Assembly (NCBI GenBank): GCA_015227615.1
Contig: JAALGZ010000078.1
Coordinates: 34,990-98,989 of the forward strand
Direction of reading: 5' to 3'
Source: Labyrinthula sp. Ha
Taxonomy: Eukaryota > Sar > Bigyra > Labyrinthulida > Labyrinthulaceae
DNA: 64,000 nucleotides
The notes under the pieces are model-generated. The model saw nothing but the letters and a program-made list of their open reading frames with translations. It was not told where the DNA came from and ran no database searches. The translations under genes were made by a program, and so were the position numbers. The first letter of the stretch is position 1. Every line of letters starts with the position of its first letter. This document shows positions 1 through 64,000 of this stretch, one piece after another.

Positions 1-598
1 CTCTCTTCAGGATAGAGACTAAATGAAGTATCAAGAGCTACCATAAGCTTTGAAAACCAACTTTTTTTCTAGAAGCTAGACATTTGATTGATTTGTTTTC
101 AGGAGAACTAGTTTAAAGAAAAACCTACTGCTATAGTTGTGTCTAATATTGAACTGTTATATTTACGCCCTATGAAAATGTGCGTAGAGAAAAAACTACA
201 GCGTATCTTACAAATACCTACCACCTGTGCTGCAAGTGTCTGGCGTATGGAAAGAATTTTTAAAATTTTTGTCAAGAACTTTGACTACTATTTTAACATC
301 CTAAGATTGTCAGTTTTAGGGTTAAGAGTTTTTATTAGGATGGGGACTTTAACGCAATTCAAACAAAAACTAGCTGTTAGAAAGAGGAACACCGAAAAAT
401 AAAACATAGGCAACTGCATTCAAAAAATTATTATGTTTTAGTTCATCTTGAGTAAATCATTAACTAGTCCCTTCACCAAGGTAAAGAAGTTAGACTTTGG
501 CGACATCCTCGAATTGAAGTGTGAGCTATTTTGAAACTATTTAGGAACGTCTTTAAACAACGTTCGCAAAATTCTAATAAGTTCATTTGTTGCATCCT

Positions 599-1190
599 CT
601 ACCTAAGAAGCTTAGCCACGGTACTATTAGGAGTTTCTTTATAGAAAAAACGTGCACCTTCATTTAATCTTTGCTTAATATACTTTGCTGCTTTGATCTG
701 TGTTAGTTCAATGGTGTTAAAGACTTGTTTGAATAATGTCAATCTCAAGAAAATCATCCTATAAACAGCTTTCAGCTGAAACCTAAACTCCAATATGCTG
801 CACGAAATTGCATTGTCCATAAAGATTACCAGATCATTTTTCAAGTCGCTTACTCTCTGTTGCACAAATGAAACTCATGATCAATGCACCTTGATCTTTT
901 TTTCTGACAGATACTAGATGATTCATGAGGTTAATTGCCCCTTTATTTTCGTTGATGGCACTGAATATATCAAGTTTTGCTTCACCTTATGATAATTTAT
1001 TGCCGGTATCCCATTTGCCTTGTAGGTCTCATTCTCTGGATCCTGGCCCAAATAAAATTTTATTTGTTTCATCAGTAAAGAAGATTTCATTTACAACCCC
1101 ATTTAATCTTTTAATTTCATGGCGGTATATCTTTGTCTTACTTATGTGCAGCATAGAGTTTAGCACTCTGAATAGAGATGTTTGCCCCTA
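599..1190 (-). mobile_element. Decayed DDE transposase remnant (Tc1/mariner-IS630-like)
   Basis: Read on the minus strand, three successive frames give transposase-like pieces in the expected order. About 1187 to 1029 is an open piece with the motif IFFTDE followed by a KxxLFGPGSR stretch, matching the first catalytic Asp region of DDE_3 transposases. About 1010 to 830, in another frame, contains LDIFSAINENKGAI, like the beta-strand and 'AIS..G' segment. 865 to 599 contains LVIFMDNA, like the second catalytic Asp with its following Asn, and ends in a poor match to the PxSPxxNPIE region. In-frame stops and at least two frame changes show it is dead. No terminal inverted repeats were found. The family call rests on motif order read by eye. 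Confidence 0.5.
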
Positions 1191-4100
1191 TAAAGTGACA
1201 ATTTTGGGAGGCTAAAACAGTGGTTAACATTTTCTACTGAAACTTAAACAACAAACTCGATATTCTAGAGATTATATCCCGGGTGTTAAAAATTCATCAA
1301 AATGGTTGCAATATTCCAGTTCTTGCTTAAGCAAAGGCTATATTCTTAATTTTCAAGCTGAGATTTTCCGCAGAGGAGTTTTTATAATTTCATCCATATT
1401 TAAAATAAAAGCACCGCAAACTAAATTACTGTCATACTAAAAACTTAGACAGGGGTTTCAGGAGCCGTATTTGGGGATTGATATTAGTGCTAAGCTGAGA
1501 AAAGGTGCTAAGGGACTTAAATAATATCACTATGTTATATTACAATGTTGAAGATAAATTTTTCCAGGAATTACAACCGATGTTTCGAAACTTGAATTTC
1601 TAAAAGCTAATCATGAGGGAATTTAATTAAGAAAAGAGGTTAGAGGTGGCAGATAGGAACGCCGTACCTTAGATAATTTTCTTCGATATATAGCTGAGAA
1701 GAAGATGTATCGATAAACTAAATTTTTGGCTGCTCCATAGATCAAACTTGAGCATTAAAACTTTGAAAACTGCCGCTACATTCTAAACAAAGACTACTAA
1801 CAGGTGATGAAACAAGCGTTAAACCTACAATCCAGAACCTCGAGGACCATAATGATATAGTTTTACTTACTAGAAAAGATTGCCAAGGTAAACTATTCTG
1901 AAATACTTAACTGGTTTCCTAACCATAACATATCATTTGAATTAGTTTCTATTCATTCAAATCTTATTTGAGACGTTGACACATATTCTGAGAAGATTTT
2001 ACATTGACAAAACCTGAACTTCAAGCAATATTTAAGCAGCTTTTCTAACATTTCCGCGAGCTCCCTTAAAATTTTCTAAAATTTTTCTTAAAACTCCCTC
2101 AAGCAATATTGACAGAATGGTATCATCTGCCCTATATCTACACAAATGTGTCTATTGCCTTTTTGGTACTTGCAGGTTTTGAAAAACAATTTAGTTTCGA
2201 AAAAAATGTCCGATTTCAAAGTAGGTTATACTCTGAGAGTGGCACCTAATGCGACTACCAGTAGAGTCAAGATGTGAAGGGGGTTTCATAATAATGCTAC
2301 ATTTTATATTGTATATTGAGGTTTTCATAATAGCCAGCTCTCACTCAAATTAACTGACAGATTTCTAAATTATTCTGAGTTTTTGGGGAAGATTGTGAAA
2401 ATACTGGTAAAATCTTAACAAAAACTCAATTACAACGCTAATTAAATTAGTTGGTGTAAAACGTTCCTCCGATCTATTCTTGCACAGATAAAAACACAGA
2501 ACCTTCAATATCGTTAGAATTTTCTTCATTACTTGTTATTGTGTATGCTATATATAAGTAATACTACAGGGTTGGATCTATTAGAAAATAGATAATCCTT
2601 ATATAGAGGAGCCCCAAAATGTTTAAATGACAGATTTTCTATTTCAAGAATCATATGCTCTTCAAAACTGGCTAACCTTTTGAATTCACATTCAATCTGT
2701 CTGGCCCCGAGGTTTTATACATCGATTAGTCTCATACCGTCATACCCGAATACTGACATATGATTATGAGGCCTGTGCTAGTACCTTTTGTAGTTTTAGG
2801 TAAATATTATGCCTCTTGTTTTATAGTAAACAAAATAAAGGTCCCGTTAACAAAATATAATATTACCTCAGAATCATATCATTGACACATTTTCAAAAAC
2901 TTAACCAATTTTGTTTATTCTTCATCCTAGTAAATCCAAAAAGATAGCGGAAACAATAAAAAAGTAATATCATAAGATTTTTTAAAAGTAGTTAAATTAC
3001 GAGTGTTATATCAGCATATAATAGTTAGAGTTATTAAGATAAATTTCGAAGTAAGATCTTTCATACCAGAAAAGCCTTTTTATGATATTTTGCAATAGCT
3101 ACCTTTTATTTTAATTAACATATGCCAAGGTAAAGGATATTCCTGATTTTTCTTTGTGTAATTTGTGGAATATCCAATATAATATTTACATAAGAAGTAA
3201 CAAGAAAAAAACAGGGAAACATTTTGTCATTCCGTTTTGGTGCTTCATCTTTTTGTTTAAACTTAATTCATAGGGTTGGCTTCTTCAGAAAGTATTGCTC
3301 AATATGCTTTCTAAAGAAACCAAATATAGTTAAATAGGAAGTCAAACGTTTTTGCCCATTTCTGCTCAACTCCGCAGATTTTTTACAGATTGAAATTTTA
3401 CTCAAGTTTCATAGATATAGCATCCGCACAAGATACATATATTTTCATGCGTAATGCCATAGACTCTTAACATCTTACTCCGTTTTAGGTCGCTCTCCAC
3501 AGGTAGGGAATTTAATTTCAACAAGAAACTATAAATCAAAAGAGACAAAAAATAAAAAAACAAGGAAACTTGAGTGGAAAATGCATTATAGTAAACTTAT
3601 GTTCCATGACAATAAATATGAACCAGAGAGGCAAGAACACGGTAATTATAAAGCTGCATATAATGCTCATTATTCAGGGCAATCATTTTAGAAGGTGGAG
3701 CAACTCTGCAAATTTAATTATTGATCATAGAACTAGTTGAAACCAGGAGAGAGTTCAATTCTCATATTATTGTGCGGAAAACTCTCCTCATGGTCTAGGA
3801 AGATACGGATGAAGCTGAGGTGCTTACACTCAAAGCAGAGTCAATACATTTTATATACCAGGTCAAGCTATGCAGTAGAGGAGTTTCTCTATATCAACAG
3901 AAAATGGATGAAGATTGCGCGGAAACTTTAGTTTATTAAATATAAACCCCATGTAGTAGAAGCTATACATGAAAATACAGACATCATATAGGATATGTAT
4001 AAGACTTATGTTTCTTATATAAGCCATTAAATTTTCATTGGATTGAGGATCTACTCACAAAATATCACCAGACTAGGTTTAAATAGCAAAGTGTGTTATA

Positions 4101-5509
4101 ATTAAGATAATTAAGTGCTAAATATGTTTATCTCATTACCCAGAGAAGCAAAAATAAAGCATAGATTCACATACGCGGGCTAAAGGGTCACTAGAGGATG
4201 GGCAAAGGTCAAAAGCTAAGTTAACACGTTTTCTGATTAAGGGGATGGTATAAGATCTAGTTGTTTCATTCCTAGGTAACCACAGATGGACAGTGTAAAT
4301 CAAAACACATTAGAAAAGGGCGCGAGACTTACTCACAATGATTAATGAGAGAAAGAAAATATCAATAAAACAAATACTAAACACTACTCAATGACGATTC
4401 ATATTGCTTATGGTAACCAAGGCTTTTATTTTTTGCATGTGGCTAGTAAAAGGAGGAATAAGAATTACTGCTGGAATCTAGACTGTATGAATGTAAACGG
4501 GTCTAAAATATGTTGGGGAGGGCTCCGGGTTGGTGAAATTGAAGAAAATCTAGACATTAACCAGGCCTGCATCCTTACACACCTGAACGGCCGAATTTCT
4601 AACTGAATATGTGGCTTAAATTTGTTATTTCTATTAAATTATGCTAAAATAACGGGATTAAGCTTTTATCCCTTAATATTTATCCAATGTTATTTAGGAT
4701 TATGGAAAAAAATAAAATTATGTAACCAAAGTCATTCTCCCTTAGTTTGATTTTGATGGGCCTTTTCGTTTTTTTTTCTTTTTCATAGTAGTTTTGTGGT
4801 CGATCTCAAGCACCGTGAAAATATCATGACAACAACAGAGAGATCTCCGTAGGAATAATCTCTCAGGACATCCTTCATCCTCAATAATGTGACATATGCT
4901 TTGCAACAACCTTCAGCTCCATTCTTTTTTTTTGTTTCTCTTCTGTAGTATTGCAGAAGTAAACATGAAACTAATCTTCTCGACTTGCACAGAATTATTC
5001 ATTTGACATATTTTTTTTGGCTTACTGTGTTGGTTATCGTTTCCTTGGACTTTAAAATATTTTGGTTAGCGAATAAGTAGAACGTTTTCGAAGAGAACGA
5101 AAATAAACTCATAATCCAAGGCAACAATAGCAATATTAGTTGAAATCTCTGCTGCATCAATATATTTACTCATATTAATTCACTCTCTTTAAGCTCAGAA
5201 AGGCATCTTCTATAGCATGGATCTGTTTTACCATGATTTTGAGAGTGTTCAAGTGACTTTTCCTGAAAAAGGAAAATCCCACTTTCAAGGCCCAACTATA
5301 GGTTCAATTTATTTTTGTAAGTGTTAGCATAAATAAACATTTTTTACATCTCTTAAGAATCTTGTTGTAAGATAAAATATCCCTTATGGTTCACATTATG
5401 AAAATCACTGGGAAGCTCTCTTACTCCATTTAAAAGGGTTGTTAGAAAGACTGTAAACTGTTTCGAATATTGTATTTGACTTTGATCCTCGATAACGATT
5501 GGATTTAAT

Positions 5510-5531
5510 TTATTAATAAATTATTAATAAA
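5510..5531. repeat. Perfect 11-bp tandem duplication, palindromic unit
   Basis: The unit TTATTAATAAA occurs twice head to tail (5510-5520 and 5521-5531), and each copy contains the palindrome TTATTAATAA. It lies about 205 bp upstream of the ETF-QO start codon. It may be a promoter element or simple AT-rich slippage. Confidence 0.6.
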
Positions 5532-5735
5532 TATAATCGAAACCCTATGAGCACCAATCAGAACAAGTGAACTAAAATAGGCTGGTCTATAGAACAGATC
5601 TCATATGTCATTGACTTGGAAAAAATAATGGTACATTACCCTAAAATTTAGAAAATATTTTCGAGGAAAAGAAACACGTCTAGGAGATTTCAAAATCAAA
5701 ACTAAAGGTATATAATACTGCTCTTGCTGAATTAA

Positions 5736-7577
5736 ATGTATCGCGCCGTTAAATTACTACGAAGTTTTTCAATATCTAAAAATACCACCTCTCATTTAAG
5801 TCCGTTGACTTGGAGAGCTAGTTCAACCTCTTGGCTACAGTCCAAGAAGGCATTCTCTACGCTGAACTTGTCGAACAACCTCGTAGATGAGTCCTTGGAG
5901 CCAAGAGACTCAATGGAGTATGATGTTGTTATTGTAGGCGCTGGCCCTGCAGGACTGAGCGCTGCTATTCGCCTGAAGCAAATAGATGAAGATTTGAATG
6001 TTTGCGTTGTTGAGAAAGCTGCTGAACTTGGCGCTCACATTCTATCTGGAAACGTTTTTGAACCTCGAGCCTTGAATGAACTATTTCCTAATTGGAAGGA
6101 AGATGGAATGGAACCATTTGGAGAAGATCCAACACCAGCTGCAAACGATACTTTCAAGATCTGTTATAGTGAAAAAGGTCATATTTCCCTTCCTGGCTTC
6201 GCTATACCTCCTATGCTACATAATGAAGGAAACTATATAATCTCACTATCACAATTTGTTCGCTGGCTTGGCGAGCAAGCTGAAGATATGGGAGTGGAAA
6301 TATACCCAGGATTTCCTGCGTCTGAAGTCATTTTTGATGAGGATGAGAATAAAGTACTTGGAGTCGTTACTAAAGATATGGGGATTGGTAAAGATGGACA
6401 AGCAAAAGACACGTATACAAGGGGCATGGAGCTTAGAGGACGGCAAACTATTTTTTCTGAGGGAGCTCGTGGAAGTTGTTCTGAAGATTTGATGAAGAGA
6501 TTTAATTTGAGAGATGAAAAAGTACCTCAAAGTTATGGTATTGGTTTGAAGGAAGTGTGGGAGATTCCTGAAGAGAATTTAAAGCCTGGGTTGATTCAAC
6601 ACACTCTGGGTTGGCCTTTGGGCAATAGCGTATACGGAGGAACCTTTCTTTACCACATGAAACCAAACTATATCCTTTTTGGTATTGATCAATTGTGTCA
6701 CTAATTTTTAGGTCTTGTCGTTGGGTTAGATTATAAGAACCCTTATTTGAACCCTTACAAAGAGTTTCAAAGGTTGAAGCACCATCCAGCTATTTCTGAG
6801 CACTTAAAGGATGGACAATGTATTTCTTATGGAGCAAGAGCTATTAATGAAGGAGGGTTTCAGGCCATTCCAAAGCTAAGTTTTCCTGGTGGAGTGCTTG
6901 CAGGATGTTCAGCTGGATTTTTAAATGTTCCAAAGATCAAAGGAACACATACTGCTATGAAAAGTGGAATTGTTGCCGCTGAAGCCATTGCAGAGCACTT
7001 AGCAAATGAAAATGAAGCACCCGAGGTGGCATCTTACCAAACTAAAATGGAAGAATCTTGGGTATGGGAAGAACTTAAGAAAGTAAGAAATTTCGCACCT
7101 AGTTTTAAGTGGGGAAATTTAGCAGGGGTTGCATATTCTGGAGTTGCCGCTCATGTGTTGAGGGGACATGAACCATGGACCTTTACCAAGACTACGCAGA
7201 GAGATGCTGATAAGACTGCTGAAAAAAATAGCTCTTATGCAAAGGAGATTGAATATCCAAAACCTGATGGTGTTTTGTCCTTTGATATATTGGAGAATCT
7301 ACAAAGAAGTGGAACAAACCATGATCACGACCAACCTGCTCATCTTGTTATTAAACCAGAGCTCCAGAATATTCCGGAAAATGTAAGTTTGCAAAAGTAT
7401 GCGGGTCCTGAACAAAGGTTTTGTCCAGCTAAAGTTTATGAGTATGTTGAGGATAAACTGGTGATAAATGCGCAGAATTGTGTTCATTGCAAGACGTGTG
7501 ACATTAAAATGACTGATGAGTACATTCGTTGGACGGTACCTGAAGGTGGTGGAGGACCAGCTTATGATCTGATGTAA
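5736..7577 (+). CDS. ETFDH: Electron transfer flavoprotein-ubiquinone oxidoreductase, mitochondrial (2 exons)
   Basis: Passes electrons from reduced ETF (from fatty-acid, amino-acid and choline oxidation) to ubiquinone at the mitochondrial inner membrane. Exons are 5736-6681 and 6712-7577; splicing out a 30-nt intron gives 603 residues, normal for the family. Residues 1-55 form a basic, Ser/Thr-rich mitochondrial leader. Residues 62-80 carry the FAD-binding [15 protein letters not shown] fold. The exon junction restores [19 protein letters not shown], a hallmark ETF-QO stretch. The C-terminus has the 4Fe-4S ligands: FCPAKVYEY followed by [10 protein letters not shown], then the usual tail ending in [10 protein letters not shown]. 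The ATG is in a good context and opens the targeting peptide. It stands alone between two gene-poor tracts. Confidence 0.95.
6682..6711 (+). other. Ultrashort spliceosomal intron, 30 nt (ETF-QO)
   Basis: Starts GTATTG, ends TTTTTAG, with a CACTAAT branch-like motif 11 nt before the end. It is phase 1. Removal restores conserved ETF-QO sequence. Retention would give an in-frame TAA inside the intron. Confidence 0.92.
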
Positions 7578-9304
7578 GATTTTTTACACCCCTTAATCAT
7601 TAACAATTTTTTTTGAACAGCACGGCTATCCACTCAAACTCTAACGAACTCATTAATTGTAATCTCATTCGAAAAACTAATCCTCTTGCTCCAATCTAGT
7701 TTATCCTCAATACAAAAAACTCAAGAATGCTGGGGACATTTCTTCTCACAATGAATTATTAGAAGAGGATATGTTGTTAATCGTTTACGAGGCAAAAAAG
7801 AACAAGTGAGAAAGACATGAGCTAGATCTTTGCTTCATGGCTTGACTGTCCTATACGATAGTTAGTCTTTCAAGGAATTTTTGGTACTAGAATCTTCTGA
7901 AGTATTGTTTGGGCCGTAAAATCTCGCATAAAGTTTCTAGATGTGTTGCATTTGACACACTTCTACTCCCCTGAGAACAATACGACTACTTTTTATGTAC
8001 TTCTTTTTAGTCTACATAAGTGTATGAAACTATTGTATTAACCGTATTAACTAGTTTAAATGCTTGTATGATATCTTGGTATTTGGTTGGCAACTTAGCT
8101 AGTACTTATATTCTTGCCAAAATAATTGCAGCAACTCTAATAGCTTGAGGAGCGCTCTACTATATATATAAAGTGACCAATATATAAGGGGTGCTCAATT
8201 TTCATCTTATGGACTACAACATGAAGTAAATAAACCAAAGCTACAAGTAATTGAATATTTCCATAAACGGTAATATGGTCTTATCTCACTTTGTACCTAG
8301 AGGTTTGTTCCATCTAAGAATCTTGTTTTTGCTGAATGTATTCTTGAAGCTTCAATTGGAGTTACTTCAGGCCATATGCTGCTGCTGTTGGCTTAGGAGG
8401 TATCTGGGGCTTCCGGTCTAACCTATAACACGAGTGTCTAATCTACCACTACTGAACTAGATGCATACTGGATATATGCTATGGTACATCTCAACTAGGG
8501 GTTTTGTGCTAATACCCTGTTGCATGAAATAATCTGTCCCTGTAAGGCATGGTTTGTCGATTTCGCGCAAATTATTCTGGGGCTTCGTAGGTCACAACAA
8601 AAATGCAGTATTCTACAAGAAGTAAGGTAATGATACAAGAGGCTTCAGCTGGAGAAATATATGCGGTCAAGAACAATTTCTGATTTTTCAAGTTACGTTT
8701 TCGGGTGAATGTGTCAATTTTGCGTTAATTTTGTGCAGTTTTGTTCCTTGCTTCATCTTGTTCATTGTTGTTGCTGTTATTTGCTTGATCCAAGTGAGAT
8801 GTAAATGTATTTCCAGCTGAGGGGGTTTCTAGTTGCAGGAAAGGCTGGGAGGAGGAGGGGAAGATGTATTGTACTGGTTGCACAAGTTCATGATGTTCAT
8901 CCACTTATTGTTCAGGATTTCACCATTTCTGTTGATCCCGGCTGGGGGTTTTAGTCAAATTTTATTTTCTTTAGAAGCTCGTCGTCTTTGTTTTTTATTC
9001 TTGTTGCCGACGTGTGTCCTGTGTATCGTTCCAGTAGGTGCATATTGGTGTCCTGTTTATATCTCTGTGTTCCGGCCTTTTGGTTGCTGTTTCGTGTCTC
9101 TTTTCTTGACCTTGTCCTCCGCGTCTTTTCAAAAGCCTCTTGTACACTCATAACCCGTAGCGTATAAATAGAACATAGCAGATAACTAAAAGTAAATTTT
9201 GTTTACCCCCTAGTTTGACGGAAAGTTCCAGCATCATGTCGCTTCATCCCTTCACTTCGGAGACTTGCTCTGCAAGTTCGTAAGTGCGGGGCGTCATTAC
9301 ACCT

Positions 9305-9643
9305 TCAGTTTTGGTTGGCAATTTTGAGAAAACTACTTTTCTTTGCTGGGTTGACTTTCACCCTTTCCTGTAGTTTTTGGTACCCAGCTGCGTGTACTTC
9401 TTGGAATATCAAGAGGCTGACTGTTTGATAATGAGGGAGCAAGTAGTTAAGCTTAGTGAAAGTTAGACCATCAACGTCAACGCTCACTAATTTTAGCTTG
9501 TGTTTTAGTTGGTTCGCGAAGGGTGGGACTTCTTGCGGAGCTGTAGAAAGCACTCTACACACAGAAGTCAACAATTCATTTTGTCCTTGTTTCATATTGT
9601 GTACACGAAAATTTGATGACGTGTGAAAATTTACCGCATACAT
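9305..9643 (-). mobile_element. Possible LINE endonuclease (EEP) N-terminal remnant
   Basis: A 112-codon open frame starting with ATG. Its second half reads like the start of an exonuclease-endonuclease-phosphatase domain of non-LTR retrotransposons: LVSVDVDGLTFTKLNYLL, then VSLLIFQEVHAAGY, comparable to the family's 'WNVNGLR..K...L' and 'iiLQEtH' segments. The frame then stops and no reverse transcriptase follows, so if the call is right it is a fragment. It is weak, by-eye similarity only. Confidence 0.25.
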
Positions 9644-9805
9644 ACTCTAACCTCCTGGAAATACGAGGAAGTGTACTTGTTCCAAGTGCACCAGTTATCC
9701 ATTCTAGCTTCTTCATGAGCAAAAACCCTACTTTTAAGTTTATTAAATTTCTTAAATGCTTTGATACATCAAATTGAGCGGCAGAATATACGCAGTCAAG
9801 AAGAT

Positions 9806-9834
9806 CTCTCTGTCTCTCTCTTTCTTCCTCTCTC
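9806..9834. repeat. CT-rich low-complexity run
   Basis: An imperfect CT/TCTC microsatellite of about 29 bp in the retroelement-debris area. No function is implied. Confidence 0.6.
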
Positions 9835-10054
9835 CGAAACAGCATGGAGTACAAGAATTAAGGAAAATCATATGATACTTCTAACCATGTCAAGGCAAGT
9901 GTTTACTTTCAGGAGAGAAGGTTCGCACTTAAGTTTCAACTGTTCATTGCATCTTCAGTACCTAAGCTTCTTCCGCTAAGTACCTTCTGCTTCTTTATAA
10001 GTCTAAGGACCAATACTGTGTCAGAGACATTACTAGTAAGACCGGACGGTTCTC

Positions 10055-10243
10055 ATGTGGTACTCGCTACAAATCAGATATCTCAGTGGTATATACCAAG
10101 ATTCAAGTATGCCATGGAGTCCCTTGATAGCATTTAGCCTGGAATTTTTTTATACAGAACTTTCACACATAATTTTCAAGTTAATAAGAATAATTCTGAA
10201 TTCAATTTCCCAAACAGGCCTATTCCTTTACTTACGGGTTTGA
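10055..10243 (+). mobile_element. Possible Ty1/copia pol fragment
   Basis: A 62-codon ATG frame. Spacing of key residues resembles the connection region between reverse transcriptase and RNase H in copia elements. The family pattern is LSxF..P...H...KRILRYL.GT...GL.Y; here SLEFFYTELSH, then K and R about 4 and 7 residues later, then GLFLY. Several conserved positions differ (no TRPD, no RYL). Downstream frames are broken by stops. If correct this is an old degraded insertion. Confidence 0.3.
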
Positions 10244-11713
10244 GTCAGCTAGAAGGTAGAACAAATTTAGCCATGATATTGATTCTTCATTTTTCTGCAT
10301 TGGAGTTATAACTACACTTCAACGCAGTTGAATTGAAGAGTTAATAAACATTAAAGTTACTAATCGGTGCCCGCGGCTTGAGATAAGAGATATGGCTGCA
10401 TTACTTTTCCCATTTTAACCTGCTGTGCTTCAAAAACCCAGATTTACTAGAAATGGTAATGATAAACTTAATTGACTGTAAGTGAGGAACCGAATACATC
10501 AAAACACAAAAGTAGATAACAAAATCGGAAATGTTTTTTGCGAGGAACATATACGAGAATAATGTAGCAAATGAACAATAGGAGTTTCTGCTTATGCCAT
10601 ATGCCTCTAATTGTACTTGGATAATTAGGGAGCTGTTCCTAGAAACTATTTGAAGATAATATTGCTAGCCTTAATTCACTTGGATCGGTATGGGTTACAG
10701 ATTTCTTTTTCGCTAAGTTGAAACGTTGGAGTCATACATTGTTTAGGCTCAGGCTTGGGAAATTTTGTGGTTGTTGGAAGAGTCTTTTATGCATTAAGGT
10801 TGCAGATATTAGTTGTTCGACCTGTCGGTGAAATCCCAATGATCATTGGATGTGACATGTCTATAGAGAGTAAAAAATGGAACTGCTGGTTATGTTAGGA
10901 GACGTTGCTTTATTTATCCATTTGGGACTAAGGTATTTTTGTCGTTTTCGAGTTGATTTGGAGGCAGTTTCTTTGCTTGAGGTGTTCTTATATCTAAATC
11001 AATTTCGCTCTAAAAGCGAACAGTTGGCCTTGATTCTTATTCTGCCACCGGGACAAAGATAATCCAGTTACTTCAACTCAGATATGTTATTTCCTAGTTG
11101 TAGTATAGCAGATCTTGTTGAACTACATTAGTTAGCTTTTTGATACGCGCCGCTCCTTTCCTTCCAGGTTCCTGAACTGTTTCGACGCTGTTACTAGCAG
11201 TAAGCATATACCTCTTAATCAATAGAAGCATATAGACTTGGAGACGCTCGTCACTCAATGAAATAACTTTCAGTCAAAAATGAGATTGCATCTCCTTGGC
11301 TGAGCTTTTTCTGTAGGTCCTCGGATAGATGTCTTTAGTGGTAGCGGTTTCTTTACTTCCAAATTATTTGGTATCCAAAAAAATACGATGGTGGAACTAT
11401 TTGCCTTTCCACAGTTACCCCTTATTCAAACTCCAAATTCTACTACCCTGGAAATGTTAGCATAGTGAAGTGATAGACGTCTTAGAGTCTTCACAAATAG
11501 AACCTCATTATTTCCTAATGCTAGAATACTGTTAATTAAGTACCCTTAAGTTTTCACGTCAATAACAAAGGAAATATTTGGTAACGTTAATCTAACGTTA
11601 AATGTCTATGATTAATACTGAATTTGTGAAAATTAACAAGTCAACGCAGTTTTTATCATAATTTATTAAAAGTCACATTTTCAAGTTTTCTATAGATTGG
11701 TTTTCTTCAAGTA

Positions 11714-12061
11714 ATGAAATCTAAAGAGAACGCCGAAACCACAGAGCCATCCCCTCAGGAAGTTATCAAAAGTCTAGAAAAAGCTGAGGATGTAATTTTA
11801 GAAAAAATATTGCGTCCTGCAAAGAAGACTTCAACTTTGCTATCCAAATTTTCCGTAAGTGAAGAGGTTGATTTTGAAAGGTTGGTTGGAGATTTAGTGA
11901 CTCTTAGTAATCAGTTCTTAGATGGTCTTAACGAAGTTTCTAGTACTGTTGCTAGTAGTATAAAATATATTGGTCCTTATTCCAGTGAGGTTAAAATAGA
12001 TGCTGGTGCAATTATCGACTTAGACATTAAAGAGGAAGAGAAACGCATTGCCGAGTCCTGA
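11714..12061 (+). CDS. Small helical protein, unknown (faintly Mediator subunit 11-like)
   Basis: A 115-residue single-exon gene starting at ATG and ending in TGA. The sequence is acidic at both ends and predicted helical: residues 14-40 (EVIKSLEKAEDVILEKIL) and 52-85 look like two coiled or amphipathic helices, followed by SIKYIGPYSSEV. The order of a helix, a spacer, a long helix and an 'IxYI' segment recalls Mediator subunit 11, but no diagnostic residue proves it. It converges on the glycosyltransferase gene with 43 bp between stops, so it lies at the edge of a compact gene island. I consider the gene probably real from codon composition and position; the function is unproven. Confidence 0.6.
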   Translation: MKSKENAETTEPSPQEVIKSLEKAEDVILEKILRPAKKTSTLLSKFSVSEEVDFERLVGDLVTLSNQFLDGLNEVSSTVASSIKYIGPYSSEVKIDAGAIIDLDIKEEEKRIAES

Positions 12062-12104
12062 CATTGAAAAGTCAACGAAAGCGCCCACATTATGAAACGT
12101 GTTT

Positions 12105-15100
12105 TTACAAGTTATATACTTTCCAATTTCTTCTTGGGTATTTTATTTGAATGAATACGTCTTTCGAATAAACTAAGAAGCCTAGGAAATCATATACTTG
12201 TATGGTTTGCAGGATGACTTTTCTTATTTTGAATGTCTTCATTGTGAACGATAAACTCATACATTCTGTAGTAGATGTTTTTTTTACGTTGGTTATGAAG
12301 CAAATGACTGTTGAAGTAGGGCCCATTCCATGAACAAATATTTCTCGGTGTGGTTCCTTTACCTCTATTCCAAAGGAAAATATGTATTGGTTAACTAGTT
12401 CTGCAAGATTTAATAACTGACTTTCAGCTAGCACTTCATTTTGAAAGGTAAGTTTAACCTTCAGCTCTGTTAGTTGCATTAAATTAGCAAAAAAGTATAG
12501 TTCTGAAGCTTTAAAACGAAACCTCTCCTTTGAATTCAAGTACTTGCACAGAGTCTGGTTTTCTCTTCCATAATAATCAACAAGTGATACACATTTCTTG
12601 ATACAACTTCCATAGTTTTGGTCTAGGAGACTTATATAATTCTGACTAAGCTTGGGGACAATCAGAATATATTGCTCAGCTGTGACTGATGTTACAAAGT
12701 TAAGACGAACACGGGTTGCTGGAGAACTGATTTGTCTTTGTGCATATTTGCAAAATAAGGTAAGACGATCCAGACGATACAGTTCATGTGTATCAGAATC
12801 AGTTGTTTGAATGGGTGTACTAGTTATAATATGAGGATACGTTTTGTAAGCCCGTATTATGTTTTGCTGTAAGGCTTCGATCAAGATCCAATCAATTGGT
12901 TGAGTTAACTTACCAGATTTCCGTAGAAATGAATTTTGTAGATACTGTATTAGCTTGATGGCGCCACTCTTTCTAATGATGTATGCAAAGGTACCCCCTC
13001 CATGGCTTCTACCTCCTGTAGCCATTTCATAGAGGTTAAGGCCTTCTCTAATTTGCCGCACAAAGTTATTTCGATAAAGCTCATTATTGTCATCACTAAA
13101 CCCTAGATATATTAAGTCCCAACTGTAATCTTGTTGAATAATTTTTGTTAGAGTTGTCAGTGCGTCCGGAAATTGCGGTTTAAGTACAACGTCATCTTCC
13201 AAAACCAGTATATAGTCATAAAATCCATATATAGTTGATTGAGAAAGCATATTGTATATAGTGAGGTGTGAGAGTAGACAGCCTATTACGCCTGCTCTGT
13301 TACCATGATCTTCGTATGGATTGTACTCAAAATTAATTCTTGATGAATAATCTGCGGTAGACAGAGTTAAATAAATATCTAGTTTCGTAGTTGGTTGTAC
13401 TGAGGATCCATCCATAGCTGAGAACCTCTCCACACTTAGACCATTGACATTATTCTGTATATTCCTTAATATTTTCTGCGTTTTTTTCCACTTGTCGGGT
13501 CTCCTGTCAAGATTTATTACCTTCAGTTCGGACAGTAAAGATGTCATTTGATATGAAGTGCAGTAACTGTTGTGTTGATGGATAGACTGAGGAACCAACA
13601 GAAAAGCTGTTTCCTCATCTTCATTGCGCCTGCAATAGTCCGGATGTTCCACTGGAGGACCTGACCATTTTCCAAATTTTACTTGCGAGCCTATACCAAG
13701 TTGATTGTTAATACCAGATAGGAGATCTTGGGCCCCTGAGTAATCCAGTGGAATATTTGTTACTGTCCAGGTGCTGATTAATTTCTGTAAGACAACTTTT
13801 GACATGGCGTCCAGATCTTTTTTTTCAGTAGGGTTAAAAATGGCCTCACCAAGCAAGACACGATTTCCTTGTATAGAGAACTCAATGGAACAGTTAGAAA
13901 GAAGAACAAACTCTGGATGGCTTGGTATTTTCTCTAAATATCTGAAAAACTCTAGTTTCCTGAAAAAGAGAATCTTTCGCTGCCTCGATTTTATTTCCTC
14001 CCTTAACATGAGTTCAGCTGCAACCTTATCATTTACCCAAGTTGTGTATAGTCGAGGATATAGCTTTTCACCACACTTTTTTTGTAAACTTTGGCTCCAA
14101 ATTAATTTTGCTGGATTCATTTTGGAGCCAAGGCGCCACATTGAGCTGAGCTGTTGCAAGATAAAAGTGAAGGCAGTCTGAGTATTTAGATTCTTTCTAG
14201 TTGTAAAAACAAAATTTTCCCTCCAAATTAGGGCTTTCTGCATATAGAAAGAAACTTCATTGGAACTGATTTGGTGCAGAAACGTGGAGAGGGAGTTCTT
14301 CAGGTTCCATTCAGATACCACTACGGAGAGCTCTGATTCCAATTCACTGATATGAAGAGATGAATTAGGTTCAAACACAACAGGAATGCAACCAGCATAA
14401 ATTGCTTGATAGAACCTGGGGGACCATGAAACCCAGCCTGGTGGGGACAAGCAAAATTTGGATTGACTTAGTTCAAACAAGTATTCTTGGTACAGTGGTA
14501 AACTAACACCAAATATTTTAACTCCGGCCTTTTTTAGATCACTTTTTTGCATAAATAGTTCTTGACGAACTCCAGTACTATAGACATAGCTTTTTTTGTC
14601 TTCTTTAGGTTGAACAGTTCCCCGAAAATATGCAACATTAGGTCTAGTTCTAGCCAATGTTATCGACTGAAGGTACTCCTTCGACCCAATGAAAGGAAAT
14701 AGAGTGAGATCCTTATCCCCTCTGAAGCATGGTTGCCTTAATCTATGCGACAGATTTCTATGCATCTTAACACCAGGGTCTAGCTGCAATAGTTCAATGT
14801 CTATTAACTCTTCCCTGAGAAATGGTTGCAGAATATGAATTTCGTTATAATCCTCATGGACCAAACATCCCCCTAGATCATGAGAGACCAAAATGACATG
14901 CTCCTCCCAGTTTTTGATATTAAAGTTTTCTTTTACAGCTGCAATTGCCCTGTGAACTAGGTCAAAACCTCCAGCTAAACCAACGTCTGGTTTAAAGGAA
15001 TGCATAAAGAATGTTGCAAGAACAGGGATAAAGAAATACTCTGCCTCTTCAAATGTACTAAGATGAGCTGAATTAAATAAGTTGCAGTAGAAAGCATGCT

Positions 15101-15338
15101 CAGATAAGTACATCCTTTCCCATGGATCGATCTGTCTCTTCGCACTCAGTTGATGAAGTGAGAATGCTTCTTTCAGGGGATAGACGAAAATTTTTGGTGA
15201 AACAGCCCCCTTTCGCGCACCATATTCCAAGTAGTTGGAATAAGAATCGGAATAGCAATTTAAAACATTTTCTACATCTTGTTCTATTGTCAACGATAAG
15301 ATTCTTCTTAACAAACAAAATATTAACAATATCTTCAT
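12105..15338 (-). CDS. Two-domain glycosyltransferase: exostosin (GT47) plus GT25
   Basis: A 1077-residue intronless protein, likely working in the Golgi/ER lumen. Residues 1-16 form a hydrophobic signal sequence or membrane anchor. Residues about 40-400 are exostosin-like (GT47): HVILVSHDLGG, RGDKDLTLFPF, and the signature near 290-325 (FCLSPPGWVSWSPRFYQAIYAGCIPVVF). Residues about 600-870 are GT25-like: VINLDRRPDKW, FSAMDGS, an AGVIGCLLSH motif, and the metal-binding LVLEDDV near residue 710, with GGGTFAYIIRKSGA after it. The last 200 residues match nothing I recognise. The substrate cannot be read from sequence. The start codon is 32 bp from the divergent gene at 15371. Confidence 0.85.
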   Translation of the reverse strand: MKILLIFCLLRRILSLTIEQDVENVLNCYSDSYSNYLEYGARKGAVSPKIFVYPLKEAFSLHQLSAKRQIDPWERMYLSEHAFYCNLFNSAHLSTFEEAEYFFIPVLATFFMHSFKPDVGLAGGFDLVHRAIAAVKENFNIKNWEEHVILVSHDLGGCLVHEDYNEIHILQPFLREELIDIELLQLDPGVKMHRNLSHRLRQPCFRGDKDLTLFPFIGSKEYLQSITLARTRPNVAYFRGTVQPKEDKKSYVYSTGVRQELFMQKSDLKKAGVKIFGVSLPLYQEYLFELSQSKFCLSPPGWVSWSPRFYQAIYAGCIPVVFEPNSSLHISELESELSVVVSEWNLKNSLSTFLHQISSNEVSFYMQKALIWRENFVFTTRKNLNTQTAFTFILQQLSSMWRLGSKMNPAKLIWSQSLQKKCGEKLYPRLYTTWVNDKVAAELMLREEIKSRQRKILFFRKLEFFRYLEKIPSHPEFVLLSNCSIEFSIQGNRVLLGEAIFNPTEKKDLDAMSKVVLQKLISTWTVTNIPLDYSGAQDLLSGINNQLGIGSQVKFGKWSGPPVEHPDYCRRNEDEETAFLLVPQSIHQHNSYCTSYQMTSLLSELKVINLDRRPDKWKKTQKILRNIQNNVNGLSVERFSAMDGSSVQPTTKLDIYLTLSTADYSSRINFEYNPYEDHGNRAGVIGCLLSHLTIYNMLSQSTIYGFYDYILVLEDDVVLKPQFPDALTTLTKIIQQDYSWDLIYLGFSDDNNELYRNNFVRQIREGLNLYEMATGGRSHGGGTFAYIIRKSGAIKLIQYLQNSFLRKSGKLTQPIDWILIEALQQNIIRAYKTYPHIITSTPIQTTDSDTHELYRLDRLTLFCKYAQRQISSPATRVRLNFVTSVTAEQYILIVPKLSQNYISLLDQNYGSCIKKCVSLVDYYGRENQTLCKYLNSKERFRFKASELYFFANLMQLTELKVKLTFQNEVLAESQLLNLAELVNQYIFSFGIEVKEPHREIFVHGMGPTSTVICFITNVKKTSTTECMSLSFTMKTFKIRKVILQTIQVYDFLGFLVYSKDVFIQIKYPRRNWKVYNL

Positions 15339-15370
15339 ATTTAATTCAAACGGTTATATCAATACGGGAA
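15339..15370. promoter_or_regulatory. Very short divergent intergenic region (32 bp)
   Basis: The start codons of the minus-strand glycosyltransferase and the plus-strand propeller-like protein are separated by only 32 bp. Either the promoters overlap the opposite genes or one real start is further inside its reading frame. The plus-strand frame stays open back to 15122, inside the glycosyltransferase gene. Confidence 0.4.
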
Positions 15371-16351
15371 ATGGAACGATCCGTTAGAAAAACGAAAAAT
15401 ATGATCCAAAAAGGGACGAAGATGAAAATGATCTGGACACATCCAAATCATTCTAGAATAGATGCAATCTGTATATTAAACATGAAATATGTACCATTTG
15501 GGAAAGAGGTCGTTGTAACTGTCTGTGGGAATACAATAAGGAGTCATGACATGGAAACTGGGTCCGTTACCTATTCTACTTCATTTGTAAAGAAAGAGAG
15601 AAAAACCACAGTCACAGTTGTTTGTGTTAAAGACAGAATTTACCTTCATCTTTCAGGCAACGTCTTTGTTTATAACTATACCTTAAATTGTGTTGCTTCG
15701 TTCAAATTATCGACTGGAAAGATTTATACAATTTTTGAGGACATTTTAGTTATCTTTATTAATGGGAAACTTTCTGTAACTGAAATTAACAAGGTTGCAA
15801 GGAGCGCGTTGGAAATTTGGAATCAATATCTTCCATCTGAATTTATTTCGATGAGCAAAGAGGTTTTGTCATTCGCAAAGGATGACAGTTTATTTGTTTA
15901 CGACTTCAAAGCGGTGGACAAGGCCTTGTTTGAGATAAAAGTTAATGGAGGACATAGCACTAACTCGAAAAAAAAATGGAATTTTTTTACTAAAACTTTT
16001 GATAAGTCTCGTTCAAGACATACAGAGTCTATTAACAACGTTTCATTCTATGCTAACAACCTTATTCTTACCGAAAGCGAATCTCAGAAAAAACTGTTCA
16101 ACGCATATTCTGGAGAAGTTGTTGATTCAGTAGATCAAATTGAAGATCCGTACACTTTCAGTTGCATGGATTTGAGAGTCATTGGAAAGACCATTGCAAA
16201 TATAACCATCAAGAAAAACCGTATATTGTCAAATAAGCTATTTAGTACTGATTATGAGGTTAGCGCGGTAGATACAGACTCATTTTACGTGGTAGCAGGA
16301 ACTGTCTTTGGGCATCTATATTTAAACAGAGCTCCAAAATCAACTACTTGA
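15371..16351 (+). CDS. Predicted beta-propeller (WD-like) protein, unknown
   Basis: 326 residues from the ATG that opens MERSVRKTK. An upstream ATG at 15122 would place 83 residues antisense to the glycosyltransferase coding sequence and is not preferred. The protein begins with a basic stretch, then shows repeated beta-rich blocks typical of a degenerate seven-blade propeller. Examples are IDAICILNMKYVPFGKEVVVTVCGN with IRSHDMETGSV, RIYLHLSGNVFVYNYTLN and DDSLFVYDFKAV, each separated by about 40-45 residues. No classical GH or WD dipeptides recur, so a precise family cannot be given. No signal peptide or membrane segment is visible. It ends in TGA. Confidence 0.65.
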   Translation: MERSVRKTKNMIQKGTKMKMIWTHPNHSRIDAICILNMKYVPFGKEVVVTVCGNTIRSHDMETGSVTYSTSFVKKERKTTVTVVCVKDRIYLHLSGNVFVYNYTLNCVASFKLSTGKIYTIFEDILVIFINGKLSVTEINKVARSALEIWNQYLPSEFISMSKEVLSFAKDDSLFVYDFKAVDKALFEIKVNGGHSTNSKKKWNFFTKTFDKSRSRHTESINNVSFYANNLILTESESQKKLFNAYSGEVVDSVDQIEDPYTFSCMDLRVIGKTIANITIKKNRILSNKLFSTDYEVSAVDTDSFYVVAGTVFGHLYLNRAPKSTT

Positions 16352-19300
16352 ATCTTTTTTTGAACTAACCTTGCTGCACTCCTTTCATAATTTGCACTCG
16401 AGTGCGCGTTGATCAACCAAGATAACAGCTTGTTTCTGAACTCGAAATTTTCTTCCATTACCGCATGATGAGTCTACAGTTAATATTTCTGGAAATTCAT
16501 CTCCGCCAGACTCTTGAAATATAATTTCTGGTCACATAGTTTCCCGATGTTTAGATGTATTTTGATTGATATTGGTTCAATAGCTTAGAGAATACAGTTT
16601 TATTATAGAATACCGAAATTAGTGTTGTAGCGAATAAACTACAATAGAAGGTTATTCGAGTAGTCTTAGAAAATCATACAAAGCACGTCTCCATTGATAA
16701 CAGCAGTATTTTAACTGAGAAAATATTCAGTTGCATTCCAGGAGGCTGCGTGGACCCAAAGATTAAGACAGCAGTATTGCCCAGAATGAACATTAAGAGA
16801 GTCGAAGCAGTTATTTTCAAGTTGCAGTAAGGGTTGAAGGTTCTAGTTTCATAAAGTTTTGCCACTTTTCAATCAACTCTATGTCTGATTAAGTTTCTTC
16901 AATCCTTTTATTTCTAATACAGACGGGCTTAACCAATTCTTCATTTTGTCTTCTTAGTTGAGTAACATCACACCACATCCTATGTCTTCGTTCGACATCT
17001 TTTTTATTCACAGTAACTCATACAATTAAACCTGTTTAGAAATAATTGTACTGCCAGTACCTTACTCACCAAACCCAACTACATAGTTCGCAAACTGTTT
17101 TATTCTACATTCTCAGGTTCACAAGAGTTATTTTTCAACTATTTTGTTTTGAAATATGATATGACTTTTTTAATGAAAAAGTTTCTCATGAAATCTGGAA
17201 AAGGTTTTGCAAAATGTTGTTTTCTTTAGGCACTCCTCTTACATGACAGCCCTATTTTTCATACATGGAGCGGGTTTCTGAAACCTTCAAAAATTGAAGC
17301 GACATAGCTCGGTTTTACATCTCAAGTTTAGAAGGAGCCCTTAGTATCACACTTTCGAAGAGCTTAATGAATAAGTTAGTCTGGTCATCTTATACTAAAC
17401 ACATCAAGTTAATATAGAACATGTTCAAAGTGTCGGTCTTAGCATCTCACTCTGGACGTATCTCCCAACCATCAATCTACACACCTAAGGAGCTATAATG
17501 ATGGTCTTCCTTAATAGTACCCAGCTCTAGATCTGTGTGCGACCTAATTTGCCTGAGTACTTATATTATGATTCCATAGACGTTAGTGCCCTGAAATCCT
17601 AAGAATTATGTGTTCTTGATCTTTTGCCGACTTCATGGTACAAAATATAATTACTATTGCCGACAATGAATGATTTTCTATAGCCTTTATACAAATCAAT
17701 CTAAAGGAAAAATATATGTCTCTAAAAAATGCTTCATTTGAATTTTTGGCTCAAGGGCTATCTAATTATCCTAAGTTATGCTGCAAAAGACATCTTGCAC
17801 TAGATAATTTGTGCATCATGATTTAACCTTCCTCAATTGACCACAGGAAAAGGATCAAATAAAGATCAATTCGTTCGGTGAAATCTGTTATGAATCCATA
17901 GTCTGGTCTTAGCAATGGTTCGAATGACTGAGCTAATCTTAAAGCGGATTCACAAGTTTAGGCCTCGAGATACTCACCAGATTTAAATTATTTAATGCTA
18001 TGGTGCAGATAAGATAAACTGAACGATAAACTAGCACTTAATTATATATGAACCAGTTAAGTATTTTACATCGAGTACAGCTATACCTATTTTCAGTAAT
18101 GTAAAAGTATCTGTAAGGACATTGTATCATAGACAGTATATTTAGTTGGATAAATACTTATAATAGATACAGGACTATCACTTCAGTACCCTATGGTTTC
18201 TTATTGCAAGCATTTCAAAACATATATCCATGGTTATCGTAGCATTCTATGAACTTCCCCATTATGAATAAAAAATTGCATCAACAGAACGAACCTTAAG
18301 GTATTATTGACCAACCCTATACATCCATTATATAACTCAGTATAATCTGCATCTCTGTTTTATTGCTTCTTCTTCTATTTCCAATCGTATATTGTTTAGT
18401 AATTAGTCTCACTATATCTGATCGGAATTGACTATAAAGTACTTAAACACTTAAAAGTGAGGTGAAGATCCCAACCAGAACGTTGGGCCTTTATACTGAC
18501 ATCAATCAGGCACTTGGATATAGATTCAAAGCCTACTACTTAGTTGAGGCAATATGAAGACCTAAGAAAAGAAATTTAGACTTATAAATGACCCCTTATG
18601 CACTCATATCTTTCAGCTCTAAGCTGAATTACCCGTGATGAGATGTTTTGTTTTTATTCCTTAGCTTGCTGTTAACATTTCTCACTTGTTATTGTTCTAT
18701 CTAATATTCTGTCACAATATTTGTTGTACTCCTAATTTCCAAAAATACTTACTCACTATCATCCCTATGCACATCATTGCCCTAACTTTCTGAATAAAAT
18801 CCTGGAGATGTAGAGAACTACAACTGCTGATGTACAGAATCTGCTTAAGAGGTACGCAAATCAAGAATTAGCTGCAAGAGGCGAAAATGACGCATGTTTG
18901 TTCTTTTTCAGTGATAACCCATTGACTAAGGTCACGTTGACACGTTCAGAAAGACTTTGGTCTATCAGTTTAGGTAATTTGGTGAAGAAATAATATCAAA
19001 TTTAATTTTAACGGATTTAAAACAACTAGGAACCTAATCGAAGTTATTTACTACTACTTGACAAATTTTTATATAAGTTGTTCCTATTGTTTTATTTCGA
19101 GGCTTCCAACTACTTAATTAAATTTTTATTCTTAACTGTTTTAAAATAAAATGAGCCACAAGATCATGAACTTAAAACCTCAAGTTTGTAATATCACTTC
19201 TGAAATGTATGCACACCCTCGATAATTCAGGCATATGCCCATGAAGTAATCAGGGAAGAATTTGAGCCTAGATAGCCTACCACATGTTATTAAATCTTTC

Positions 19301-22033
19301 ATTCGAAGCTAAAGGAACTGTATACTAAACTTCATGTACCAGTTTCTCCTTTGGAATCACCAAATATTCAGAAAAAAACTGAATAGTTTGGAATGAATCA
19401 AGACAGAAAACTTGTACTTAAGAATTAGAATCAAATTAAGAAAAATTGGGATGTTCAATATATTTTTCAAAGTCATGAACTAGTAAGAAGATGAATTTGA
19501 ATATTTGAAAGAGCACAGACTTAGCATTCTAAATCTTTAGGGTTCTTGTAGCTTATTTCCTTACTTAAAGTAAACTATCTTCCTAGCAACTACAGGTGCA
19601 CTACTCGAATAATCCATTGGTGTAAATGTGTAAAAAGAAAAAAGCTCTGTCGATACATTCAGGTTTCACACTACTTGTTAAAATCTTATTGTGGATATAA
19701 GTCGCCCTTAACTTTATCTTTCACTTATATATATATTTTGGAGTTGCCAAATGTTAGATAAAATTGTATACATACATTTTACCAGAAAATGAGGCACATC
19801 AATGGTGAAAAACATCTAGCTTTAACTGTTGAAGAGCTGAAATAATCTCATATCCTGCATGTAGCTTTATCATTAAAACGTAAAGTCTATTAAATTTCCA
19901 TAGAAACACTTTGACCCGATACGATTTACCTTCCAGCCTAAGCTATGTGCAATGTTAAAGCACTAGGTTAAATAGCAAATACTTTCTAAAGCTCCAAAAG
20001 AACTTTGCAAAGCAGGAAACATAATATGTTTAACCCTGTTGACGTGCTGGTTCTCCGTTCAAAATATATCTACTAGGTTTAGTGGTCCATTATTTGGCGT
20101 AATCCTTTATATATTGTCTTGTATAGCTTAGGTGATAGTTTATTTTAATGAATATAGTTCCTCTTATAATTTTAACATAGTATTATTGCATTCGTATCTA
20201 CCAACAGGTTGTCCTATCTGTCTCTTACTATGCTTTGAAAACTACTTGTACTATCAATTTAAAGAGATGATAAAAAGAGAACTTTCAAACTTAAGGATCC
20301 CCTTAAATGTTGCTATCAACTCTAACAAACTGTAACATTAGAATAAAGTCATAGTAGCATATTATATGGCACAACCGATAAACCACAAACTGATAAAGTG
20401 ATAGCTTCTTTCAAGGACTTCATTAAGATTAGGTCTTGTTAACATAGCACATGATATGTTTTAGCGAGTAGATGATCCACTAGTTCTCACGTTAGCTTCG
20501 CCATAACCCTTCTAGTACCCTAATTATTAATTTTTCTTATTACATGTGAGGTTTCCCTGGTAATTTTTCTTTCTCTAAGTTCCATCTGCTGCTTAATATG
20601 TAGCTTATCTTTTAATTTTATACAACTTTCTCAAAAATATTTCAAATTCCAAATCCAAGTTAAATTACCAGGTCCAAGGATCCACAACTAACGACAACTC
20701 TATAGTTTGTATGAGGGTAGTATAGGTTTGAAATATGAAAATGTTTGTGCTCAAAAACAATCTAAAATAGTTGATGAAAAAACTTACCTTATTGCTTTAG
20801 AATAACAAAAATTTTGGTCAATCAAACAGTTTCCTGAAATTAAATTTCCCCTAAGTAAATCCTAGAGAAGTAAACTATGATTTTATTAATAGTCTTAGAC
20901 ATATGCCAATACCTAAGCCCGGTCAGTTTGGCAAGATTGGGTTATAATTTAAAAATCAGATATTTAAGTCCTATTTATTTTTAGTTTTGTTTAACTTAAA
21001 AGGACTTTTGGTACCCAATAGAGAAAAATACCAGATTTTCTCCGTCAATCAAAAATTTAGAATTGTTAAACTAATTTTAGTACTGTGATTCAACAGTTTA
21101 TATTTTGAATATTTTTTTAGTATAATGCAGACTCGTTTGGATATTGCTCAAGGTACTGCGTAAATTCAAGAGCTCTTAGCTTGTTGCCGGACGTTTTCTT
21201 CCCTTCCTATAGAGAGCTATGTTTGTCGCGATATACTCACTCTTAATATCCAAGGTCTAGTTTATAGTTAAGAAACAAACGATAACCTCGATACCTTCCA
21301 GTTTATCACGTCAAATGTGATAGACATCAGGGTTTGATTATTGGCTGTAACCTCTTCTAATTGATATTTTCTCAGCATCCAAAGCTCTTCGCTTTATGAT
21401 GCTCTCTACCATGAGTTGACTATGGTTACCTGCTAACGGCTTGCAAGTTTTAAATGTAACTACCTGAAAAAATGAATTTTCTGGAATGAACTCTAACTTC
21501 ACATAATGCACTAGTTAAGCTCTGTACCGAACCCAATCACTGAAACTATGGATATCGATAGTCCGGTTAATAAGTCTGAAACGTATTATACTAGAATCAT
21601 AAACTTTGAAGTCAAGTATTACATATTTCTAATAACAACGGAAAGCTTGTCAAGATTAGGTTATCTCTCTTTTCATGATGCATGATACTCCGTACCTATG
21701 CCAGTGACAACTAACCTCCATTCAACAGGAATAGGTTAAACAATCTTTCTTTCGGAGTAGCTAAGCAAGAAACAAAGATGGCATCATATTCAACTCAAAC
21801 AAAACCTTTTACATATAGGGTTTTATAGCACATGGAAACTCCTTTTATATTTTCTGTTCCTTTATGTCTATTCCAATAAACAAGAAAAATCCAGAAGTTA
21901 CCACTAAATGATACCATTCGGGATTTTCCATAAATAGCTAACATTTTGCACTTAATAGAAATCCAAGTGAAGTACAAACTGTTTTCAAATAAATTTTGAA
22001 CTCCATGGTATCCAAAATGCGATTTCTTTCAAA
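16352..22033. other. Gene desert, 5.7 kb
   Basis: AT-rich sequence broken by stops in all frames. Only chance-length open frames are present (for example 16674-16865 minus and 20132-20335 plus). I see no tRNA, transposase motif or tandem array. Confidence 0.6.
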
Positions 22034-22525
22034 ATGAACGTGTTCTTTAAAAGTGGAGAATTAAAAAATTATTCATCAAACGATAATTCTTGGAGTTTGG
22101 TGACACCTAGGAAAGGACAAATGTATAGCACACCCGAGGGACTTCGTTATAACGATGTATCAACGTTTCCTGGAGAAAGCAGTTTGAATACAACTGCCGT
22201 GTTTCGACAATCTAGAGGACTTTGTCAAACAACTTTTGAAGGTGAAGATCTTATTGCGTCAAAGAGTAGAACATTTAGTACATTTCTACCGGAGAAGAGG
22301 GAAAGATCATTTAGAGAAAAGTCTTCTTTCCTTATAGCCAAACAGAACATAAGAGAACTTGGAGAGTTAGCTTTAGCCTTAAGAGAACAGAATCAAAATG
22401 AAGTAAAAAATGTTCAGAATGAGTATGAGAAGAGTCACTTGTTGTGTATCATCCTTATCCTATGTTTTTTTCTCTTTATAGCCTTTTCCATATGGTTTAT
22501 TTTTTCATCTGCAGAGGGGCTTTAA
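22034..22525 (+). CDS. Tail-anchored membrane protein, unknown function
   Basis: 163 residues with ATG start and TAA stop, alone in the middle of a 12-kb gene desert. The N-terminal 100 residues are hydrophilic and Ser/Thr-rich, with no signal peptide. Residues about 95-132 are charged and helical (NIRELGELALALREQNQNEV), likely a coiled coil. Residues about 135-158 are a single strongly hydrophobic segment (HLLCIILILCFFLFIAFSIW), followed by only a few residues. This topology, with a cytosolic body, a coiled coil and a C-terminal anchor, is seen in SNAREs and other tail-anchored proteins. No SNARE zero-layer pattern could be fixed, so I give no family. Confidence 0.65.
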   Translation: MNVFFKSGELKNYSSNDNSWSLVTPRKGQMYSTPEGLRYNDVSTFPGESSLNTTAVFRQSRGLCQTTFEGEDLIASKSRTFSTFLPEKRERSFREKSSFLIAKQNIRELGELALALREQNQNEVKNVQNEYEKSHLLCIILILCFFLFIAFSIWFIFSSAEGL

Positions 22526-25500
22526 ATTGGAAACCATTTATTTTTGTTTTAACAGGTAGTTTATTTTTTTATCAGCTTTTTTTTTGTTTAAATTAAATTT
22601 TTAATTAGTTAGGTTTCTTTTTTTGAGTATTAATATTCCTTTATCAAATACAAAAGAGAAAATGAGTTTGCGAAATAGGTTAGATATAGAAAAATAATTG
22701 CTTCTTTCCAATGATATTTGAAAAATCTTTAATTGTGCAGTATAAAAACCTCAATGTTGAAACTGAATCCAATACTGACACCAGATTTATATTAAATTGA
22801 AAGTTATCATTAAAACATAGTGAATTTTTGTTCTTACTTGGAGTATGCTAGTTCTAGTTATTAGCTTAAGAACCATTTTTCCATTTAAGGAAGATTAATC
22901 AAGTTTCATGAAAAATAATGCTAATTTTTTTGAGAGAAGAAGAATTTAAAAGTATATATCTTTTCCATATACGTTGCTGATATATTAAAAAAATTGATCA
23001 ATAGAAAAAGTCTACACGAACAATAATATAATTCTTACTTTGTGAGTGGACATGATGGCTCCAAACTATAACCTTTCTTGAAGATCTTTATGATAGGTAT
23101 AATTAAAGTTAACCTTCTAATACCTGTTTTTCTTATTAAATTGGTAGCTTTGTTTTTTTTAGTAGAAACTTCAAGTAATAGCAACAAATACTTTAGTTTT
23201 TCTTGGTTAACTATGCAAATATTCTGTAGTCTAAGAGTAATAATGAAATAGTACTAACCACATGAAGTACGCTAAAAACATATGATAGCTTTTTATAAAA
23301 TACTGATGTTTTATCAAAGCAGCTATTTTCTTTTTTTTAACAGAATTTAATAAATTTATGAAGATGCATTTTGCCCTGCAAAGAACACCTAAATTAAATT
23401 ATTGAACTTCAAACAACAATAACTGAAATTTTTTCACTATTCAAAATAAGTTTTGGTAAATATTTTTATTAGTCAATTGATTTTTGCAAAACTTCTAGAT
23501 TTGGCAGAACAGTCGGTAATGCTTTTCAAGACTTCTTACAAAGGTAAGGAAACTTGTGATTAAACCTAAAAAGAAAGCATGAAAATTTTCTAATAATTCT
23601 CATGAAGTTAAATGATATTTTTAACTTCATTTACCCTAATGCTCTCAAGCTAATTAGTACTACTTTTAGTTCTATGCTAAAGCTAGATTCAGTACAATAG
23701 CAGTAGTATTTATCCAATCAATGCATATTCTCACTAACTAGAGCCTATAATTCCTAAGATCCTAGGCAAAAAATTCTTGATTCAACTCCATTATGTTAAC
23801 CATTACTGCGTTCGCTCACTTTAAAATTGACGACTCCCATTATTCTTGTCGCATCTTTATCCCATTATATTGTAATGTGAATGATAGGTTGTCCTAATTT
23901 ATGTTCGTTACTTGAAAATAAAGGAAAATAGCATGTAGAGCATAAGATCAGCTAGAGTTAATCTGCGAAGTTAATGTAAGATGTAATTAGACATTAAATG
24001 CACTCGCAGCTTTGAGCACAAATGAAAAGTATGGTCAAAGCTCCTTCTAGGTAAGAAACAAATATCGCTTTGACCTGATTGTAACAAAGACAAAATAAGT
24101 ATTCGTAACGAAACTAAAACAAATTAAGCTAATTAAATTTGAATTCTAAGTTAAATGTACTAGATTTCTTGTACTTAACCAACTAGAGCAGAAATAGCTA
24201 AGCTAAATATTAGTAAAATAATGAGTTAACTGATTTCAAAAATTAACCAGGGGGCCAATGAACATTATCTGTTAAGTCTAGTCCACTAATTAAAGAAGCC
24301 GAGTAGCTTGGGCTAGATTCATTAATAAAGGTAGTTAAGCCAATCAGCCCTTAACACATAAATAGCTGTCCACAAAGATATCTATAAGGAGCAGTTACTT
24401 TTCAATTATTAATGCACCTTAGATGCTAATATTGTTACCTATTGCTACATCCCAAAGTTTAGTTTATTTGGAATAATTTAATATTTGTGATTATATATTT
24501 AAAGCTAATCGATGCCTAGTATACTCTCCAAATGCTCTTTAAGAAATGGATTGAATATTCAAGATAGCATTTGTTCTTGTCTTACCTCTAACTTGTTATG
24601 CACACTGATCCTTGTTATTCCATTGATGGCTCCAGAGCTAATATACATTGTTCATATCATCAAGGCTTTTGATTTTTCTTGCTAGTCTTATTTTTGTAAG
24701 TTATGAAGGGTTGGTCCGAAAAATATGATACATATGAATTGTTGAATATGAGAGAGCTCTATCCTATCTATAGTGCTTAGTAACACTGTCTCCGGGAAAT
24801 ATATAATATGTAGCATTATAGGCAATTTTGGTTATTAATATTTTATAGATTTCCAGAGTTGGAAAAGGAATTCGCTCTGGGTTTTTCATTTCAAATCTGA
24901 ATCTGTTTGCTAATACCGATATTCTACCGCTACTTCAATGTTTTAAATTATTTTTGCATAAAAATTTATGGAAATTGTTATGAGGAAAGCGTCAAAATTA
25001 ACATACTATTCACCCATTCCTGTAGCTAGACGTGCCGGTCTCACCTGTCTGCCTCAGCGCACAAGGTAAATTTACTGAAATCTAGCGTGAGCTGAATAAA
25101 ATATTAATTGAATAATTGGGACTTGAATTTTTTGCGTTTTGGAAGACTGAATAAGAATCTTTGAGGTTTTTCAACATTTCCTCTTCATTATCATCTTTTT
25201 TCATCCAGAAAACTGGAATCACTCTCTCCACCATGTCCCAAGCATGCATTTTACTTTTATAATTCTTAAAATTTCTACCTACCAGCTCTCTATCTTTAGT
25301 AGCTATTGATTAGGACATTAAATTTATATTATTGTAGGTAAACCTTTTTTTTCGTAATCTTTTCAATAATTAACTGATTGTTAATTCGATCCTACATATC
25401 AAGAAAAAAAATAGGATTTTGGTTTATATTAAATGATTCAGACGATGTGCTGATTTGCTTTGAACAAAGAATAACTTGTAATATTATTTCGCGAAAACTC

Positions 25501-28500
25501 GTAAACGAAAAGAAATAACTAGTTGGAGAAATAACTAGTTTTATACGCATTATTGCTAATAGGTAGTATAAGCAGTTTTATCAACTTAATGGAGGAAGAC
25601 CCAAGTGCTCAGAGTAACTATCATCGTCATGTATAGTAAATTAGATATAATATATATTATGCTCTCTAGCTTCGGTGATATTGTTGTCATCTTTCCTGGC
25701 ATCTTCCTACATATTCCTCTGGTTCTTTATGATTTGAAAATTGTTTTTCTGTAGAAGGTACGAGCATGTTCCATTGTGGCCTAGAAGTGCTGCACAAAGG
25801 CATCTGGTTTTATTAATTCTTAACTTATTAATAAAAATTTTGCCCGTATTCCTCTGATTGATTGATTCTGATGTTTTCCCAACCGTCTTGGTTGATTATT
25901 GTTAATCAAATGATTTTCAATAATGAGCTGAACCACACGCCGTTGGGCCAGACGACTAAGAAATCTATATTTCATCCTGTCAAATTATGAAACACTTCAA
26001 AATGCGGGGCACATGATCCTACTGTATCCTATAACTGGAATATTTCTAGGGTGTATAGCCTTGTTATATGGATGTTGATACGGTGTAGAGTCAAAATATA
26101 TGTTCCTGAGATTTTTGGCCCAAGGACGTGTGTTCCAGTTTGTTGTTGATAAACAGTTTAAAACTAGACTCAGTTAATAAAAATTAAAAACCCACTTCTT
26201 TTATTTATTATCAGAAACAATGCAATTATTATAGAATTATTGATAACTTTTATCAAGTTCGATGCCTACTAGAAGGTAAATGATTAGAGTGGTACTTAAA
26301 GTCAGCCTCAGCACAAGAGCACTAAACCTCGGCTGAAAAGTTATGCAAGTTGATTAAATTCTTTTACATTAAAACAAAGAAGCCAGTCAGCCTGCATAAT
26401 TTTTTTCGGATTTTTCATACACCAAGAACGCACCAAGAACACTTGCTCACACTCACTTAAATCACCTATCTGGGATACAAGATTACACGTTCCTCGGTAT
26501 TTCGTACCCTTTCAAGCATTTCACTGTTTCATAACTGGCAAAGTTTATGCGAAATAATACTATTCACCATAGATAATCTGAAATACCACAGCACAATCAT
26601 AGATATTAAACTCTGCGCCTCTTGGTTAACACTAACTGAAAACATATTGAGCGCTTAGTTTTATGAGAAGTATTCTAACACCTATATTTCTTCCATTTAG
26701 AGCAACAGCCAACTTCAACTTCGCTACTACCTTAGGAGTTTGTTGACTACGACATTCAATTCAGTTAATCTACTGTCATTAAATATTCAGCAAAGAGCGC
26801 ATTGGCTTTAGTTTCACCTTCTTGTTTCCAGAATAATTTAGGAGATGCTGTTTGATGCCGGTTTTGTTGAATTCTAATAACCAACTTAATTCAGTTAATT
26901 CAAGTAAAATTAGTGATGCTATTAAGATGATTTTCTTTTTGTTTATGTACATCGTGGAGAGGAATTCTTTAAGCTCCACACCTTGCAATTGAACATAGTC
27001 GAACAAACCTTATAACAAACTTTGCAGTTTTTTATTCCTAGGAAGTAACATTGTTGAAGGCATTAGAATCCAAAGTGAAGTAAATACGAATAGCTTCAAT
27101 ATAAAAAGACTTTCCATATTGTCAATAGACATAATTCATCAAGGTTTGCTGAAGATTTTAAATGAAAAATATAATGAAACTTGTATTTTTTTTTAAACGC
27201 TAAATACTATTGGTCCGCATTTTTCAGCAAGTTTTGCGTTCGAACTTACTCTTGGCGAGTTTGTTTAGAATTTGTGGTGAAAATAACATATCAAATACAT
27301 AAAGCTGTGTTGTAATATTAAATGTAGGTATTTCAGAATGAATTCCAGTGTGAGATTTTGTATAATGATTCGATCGCTCTTTCCCAGACATGGTTTCTTA
27401 ATGGTGCAGATATCGCTTACCGTAATGTTTTTTCTCTGATCCCTATCGCGGTAGCTCTAGTAGGAATCTCTAACGTTACGTTGTTGTAACATAACGGTAA
27501 AGGATCTTGCTAGGAAACTGGGCCTCCAAAAACCAACTAGTGCTCTAACGGAATAACTGATATGGCTGGTTATGAAATTTCCAAAACAATAGAGACACTG
27601 TGCTACCGTGACAGAGTATTTCGATAAGAAACTCTACGCACAGCAATCAATCATCAATACAAGATCTTATCTACTTAATTTCTAATACTACAAAGCCATT
27701 ATCAACTAGACTTGTGCCATAGCAGAATTAACATATATTCAAACAATTGAATTCATACAAAATTATTTCTATTGAATTCAGCTGGGTTGAATGAAGAGTT
27801 TGCTTCCTGGTCCGTCAGATTTGTACCTTTTGAAAATCGAGGCATATATCATCTGAAGGCCTTCGATATGATTTCTAATCTTTAAGTTTCGTGCTTCGTA
27901 TGACATTATTAAGTGGTCACTTTTGTAGCTAACTCTTACACAGATAACATCAATTCATGGACTGTTAAGAGCTATAGAAGAGTAACAAATAAACCTAATG
28001 TATGTGCTTATGGTAGAGTTGCTTTTGTTAATCGCTCTGGATGTGATTCACTCTAAGACCCTAACAGGACATTATACATTGTTCAACTGGGTGGAAACAT
28101 AAGTTCTTAAAAATTGTTAAATATATTAGAGGTTCAACATGTTGGCCTATCTACAAAACTTGCAAATATTGTGTTCGACGCCAAACTTCTTAAAGTAAAC
28201 TACTGCTCATAACTATGGCACAGAAGGATGAAAGTTTGTAGACCTCTATTCTAAACAATTCTGTTGTAATAGAGTAATGCTTTTATAATTTCTTTATGAT
28301 ACGAATGTTTTATCATTAAGAGAAATATATATTACCCATTTCCCGGAATTCCCGGTTCTATCCCGTTCTACTGGCCGTCAAAGAAGCACCAGGTTGCATT
28401 ACTATACGAAATAAGGACAAAATTCCACTATTCACTCCATCTATCTACAACCGATAACCGTATTTTACCGAGAAAAAACGCGAAGAAAGCTAGCCCCGGA

Positions 28501-28616
28501 AATTCAGTCGCACGACAGTCACATTTATTACTCTAAGAATCATTAACACTCAAACCAGGTTACTATAGAAGTTCACCATTCCCAAAAAGCAAAAACAATT
28601 GGGTTTAAGCAGCCAT
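22526..28616. other. Gene desert, 6.1 kb
   Basis: No supported gene. All frames are frequently closed. The open frame 26779-27006 (minus, 75 codons) has no recognisable motif. A short direct repeat at 25511-25540 is listed separately. The 28320-28616 end presumably carries the kinase promoter. Confidence 0.6.
25511..25540. repeat. Short direct repeat, 14 bp, 16-bp period
   Basis: AGAAATAACTAGTT occurs at 25511-25524 and again at 25527-25540, separated by GG. It is a likely local duplication; no mobile element ends were seen. Confidence 0.6.
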
Positions 28617-30059
28617 ATGTTTGAAAGTCGTGGAGTTTCTTTGTCACAGCTGGAAGCAAACTGTTCCGAGTTCTTGATCCCATTTCTTGACGCTCGAGCG
28701 AATTTGGTGAGTCGAAGCAGGTACCACGTAACCTTGATAAATGAAAGGCAAATAAGGGAAAAATTCGTCTTTGCAAGTCAGATTGGATCAGGCGCTTCCG
28801 CAAATATCTTTCTTTGCTACAATCACAGTTCTAGAAATCCTTTGGAACCATTTGCACTAAAGCAATTAAAGAGAAGCTCTTTTGAAGGTACACCTGATGA
28901 GTTTGAGGAACTTGTTGTTAGAGAAACAACAGCTTTAGAAGTTTTATCCAGAAACAAACCAAAATGTAGTGTATACTTCACAGAATATTTTGGGAGCTTC
29001 TTTAATGGTCCTAACAAAGATGTTTTTCTCTTGTTGGAAAACTGTGTTGGTGGTCCCTTAAATCGACTTTACGGGCATGAAGAAAAACCCAAATTTCAAG
29101 AACTGGCATCCATAGCTTCTTCATTGCTAAGTGGATTAGCATTTTTACATAAAAGTGGTTTATGCCACGGGGACATAAAATCAGCAAATATCCTGGTTAC
29201 AAATCCAGGCTTAGTGAAAATAGCTGATTTTGGGCTATGTATAAGTATGCAAAGAAATGAATATCTTCACGCACTGGGAACTTTAGATTGGGAAGCGCCT
29301 GAACTTCTTCTTCGTTCTTTGGGCTTGGACAACCAAAATCCAAATGTCTATAGGTACCTTTACGATTATAAAATCGATGTGTGGGCTGTTGGGATCCTTC
29401 TGCTAGAGCTTGTGTTAGGAAGAACACCTTTGAGCATGCTCAGAAAATCAAGTGCGGATGCGTTTAGTAATTTCATAGCACGAATGGCTGCTCATAGAAG
29501 AAAGTCCATGTACAAAGGAAGTGCGCTTGGGCTTTTTTTCTACCTTCCAAGGGATGAAAAGATGGTTATTCAAAGAAGACTGAACTCCTTGGATATTAAT
29601 CAAGTGCCCGAGAGAAATTATATTTCAGACCTTGATCTACTTTGTAAAAGATATAGTGATCTAGGTATGAACAGGAAACACCTGCTTCAGCTTCTCACTC
29701 GCTCACAACAGTTTGGAACTATTCCTGATCCTGCTTCAAGCCCAGCAGCTTCTTCAATCCCAAAGTTGCGCACATGGAACCAACTTTTTGATCTCATCTC
29801 TCTTTGCTTATTTTGTAATTATCGAAGACGTCCTTCTGCTGAAGCTCTCTTGAAGCATTGCTTTATTCGATCAACCTCAAGAGAATGGAAAGGTCTGGAA
29901 GTTAATATACAACAAATTCGAGTTATGTATAAATCAAGAAAACAAAGAAAATTAATAAACAAGAGATTTCGGTGTTCGTTAACTCTCGCACCTATTCAAA
30001 ATTTGATTCAAAAAAGGCTAATCAAACAGAAAACAAAATTATTCCGTAAGTTAAGTTAG
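28617..30059 (+). CDS. Serine/threonine protein kinase with HGD catalytic loop
   Basis: 480 residues from the first ATG; the frame is open 18 nt further back only to a TTG. The kinase domain spans about residues 50-430. It has a glycine-rich loop GSGASANIFLC near 57, Lys82 in FALKQLK, HGDIKSANIL with His184-Gly185-Asp186, DFG at 204-206, a WEAPELL segment and DVWAVGILLLELVLG. Lys, catalytic Asp, Asn and DFG are all present, so it should be active; the usual HRD arginine is Gly. An insert of about 110 residues lies between the G and H helices. The C-terminal 45 residues are very basic. HGD loops occur in NEK- and MAP3K-like kinases, but the group is uncertain. Substrate unknown. Confidence 0.85.
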   Translation: MFESRGVSLSQLEANCSEFLIPFLDARANLVSRSRYHVTLINERQIREKFVFASQIGSGASANIFLCYNHSSRNPLEPFALKQLKRSSFEGTPDEFEELVVRETTALEVLSRNKPKCSVYFTEYFGSFFNGPNKDVFLLLENCVGGPLNRLYGHEEKPKFQELASIASSLLSGLAFLHKSGLCHGDIKSANILVTNPGLVKIADFGLCISMQRNEYLHALGTLDWEAPELLLRSLGLDNQNPNVYRYLYDYKIDVWAVGILLLELVLGRTPLSMLRKSSADAFSNFIARMAAHRRKSMYKGSALGLFFYLPRDEKMVIQRRLNSLDINQVPERNYISDLDLLCKRYSDLGMNRKHLLQLLTRSQQFGTIPDPASSPAASSIPKLRTWNQLFDLISLCLFCNYRRRPSAEALLKHCFIRSTSREWKGLEVNIQQIRVMYKSRKQRKLINKRFRCSLTLAPIQNLIQKRLIKQKTKLFRKLS

Positions 30060-31235
30060 GTATGTGTATTTTTATGTTATAAGATGTACAGTAGTACAAG
30101 TGGTTAGTTTATATTTGGTTCTTTGTGTTGTTTTTGCAAAAAGTCCCTTTGAGTAAGTATATATTCTTAAACTGTCAAACCTTTGTCACTATTATTTGTT
30201 TAAAAAACTCTCTCATGTGAGAAAGAATGCACTTGCAAAATATACTTATCCTTTGAGCAAAATCCTTTCCTTCCTTATCTATTGACCGCATGCAAAGTCA
30301 TTGTCTACGACTGCCTTTCTTTTCGCATGGAAAGTGTACAGTACTGACGACATAACTATAATTTTAGAAAGAAGGATTGAGTATACCACTAATCTAATAG
30401 ATAACTTGAGGCACTCTTCTTACACTTTTTTTTTGCAGGTCTTCATATACCTCGCATGATGTTTTCTTTGGAGGTTGTCTTAAGTTTTTTCCCTGAGGTG
30501 TTGCTATCACAATTTTAATTTCTTGTACCTTACCTGACTTTTATCTATACTTGTTTTCATACACACCTATTATAGTTTTGGAGTATCTAATTGCTACTTC
30601 ATCCTTAACTTTGTAGATCTGCGCTTAGGTTTGAAATAATTAAACACCCTTCAATTTTATTAGCCACCAGTTTAGAACAATTCGAAGATATTAGCTAAGT
30701 GCAAACTATTAGTCTGCAATAAAGTTGAGAGCCTAATTGTCACTTGTTTTTTTGATTTTGAGCAAACTCAATCAGGTTCCTGTTTAGTTTCCACCGTATA
30801 GAAATTATTGACAGCCGTGTAGCATTCTGCTTGAACTTTAAATGAAACGGTACTACATGTTAAACTTACATACTGGGTGTTTCTGCTTGAGCTATATCAG
30901 GCACTATGGTCGAACAGCAGGTTAGAAAATCAAACACGTCATGTTATAAAGTCACCAATGTTGCATCTTCGCAGTTTTTTAAGTTGGATATTTGAAGTTG
31001 CTTAGCTATTCAAGACAGGCGGGAGATTAGTTGCATTAGTCTTTGTTCTTGTGCCCAGCAAATGGACTCAGTAATTAAGTAAATAGAAACAAACTCGGAC
31101 CGACATGGCCTTTGGTCGCACAAAACATTTCTCTCACTAGTTACCCAGCACCTAGCAGGAACAAAAGAGGAATATTTTTTGATATGTAGATAAAACAAAT
31201 CTAAATAGATTCTTACAATTAAACTAACGCAAAAG
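30060..31235. other. Intergenic region, 1.2 kb
   Basis: Lies between the stop of the kinase gene (plus) and the stop of the LRR protein gene (minus), so it holds both 3' ends. No gene, RNA or repeat was recognised. Confidence 0.6.
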
Positions 31236-34200
31236 CTAAGCAGTTGGTTTAATGAAATGTTCCTTAGGCACAGGATGCTCCATCTTATACGATGCTTGCC
31301 TCACAACTTCTGTCATAGTAGCTTCAAACTGCCATATATCTTTCTTTGCTTTGAAATAAGGCAAGTAGTTGTCTTTGTTCTTCAACTGGGCCTTCAACTT
31401 AACTGGACAGAAATCATCAATTTCTTTATTTACTGCAGCGGAACCTGGCTTGAAACCTGGGCCAGAAAGCAACAACAGCACAAATTCACCATCTTCACGT
31501 TTCTCAACTGCATTCTTCAAGAAGAATGAGTACCTCTTGAAGATCCCTGGAGTACAGAAAAGAACCACAACAAGCTCACCGTCACTTCTTTCTACATTCA
31601 AAACTCTATCCTTCACCTTTTGTGCTTTTGTATAACGACCACCTGTTTTCATATATTTCTCTGTTTCTTTCTTAAGATTGTATGATGTTTTCACCTTACT
31701 AAAAACTTTATTTCTATAGTCAAGTGGGTCCTTGTGTTCTTCCTCAGACAACTTATTCCAAGTTGAAGGGCTTTCTAATGCAGAAGCAACTTCAGCAACT
31801 CCGTTAGCAATTTCTTCATAGATACTTGGCCCAGAAAGAACAAAAACTCTAGCTGCTCCTTTCTTCTCACGCTTCGCTGGCAAGAAATACAGACCCATAA
31901 ACTTATCCTTGTGCTCCTCCATTTTCTTTGCTTGCAGATCTCCTCCTCCATCGAGGTAGTTCTTTCCACCCATTGAACCAGCCTCGTAAGGTGTGAGCTT
32001 TCCTAAACGTACCAACTTTCCACCAATCAGCATTTTGTCCAGCATGGAAGGCAAAAGGAAACTCTCAGGCTGATACTTGATAGGATCTTGGATATAGGAC
32101 AGAATCATAGGATGCACCTTCTCATTTAGAAATATGTTCCAAGAGTCAAACAAGTCATCAAACATTTTGTTTAGCCCTCCTATGCCTAGCGCAGAGAGCT
32201 TGAGATTCCCGGCTCTGTCTTCCTCAGCCAAAGATTTCACGAGATATTGGAAAGAGTCACTTTGCGTCCATTTTTCTCTAATATCCTTCTTGTTAAATGT
32301 CAAGTTGTGCTTCGAAAGATTCAAATGCCCCCCAAGTAATAGGAAGCAGACACGAGCTTGGGCTCTCTCATCCTTTAGACGAAAATCCTCTGCAATGAGC
32401 AGCTGCTTCATTACACTCGGCTTGTAAAATGTCTCACTAGTTAGTAAACAGCAAATAACTCTGGCGGCTTTCACATTGTTATACAAGACCTTGTCATCTG
32501 AGGCATCAGGGTCAGAGTCTGTAGTTAAACGACAACCAAATGTAGAAAGCGTCTGCTTCAGACTTCTGATGACAGACCCAGCTTGCTCAAACTCTGTGTT
32601 GATAAGATGAACATGAGGCTGAGAAGCTTTGTATTCTTCGTGGTAAAAGGAACTTTCACTACTTGGAAGCCACTTAAGTTTGCTTGATAAAGCCTTGGTA
32701 ATGTTTGCAACATCTTTCTCCGCGCTATACTCTCCTCTGTTAACTTCAGCCATGAAAGGATGGTTTAGAATTTCATTGAAACTTGGCCTATCACCCGGTC
32801 TTCCCTGAAGACACCACTGCACCAAGGATTTTCCACATTCAATGATTTTTTCGATTTCTCCCTTATTGTAGCCTTGATCCCCCCCAAATACTCTCAGTTG
32901 GGACAGAACAAGGTCAACACGTTCTTCGTCCAGACATAACCAGTTAGCAAGCTCACCACGATCTTCGTCCAGTAGAATACTGTCATCTCTAGCCTCCATG
33001 CGAAACAGAGACGTACCTGACAGCATCTCGTACAGGACACATCCAAACTGCCAAACATCCATTTTCTCATCAGCTTCAATTTTATACTTAAGCGTGGCAT
33101 CGCTACTTAAAGTACGCTTAGCGACCTCTGGAGGATTATAAGCGGAATTCGGATCTGGAATATAAATATCTTTATGCTTCGTGCTTCTTGTCATGTCAGT
33201 CAAAACCCACTTACCAGGCATAAGTTCAACTCCATTGTCTAAATCAGGGAGTTCATCACCAACACGCAACACAATGTTTCTTGGTTTGACATTTCCATGA
33301 ATTCTAGGTTCTTTTAAGAGCTCCCTCTTGTTAACTATATCTGCGTCAACAATGTTCTTAATCCATTTTCTGTCATTAAACTTTGAAAGAGATTCACAGA
33401 GCATCTTCAAAATGATGCGACTTTTCTCCAAGTCACGCCCTCCAGCTATGGACTGGTTATCTAAAACTGTCTTAAGATCGGTCTTGTACATAGTCGAAAA
33501 TGTAGGTACCAGTTTATCATCCGTAAGTGCCTGTTCGCGATGATGAAGCTGACTAATCTGAGCCCAATAATTGATATCCAAAGTTGCATTTACCCTTTTC
33601 AATATCATGTTCTCAACTTTGATGAAAGATTTACTGTCATCAATATAACTAGTTGGGCTTTCCATGAAGGAATTGTGAGCATCAAAGTCGTTTTGAGCTA
33701 ACTTCTGGTCCTCCTGTGGTGAGGTCCTTGCAATCTGGCGCATATAAAAAAATCTTTCGCTGTCATCATATTCTTCTGTGAGTAGGAGGTCTTCTACTTT
33801 GGATACCCTAATATAGCGGGATTTATAAATTGAATCAACAATAAGAAACCTGAAAAGAACAAGGTCCTTTGCCTCAGCGTATCTTTTCACAAACTTATCC
33901 TTACTTTGCAGACAGAGGTCTCTGTAGGTTAAACCAGAGGCAGCAATCATTTGCTCTAAAAACACGGGAGATTTGGTGCGCACAGTTCCAATCCCTATAT
34001 TCTTATCTTTTCTTCGTTGCTTAGAGTTATGGGCTTTTGTATAAGCATGAGCAGGAAAAACGTTCAGAAACTGTCTAACTGGGTCAAGCAATGGACTCTT
34101 GCCATACTTGAGAACAGCTTCAAACATGGTTAACCCACCACTTACAGCCGAAGTTTGTGGCATTAATTGCTCCCAAAATAACTTTATATCGTCTGCCACC

Positions 34201-36278
34201 AGTTCTTCCACTATAGCCTGTTTGCTCATGTTATTTAGGTTGTCGTAGGTTGAACGGTATCTCTCACGGTGAAGATCTTCGATGTATTCCTGAGACTGTG
34301 AAGCATACTGTAAACGCATTAATAATCCATACCTGTACAACGTATTTGCAACACAACTCCCCCAACCCAGCTTAGTAAAAACATGAACAAGCTTATTCCA
34401 GTAGAGCTCGCCCCTGTCAGATTCTAATAGGCCGAATGACTTGTAGGTACAAAGCATTAATATCTTGAAGGCGTCTTCTTTCTCTTCATTTTGTCCAACA
34501 ATGACAATTCCTTCCTTGTATTGTGAAGTATCTTGCTTATCCTTTTGAGATTTCGGAGCAGGCGGTGTGTCAAACATAGCAAATTTAGTGTTATATCCTC
34601 CGCCAGCTACTCTATTCCCTCTTGACGTATTCATATCTCTAATCTTCAGTGGTTTCACCCCAGCAGCCTTTTCTTCTTGCTTAGTTTTTGCATCCACACC
34701 TTTCTCCAAGGCACTTGCTTTCTCTTGTGCTAAGCGTTCCGGGCGGTTATAAGGCTGTTGACCTTTGCTCTTGATATATTTTAGAAGCATTTCAGGCTTC
34801 TCACGAACTGAGATTGCTAAATGGTTAACACCTGCAATAGTGATATCGTCAGGGAGGATATGAAAAGTAAACGTTCTCCCATACCATTTGATGTCACATT
34901 GTCTAGCTCGAAAAGCCTTCTTAAAAAAAATTGCTCCTTTGAGACCAATCTTATTCAGGCGAAGATCCAACTCGTTAAATATTTTGTTCTTCGTGACAAT
35001 TGCTGCCAGATGCTCCGCACCGTCTGCAGTAATTGCATTTTTCATCAGGCTAAGCTTGTGAAAATTATTTCTTTTACTTTGAATCTCCTTAAGCTTACTT
35101 TTTGCGTGGGCGACAAGTTTTTCATTACACTTAGCATATTCGTAATTGTCTTGTTCAGCAACTCTGTTACAGTCCCAGCCCGTAAGAAATTCCTTCCATT
35201 TCTTGGCACCAAAATCGGTAAGTTCATTTCCTTCATAGTTCAACGTGTGGATCCTACAATTTTTATGTCTTAACATGTCGGTAAGGGCACCGATGTTATT
35301 CCCCAAACCATTTGCTCCAACCGCAAGGTTTTCAATTTGAGGATGAGGACCAAAGGGTTGCTGATACCTGAGCAACATCTTCTCACAAAAATCAATAAAC
35401 TTGGGAGTGGTAATTCCACACTTATTCATCTTCAAGGCTGTTAAGGTAGTATTCTGCGTCATCATGGAAACAACCGCATCGAAACCTCTATCTGTAAAGG
35501 GATTTTTAGAAATGTTAAGATCTCTGAGGGTCTTATTCTTCTCTGGTCCATTTTCAAAGTTAGCTACAATTTCCGCAATTTCTTCACATCCAAAGTTATT
35601 TTGGCTCACGTTTAGACCTTGAATATGACATGCTGATTTCAGAAGATCAGCCACAAGCATCCCACCTTCTTGGTCTAGCTTCGTGTTTTCAATAGCAAGA
35701 GTCTTCAGATTTTTGGTTTCCTTAAGTGAGCCCAAAATATCTTTCAAACCCTGCGCCCCAAACTGCTCATTGTGGCCTATTTCTAGCTTTGTTAGACAGT
35801 CTCTCTTAAGGAGAGCATTCAACCCAACCGCGACTTCAGGTCCGAACTTATTAAAGGAAATATTTAGTGTGTGAATTTTGCCATGACTTGCGATACCAGA
35901 GAAAATGGCACTGGCACCACGAGTTCCAAAAGCGTTCTTGATTAAATCCAATACCCTTAAGGATTTGTTTACTTCGAGCATCGGTTGCATGTGATCGACG
36001 ATTATTTCATCTGACAAGTTACATCGACTCATATCGAGCTCCTCTAAATGTGGGTAAGTTCTAAGAGCCTTAAAAAAGGCTTTGATATGATTGGTAAAAG
36101 CAACTGCAGAATCTGAGGCACTTAAGGAAACTCTTACGCGAAGTTTCTTAATAACCTCTGGCTGCTCGCTCTGAAAATTCCTTGCAAGAAATAACAGTCC
36201 CTGAGAGTTATCTACCGTCCTCCACTTCTGCATTAAATCATAGGGGGCCCACTTCGTAAGACTACTTCCTGCATTCAT
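31236..36278 (-). CDS. LRR, pseudokinase and TIR-like multidomain protein
   Basis: A 1680-residue intronless protein starting at ATG. Residues about 40-480 are leucine-rich repeats of ribonuclease-inhibitor type with a 28-30 residue period (for example HLEELDMSRCNLSDE, SLRVLDLIKNAFGTRGASAI, NELDLRLNKIGLKGA). Residues about 480-580 are a charged, Lys/Pro-rich linker. Residues 580-880 are helical and unrecognised. A kinase fold spans about 890-1175. The loop is HGNVKPRN at 994-1001, with Asn996 where the catalytic Asp should be, and DMT at 1028-1030 replaces DFG; DVWQFGCVLYEMLSGTSLF and RPSFNEILNHPF are intact. A TIR-like alpha/beta domain follows at about 1220-1350 (DDKVLYNNVKAARVICCLLT), and a second similar fold at about 1475-1640 (ELVVVLFCTPGIF, EFVLLLLSGPGF). 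There is no signal peptide, so it is probably cytosolic. The domain order suggests a sensor or scaffold; this is inference. Confidence 0.8.
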   Translation of the reverse strand: MNAGSSLTKWAPYDLMQKWRTVDNSQGLLFLARNFQSEQPEVIKKLRVRVSLSASDSAVAFTNHIKAFFKALRTYPHLEELDMSRCNLSDEIIVDHMQPMLEVNKSLRVLDLIKNAFGTRGASAIFSGIASHGKIHTLNISFNKFGPEVAVGLNALLKRDCLTKLEIGHNEQFGAQGLKDILGSLKETKNLKTLAIENTKLDQEGGMLVADLLKSACHIQGLNVSQNNFGCEEIAEIVANFENGPEKNKTLRDLNISKNPFTDRGFDAVVSMMTQNTTLTALKMNKCGITTPKFIDFCEKMLLRYQQPFGPHPQIENLAVGANGLGNNIGALTDMLRHKNCRIHTLNYEGNELTDFGAKKWKEFLTGWDCNRVAEQDNYEYAKCNEKLVAHAKSKLKEIQSKRNNFHKLSLMKNAITADGAEHLAAIVTKNKIFNELDLRLNKIGLKGAIFFKKAFRARQCDIKWYGRTFTFHILPDDITIAGVNHLAISVREKPEMLLKYIKSKGQQPYNRPERLAQEKASALEKGVDAKTKQEEKAAGVKPLKIRDMNTSRGNRVAGGGYNTKFAMFDTPPAPKSQKDKQDTSQYKEGIVIVGQNEEKEDAFKILMLCTYKSFGLLESDRGELYWNKLVHVFTKLGWGSCVANTLYRYGLLMRLQYASQSQEYIEDLHRERYRSTYDNLNNMSKQAIVEELVADDIKLFWEQLMPQTSAVSGGLTMFEAVLKYGKSPLLDPVRQFLNVFPAHAYTKAHNSKQRRKDKNIGIGTVRTKSPVFLEQMIAASGLTYRDLCLQSKDKFVKRYAEAKDLVLFRFLIVDSIYKSRYIRVSKVEDLLLTEEYDDSERFFYMRQIARTSPQEDQKLAQNDFDAHNSFMESPTSYIDDSKSFIKVENMILKRVNATLDINYWAQISQLHHREQALTDDKLVPTFSTMYKTDLKTVLDNQSIAGGRDLEKSRIILKMLCESLSKFNDRKWIKNIVDADIVNKRELLKEPRIHGNVKPRNIVLRVGDELPDLDNGVELMPGKWVLTDMTRSTKHKDIYIPDPNSAYNPPEVAKRTLSSDATLKYKIEADEKMDVWQFGCVLYEMLSGTSLFRMEARDDSILLDEDRGELANWLCLDEERVDLVLSQLRVFGGDQGYNKGEIEKIIECGKSLVQWCLQGRPGDRPSFNEILNHPFMAEVNRGEYSAEKDVANITKALSSKLKWLPSSESSFYHEEYKASQPHVHLINTEFEQAGSVIRSLKQTLSTFGCRLTTDSDPDASDDKVLYNNVKAARVICCLLTSETFYKPSVMKQLLIAEDFRLKDERAQARVCFLLLGGHLNLSKHNLTFNKKDIREKWTQSDSFQYLVKSLAEEDRAGNLKLSALGIGGLNKMFDDLFDSWNIFLNEKVHPMILSYIQDPIKYQPESFLLPSMLDKMLIGGKLVRLGKLTPYEAGSMGGKNYLDGGGDLQAKKMEEHKDKFMGLYFLPAKREKKGAARVFVLSGPSIYEEIANGVAEVASALESPSTWNKLSEEEHKDPLDYRNKVFSKVKTSYNLKKETEKYMKTGGRYTKAQKVKDRVLNVERSDGELVVVLFCTPGIFKRYSFFLKNAVEKREDGEFVLLLLSGPGFKPGSAAVNKEIDDFCPVKLKAQLKNKDNYLPYFKAKKDIWQFEATMTEVVRQASYKMEHPVPKEHFIKPTA

Positions 36279-36681
36279 TGTGCAAACTTCTAAAAAGTAA
36301 AATACTTCGGTGTTGTCTTAAAAATTTAAAAACCTTGTGGTGATGGACAAAATCATAAATTTAAATAAAAAGGGGGGGAATAATCCAATTTATGTACAGT
36401 TTTGTTGGTAGGTTAATCAAATAATGCAATGTGGATTTAATTCGTTTTTTTTTCTTCTTCCTTCTGGTATTCGTTTCAGTTTTTGCTTGGATCGTTCATC
36501 CAATCAGAATGATTCTATTCCAGGAAAAGAAACATTGTCTAATTGCTTCGATTATCAGAAATAACTTCACATATTCTGCTTCTGATATAAGAACTTAATT
36601 TCACTTAATCTAATGCCAAATTTTGAATCGCCGAGAGGATCGGGAATTGAATTTTGAAATTGAAGAAAACAAAAACATAGA

Positions 36682-37311
36682 ATGTCGTTCGAAAAGATAG
36701 AAAAGCTTGCCACGATTATGGGCAGCACGTAGTTACCGAGCTTGAAATTATTGTTTAGGTCCAACTATGACACAACCTTAAGAGTTTTAAGCTATGCTTC
36801 TGTGCTGTTGTCTAGTAAGTACGCCCCGGGCTCAAAGGAATTTCAAGGTTTACTGGATTTCAACTCCAAAATTGGAGATGCCCGGTTCATCAATAGGTTT
36901 TATGGGACCATTCATATGTACCAATGGCTTAAAGCTGCAAAGACCCCTAATGATAAGGTAAAGGCCTTAAGTATGTTCCTTATGCATCCTCTGGACAATG
37001 CCTTTTGGATTTCTACTCTAGAGGGAAATCCATTGAACATTCCAACAATTCCATGTTTACTTTGGATTTCAAGGTTATGGTTCATTTACATCGTAACTGA
37101 TTTTAAAAAGAATGTCGAAACTAGTTTTTCTGGTGAAAAGAGAACGGATGCCCAGAAACTCTACACTAAGCTAAGGATGGTTACTAACATTTGTGACTCG
37201 ATGATTGCTCTCCAATATGTTACCATTAACCCACTGTTTCCTGTCAAAGCTGTTCAATATGCTGGATTGATTGGAGGACTTTGTGAACTCTATGCAAAGA
37301 TGCTCTTGTAG
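36682..37311 (+). CDS. PEX11: Peroxisomal biogenesis factor 11 (2 exons)
   Basis: Membrane-shaping protein that elongates peroxisomes before division. Exon 1 is 36682-36728 and exon 2 is 36759-37311; joining across a 30-nt intron gives 199 residues. The N-terminus MSFEKIEKLATIMGSTSNYD then TTLRVLSYASVLLSS corresponds to the family's 'T.GRDK..R..QY' opening. GDARFINRFYGTIHMYQWLKA matches the conserved 'sdaRk..RL.....' helix. The end, FPVKAVQYAGLIGGLCELYAK, is the usual C-terminal membrane-associated part. The open frame without exon 1 would have only a TTG start, so the short first exon is needed. It is divergent from the LRR gene with 403 bp between starts. Confidence 0.85.
36729..36758 (+). 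other. Ultrashort intron, 30 nt (PEX11)
   Basis: Starts GTAGTT, ends TTGTTTAG, phase 2. Removal supplies the ATG exon of PEX11. Retention gives an immediate in-frame TAG. Confidence 0.85.
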
Positions 37312-40300
37312 AGTCAACGTCTGTTTAGAAACTTTTGGTTTTGCTAGGTTTTAAGACTTAACAAGTTTTTGTTTTTGCAGGGAGGTCTAAAGAATCACAG
37401 TTTTGGAAGCTTGAAGAAGAATCTCCTTAGTAGAACCCTTCAGTGTATCTTTTAGAATTGTTTTTTCGTTGGGAGCTGAAGCTTTGGGCATGAGAGAGAG
37501 ATTAGAGGTCAATTAGAACTGGAGACAAGGAAGCGATATTCTACCGAAAGCGATGTTGAGCAAAAAAAAAGCGTGAAGCTATAAAGCTGGTGTTTCTTGT
37601 CCTTTCAGAATGACCATAAAGCGATATATTTGCTCAAGCTTCTCTAAGATTCTTCAACAAGGGAATACAGGGTCGAGGGACTTGGCATTGTTAGAAATAG
37701 CTTCCAAACTCTTGTTGGCAATGGATCCCCTTGAAAAGTAGTTTCAGACTTTTAGTCTTACATTTTATATTTCAAAACGCTGCTAAAAATAAAATTTCGC
37801 CTGCTGGGGCTTGTGGTAATACTTTAAGAAGCTCTGACGTAGTTTTTCTGCCCATGATTGTAGAAAAGTCTTAGGTGTTTTAGATTATAGTATTTTGATG
37901 AGATTTCAACTAAACATTGTTGCAAGAAAAGAGGTTTTTGAAAGTAGCTAAATAGATTTTATAACAAACCTTTTGAGAAAGAATGGGTCTATAGAAACAA
38001 AAGTTCATATTTGAGAGACCGGGGAAAACTATTTTCTGGATCAAAGCTACGACAGTTAACAAACCATGCTTCTTTTTCTCTAGGATTTTAATGAATGCAA
38101 AATAATCCTTCGATCGACGTTAGGAATTTAAACTAACATGAGTAAGAGTAAGCTTTATTTTCTGCTGCTGTTTGGATGTTAATGGCAATTGATTTACTTT
38201 TAATTCGTTTCCTTCAAGAACCCACAGAATTAGGCTACATTTCTTGCTAAGGGGTTAGTTTGTTAACTTTGATTTCACTGGTAAGCTTTCATATGATTCC
38301 TTGATCAGGTTAGTTATGATATAATAACCTTTTGTTGTATGCACTTAGTCGGCTAATTATACTATTCGAATGTACTTAACTTTAGAATGCTAACTAGTTT
38401 GCTTCTTCCATGTTCAAATTCCCTCACAAATACTCATATTGCACTTTTTTCTTAATTCAACCCCAAGTGGTTTGATACTTATCTATAAAGAACTCTTGGT
38501 TTAAAAATATGAAATAACTTTAGTTCTCTTATTCTACTGCTTGGTTCTTAGCTGAGAAACGAACAGCCTCAAGTACTAATTAGTGACTTAACATGACCGT
38601 ACTATATTACTTAAAACCTATAAACTAACAGAGCTTGATTAGCTTTTCGTACACCGTACATGATATGTAAATTCCCAATGAAGGGAATGTTAAATTACCC
38701 TTTGTAGTTTTATTTGCTCTACTAGTTGAGAATCAAGAAATATTTCCACTTGCTACTGCCCCAATTTATCCTTATTTTCCCCTTTCCTTCGGATGAGGTG
38801 CGACAAAAGCCAATCAATTGATAGAAAAATGGAAGAAAAAGTAATGATTATAGCAAGCAGAAAGTACCTAAGATGAATCCCTTTTCTTCTACGGAATAGA
38901 AGTCTTTTATTCATTGGGTGAACAGGACCCTAAAGGAATGTTGCTTACAGTAGTGGTGCGGCACGTGTTTGGTTTGTTTAGGATTATGGATTTCAAGTAG
39001 ATTTCTCGAAGATTATTTTCAAGGATTTTCTTTAACATTTCCCAACCCCTCTCAAGCGTTGTTGAAACAAAATGGAATATAGATCAAAAGACCTAAGAAA
39101 ATGCTCGTAATGTTGCTCAATATGACTCTAACAACTCTGTCAATCACTTGAACACGCTCAAGAGCAAGTTGATTTCCCAAATCAATGAACGCTGGGGAAT
39201 ATAGTTTTGTTCTGATAGTAGTAAAGAAGTGCTATACCAGTTATCATTAGTATCTAGGGGGCTCTATAAATAGGTTAGGAGCCTATTTGCCATTGAGATT
39301 ATTAGAACTCTTCAATCCTCACTTAATGTTCCTCAGAGATTTCACATTTTTACTTAACCACCAATAGATTTTCTTAGGACTTGGTTGACATCGCAGCAAA
39401 AAGTCTGATTTTACTCCTAGCCTAAAGTAATCCAAGTGTCAATTTCCCTTTTAGATTTTTCAGATATGAACAATGACAAATCTTGATATACAACGTAGCA
39501 ATACAGTAACCTTCACAATTGTTACACCTTACTTTAAGATTTGTCAATAGCCTGATCTTAATGATGAGAACCTAAAAGCGGTAATAGAAGCTAAAATGGC
39601 AGCTAAAATTATATAATTTGAATTTTGATATTTTCTTCATAATATTTTCATTAAGCCTAGTACAAAAAATAATGTTTATTGCTTAATGATTCAAAACCAT
39701 CTATATTACAATATACTAGTTTCCCCAAGAGTTCATCTTCTTCTAAGAATTTTTATTTAGTTCTTTATTTGATTAGTATCCTCTGTACTGTGACGTTATG
39801 TTCTGCAAAATAAACGTGTTTTAAAGAATGAAATCGATGACGTAAAACCTATTTGAAATGGAAATATAATATGAATACTATAATACAAAACCAGATCTCA
39901 TAGAAATGCAAGAACATCATTAAGAGGTCGAAGAAAAGCTCATAATCATCTATTCCAATGGTGCCCGTTCCATAATTAATAATATTTTTCATTATTGTTA
40001 GAAGAGCTCCTGAATAGACCCATGGAAGTTCTTACAGATTTTGCAGGTTGTGTAAAGTTGCAAAACATACTTTTTCTATAGTTTTAACACTTCGCATCGT
40101 ATTATGTAGTATTTGGAGTGAGAATACTTAAAGAAAAATCTACGAGTATATGAATATTTCCCCGGCTAATTTCGGAATCAGAACACTATTCATGATAAAG
40201 CGTAATTTATTCACTCAAAGTTCCAAGTCTCGATCAATGGCAAAGGGAAAGTTCCTAACGTTGCCTGATATTGATACCTAAAACTCTATAAAGGTAAATT

Positions 40301-43300
40301 ATAAATTCGAGTCAACATCTCAATCAAATGGGGCAACCAAGAAAATAAATGTAATGAAATCCCAAGTTCATCCAAACAAATTAATAAAAGTTCAAGGAAA
40401 ATAAGAAATAATAATATACAGAAAGGATGAATGAAATCAAGAATTATCATACTGCTGATGTTAGAACGGCGAAATGGACGATATCACTTTCCTGAACAAC
40501 TCGTGTAAGTGCTATCGGAAAGGATATAACTGGCTCCTTCAGCTCAAACTAAACCAAGTTTAAAAAGAATTGTAGAAAGGGAAAAAGAATTCATTTAATT
40601 TATTTTAAGATCGAAAAGTATGAATCAGACTCTGTGTGGAGCAAGAGCAGTACTCTACTGAGATTGTGTGAAACTTATTCTAACCATATAAGGGATTTAA
40701 TTTTGAAACAGTACAACTAGTTACCTCACATCGAAGACAATGAATTTAGAAATGCAAATGCCAAAAATATTTTTTAAGGAATAATTTAAGTCTATAAAAA
40801 ATATGGAATCCTAAGACATGGTCTAGATTTAAGCGTTAGCTATGTTTCTGCTGGTTCAGTATGCAGTATTATGAGCTGATGAGAACTATGTGACAACTAT
40901 AAATAATATAAACTTAGTATATGAAGTATGACACAGTAGCTTTCTTGTTGGAAGATTAGAAATTCCACTGGATGAAGCAAATTTGCATAGCAAATCTCTT
41001 TTCCGCATTAATTTTAAGGAGATATTGGACAAACAGAAAAGCTAAAGAAAAGGAAGGCACCTATGTCTTCAGTAAACATACTCAAAAACATAAAAAACTT
41101 AATAAAAAAATATAAGAGAGACTTTAACCAAACCCCTAAGAATGACCAAGTATACTATATTGTACTCATGACATTTTACTCCTCATAGTATTTGAAACAC
41201 AAAAGAGACAGCTTTATCATGAATGGTGGGGCTAACAACAAGATAACGGAAGCAGGGGGAGATGCAACTATAGTAGTACAATGCAATATTCTAAAAACCG
41301 ATCACAAAATATGTGTAGTTACTAATATTTTATGTTAATTTAATCCTTCTCCATATCGAAGACAAAAAAGCAAAATAGTTTCAAGAAATGAGAGAAGAGT
41401 TGTACTTTAAAAAAGCCAACGATGAAGCCAATGAGCTTGAATTTTAGCAGTGTAATAATCTAAGTCATAATATTGCACAACTATTATGAAAAAACAGGCT
41501 ATAGAGTTGAATGGAAATAAAGATACGGGGAAAGTTAATACGCTTGCAGAATATTTTGCAATGATACAGAAAATGCACGTATGTTTTTTACAGTATAAGG
41601 TGAATAGAGGATGTTTTTGATTTCTGAACAAATACTTTCTGTACAGCTTTCTGGCTTCATTGTCAATTTTTAAAGTACTACCAAGCTTTATTTCAGGAAG
41701 TTTGGTTAGAACCGTCTAAACCACTCATATATAGCATCCGACATATCTCCCTTTCTTCCTTGCTCTCAGGCGGAATGGGATACTAACTTGATTTCATTAG
41801 GTATACTGACCTCATTGCTAATACTAACATGAATATTCATTTTACCCTTGTGAAACAACAAAACAGATTGCACAAAAGAGAGCATATCAATGAGTTTTTT
41901 AATATTCTTCCTACAACGATGCCACGGAAACCAATGAAAAGCCAATTTTGATTTGAATGAAGCTCGAGGCATATAGTACCTATCACTTCAAGGGGCTTCG
42001 TTAGCGAGAGGTTCCGCAGTGATTTTCCTCTGATCAGCGATGTAGTTTATTTAGAAAAAGGTATGGTTTGAGTTTCATTAAACGTTCTCCCTAAGTTTAC
42101 TGTACTACAATATCTTACAAAAGAAGATTCATGTTTGATGTGAAATTATGAGGATTTCAGAGTTGGCATACTTGGTCTCAGTATAACTGTGTTTATGCAC
42201 TATACTGTTCTCGCAATGTTACCATATCATCCCACTGAAAGTGAATATGCCGGAATTAGTGAAATTATTTCCTTATTAAGGATATATTCAAAATAAAGTA
42301 GGAATAACCATAGAGATATTGGTATCCAGTTTTATAACACTTCTTTCAATAAAAAAATCTCGGTTTCACAGTTAACTTTCACGTAGCTGAGATGTAATGA
42401 AACATGAATATGACGTGCTATACCTAGTACAGTTGATGATGATTGAAAAACAGTCAAGCAAATCATTAGGGAGTAGCCAGCATTATAAAAAATGTAAGAA
42501 AAAAATTATATGATGAAAAGAATTTCATAATAGGTTTTAGAAGTTTCAGAATGAACTAAGTTATAAATAGAAATGAAGCCTCATGTATTTCGAAATAAAT
42601 CATAATCAAGAAGCTGTTATAACGCTGGTTGCTCCTATATTTATTTTTGAAAGTGAATCTATGTAAACAAGTATGTCACTGGTGCGTCTCTTAATGATAA
42701 GGCTATATTCCTGATAAAGTAGGATATCGGTTATTAATACTTAAACTCGATAATCCGAAATTCACGATGTGGGAAGAAATCTGGGATTGAGCACTGAAGA
42801 TAGCCTAGAAGGAAATAGAAAAAATGGTTAATCTGAAGAGCTGACAAAGCAGTCATATGGTTTTTCACTTTCGCTAAGCTTAATGGCTATGTAGGTACTA
42901 TACTATGCATACATTTCTTAGAGATTCGCGCTCTGAGGCATATTACATACTAAAATGACAGGAAGAATTACCAAAGCTCGTCTCAAGAGTTTCTTGCATC
43001 TTTGGTGTAGCTCTGTGAATAAGAGGAAATCTTAACACTTAGTTTTTATTGTGATAGCTTGGAGAATTTGTTGAAGAACTTAGAGTGGTATCCACTATTA
43101 ACAGTTCATATGCACACGGCAAAAATAGCATGAGAAATTGAGCTTTGTGGTACCTCTCAGATCAGATTCACCATTGAACACTCGTCCCTGGGAAGAATGA
43201 ATATTTGTGGCAAGCTTCTTGAATGCATTGACCATGAAGAGGAATACCAATTCGCACAACTATGTTGGTGATCTTTCTTATTTGTGGGTGTTTAGATGGG

Positions 43301-44756
43301 AATCCCTTTTTGATACTTACCTATTGATGGCAACCAAATGATTTTTAAGTGATTTAAATGCCTAAACATAGGTCGAATTACGGCTCAACTAGCTATTACA
43401 GGTTTTTATTTTAGAACACAAGCAGTTCCTCTTAAAATTAATGGTGTGAATCCTTACATGATGTTCCTTACAGCTACTGCAGTAACTTAATATTTTTTCT
43501 CTTCTTACATTGTGCTACTCTAGATTTAATATACACAAGGGCTTATTAAGTTCATGCCTTGGGAAATTTTGTCTTTTCAGCGGATATAACAGTAAGACAG
43601 CCTCTTGTATGTTTCTTAACCACTATTTGTAACCTTCTTATTTATTTCGCTGCTGTCTAATGTAAGTATTTATCTCTTCACCCAGATGGACCTTCCTTTC
43701 TTTAAATTCTTGCTTTTTTTTTTCGTTACTATTGCTAAGAGCTTTAGTGCCTAAGACATAAACTACAGGGAAACTTTTCTCCACGGTTTAACAGCATATT
43801 AAAAACTGTGTTAGGAATGTATTTGTTTTAAGGTTCACATAACCATAAAGGTGGTTATACAGATGCTACAGTTTGGCAACAAATGTTACACACAGAACTA
43901 AATTATAGATAGGAAAACATAGGAAGAGTCGGGCAACGACAAAATAAAAAATTTATGGAAGAAGAATGAACCCTAAGCAAAGAAAAGAGAAGGCTCTTCC
44001 TAGGATTGCAATGTTCTGTTAAGTAGCACATAAACAAGAAATTTAGAGCTGCAGTTGCAAATTTGGATGGTTACGAAACAGAAAGAAACAAACCTCTATG
44101 AAATGGAAAGCGCTGATAACGCTAAGAGAATCAGTTTTTCCGGAAGATACATCGTTAAACTGGCCATTTGAGCTTCGATTTGACGGTGCTGTATCAGAAA
44201 ACTTCTATCTCTTTTATTCGCTCCTAAATACATAAAAATTTTAACTTGAAACTTCTTAAGCTAATATTTCTGTTGGTTTTTAACTCTTAGTTATGTTCGC
44301 TGGTGTCTGATGTCGTTGTTACGGTCTATTATTCACCTTACCTATCTAAGCTGTTTATATTCTATATACGTACCTAACTTGAAAATAAATAAATAACTAA
44401 TTTACCATCACAACCTTACAAAGCTGAAACAAAAGTTCAATAAATTCTAAATTCTCTACTACTAGTTTTGATGTCTTAAAGAGAAAAACTTTTTCGTGGA
44501 TGCAAATAAGTAAAATTGCATAAAGATGTTCACAACTACCAAACACAACAATAGAAGTCAAGACCACTGCATGCAAGAGAGGAGTCAAAACAAATGTTTT
44601 CAACGTTAAGCATCTCAGCACAATTACCAACAATACTTCGTAGATTAAACAACCACCTTAAGAGTCATCTGCATAAAGCTCCAAACTTAGAAAAGTAAAA
44701 ATTGTTGTAAGAACAAATATATGTTTGTTTCGTACCCGAGGATAGACTTGCACTAT
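37312..44756. other. Gene-poor tract, 7.4 kb
   Basis: No confident gene. The first 430 bp (about 37380-37741) is purine-rich with short coding-like pieces in several frames and is discussed separately. The remainder is AT-rich with frequent stops; the frames at 41407-41631, 41766-41972 and 44397-44633 (minus) show no motif. Confidence 0.55.
37610..37741 (+). CDS. Possible 43-residue small ORF or exon
   Basis: ATG to TAG frame of 43 residues with a balanced, protein-like composition (SSFSKILQQGNTGSRDLALL, then EIASKLLLAMDPLEK) preceded by a pyrimidine tract ending in CAG. It may be an exon of an unresolved gene downstream of PEX11, or a chance frame. No homology is recognised. Confidence 0.2.
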   Translation: MTIKRYICSSFSKILQQGNTGSRDLALLEIASKLLLAMDPLEK

Positions 44757-45779
44757 CTACAGGGAAGCATTTTCGGAACGAGACTGCGTTCCAAGTCTCT
44801 CACTAAAATGAAGCGCACTGGTGATTGCCCCTTCAACTCTACCACCAGAAAACCAATCTCCAACGTATCCTAATCGAATATCAGGGTCAAAAAAGCTCAT
44901 CTGTGGAGACGAAAGAGATCCAGCTTTCGGTTTCGCGTAAATCCACCTATGTGTTTCACTTGATAAAATCTCAAGTTTGACACCAACCAAATCTTCAAAC
45001 TCTGCCACTAAAATTTCAACAACAAGATCTTCAGCCAAATCTAAATTTTGCGCACTCCATTCACCAGATCCATGAAGAACTAAATTTGTATTTCCAACTG
45101 CACTCTTATCTAACGCTGAGTACCAAGACACTTTCTTGTCGTTCAAGAATGCGGCAGGATATTCTAACTCGATTTCTCTTACTTTCAAGAGAACCGCCCA
45201 ACATGGTTCAGGGATAAAATCAGGTAACACAATATTAGAAGAAAGCTGCCAAAAAGGGTATCCTTGCGGTGGTGGAAAGCTCAAGACAGCTACATCAAAA
45301 CCTACAAAGGTCTCTGATTTCTCAGATTCTATTCTCCAGGTATCACCGATTCTTTCTAGGGTTTTGATCTTTGTGCTTAAATGAACATCTACATCTTTCA
45401 GCCATTCTTTTATAAAGCTGTTCATGAATGGTGCCCCTCGAAATCTACTTCCTTCTTTTGCAGGTATGAAGCTTCCAGCTCCCGTTCTTAAATAGCCAAT
45501 GCTCTCTTCAAGTTCCGTTACCAGCCCCTTGGCCATAAGTCTGGAAACTTCTTTTTTGAAGACAGGATGTCGTGCCGTAAAAAATTGTGCTCCATGAGTG
45601 AATAAGTCAGATTCATTCTCATCCTTTGCTGCAAGTCTTCCCCCAAGTGTTCTTCCTTTATCAAAAATGGTAATCGAGATGGCCGGAAAGTTCTTTCTCA
45701 GCTGGTACGCTAGGAAACAATTTGATACCCCACCTCCTAGAAGTGCAATCCTTTTCACTTCATTCATGTCGATTTCCAT
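44757..45779 (-). CDS. FAD/NAD(P)-dependent oxidoreductase (renalase-like, COG3380 type)
   Basis: 340 residues from the ATG opening MEIDMNEVKRI; a frame reaching 45800 would begin at TTG. Residues about 6-40 form a Rossmann dinucleotide fold, RIALLGGGVSNCFLAYQL, with the acidic end of beta-2 in ITIFDKGRTLGGRLA; this matches the GGxxxxR motif of amine-oxidase/renalase-type flavoproteins. Later landmarks are FTHGAQFFTARHP, CWAVLLKVRE, the His in LVLHGSGEWS, and the FAD-contact C-terminus RLGYVGDWFSGGRVEGAITS. Length agrees with the bacterial and plant family. There is no leader peptide, so a cytosolic location is likely. The substrate is unknown. It is divergent from HSP10, 151 bp between starts. 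Confidence 0.85.
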   Translation of the reverse strand: MEIDMNEVKRIALLGGGVSNCFLAYQLRKNFPAISITIFDKGRTLGGRLAAKDENESDLFTHGAQFFTARHPVFKKEVSRLMAKGLVTELEESIGYLRTGAGSFIPAKEGSRFRGAPFMNSFIKEWLKDVDVHLSTKIKTLERIGDTWRIESEKSETFVGFDVAVLSFPPPQGYPFWQLSSNIVLPDFIPEPCWAVLLKVREIELEYPAAFLNDKKVSWYSALDKSAVGNTNLVLHGSGEWSAQNLDLAEDLVVEILVAEFEDLVGVKLEILSSETHRWIYAKPKAGSLSSPQMSFFDPDIRLGYVGDWFSGGRVEGAITSALHFSERLGTQSRSENASL

Positions 45780-45930
45780 GCAGTTCTTGTCTTTCTGCAA
45801 GGAGAAGAATTGTTATCTTCAAAGATATTGCAAGGACAAGTTTGATGATTGGTTAAAGCAGCCAATAGGATTTTGCGTTCATCAGCTGATTATAGAAGAC
45901 AAATTTTGAAACCATACAAAAATATCATAA

Positions 45931-46260
45931 ATGTCAGCTTTCAAGAAATTAATTCCGCTTGCAGGTAAAATGAATAAATTTGAGTGAAATATAGATAGAA
46001 TATTAATTAAAAGAGCTCAGCAAGTTCAAAAAACAGCAGCTGGAATATACTTGCCTGAATCCGCACAACAAAAAGAGAGAACTGGTGAGGTAATGGCCGT
46101 TGGACCAGGAGCTAGAGATCAACAGGGAAATGTAATACCTATGTCAGTTATTGTTGGAGATACTGTTTTGTTGCCTGAATATGGTGGACAGAATTTAGAG
46201 CTTGATGGCGAAGAATTTCAATTGTTTAGGGATCAGGATTTACTTGGTAAATTCGAATAA
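45931..46260 (+). CDS. HSPE1: 10-kDa chaperonin, mitochondrial HSP10/GroES (2 exons)
   Basis: Co-chaperonin that caps the HSP60 ring in the mitochondrial matrix. Exons are 45931-45964 and 45995-46260; removing a 30-nt intron gives 99 residues, the usual size. The junction restores KKLIPLADRILIKRAQ, the conserved N-terminal beta-strand. The mobile loop that docks HSP60 is QKTAAGIYLPES. GEVMAVGPGARD and VGDTVLLPEYGG are the typical core motifs, and the end is FRDQDLLGKFE. There is no separate leader, which is normal for mitochondrial HSP10. Its stop is only 19 bp from the stop of the convergent FUN14 gene. Confidence 0.95.
45965..45994 (+). other. Ultrashort intron, 30 nt (HSP10)
   Basis: Starts GTAAAA, ends AAATATAG, phase 1. 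Removal joins the two halves of the conserved HSP10 beta-strand. Retention gives an in-frame TGA inside the intron. Confidence 0.93.
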
Positions 46261-46279
46261 ACATAAACAGATTTTTATA

Positions 46280-46717
46280 CTATGTTCGTGTAAAACCTAT
46301 GTATAATCCAGCTGATAAACCAGTAGCACCTGCGCCCCCAAAGGTAAGTATACCAAGGGTTTTCTTCACATAATAATTTATATCTTTGACGCCAACTTTT
46401 CCGTCTCCAGTAGTGTCCAGCATAGCTGTTGCATCAGACTTGATCTTTCCCCAATTTACTGATATATATCCGGCATAGCTTAAACCTTGAAGACCAAGAA
46501 ATGCAACCCCAGAAACAAGCATCACAACTTTTGCTGCTTGTTTTATAGCATATCCGCAGCACACACCAAGAAGACCTCCAAAACCCAATTTTGATGTTAT
46601 TTGCCATATAGAATTGGTAATTGTGGTTTCCAAAACCTTCATTTTTGCAATCTCCCCATCGTTTTCAACAGGAATCGTAACTTCTTCTCCTTCTTTAAGT
46701 TCTTCGGCAGCTCCCAT
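46280..46717 (-). CDS. FUN14-domain membrane protein with EF-hand-like loop
   Basis: 145 residues from ATG (MGAAEELKEG); the frame runs 24 nt further upstream but only to GTG. FUN14 proteins sit in the outer mitochondrial (or chloroplast) membrane; the animal member FUNDC1 is a mitophagy receptor. Residues about 43-90 hold the family core, LGFGGLLGVCCGYAIKQAAK followed by a hydrophobic helix and GLQGLSYAGYISVNW. Residues about 97-110 contain DTTGDGKVGVKD, which has the spacing of an EF-hand calcium loop; such a loop recurs in plant and algal relatives. A further hydrophobic helix closes the protein. No LC3-interacting motif of the FUNDC1 type is seen at the N-terminus, so a mitophagy role is not supported by sequence. 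Confidence 0.82.
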   Translation of the reverse strand: MGAAEELKEGEEVTIPVENDGEIAKMKVLETTITNSIWQITSKLGFGGLLGVCCGYAIKQAAKVVMLVSGVAFLGLQGLSYAGYISVNWGKIKSDATAMLDTTGDGKVGVKDINYYVKKTLGILTFGGAGATGLSAGLYIGFTRT

Positions 46718-46911
46718 TTCTTTAAAAGCACAGTAATTCACTATCGAAATAATGCAAAAAATTATCCAAAAGTAAGCCGTTTATTTCATATTTTCACCTT
46801 TAAATATTTTCTGTATACAACTATTACACCTACATAAAAATGACACTATTCAAAGTTCAAACATACGACTAAACAATTCTCTTTACATAACAAAACTATT
46901 AACAAAAGTTT

Positions 46912-47799
46912 TTATTGAACAAACCAGTTATGATTCACAGCTTCCTCTGCACGTATTCTGTCGGAAACTCTCTTTGTTAGCATTCTCTTCACTAGATCTT
47001 TTCCTTCTACACTAATACTTCCCCAAATATCATGCTCAAAACTAAATCTACCCTTCACGATCATGTCGTAGACACTAAATCCAGTTGCATCGTAAAACGG
47101 AGGCATGTTACTAAGCAACATGTACAAAATTACCCCACAACCCCAAATATCTACTTCTTTTCCATATCCAGTTTGTTTCTTTCGCTTTACTAAAACAACT
47201 TCTGGAGCTACATAGTAACTACTGCCACACACAGTAACACATCTTTGACTGTCCTCTGTAACTCTTGTGGCCAGTCCAAAGTCAATAACTTTGATTTCAA
47301 TGTTACACTGAGTAGAAGTTTCAGATACATCACTCAAGAGAATATTTTCAAGTTTTAGATCTCGATGAATTATGTTCATATCATCCAAATATAGCAAAAC
47401 AGATATGATTTGAACCAGAATATTTCGTGTGACATTTTCTGAGAGTGGTCCTTTCATCTTTAAGTATCCAAAGAGCTCACCATAAGGGCAGAATTCAAGG
47501 TATATTTTCGATACGTTCGCGAATGTTTCTGAGAAATAATACCTTGAGATGTTAGGGTGGTTCAATGTTGCGAGTAAGTCAATCTCCTTTTGGACTTTGG
47601 ATCGTCTTTTAGGTTGAGATACGTCTTGAATCTTACAAGCGAGAATTTGAGGGGCGTGAGGAGATGGTGTTGTCAAATGTGCTGTATATACTTTTCCATT
47701 AGCTCCTTTTCCAATCTTCTTATGTAACTTATACTTTTGTGTACGTTTAGTGAGATGCTTTGATAGTACTTGGTTCTGTATGAAGCTTAAATTAAACAT
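46912..47799 (-). CDS. CAMK/AMPK-like serine/threonine protein kinase
   Basis: 295 residues from the first in-frame ATG; the frame extends 54 nt to a TTG after a stop. It is little more than a kinase domain, starting about residue 23. Landmarks are IGKGANGKVYTAHL at 29-42, Lys56 in ACKI, Glu72, HRDLKLEN at 145-152, DFG at 173-175, the activation segment CGSSYYVAPE at 191-200, and DIWGCGVILYMLLSNMPPF. All catalytic residues are present and the CGS(S)xYVAPE loop is typical of CAMK-group kinases. There is no calmodulin-binding or EF-hand extension. It is 194 bp downstream of the FUN14 start, same strand. Confidence 0.88.
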   Translation of the reverse strand: MFNLSFIQNQVLSKHLTKRTQKYKLHKKIGKGANGKVYTAHLTTPSPHAPQILACKIQDVSQPKRRSKVQKEIDLLATLNHPNISRYYFSETFANVSKIYLEFCPYGELFGYLKMKGPLSENVTRNILVQIISVLLYLDDMNIIHRDLKLENILLSDVSETSTQCNIEIKVIDFGLATRVTEDSQRCVTVCGSSYYVAPEVVLVKRKKQTGYGKEVDIWGCGVILYMLLSNMPPFYDATGFSVYDMIVKGRFSFEHDIWGSISVEGKDLVKRMLTKRVSDRIRAEEAVNHNWFVQ

Positions 47800-50700
47800 T
47801 ATATCTTTCTTTGAATGGTTTAGATTTGATATCAGCTTTGTACTATTTTCCAAATTTGACTCTTTCTACAATGTAATGTTAGTTTGTAGTTATTATCTTA
47901 AAATTACGCAAGTTGTTTAAATATCGACACGTTTCCTTTTACTTTATTGTATTTACTGATGTGTAAATAATATTGTTACGAAAATTGTGAGAGTGGCCGA
48001 TTTGGTACCATTTTCTGGGAATATGGCTGAATATATACTTCTATACCAATTTCGTCATGTTTGTACGCAATTTCTAAGAATATGATTCTGTGTAATAATA
48101 TGTGTGTACACATACTATATAATTGATCATAAAACTGCAGTCATAATTATATATTTGTTGACATGTTTTGGACAAATATTATATGAACTAGATAAATATA
48201 GAATAAAGCTGTAAGTTAGGTTATATTTGTTTATTTTTTGTTTACTCTTCGTAGTTTTATTAGATAGTTTTTTATTTAGTGTGTTTGAAACTGTTTATCG
48301 CAATGGTTTTGGGACTCTATGATTTTCTTAAAAACTATTGGTGTCCTTAACAATGGAGGAAAATATCTCGTTTATGATCTGAGATAGCACCAAGTACAAA
48401 GTCCTGCCCTACCAACGAGAATAAGGTACCTAAGTCTTTATTAATTGACTGGTTCACACTGTACTATTGCTGTAACAAGAGTTTATATTCGTATGAAACC
48501 TCAAATTCAACTGTTCTTCAAGCTACTCATAAGACAGAACCTAAGTGTGCAAATGATTATTTTCAATATTTCTTAGAATGTTTATATGCGAATAAGTTCC
48601 TTGTTCCACTTTTATTCAGCGGCTAATGACCAGTTACAAAAATAATAAGACCATTTGGTGCTCTCTGCTCAAGTCCAGAAAGGCGACATTGCATAATATC
48701 TCTCAACTCTTTATGCTGGCTAAGCCCATAGCTTTCTGTCACATTGCAGTTTCCTTGCATACCTTGGTCCATAGTTACAGTTCATCTCATGAGTTTAATT
48801 AGCAGCGACAATATCTTTGACAGGTAGTTCTAAGAATGTTTCCATCTTTTAGTTAAATTTGCATGGCTTAAAGTTTGTTAAAATCATTTAAGACTGCATC
48901 AGTAGTGATATTAACTGTGCATCAGAGTACCCGAGCACCCTGTTGCTACGTGAGGATTAACATATAGGTAGTACTAGAAGTTAGTGTAGCAGTGACAGCG
49001 CCAGCAATAATTTTGGGCAACTTCAGTTAAATTATAAGTTATCCAATGAAAACATCAAAAGAGCATTACTTTGCGATTAACAGCTTAAAGTTTTGAGCAA
49101 AAAAAAACATATTACTTGAATCTTAAGTCAGTCAATAAGTTGCAAACAAAGTATTCGTGATACAATTAAACCTTAGTAAGTCTACAATATAGTTAAGCAA
49201 AGTAATCCAGTAAAATACGGTCAAAAGAATCACGACTAGTAAATAATTTATCAACCATGAGGCATTGGCTTTAATGGAAAGGCTTCTAAAGCTTTAAAAC
49301 AAGTAGCTTTAGGTCATTTACCTAATACTCTATTTGTCTCCCCAGAAGTTTTAAATTACTGAAGTAAACTCGTCTTTATCGCCTACACAGCAGCTGACAA
49401 ATATTTTAGCGACGACCTATATTACGGCTTTAAGGTGATTTCAGCTTGAAGTAGCCGTGCAGGCGCATGAACAACTCTTCTTTGAGTAATGCTTGTGTAA
49501 AGGGTTTCATCTCTACGGAATACATATGGGATGATCCCAGTTGTATCACTTTATCTCATGTTGCGGAAGAAAAAGAAAAGTCTTTCCCGGGTAAGTAAAA
49601 TTCTTTGCGCAAAGTATATTCTTAAGGCAAATTATCGTACTTCCGTCGCATGTACGCGAACTGGCTTGTGGGTGATGTTCGTTATCAAAATATAAACGAT
49701 GGGTACCGGTATATTCTGGTAAGAATTCTTAACGGTAACAACTGGTTTAAGATTTGAGTAAGTGGTAAGCAATTAGACTCCAATAAAACTTTAGGTGTAA
49801 CGCTATGTTCCTTTCCTGGATAATCCACCAGAATATACTTTTCTTCCTATCTGAAGCCAATACCAAGCAAGGTTAACAAAAAGCTTAAAAAATACGAGTT
49901 CCGTGAACGAGAGAATAGAAAGCCAGCAAAAAAATGCAGGAGTGACTTTAAGAAACGACTTACCACTGGCAGAAAAAACTTTTGTCGAGGCTCTCTACTG
50001 ATTTTATTGCTGTTATCAGTTAATATGTGCGATCTTTTTGTTTTTTTTGTGAGAGGCGTTATTTTTGAAGTAACTTGAATAAGCATATAAACTTATTTCT
50101 AAGAAGAAGTCAAAAAATATTTTTATGTAATTACGAAATTTTACTGGTAATACATTATTAAGATGAAAATTGACTGTGCATCTTATGTTAGCAAAGATGC
50201 TGAAGTTCTAGGATAATAGTTTTCAATAGTTACAACAGTGAAGAAATCTGAGGTAAAATGTTAAAAAATTTACGAATTGTATGTTTCTTGTGCGCTTAAC
50301 CTTGTTATAAGCTATTACTTCTATAGGTTTGTGCTGTTTTGAAGGTATTTTGAGGCAATGTTTGTTTGAGAAGAGCACAGGGCGAGTTTCCGGCGAATGC
50401 AGATTCTACCGCATATCGGAAATTAACGGTAATTTTACCGGTAACATGCGATAAGGATTCAAAGGTTATTTTCTTACCGGGTCTTACCGTTTTTTTTATA
50501 ACGAACTCTATTTGTGTGTGACTGTTCTTGGAAGAATGTTGAGCTAGATCGAAAGTTGATGGAATCCCAGAATTACCCCTGTAGTGACGGTAACGACTAA
50601 CAAGTAACAACTTAACTTAGCTTGCTTCAAGCTACCAGTGTGTCAAGTGGTAACCTAAAGTTGTTCAACGAAACGACCTGGAGAACAAAGAAAATAAAGC

Positions 50701-53700
50701 CACCTGGGTCATAATAAGAACAAGGTTTTCTGGCCGCAAGAGGTGCAACTCAGTAAGGTATATTGTGCAAGTTTTTTTCTACTGTCTATATAGTACTTGT
50801 CAGAAGAAAGACATTTTCATAGATTTGTTTTAATATGATTATGGGTACACCTGGAATCTATAGGCAAAATAAAATTATAAAAATTAGTTCCATTTTGGTT
50901 ATAGTGTCATGGTTTTAAACTTATGTTTTTGAGTGTAGAAGTATCGTGAATGACTTTTCCAAGCAGCTAATTTATTCAATTCAATGTAACGCTTACAACA
51001 GCAAAAGGTTTAAAACGTTTTAACAGTTGTTACTACTGGTATTTTGTTTCGTTTTGGGGCTGTTCCTTCACCTGAAGAATTTTTGTAGGTTTGAACATCC
51101 AAGAGCTACGAGCGTTTGTACTGCCACATTTCTATGCACCTACATACATTGAAATATAGTTATTACAATTTAAATTAACTTTTGTGATAACCATGACCAT
51201 CATTAAGTGCCTTCTTTCTAGAATTTGGAAAGTATGTTCACTTATTCATCTTGGAAGATAGTTTGGGTTTTAACTCGTTAACTGAAATGAAGGAACTGTC
51301 AAGAGGTGATATAATTTATTTATAAATATTGAAGTCAATAAGGTAGACTTTGAAATTACTTAAATTTTTTATTATTCAAATTTCTAGGGGAACTTAATTT
51401 TCATAGACCTAATTTGAGAAAATCTATTCTATATTGTGTCGAATTGGATGAGAGCTCCTTAAAGCTTGATCGCAGCAATTTTCTTAGTTGAGAAGAGTTT
51501 CTTACTGCTATAACAAAATTGTACTCTAAATATCTTTAAATTTTTGCATCATAAGCCCGTGCTGTTATAATATCGATAATCGTTTAAACCGTTAAAGAGG
51601 TGATTTTTTTTGGAGAGAATTGAGGCAAGGACTGCATAACATTTTCTTGTTTCTTCAATCTGTTCTGAATGACTAGGGGTAGTTGTAGATGACCCCACAC
51701 AAAGTCCGCCAGTTTAATAGAAATAAAACCAAAAAGAAGTGTATACAAATAATTTAGAACAAAAATATTAGCCGAATTGCATGAGGGTCATGAAAGAGAG
51801 AACCAAGGTTCTTGCCATTCCAAGATTATACTACTAAGTTGAAATATAACGTGCTCTTTACTTGAACTTTTCCTAACTTCAGGCAATATGAAACAATGTC
51901 TAAAAGGGACTGAATCATTTTCTGGAAAAACAAGATTCAGAAGATAAAAAAACTCATAACTTTCATAATATTAATTCGCTTTGATACTCCTTACCAAGTG
52001 GTAGTCCTGTGACCAGGTAAATAAACAAATCAACATTGTCAGCCAGTTACTGCATAGCAGCCAAATCAATAACAGATCACACTTTCCATGAAAGTTTTCA
52101 GAGGAATTAACCATTTTTTACTACTATGATGCTAATATCGAGGTCAAAACTAGTACCGACGTTGCCATGTACCATTCAACGAGGTTGATCTGTGTTAAAC
52201 CGTGTATTGCTACCTCCATCAAAGAAAAGAGATATCTCCACAGAATTTATTGCCTCATTAATGTGGCCCCTATATAACTAGAAGAGTAAAACGTGAATCA
52301 TTTTTCCAATTTTCCAATTTTTGGTGCCTATTTTCAAGATAATGACTTACTTATCTATGTACATAAACGCGAGTTTCCTTTTTTATCTACTCCAGGGAAT
52401 GCTCTTCCCAAATAACCTTGATTTATAGCTCTGATCTCCCTGCTGGGGCCTGAAGAAGAAAATCTCCTATAAAACGAAGTATGGTGCTATATCATATTCA
52501 GAGCTGTCATTAGCTACACCATACATAACTAAACAATTGATGTTAGAAATATGTTTCCATAATAAGATAAAATGATTCTTTTTATATTTATATCAGTCAA
52601 GTAGTGGCTGTCTCGAAATATAAGAAAGGAATCGTTCATATGATGAAAAATATCCTATTTGCCCTGTTAATTCAATTGCTTAAGGATTTATCAAAATGTA
52701 ACCTGAACATATAATTTCAAGTGAACTAATTACTTCATTCATGTTTTAGGTCAAATATCGACGAGACAACCTGAAAATATCCTGCTGTTTTGCATAGTTC
52801 TTAATGGATAGTTAATAGATCTGTTTAACGAGTATTTCACTAACAACCACAACCTATCAAGTTGTGGGCAACGCTTAACTTAATGCTTTTATAGATATCT
52901 TAAACTCAATTTCTCCTCTATCATCTGTTAAATTAATTAGAGTTGAATAAGCCCTAATAGTCTTATCAGTGCTTGAAGTGTTTCCCATGGGGATTGTATG
53001 TCATCTGAAACATTTGTATGTTATTAAGAAGTTAATTAAGCAAAAACTTATGGGAAATGTTCTAGGCATCTTGCATCGTTAGTTTATCAAACGTAACAAA
53101 GTCATAGTTTGGAATATATGATATGTTCCTCTCACTGCCAAAGTTGAGGAATAAGGACACAAAATTTCATTATCCCGGTGTGTTTCGCACCCTTTACTTT
53201 GTGTACCAATAAGCTTTGTAAATATAATCCTTTCTATGTTTTACTAGAGGAAACCATTCTTGTCGTAAAATTTTGATGTCATTAGTGTGTTAAACATTAA
53301 ATTAACCGTTCACGCTACAAATGCAGTATATATGTGTAAAAAAACTTCACACTACCTGAGACGGTCTTCTTCAACTGGAGCAGGAACTGATTTCTTTCTG
53401 TAGGTAACGATAGTTGGTATTAATGTTTCCTCTCAGATAACAAAAGTCGGATCACTAAGAACACTAAATATAAAGGAAATATTTTATCATAAAAAAACTA
53501 ACAACGATTTCAAGTTCATCTTGTATAGATAATGTTGCGGATAACAGGACTAGAAGAAATGAGATAAGAATCCATATTCCTGTTTTTTGTATTACTAGTT
53601 ATTCACACCACTGCTAAATTCCAACTAGGAATTGGATTCGTTATGAATTATCAAGAATTGTTTGATAATTGTTTTGGTTCTGATTGTTCATAAAGGAATT

Positions 53701-56421
53701 GGGATATTGAATTCTATCGACTGATATTACTTTTACTCTGATTATCAATAGATTACTCTTGAAAAACTGGGTCACCGGTAAAGAAGCTTGCCTAGAACCA
53801 GAGATGTGAAAGCTCTGTCATGGTGAAGAACCTTAGTGCATCACGGAATAGGGATTTGAGATGCTGTGCGTATGTTATGAAAACAAGACTTTTCTATATC
53901 AACCTATTGCAAAAACTAAAAAGGCAAATAACTATATATCTAGAGTTTTAGAATTCTGGATAATACCATTTTTGTGCTGATTAGCGTCGTCTTTCTCGAC
54001 TTAAACGGATTGCCAAACATCAGTTTTAATATGATTCAACTACCCGAATGCAAGGGAACATATTTCATTACAACCTAGGTGAAACTGATGACAACCGGTC
54101 TAGCAACAAAACTTCCTTCAGATTCTCTGGTAATTTGCAGGGGAGATATAGATGATAATTAGAAGTATTGCAGAGTTTAATTATCATACCCCTGCAGGTA
54201 AGTACCTAACATACTAATTACCCACTTTATATAAATCGTGCAGAAGAGAAAAAGCAGAGCTCCGGTTGCACGCTTTTGTCTGTTGTGGAATATGTATCGA
54301 GTCTCTCTAGACATGTGTCCTTTTGTTTAATGTTGGGTTTGATGTAATCTGGGAAGATGGGAATTCTTTTAAGAAATTTGTATTTGCAGCTACTGGGTGG
54401 TGAGTACATTGTCAAGGTTGACTCGAAGTTTCCGTGTGTTATCTAGGAGGAAGTGGCAGGTATATTTTGGTGCATATATGTGTACTTCTGTTTAAAATTG
54501 TGATTATGTTTTGATTTTCTGGATGAAGGCCTAAAAGCATGGAAAATAATGTTAGAAGAACTCGTAACACAGAGCTCTCTTGCTGAGAACTGAAGGTATG
54601 CTTGTGAGAGGATTGAATGTTCTAGTCATATATGCACTTCTTAAACCCACCTGTTTGCTTTGTGGTGTATGGGGAAATGATATTTGGATTGTTGCCCGTC
54701 ACTATTTTTAACTAAGTTAAATACCAGTGTTTACACCCTGTCTCTTGTACTTGTGGTATTACCCAACTTTTTGAAAACTTCCATTCTAACAAAGCATTTG
54801 CTTCAGCTGCTACAGATGGTTCCTGCAACAGGTATTAATTTCCTCTACTTTTAAAGACGAAACCTCAAAAACCCTAGACTAGCTAGTTACCTATGTCGAT
54901 GGTTGTGCATTTTTTGTATTGATAATATATAGAAAATAATTTTTCTATAGGTTGCAACTTGCGAGAGCAAGTTGACTTTTACAATACACATATCACCAAC
55001 GTTCAGCAAGTGAACTCAGAGATCCTTCATTTCACAATCACTGACGGGTCCTAAAATCCTTTTAGATTCCAGGTCGGGAAAATTCCGATTCAGAAAGGGT
55101 TGTTGACCATTATTTTCTGTTTTCCAAAATCTTATCAGTTAAAATGGCAGCATATTACTTTGTGTACGAAAATTTTCAATGATACTTTGACTCGAGACGA
55201 TAAGAAGTACAAGCTTGAATTATAGTGCCTATACTTCGGTGTCTTCTGTATTCTTCAATGGCACAAGATATGAATCTGGTTAGCATCTAAGTATGTTCCT
55301 GGTAAGACTTAGTGTTAAAATATACATAGGTGAAATATAATTTCATTGAAATTAATATTTGTTCTCCGTTCATCGGAAAACTACAATTTGACTCATATCA
55401 AACTAGAAACCCACTTTCAAGAATTAAAAAACTTTTTAAACGTTTCAGTATGTCTGATTTTATTTCAGCTATGGGTTCTGGGGAGAATAGTTCATAAACA
55501 TCAAGAGATTCTTGGTATCCCGTATTGCTTTTCCTGACAGCAAACTCTTATTTGAAAAAACTCGAATAGTGTTTGGTTTTCCAGAATTAACAACACTATT
55601 AACGATTTCTTCTTCTTTAACTACTTTATTGCAAATAGAGTCGTGCCTTCTTATTCATCTTAATAACATGTTCTTTCTAGTTACTAATACTTGTAGATAA
55701 TCAAAAATTTAAGCCTCTTATGTATTTAAGCCATATCTTTTGTCATAAAATTGAACTTACACTTAATCACAAAAAAGACAAAATTCTTGGCAGTAAGATA
55801 CTGCCAAACTGCATCCACATTGAACTATCGTGCTTATTTGAGAACACCGTTTGGATTTTACAAGTTTGTTGATTATATTAAATACATGATGTGCTTTATC
55901 TCTGTTTGTTCTATCATATGATATTTCTATATTCTTGTGTTAAAGCTATAAACAGTGGTTAATTCATAAGGACACTGCCGTGTTTCGCAACGGATAATTA
56001 TCCACACATGACTTGCATAAACTTTAAATACTGTGGAGAAAATATATTATTAATCTTACAGTTTTATATTCCAACACGTCGATGTTATTTCTTTCCGCAG
56101 GACAAACAATTTTCGAAGAGGAGGAGTTTCTTTAGTTGTTCTCATGTGATTTCTGCCTGATACTTTATTGCCGAGGCTTATTTGTTCATAAAACTATGAG
56201 TGGCACTGTAAGAATCAATGCATAGATTGGTTAAAGCCTTAAGTTTAAAGCCAAAAACAGGTTTCATTTGGTTTTTAGATTATCTGTACCGAGCTACCCA
56301 AAATAAATCATAACGATGTTTTGAACAGAACGCTAGCATATATGATTCCTCAATGGTATATTACCGTGCAGAAGACAGATAAACTCTGGCTTAACAATAA
56401 ACATAAGTGCAAATATAAAAA
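47800..56421. other. Longest gene-poor tract, 8.6 kb
   Basis: No gene, RNA or mobile element could be supported. Open frames at 49847-50086, 50305-50610, 54227-54415 (minus) and 55346-55700 (plus) are of chance length, and several lack ATG. Slightly GC-richer patches occur near 50300-50760. The last 300 bp should contain the carrier gene promoter. Confidence 0.6.
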
Positions 56422-57264
56422 ATGGCAATAGCAGGATTAATTGCAGGTTGTTTAGAAGCAATAGTGACTATGCCATTTGAGGTGGTTAAGACAAGGCAGC
56501 AAATAAGTACTACCCAGGGAAACAACAAACCTTTCAGCCTCTTGTACAAGACGAATTTCAGGTCATTGGCTGGCCTTAAATCTTTCTACACAGGGTTACC
56601 AGTTATGATGCTTCAAACTGGAGGAAAGGCTTGTATCAGGTTTTATTCGTATGATATTTTACAAACGCATCTAGGAGGGAATAAGTTACTCTCAGGAACA
56701 ATTGCTGGATGTTTAGAGGTACAAAGTTCCTTTCCCCTTCTTTTAGGCTGCTCTTTGGATAACACCTTGTGAAAGATTAAAAATTCTGCTGATAAAGCAC
56801 TCAAATGAACCCAAGAAATGGAATAGAATTGTTCAAAGTTTATACTCCTCTGGTCTTCGCGGTACTTACCAAGGAACTTCAGCAACTGTGATTCGCAACG
56901 GAGCCAGCGGTAAGTTTTCGTTTTATTCTTAGTATAGTTGGATTTCGGTTTGTACTGTTCGATTTCATTCAACCTTACGTAAACAATGCTGCAGCTTCTG
57001 GAGCTATCGTATTTGGTTTTTGTTATTTACTGTTAGGTTGGAGCTATCAGCACAGTCTTGAACAATCCAGTTGATGTTATCAAGTCAAAGATGCAAGCAG
57101 AAACAAAGGGAGTTAGTTTAGTGCAAGTTAGTGTTGATCTATTCAAGCGGGAAGGTGTTTTATACCTTTTCAAAACAGGACTAGGTGCTCGACTCCTCAA
57201 GATTACAATCGGCCAAGCTGTAATTTTTCAAACAGTTGACATCATGAAGAAAAATGGTTTTTGA
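56422..57264 (+). CDS. Mitochondrial carrier, tricarboxylate/citrate (SLC25A1/CTP1) type (4 exons)
   Basis: Inner-membrane solute carrier. Exons 56422-56718, 56747-56909, 56938-57008 and 57037-57264 join across three 28-nt introns into 252 residues. All three carrier repeats are visible. Repeat 1 has LIAGCLEAIVTMPFEVVKTR. Repeat 2 has TIAGCLEAALWITPCERLKI, with the first P of the signature kept. Repeat 3 has AIVGAISTVLNNPVDVIKSK. Citrate-carrier-like segments are YTGLPVMMLQTGGKACIRF, GLRGTYQGTSATVIRNGAS and the end KTGLGARLLKITIGQAVIF. The length is short for the family (about 290-310) because the N-terminus starts almost at the first signature. The citrate assignment is probable, not certain. 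Confidence 0.85.
56719..56746 (+). other. Ultrashort intron, 28 nt (carrier intron 1)
   Basis: Starts GTACAA and ends CTTCTTTTAG with a pyrimidine-rich 3' half; phase 0. Removal restores AGCLE-AALWITP of carrier repeat 2. Confidence 0.92.
56910..56937 (+). other. Ultrashort intron, 28 nt (carrier intron 2)
   Basis: Starts GTAAGT and ends TTAGTATAG; phase 1. An earlier TTAG, five nt upstream, would leave an in-frame TAG, so the last AG is used. Removal gives RNGASVGFRFVLFD. Confidence 0.88.
57009..57036 (+). other. Ultrashort intron, 28 nt (carrier intron 3)
   Basis: Starts GTATTT and ends ACTGTTAG; phase 0. Removal restores the repeat-3 GAIVGAIS glycine motif before the PVDVIKSK signature. 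Confidence 0.9.
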
Positions 57265-57344
57265 AACCTACGCCTGCTCCTTTCTACTGACGCTGCTCAC
57301 TCTCCAAGCTAAATAAGCACTAGTAGTAGTTTTTACTACAGTAG

Positions 57345-57551
57345 ATGAAAGTTCTTCTTGCCTTTTGCACTGTATGCGTTCTATTCCTCAGCTCTTGTTT
57401 TTCCTATGGAAGAGTTATTATTAACCCTAACATAAAGAAGTTACGAGTGGCTGAATATGACATTCCAAAGGTGGAAATAGACTGTATCAACTCAGTAATA
57501 CCACACAAAATCATCACAAATTTGTATGGTACTGGAACTAAAGGGCGATAA
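57345..57551 (+). CDS. Small secreted protein, unknown
   Basis: 68 residues with ATG start and TAA stop. Residues 1-21 (MKVLLAFCTVCVLFLSSCFS) are a clear signal peptide. The mature part of about 47 residues is Ile/Lys-rich with one Cys and ends KGR. It starts 80 bp after the carrier stop and ends 56 bp before the next gene, so it lies in a dense same-strand run of three genes. No family recognised. The signal peptide and placement favour a real gene. Confidence 0.5.
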   Translation: MKVLLAFCTVCVLFLSSCFSYGRVIINPNIKKLRVAEYDIPKVEIDCINSVIPHKIITNLYGTGTKGR

Positions 57552-57607
57552 TTCAATCCCTCAACAAAAAGTTACACAAAGAAAGAACAACAAGAAAGAG
57601 TTAAAGT

Positions 57608-58155
57608 ATGAGACCTCCGAAACCAAACGAAGCTCTTATTGTAAACCACTATCTATCAGATGACACTGAAGAAGAGAGTGATCACTCATCACTCTCTTCT
57701 CAATCAACAACTGCAACCAAGATAATGCCAGTTATGGCCCCAGATCACAGTTCCATAGCGACAAATGCGATGCAGTCGAGTAAATGATTCTTGTTAGAAT
57801 AAAATTAGTTGCGAGTGAGCTGCGACCAGCTATTGTAGAAGCAGAGATTAATAAATATAGAGGGACGCCGCAGTATCAACAGTACAAAAAGCAGATTCAG
57901 TTGAGGGATGAAGAGTTAGAATCCAGGGGACACACGATAGAGATCTCAAAAGAGCCGCAAAGAATATACGATAGGCAAAGAAAAGTCGAGAAACGCAAAA
58001 AGGTTTTATTTCCACTTCTTGCATTTTGTCTTGTACTTGTTATTATTGGTGGAATTGTTGTGGCAGTTGTAGGTTCATCAAACTTAGCTGAAAAAAGTTC
58101 TTTGCAAGAAACATCTTATCCAACCTTAGTGCCTACCTTACAGCCAATTTCGTAA
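57608..58155 (+). CDS. Single-pass membrane protein, unknown (2 exons)
   Basis: Exons 57608-57779 and 57809-58155, joined across a 29-nt intron, give 172 residues. Residues 1-57 are acidic and Ser/Thr-rich with no signal peptide. Residues 59-122 are charged and helical, ending in a basic cluster RQRKVEKRKK. Residues 123-145 are a transmembrane helix (VLFPLLAFCLVLVIIGGIVV). A short Ser/Pro/Thr tail with two TLxP repeats follows, then TAA. The basic residues before the helix predict an N-in, C-out topology. The frame keeps protein-like composition after the TAA (see 58156-58732), so the protein may have been longer. Family unknown. Confidence 0.6.
57780..57808 (+). other. Ultrashort intron, 29 nt (membrane protein)
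   Basis: Starts GTAAAT and ends AAAATTAG; phase 1. Inferred from frame continuity and match to the other introns rather than from homology. Confidence 0.7.
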
Positions 58156-58732
58156 CCACTAACTGAAGATGAACTTATAACTCTTTGTAATGAGAATGAT
58201 GGTGACTGACCATATCCTAATTTTGATGACAGGTTGGTTACTATTCGTTTATAGTCCAAAAATAAACTTCTTTCTACAAATTCTACGGACTTTCAAAAAG
58301 GACGACTGTATCGGCTTGTTCTCAAAGTAGTTTGCTGTGTAAAAAGTAGAGTAAAATATAAAATTATAAGTTTTCTTTTTGTATTTTCTTAAACTCTTAA
58401 TTCGCTTAAACCGCTTATATTACAAGGTACTCATATTTCAAGAGTATTTGAACAGCTAGTAATAAGAATTTATTTCAGTCCATATGTTTCAAACTTGAAC
58501 TAACATTACACCAGAGGGCTGGTGTCTTAAGTGGGAGGAGAATACTACTTCCCCATGTCAGAAAACTAATGAAACCCGGGTCCTGAAAGACAATGTTGAA
58601 TTTTTTAACTGCCATAGCAAAGAAATGACAACCTGCAAGAAATGTTGTAGCGACACGAAAGAGCTTTCAGATTTTGAGGAAGAATCATGTGAAAAAAACG
58701 ATACGGAAGAAAGTTCTAGATCTTTAATATGA
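58156..58732 (+). pseudogene. Coding-like extension with stops and a Cys-rich piece
   Basis: Directly after the TAA at 58153-58155 the same frame reads PLTEDELITLCNENDGD before a TGA. A possible 31-nt GT-AG intron (58202-58232, containing CCTAAT) would skip the TGA and open a further 35 codons. After a gap, 58499-58732 is a clean frame with seven Cys and many acidic residues (EGWCLKWEENTTSPCQKTNE and onward), ending in TGA but with no start codon. These may be remains of an extracellular Cys-rich domain of the upstream membrane protein, or exons of a separate gene I cannot assemble. Confidence 0.3.
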
Positions 58733-59379
58733 GTTACTTAGTTATTTTAACTGTAGGATGTTTTTCAAGATTTGCTTCTCTCGTATTAACCATATTCTTT
58801 GGTGAGAAAATCGTCCGCAGTTTACACAACATGAAACAAATTTGCACAGGCTTCTTACCTTCCCAATCAGCTTAGGCACAACCAGGGAGACCAAACTAAT
58901 GCTTAGACTCCTTTTTGCATTATCTGAGATATAAATGAGGGAACATTCTATAGTTTCTCTGGACTTTTATATCGTGCAAATCACCGCAACCATTCCGGAA
59001 ACTGTTGATGTTAGTGATAGTTACATGAAATACGTGATCATCATCATAGCAATAAATACAATAAGCAAATATTCCGACAATGTTGCTGAACTGTCAGGTT
59101 GTACCAAAATATGCTAAATTTACCTTGAGAATAAAGGTGTATACCCTTGATCATAGTATCTGGGAAAAATGTGCTGCAAGGCAGTCATGTTACCTTTATA
59201 CAAACCGTCTTTTATACCTTGTTTAAACATTTCAACTAAAAATATTCCTTCTAAAACGATACTGTGAACAGCATATGTATAAGAAAGTGGTAAGGAGATG
59301 AGTAGTAACGAGGGGTTAATCTATTCATGAAAGTTAAAGTATGAGCTGTACTGGATCCTACTCGGTAGTGCACGCAACC
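58733..59379. other. Intergenic region, 0.65 kb
   Basis: Between the Cys-rich remnant and the end of HIS7. It holds one 60-codon ATG frame (58935-59117, plus) without motifs; probably chance. Confidence 0.5.
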
Positions 59380-61096
59380 TCAGTTCCGTACTTGTATTCT
59401 ATTTTTTCGAAGAGCTTCTTTAACATCCTCTACTACATATTCATCTCTGTGAAACATCCCTGCTGCTAGTCCAGCTTCTACTTCAGTCTGCTTAAACAGA
59501 TCAACAAAATGTTCAGGACAACCAGCTCCAGATGAGGCTATTACAGGAATCTTTGCTCTTTCCTTCACTTTTTCAATGAGACTTAAATCAAACCCTGCAT
59601 TCTTTCCGTCTGCATCTATACAGTTCAGCATAATCTCGCCTGCACCAAGTGCTGTAACTCCATCTACTAAGTCAAGCACATTCAAGTCTGTTTCTTCTCT
59701 GCCTCCTTTTATAGTGCACACATACTCACAAATTTCCTCTTCTCCAGTTCCTTTGTTCACAATTCTCACCAATTTACTCTCATCAGCTGGAGGAACTTTA
59801 ATAACCCTTCGCTTTGAGTCGACTGAAATAACTACTGCCTGAGCTCCATAAGGCTTCGAAATCTGCTCAATGCTACTTGTTCCATCGAGCACTTGACCTG
59901 CATCTAACCACTTTTGCACAGACCTCACAGCATCAGATCCAATACAAACCTTATCGGCACCACATCTAAAAAAACGCTCTGCAACTTGAAGCGCAGTTAC
60001 AGTACCATAGTCTCTAATCCCTCCTCCAATGCTCAAAGGAACAAATACATTTTTGCTTACTTCTCTCAGGAGATTCTGAATAGGTTCATCTTCAAGTACC
60101 TATGCATAAAACAAAGATTCAGAATTACTCCTTCCTTGAAACTCATTATACTCAGAAAGGCAAGTTCATCACATCCTTGATCATAGTATTTTTTAGCAAG
60201 CTCTGACGCTATTCCCAAATTACGCACTTTCCTTTCAGCCTTGTCCCGAACATCATATCCGACACCTTTTGTTACAACCAGCTGATTGTCATCATTTCTT
60301 CTCACGTCCAAACAAACTAGAATTCTCTTACTAAGGCCTAGATTTAGTTGACTAAAATAATTATACCGAATTGATGAGTTTTTAATAGTAGTTTTTCAAT
60401 AGGCTCCTTCAAAGAAAGGTTTAGGAATTGTGCAAATATATTTAATCCCAATCTTCCAGATTTTTCAGGGTGGAATTGGGTGGCAATTAAATTTTTGAAG
60501 GTGATAGAGGACACATAGCTTACCTTTCCATACTCGGTCGTTGTGAGAACGTTATCTTGAATTGAATTTACATTTGGAACGCAAAAGCTATGGACAAAAT
60601 AGTATCTCCCGCCTTTCACTATTCCATAGCTGTCTAAGTTCTTATCAGATGAAACAGTATTCCATCCTATATGAGGAACTGATGTTTTTGAAGGTACTCC
60701 TTCTGCAAAAACAGAGTTAAAGTGTTTTACAGTTGAATCAAGAAGGTTTAATCCTTGAGCTTCGCTTGAGTTTGGGTTCTCAACTTCATCAGAGGATTTA
60801 AAAAGTGCTTGCATTCCAACACAAATACCAAAAACTTTCATTCCATTCTCGATAACTTCTTTTAATTTCACTCCAAATTGATTCCCATATTTCTGATGTT
60901 TGTTTAAGAACATAGCAACTTGTGAGAAATGCCCAACTCCAGGGAAAACCAAATACTCAACATTTTCCATAGATATTTGATCTGGTGATTCAATGTATAT
61001 TATTTCTATTTGATCACTTACATATGCAATTGCATTGTGTACAGACCGCACATTTCCTGCTCCATAATCCAGAATATGAACTTTTCGTTGAACCAT
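59380..61096 (-). CDS. HIS7: Imidazole glycerol-phosphate synthase, fused HisH-HisF (3 exons)
   Basis: Bifunctional histidine-biosynthesis enzyme: the glutaminase half releases ammonia and the cyclase half uses it to form imidazole glycerol phosphate and AICAR. Exons are 61096-60367, 60337-60129 and 60099-59380; two 29-nt introns are removed to give 552 residues, the same size class as fungal and plant HIS7. Glutaminase triad: Cys92 in GICVGMQ, His209 and Glu211 in TQFHPEKSG; the oxyanion-side PGVGHF is also present. The HisF barrel starts at [13 protein letters not shown] (Asp254), continues with [38 protein letters not shown] and [14 protein letters not shown], and ends in AGMFHRDEY. Splicing is essential: without it the two halves look like separate genes. 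Divergent from the OTU gene (90 bp). Confidence 0.96.
60100..60128 (-). other. Ultrashort intron, 29 nt (HIS7 intron 2)
   Basis: On the minus strand starts GTAATT and ends TATGCATAG; phase 0. Removal restores the HisF stretch [13 protein letters not shown]. Confidence 0.92.
60338..60366 (-). other. Ultrashort intron, 29 nt (HIS7 intron 1)
   Basis: On the minus strand starts GTATAA and ends CAACTAAATCTAG, with an ACTAA branch-like motif; phase 1. An internal TTTTAG is skipped. It lies exactly at the HisH-HisF linker. Confidence 0.93.
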
Positions 61097-61186
61097 TTCT
61101 TTGAATATTATTCTTGTCCTTTTTGGTCATTATGACAAATTTCAAATTTTAAACGTTTGTGAGATAAGTAAAGAAAAAGAAAAACA
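61097..61186. promoter_or_regulatory. Divergent promoter region, 90 bp (HIS7 / OTU)
   Basis: The only space between two divergent start codons, so it must hold both 5' ends and probably a bidirectional promoter. It is AT-rich; no defined motif is claimed. Confidence 0.4.
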
Positions 61187-61870
61187 ATGGAAAGCCTTGA
61201 ATACTTACTGGATTTTGACGTAGATGATGTGATTGATCGGGTGGGTTTTCTTAATATTGAGAATAATAATATTACAGACCAAGAATCTAAAGTTGGGCTG
61301 CTCAAGAACTTGGGATTTGACTTGATAGAAGTTCCAGCTGACGGCAATTGTTTGTTTCATTGTTTTGCTCTTCATTTGTTTCCCCAAAGTGATTCAAGAC
61401 ATAAGGAAGTTAGAAAATATGGTATGGCGTACATTAAGCTAAATTCAAATAGATTTTCTCCTTTTGTTACTGAAGACTTCGAGGCCTATGTTGAGAGAAA
61501 GTCCAGAGATCAAGTTTGGGGTGATGATCTTGAAGTGCAGGCACTTTCAGAGTTCTACAAGCTTAGTGTCTATGTCTTATCATTTGTGGGCAGGGAACTG
61601 CAGCTGGTGAAGAGAATTGTAACTGGAGAGTCTTCTGGAAAACCATTAATCATGCTCTATAACAAAGCTCACTACAACAGGCTGGTACCTATTCCTTGCT
61701 TGCAAACTGTTTACAGAGTGAACTCCGTTATAGATACAACAAGTGAAATAGAACGTATAAAAAAGGAGTATTGTGACACACAGGCTTTAACCTTGCGCCC
61801 AACTGAGTTTGAAACAAATCGCATTGTTCAGATACTGCGGGACCTGTCAAAATCTAATGCGCAGCGATGA
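61187..61870 (+). CDS. OTU-family cysteine protease (probable deubiquitinase)
   Basis: 227 residues, single exon, ATG to TGA. OTU enzymes remove ubiquitin from proteins. The domain covers about residues 44-170. The catalytic start is VPADGNCLFHCF with Asp52 and Cys55. The middle has the usual helix RHKEVRKYGMAYI, FEAYVERKSRDQVWGDDLEVQALSEFYKLSVYV, and the catalytic His162 lies in KAHYNRLVP. Length and motif order fit OTUD-type proteins (WGD..E..ALS.. is characteristic). The C-terminal 55 residues are charged and helical with no recognised ubiquitin-binding motif. No signal or membrane segment, so cytosolic or nuclear. Confidence 0.9.
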   Translation: MESLEYLLDFDVDDVIDRVGFLNIENNNITDQESKVGLLKNLGFDLIEVPADGNCLFHCFALHLFPQSDSRHKEVRKYGMAYIKLNSNRFSPFVTEDFEAYVERKSRDQVWGDDLEVQALSEFYKLSVYVLSFVGRELQLVKRIVTGESSGKPLIMLYNKAHYNRLVPIPCLQTVYRVNSVIDTTSEIERIKKEYCDTQALTLRPTEFETNRIVQILRDLSKSNAQR

Positions 61871-61986
61871 AGTTAGTGCACTGAAAGTTAAATCTTGAGC
61901 AGCGGCGAGTTAAAGTGAAGCAGAAATTCTAGGTACATTCGAAGTTCGATCAGTTTAACTATATAAAAAATATAAGTATTTTTCCC

Positions 61987-62241
61987 CTACCTCTTCTTCG
62001 CTTTGATGCTGCGCTTTTTAGGATCAGCAAAGGCGCCAAACTTCTTGCCAACCATTTCAGGAACAACTTCCACAGCAATAAAATCTTTTCCGTTGTGTAC
62101 TTTATATTTGTTTCCTACTAGTTCTGGGGTTATTTTCTGAAACCTGTCTACTCTTAACATTTTAGCTAGTTCTTCAGCTTGTTTCATCTGTGCTTTTTTG
62201 GATAATGTGGCGAAGAACGCTCTTCTTGCTCTATTTATCAT
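61987..62241 (-). CDS. Mitochondrial small-subunit ribosomal protein uS19m
   Basis: 84 residues, ATG start, no intron. The C-terminal half carries the uS19 signature: the YKVHNGKDFIAVEVVPEMVG and KKFGAFADPKKRS blocks correspond to 'HNGk.fv.V.v...MVGhklGEFa.Tr'. The N-terminus (RARRAFFATLSKKAQ) is basic and could serve as a mitochondrial import signal, though the region around it also resembles the short helix of the family. The tail is very basic, for rRNA contact. Being nuclear-coded with this N-terminus it is assigned to the mitochondrion rather than a plastid; the plastid option is not fully excluded. It converges on the OTU gene (116 bp). Confidence 0.8.
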   Translation of the reverse strand: MINRARRAFFATLSKKAQMKQAEELAKMLRVDRFQKITPELVGNKYKVHNGKDFIAVEVVPEMVGKKFGAFADPKKRSIKAKKR

Positions 62242-64000
62242 GGTTTCTCTTTGATAAAGAGTTTAGAACAGTAGGGTAATTCACCATCGTGTTTATATAT
62301 ACTGTGAAAATAATTGTGGCATTAGTGGTATTTCGAGAACCTGCCAATATTAAGACAGCTGTTTAATGCTAACCCTTGAACACATTTTAGAAAAATTTAT
62401 GCATCAAATGCTAGATATTTTCTATATAGGCTACTCATTTCAGTCAATGTAACGACTTTGACGAGTCATTGCAGCTCTACTTTGGGAAAGTCTAAGGCAG
62501 AGTTCCAATAGTTTTGATCGGACAAAGAGTGCCACTGAGATATATATGAGCTGGACCTCGCTTATACCTAGAGATGTAGAGCCAATCCTCATAGAACATC
62601 CATATGAATATTTTGAAATATGATTTATAGAGGCTAGCCCTTGAAGGGTCACTTCACTTCCAATAACAAAATTGATCCATTGGTTAAAGTAATGACCCAA
62701 ATATATTAATAAAAAATCAACAAAGAAATTAATCCAATAAATCACGAGAGAAGAGAAAATAATAAAATTAATAAGAAAGTAGAATAGAATATTAACAAGA
62801 TATAAACTTTAAGGAAATGGAAGACCAAAGAAGAGCTGTTTCATGTATTCTTAGGTTTCTGCGCTATTTTTAGGTGGGAACTTAACCTCTGTTTCAAGGA
62901 ATATATTATGATAGAACAAGGGTACAATATAATGCGATGAATTGAAGACCTAGTTCAACAGGATATAGTCTGAAAGGAGGTGGAAAACTGAACTAATAGG
63001 TGTTTCTACCATATTCAAGTTTCTAACTTTTTCGGAAAAGAGAATTTAACTTCTGTTTGAGCAGATTTTCACTACTATAATTGGAAAAAAGCTTAGGGTT
63101 CTCTTCATTATTAAGGTATCAGGATTCAAGTGCAAAAAAATCATCAAAATACTGCTCAAAAGAATGAAAGTAAACCAACAGAAAAGGAAAAAAGGAAAAA
63201 TTTTCATTTCTGTTTATTTATTGGTCAGACGTAGCTGTAATGTATGCTCAAGGAGGAGTGGTTTTATTGGTTTAAATGAAGTACCGTTTCTTTGAAGATC
63301 AGTTTAAAGAAGAGCAATTCGCTGAGTAAAGGGAAAATGGGGATTGGATTAAGTTTTTTTTGAGAACCTTACATAGGCCCTAGCAGGTTTACGATAGAAG
63401 ATGAACAAGTCTTATATGGGGTTTAGGTTTATTTTTTTAATTATACGTAGAGAAGGGTGCAAATGGGGATAAGAGTTGGGTTTTGAATTTTCCATTTGAA
63501 GAAGAAAGGTATTCAGCGGATTTTCTGATTGGAGGTAGGTATTGGAATAAGGTTTTCGTTCCACATTAGTCTTGGATATTACTTTTGCAGATTTACTGTA
63601 AGTAAAGGTTTCCTGTCTGGTGGGTGACCTCTAGGTTCATGGTGTTGTTTGTTATGATTTCGAGACATCTTTAAACATTAACCCAATATGTCTTGGCCTT
63701 CCTTCTGACTGATTACAAATAAAATAGAGTTACCAACTTTATTTAAACAAATTTAGCCAATTTTAATTAATTTTGAATATATTTGTGTTTTCTCAGATTT
63801 TAGAATTTTCTCTAGGTTTCTTTAATTTACGCTTAAGTAAGTCTTTTTTGAATTAGTACCTTGAAAATTCACGATGAAGTGCAACTTCTACGACTGTTAC
63901 AGGTGTATCAGCAATGCTTAGGTACCTAATTATCTTTTTTTCTTCTGATTTTACATCAGAACGAAAGTTTGCTTCATTTTCAAAGAGTTCTACTTCGAGA
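62242..64000. other. Gene-poor tract at window end
   Basis: No gene recognised. The open frame 62440-62745 (minus) starts at GTG and has no motif. A gene running out of the window cannot be excluded. Confidence 0.5.

Follow-up and report, generated by a model that had tools for sequence, protein, structure and literature searches.

Introns of mostly 28-32 nt with a near-fixed branch-like adenosine in the genome of a labyrinthulid

The window, a stretch of 64,000 nt from contig JAALGZ010000078.1 of Labyrinthula sp. Ha (GCA_015227615.1), a labyrinthulid, i.e., a single-celled protist related to slime nets, includes six genes that appear to be interrupted by segments of about 30 nt. This locus raises the question whether these segments are introns and, if so, whether their common size reflects a spliceosome adapted to it. 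A sequence-only reading had described nine introns, all GTA...TAG, and their places, lengths (30, 30, 30, 28, 28, 28, 29, 29 and 29 nt) and ends match the sequence. On the forward strand, these are the 30-nt ETF-QO intron (6682..6711, in frame, with an internal stop, between exons 5736-6681 and 6712-7577), the 30-nt PEX11 intron (36729..36758, exons 36682-36728 and 36759-37311), the 30-nt HSP10 intron (45965..45994, exons 45931-45964 and 45995-46260), three 28-nt introns in a carrier protein gene (56719..56746, denoted CAR1, 56910..56937 and 57009..57036), and a 29-nt intron (57780..57808) in a gene for a predicted membrane protein (57608-58155). The reverse strand carries the two 29-nt introns of HIS7 (60338..60366 and 60100..60128). 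For all nine segments, one phase leaves extended reading frames open to either side, and excision yields a continuous protein.

The spliced HIS7 product aligns with yeast HisHF over both intron junctions, the HSP10 product aligns with chaperonin-10 without gaps through the junction at residue 12, and the carrier protein shows three Mito_carr stretches. ETF-QO matches PDB entry 2gmh with an E-value of 4e-190; the alignment contains a 2-residue gap within a few residues of the junction and by itself is inexact there. The match for PEX11 is weaker (27.2 bits, Pfam cut-off 23.8), and its stretch 8-170 covers the junction at residue 16. The membrane protein has no match in a Pfam search, the evidence for its intron consisting of the frame and the coding score. 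The use of the standard code, assumed in the sequence-only reading, is borne out, proteins translated with it aligning through the junctions. Over their full lengths, the proteins from spliced HIS7, ETF-QO and the carrier gene show 100% identity to the EukProt MAKER models P0001, P0121 and P0241, respectively. The second QI field of a MAKER model gives the proportion of splice sites that transcripts confirm; it is 1 in all three models, which have 4, 2 and 4 exons, respectively, and an AED of 0.01. An AED near 0 is reported to mean that the intron-exon coordinates agree with the aligned evidence (PMC3280279). The model tags thus hint, indirectly, at removal from RNA for three genes, which hold six of the nine introns in the window. 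Because P0001 is tagged with four exons and the HIS7 coding sequence needs three, a further intron might lie in the 3' UTR; the segment 59321..59351 on the reverse strand (31 nt, GTA...TAG) is one of several candidates.

A semi-Markov gene finder in which only the GT...AG ends and a length of 15-250 nt were fixed was run with GT-AG and with 30 control dinucleotide pairs. The GT-AG run yields 10 introns of 27-31 nt (three in the window and two in locus L015, later dropped) compared with 0-4 for each control pair; the totals at all lengths are similar (39 vs 28-45), and with a total score of 3285 the GT-AG run does not rank first among the 31. The GT-AG excess, which is confined to 27-31 nt, is more than chance. 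Two introns, one of 28 nt and one of 32 nt, were called in 50 kb of DNA excluded from training. An earlier scan for junctions, based on codon usage with strict thresholds, had produced eight GT-AG candidates, all of them outside 26-32 nt, and did no better than the controls, as single codons carry little coding signal; the semi-Markov finder took its place. With a prior, 32 introns were called, of which 18 were kept (nine in the window and nine in other loci). The 14 calls that were dropped include three in L005 and four in L015, where single stops break the frame chains in a transposon- or pseudogene-like manner, two in L011, one in L013, three in L019, and an unsupported call of 36 nt close to the 5' end of the gene in L017. 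Five of the kept introns (the membrane protein intron MEM, two in L018, and those of L021 and L023) were called from the frame only and are biased by this prior; the L018 intron at 5649-5678 and the L021 and L023 introns are recovered in prior-free runs too.

Together with 18 introns from chaperonin genes found by homology, these calls form a set of 36, which is a sample of the genome. Thirty-five are 28-32 nt long (11 of 28 nt, nine of 29, nine of 30, three of 31 and three of 32); the remaining one, placed exactly by homology in HSP60, has 127 nt. In the Cpn60/TCP-1 family genes, 14 of 15 exact introns belong to the 28-32 nt class. The starts are GTA in 33 introns, GTT in two and GTG in one, and the ends TAG in 35 and CAG in one; all 36 have GT...AG ends, GT and AG having been search requirements. 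Thus, the population described from the window as uniform, with 28-30 nt and GTA...TAG, is real and narrow, but its range is 28-32 nt, and GTT, GTG and CAG occur as exceptions. The usual intron is 28-32 nt long; as the 127-nt intron is tolerated, this size is a strong mode rather than a strict rule. The matched parts of 14 proteasome genes and of the HSP70 matches contain no introns. In a search of the tRNA-synthetase family, larger gaps may conceal longer introns, only the L017 gene being resolved.

The 35 short introns also share an internal feature. An A is present at -8 in 25 of them and at -9 to -7 in 34 (0 of 5000 shuffles), about 7-8 nt from the 3' end, with T mostly at the second and third base upstream; the stretch from GTA to this A shows little fixed sequence. 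The exception is the CAR1 intron, which from position 8 onward lacks any A before the terminal AG. The branch-like A at about -8 is very probably the branch point, in which case the lariat would measure about 21-25 nt and the tail 7 nt. The genome encodes a U2 snRNA with a canonical branch-binding motif, GUAGUA, a U1 snRNA (ACUUACCU) with a canonical 5' end and a score slightly below the Rfam cut-off, and a U4 snRNA. Genome searches gave no match for U5, as did the control search, and none for U12 snRNA, as in the control genomes. In an ETF-QO tree (one tree; 22 proteins chosen from 120 listed), the source falls within labyrinthulomycetes, near Aplanochytrium. On these grounds, the introns appear to be U2-type spliceosomal introns of a labyrinthulomycete.

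The only U6 match in the genome reads AUAGAGA instead of ACAGAGA. The +5 G is rare among the short introns (5 of 35); A occupies this position in 15 of 35, a proportion not much higher than that of A within intron interiors, 0.256. The change to AUAGAGA may alter pairing with intron position +5, which would fit the scarcity of +5 G, and a role of this change in intron recognition is proposed only tentatively. The U6 box is reported to be 100% conserved over 240 species, mostly yeasts (PMC10581693), and AUAGAGA does not occur among the literature matches listed. A base change within the ACAGA box is cited for Cyanidioschyzon merolae (in PMC10581693), where, however, the central A, which faces +4, is U, whereas here it is the preceding C, which should face +5. 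Loss of METTL16 along with the U6 change was expected and is contradicted by a PF05971 (METTL16-like) match. A broader reading, namely, a lineage-specific rewiring of 5' splice-site recognition in which U6 became AUAGAGA, the +5 G was lost, recognition came to depend on GTA and a branch A at a near-fixed distance from TAG within a unit of 28-32 nt, and the CAR1 branch nucleotide is not adenosine, is speculative and, taken as a whole, unlikely.

As an alternative to introns, the segments could stem from errors in sequencing or assembly or be skipped during translation; against this stand their common ends, their narrow length, the A at a fixed position, the alignment of the proteins through the junctions and the identical public models tagged as transcript-confirmed, so that this explanation is highly improbable. 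The segments are almost certainly real introns, and that they are introns with the branch position given above, taken jointly, is also highly likely. The sequence-only reading had dismissed general compaction as the cause of the small size and had invoked a spliceosome adapted to a single size through intron definition. Compaction is indeed a poor explanation because, in a genome of 50.8 Mb, predicted exons (107,696 nt) make up only about 38% of the 283 kb sampled in the window and the other loci. Tuning by intron definition is plausible, if unproven, and is the reading toward which we lean; both ends would be recognized jointly over a short unit. Predicted exons (108 kb) contain 64 pairs of GTA and TAG spaced as in 28-32 nt introns, with about 74 expected from other spacings, that is, without clear depletion; therefore, these ends and the length are insufficient to define an intron, and T-richness and the branch motif might supply the missing information.

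A somewhat less than even chance is given to the possibility that nothing is tuned, deletion bias having shortened the introns down to the smallest size that an ordinary spliceosome can sterically accommodate, with an incidental U6 change. Such a model has been proposed for mikrocytids (PMC10245619), and it predicts that the shortest lengths are the commonest, as is the case among the 35 short introns; the persistence of the 127-nt intron is compatible with it as well. Against it, the upper edge of the distribution is sharp too, none of the 36 introns having a length between 32 and 127 nt, and the altered U6 base is one expected to lie opposite the 5' splice site. The short introns might also be inherited from an ancestor common with Blastocystis rather than shortened separately. 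Blastocystis and the labyrinthulomycetes are both usually placed in Bigyra. In Blastocystis ST1, more than half of the introns are reported to be 30 bp long (PMC5608401), but a median of 19 nt is given for Blastocystis in PMC12817076, at odds with this peak, and common inheritance seems improbable.

With one short length class for most introns (35 of 36 sampled), the collected set fits the narrow tiny-intron populations already described. Blastocystis ST1 is also a stramenopile with a sharp length peak and GT-AG ends, but it is intron-rich (35,412 introns) and has U12-type introns as well (PMC5608401); the contrast in density is with the intronless matched parts of the proteasome and HSP70 genes here. 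Paramecium also has very short U2-type introns, but it is a ciliate whose introns are shorter, the medians being 24 nt for P. bursaria and 25 nt for P. tetraurelia (PMC12862383). Stentor coeruleus shares an extremely narrow length, conserved U1/U2 motifs, a non-compact genome and a near-fixed branch A with a 5-nt tail; however, its introns have 15-16 nt, with the branch A at position 10 (PMC9505925). The introns of mikrocytids (16-17 bp) and of chlorarachniophyte nucleomorphs (18-21 bp, cited in the same source) are likewise narrow and tiny but shorter, and belong to reduced genomes of intracellular lineages (PMC10245619). Among the open-licence matches listed, no title or abstract opening reports such introns in labyrinthulomycetes.

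Similar introns are thus already known, above all in Blastocystis; what is new here is the position of the branch-like A, the combination of U6 AUAGAGA with scarce +5 G, and CAR1 without a branch-region A. These observations add a labyrinthulomycete with tiny introns even though most of the sampled DNA is non-exon, and bear on the minimum size of an intron and on what the spliceosome reads when given almost no room. The altered U6 base that should face +5, together with the scarce +5 G, constitutes a natural test of U6 pairing, and the CAR1 intron allows a direct test of non-adenosine branching.

The nine introns that the sequence-only reading placed in the window (one each in the ETF-QO, PEX11, HSP10 and membrane protein genes, three in the carrier gene and two in HIS7) are all located at the claimed positions, with the claimed lengths and ends (9 of 9). 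Each segment leaves one phase open on either side, and splicing yields a continuous protein. The claim that homology fixes eight of the nine holds for HIS7, both junctions of which are spanned by the alignment with yeast HisHF, for HSP10, which aligns with chaperonin 10 across the junction at residue 12, and for the carrier, a protein with three Mito_carr stretches. It is weaker for ETF-QO, where the alignment with PDB 2gmh has a 2-residue gap near the junction, and for PEX11, whose Pfam match is weak, yet above its Pfam cut-off. A Pfam search with the membrane protein gives no match. The window also contains a single 1082-aa open frame with exostosin GT47 and GT25 glycosyltransferase domains (12105-15353 (-)); another open frame, of 1693 aa (31236-36317 (-)), shows no intron and encodes leucine-rich repeats together with a kinase-like domain.

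Transcript evidence for the HIS7, ETF-QO and carrier introns is indirect and consists of the tags of public gene models. The spliced proteins match EukProt proteins at 100% identity over the full length, under names of MAKER models that all lie on one scaffold, with AED 0.01. The QI strings begin with 47/1/1/1 (HIS7), 143/1/1/1 (ETF-QO) and 130/1/1/1 (carrier), and the transcript tag follows from what we take the QI fields to mean; the next two HIS7 values, 0.66 and 0.5, presumably represent SNAP agreement. For ETF-QO and the carrier, the MAKER exon numbers (2 and 4, respectively) agree with the exons deduced here. The HIS7 model, with 4 exons, has one beyond the need of the coding sequence, so that a UTR intron, for which the sequence offers candidates, is likely. 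The meaning of AED is taken from an excerpt of PMC3280279.

Homology identifies further introns elsewhere in the source assembly (G000): three in the pyruvate carboxylase gene (locus L009; 28 nt with a CAG end, 32 nt and 29 nt, all with gapless junctions), one of 28 nt in the glycerol kinase gene (L014), and a probable one of 29 nt in the methionyl-tRNA synthetase gene (L017), which adjoins an alignment gap; gaps beyond the introns counted remained in matches of the tRNA-synthetase family search. A genome search for the Cpn60/TCP-1 family gives 19 matches, interpreted as nine genes, six of which were fetched and aligned to PDB chains of CCT beta, alpha, eta and HSP60; the five CCT genes were also aligned mutually, the sole basis for L031 and L032. 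Exact introns in these six genes number 15, of which 14 measure 28-32 nt and the last 127 nt; three further introns are probable. The length outlier is a homology-exact GTA...TAG intron in mitochondrial HSP60 (L033:1456-1582 (-)). A probable 30-nt GTT...TAG intron in CCT beta (L028:1467-1496 (+)) is in frame and stopless, and such introns escape frame-based searches. The matched parts of the three unfetched family genes (one matched over just 1-419 of 490) and of 14 proteasome and 8 HSP70 matches contain no stops, although in-frame stopless introns, or any in unmatched ends, could still escape.

The resulting 36 introns (9 from the window, 9 from other loci and 18 from the Cpn60/TCP-1 family) comprise 27 homology-exact, 4 probable and 5 frame-only cases. 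Lengths are 28 nt (11 introns), 29 nt (9), 30 nt (9), 31 nt (3) and 32 nt (3), plus the one of 127 nt; starts are GTA (33), GTT (2) and GTG (1), and ends TAG (35) and CAG (1). The population is thus narrow, but its proposed description as uniformly 28-30 nt and GTA...TAG is too strict, given the 31-32 nt and 127 nt introns and the GTT, GTG and CAG exceptions.

A finder based on three-periodic coding scores, with 37 open frames of at least 250 aa as its training set, was applied to the window together with other loci of the assembly (50,840,425 bases, 153 contigs) that total about 219 kb. When any GT...AG of 15-250 nt is accepted without a prior, it reports 39 introns, 10 of them at 27-31 nt (three in the window, five in retained loci and two in L015, discarded afterwards); 30 control dinucleotide pairs give 28-45 introns each, with 0-4 at 27-31 nt, and the GT-AG total score is not the top one among the 31 runs. 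The prior-free finder recovers three of the nine window introns; a prior for the short class recovers all nine, and this recovery is not independent. In five held-out loci, fetched later and outside training, 11 gene stretches yield two prior-free introns (32 and 28 nt), each GTA...TAG. Coding-like long frames form chains in L005:2788-9620 (-) and L015:4755-10000 (+); most of the interruptions are single stops, and the chains may represent transposons or pseudogenes.

Compact units of the form GTA...A(-8)...TAG, numbered back from the intron 3' end, break up conserved proteins. Among the 35 short introns, A is found at -8 in 25 and within -9 to -7 in 34, neither count being matched in 5000 interior shuffles; T occupies -11 in 27 of them and -10 in 25. 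In sequence, this pattern resembles the branch consensus, yUnAy; branching would occur at about -8, lariats would measure about 21-25 nt, and splice sites would be recognized across the intron. The first carrier intron (28 nt, window 56719-56746 (+)), which belongs to a transcript-tagged gene model and is novel here, lacks A from position 8 onwards, apart from the terminal AG, and therefore shows no ordinary branch point. After GTA, the 5' site is weak, with A in 13 and T in 12 introns at +4, A 15, T 13, G 5 and C 2 at +5, and T in 23 at +6. Within 107,696 nt of predicted exon, GTA...TAG pairs at intron-like spacing number 64 vs about 74 expected from other spacings, and pairs at 30 nt number 7 vs a mean of 12.5 at other spacings divisible by three; these counts speak against length alone marking introns. 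Intron interiors have a T fraction of 0.49, and this T-richness may supply recognition information.

U2 is present in three copies, all with GUAGUA. U1 gives three matches at 66.2 bits, below the cut-off of 69.5; the 5' end of the one aligned is canonical, and U4 and U3 adjoin U1 in L025. In the assembly, U1 and U2 genes are spaced about 4.6 kb from each other, both in an inverted duplicate on C96 (200293-222920) and in a third copy on C135 (72694-77477). Searches for U5 and U12 return no matches, but the controls are silent too, hence these searches have no bearing on presence. A single U6 match exceeds the cut-off (L027:1501-1609 (-), that is, C46:223545-223653), flanked by a TATA-like sequence 5' and a T run 3'. 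It has AUAUAGAGAAGAUUAGCAUGG where the Rfam consensus is AUACAGAGAAGAUUAGCAUGG, so that its box reads AUAGAGA vs ACAGAGA. When up to 2 mismatches are tolerated and C or T is accepted at the changed base, a pattern search finds this copy exactly and three more sites at 2 mismatches. According to excerpts of PMC10581693, conservation of the box is 100% across 240 species, of which 230 are Saccharomycotina and 10 are outgroups; the paper also cites a red alga in which the central A has become U, and places the central A of the human box opposite +4. The changed base should therefore face intron position +5. The box change alongside rare +5 G is novel here. Despite the altered box, a METTL16-like methyltransferase is detected (C88:1119299-1119976 (-), PF05971, 145.5 bits).

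Narrow tiny introns are common to this genome and several others, for which excerpts of the cited papers give 24-25 nt in Paramecium (PMC12862383), 15-16 nt in Stentor (PMC9505925), 16-17 in mikrocytids and 18-21 in nucleomorphs (both PMC10245619), and more than half of introns at 30 bp in Blastocystis ST1 (PMC5608401), with a Blastocystis median of 19 nt in another paper (PMC12817076). As far as the literature searched shows, the present lineage is a new one with such introns. A single-gene tree of 22 ETF-QO proteins, picked from 120 matches listed, groups the window protein with Aplanochytrium, Hondaea and Mucochytrium in a seven-member set (99/97). Within this set, the sister of the window protein is a metagenome protein (100/100), and Aplanochytrium comes next (92/89).
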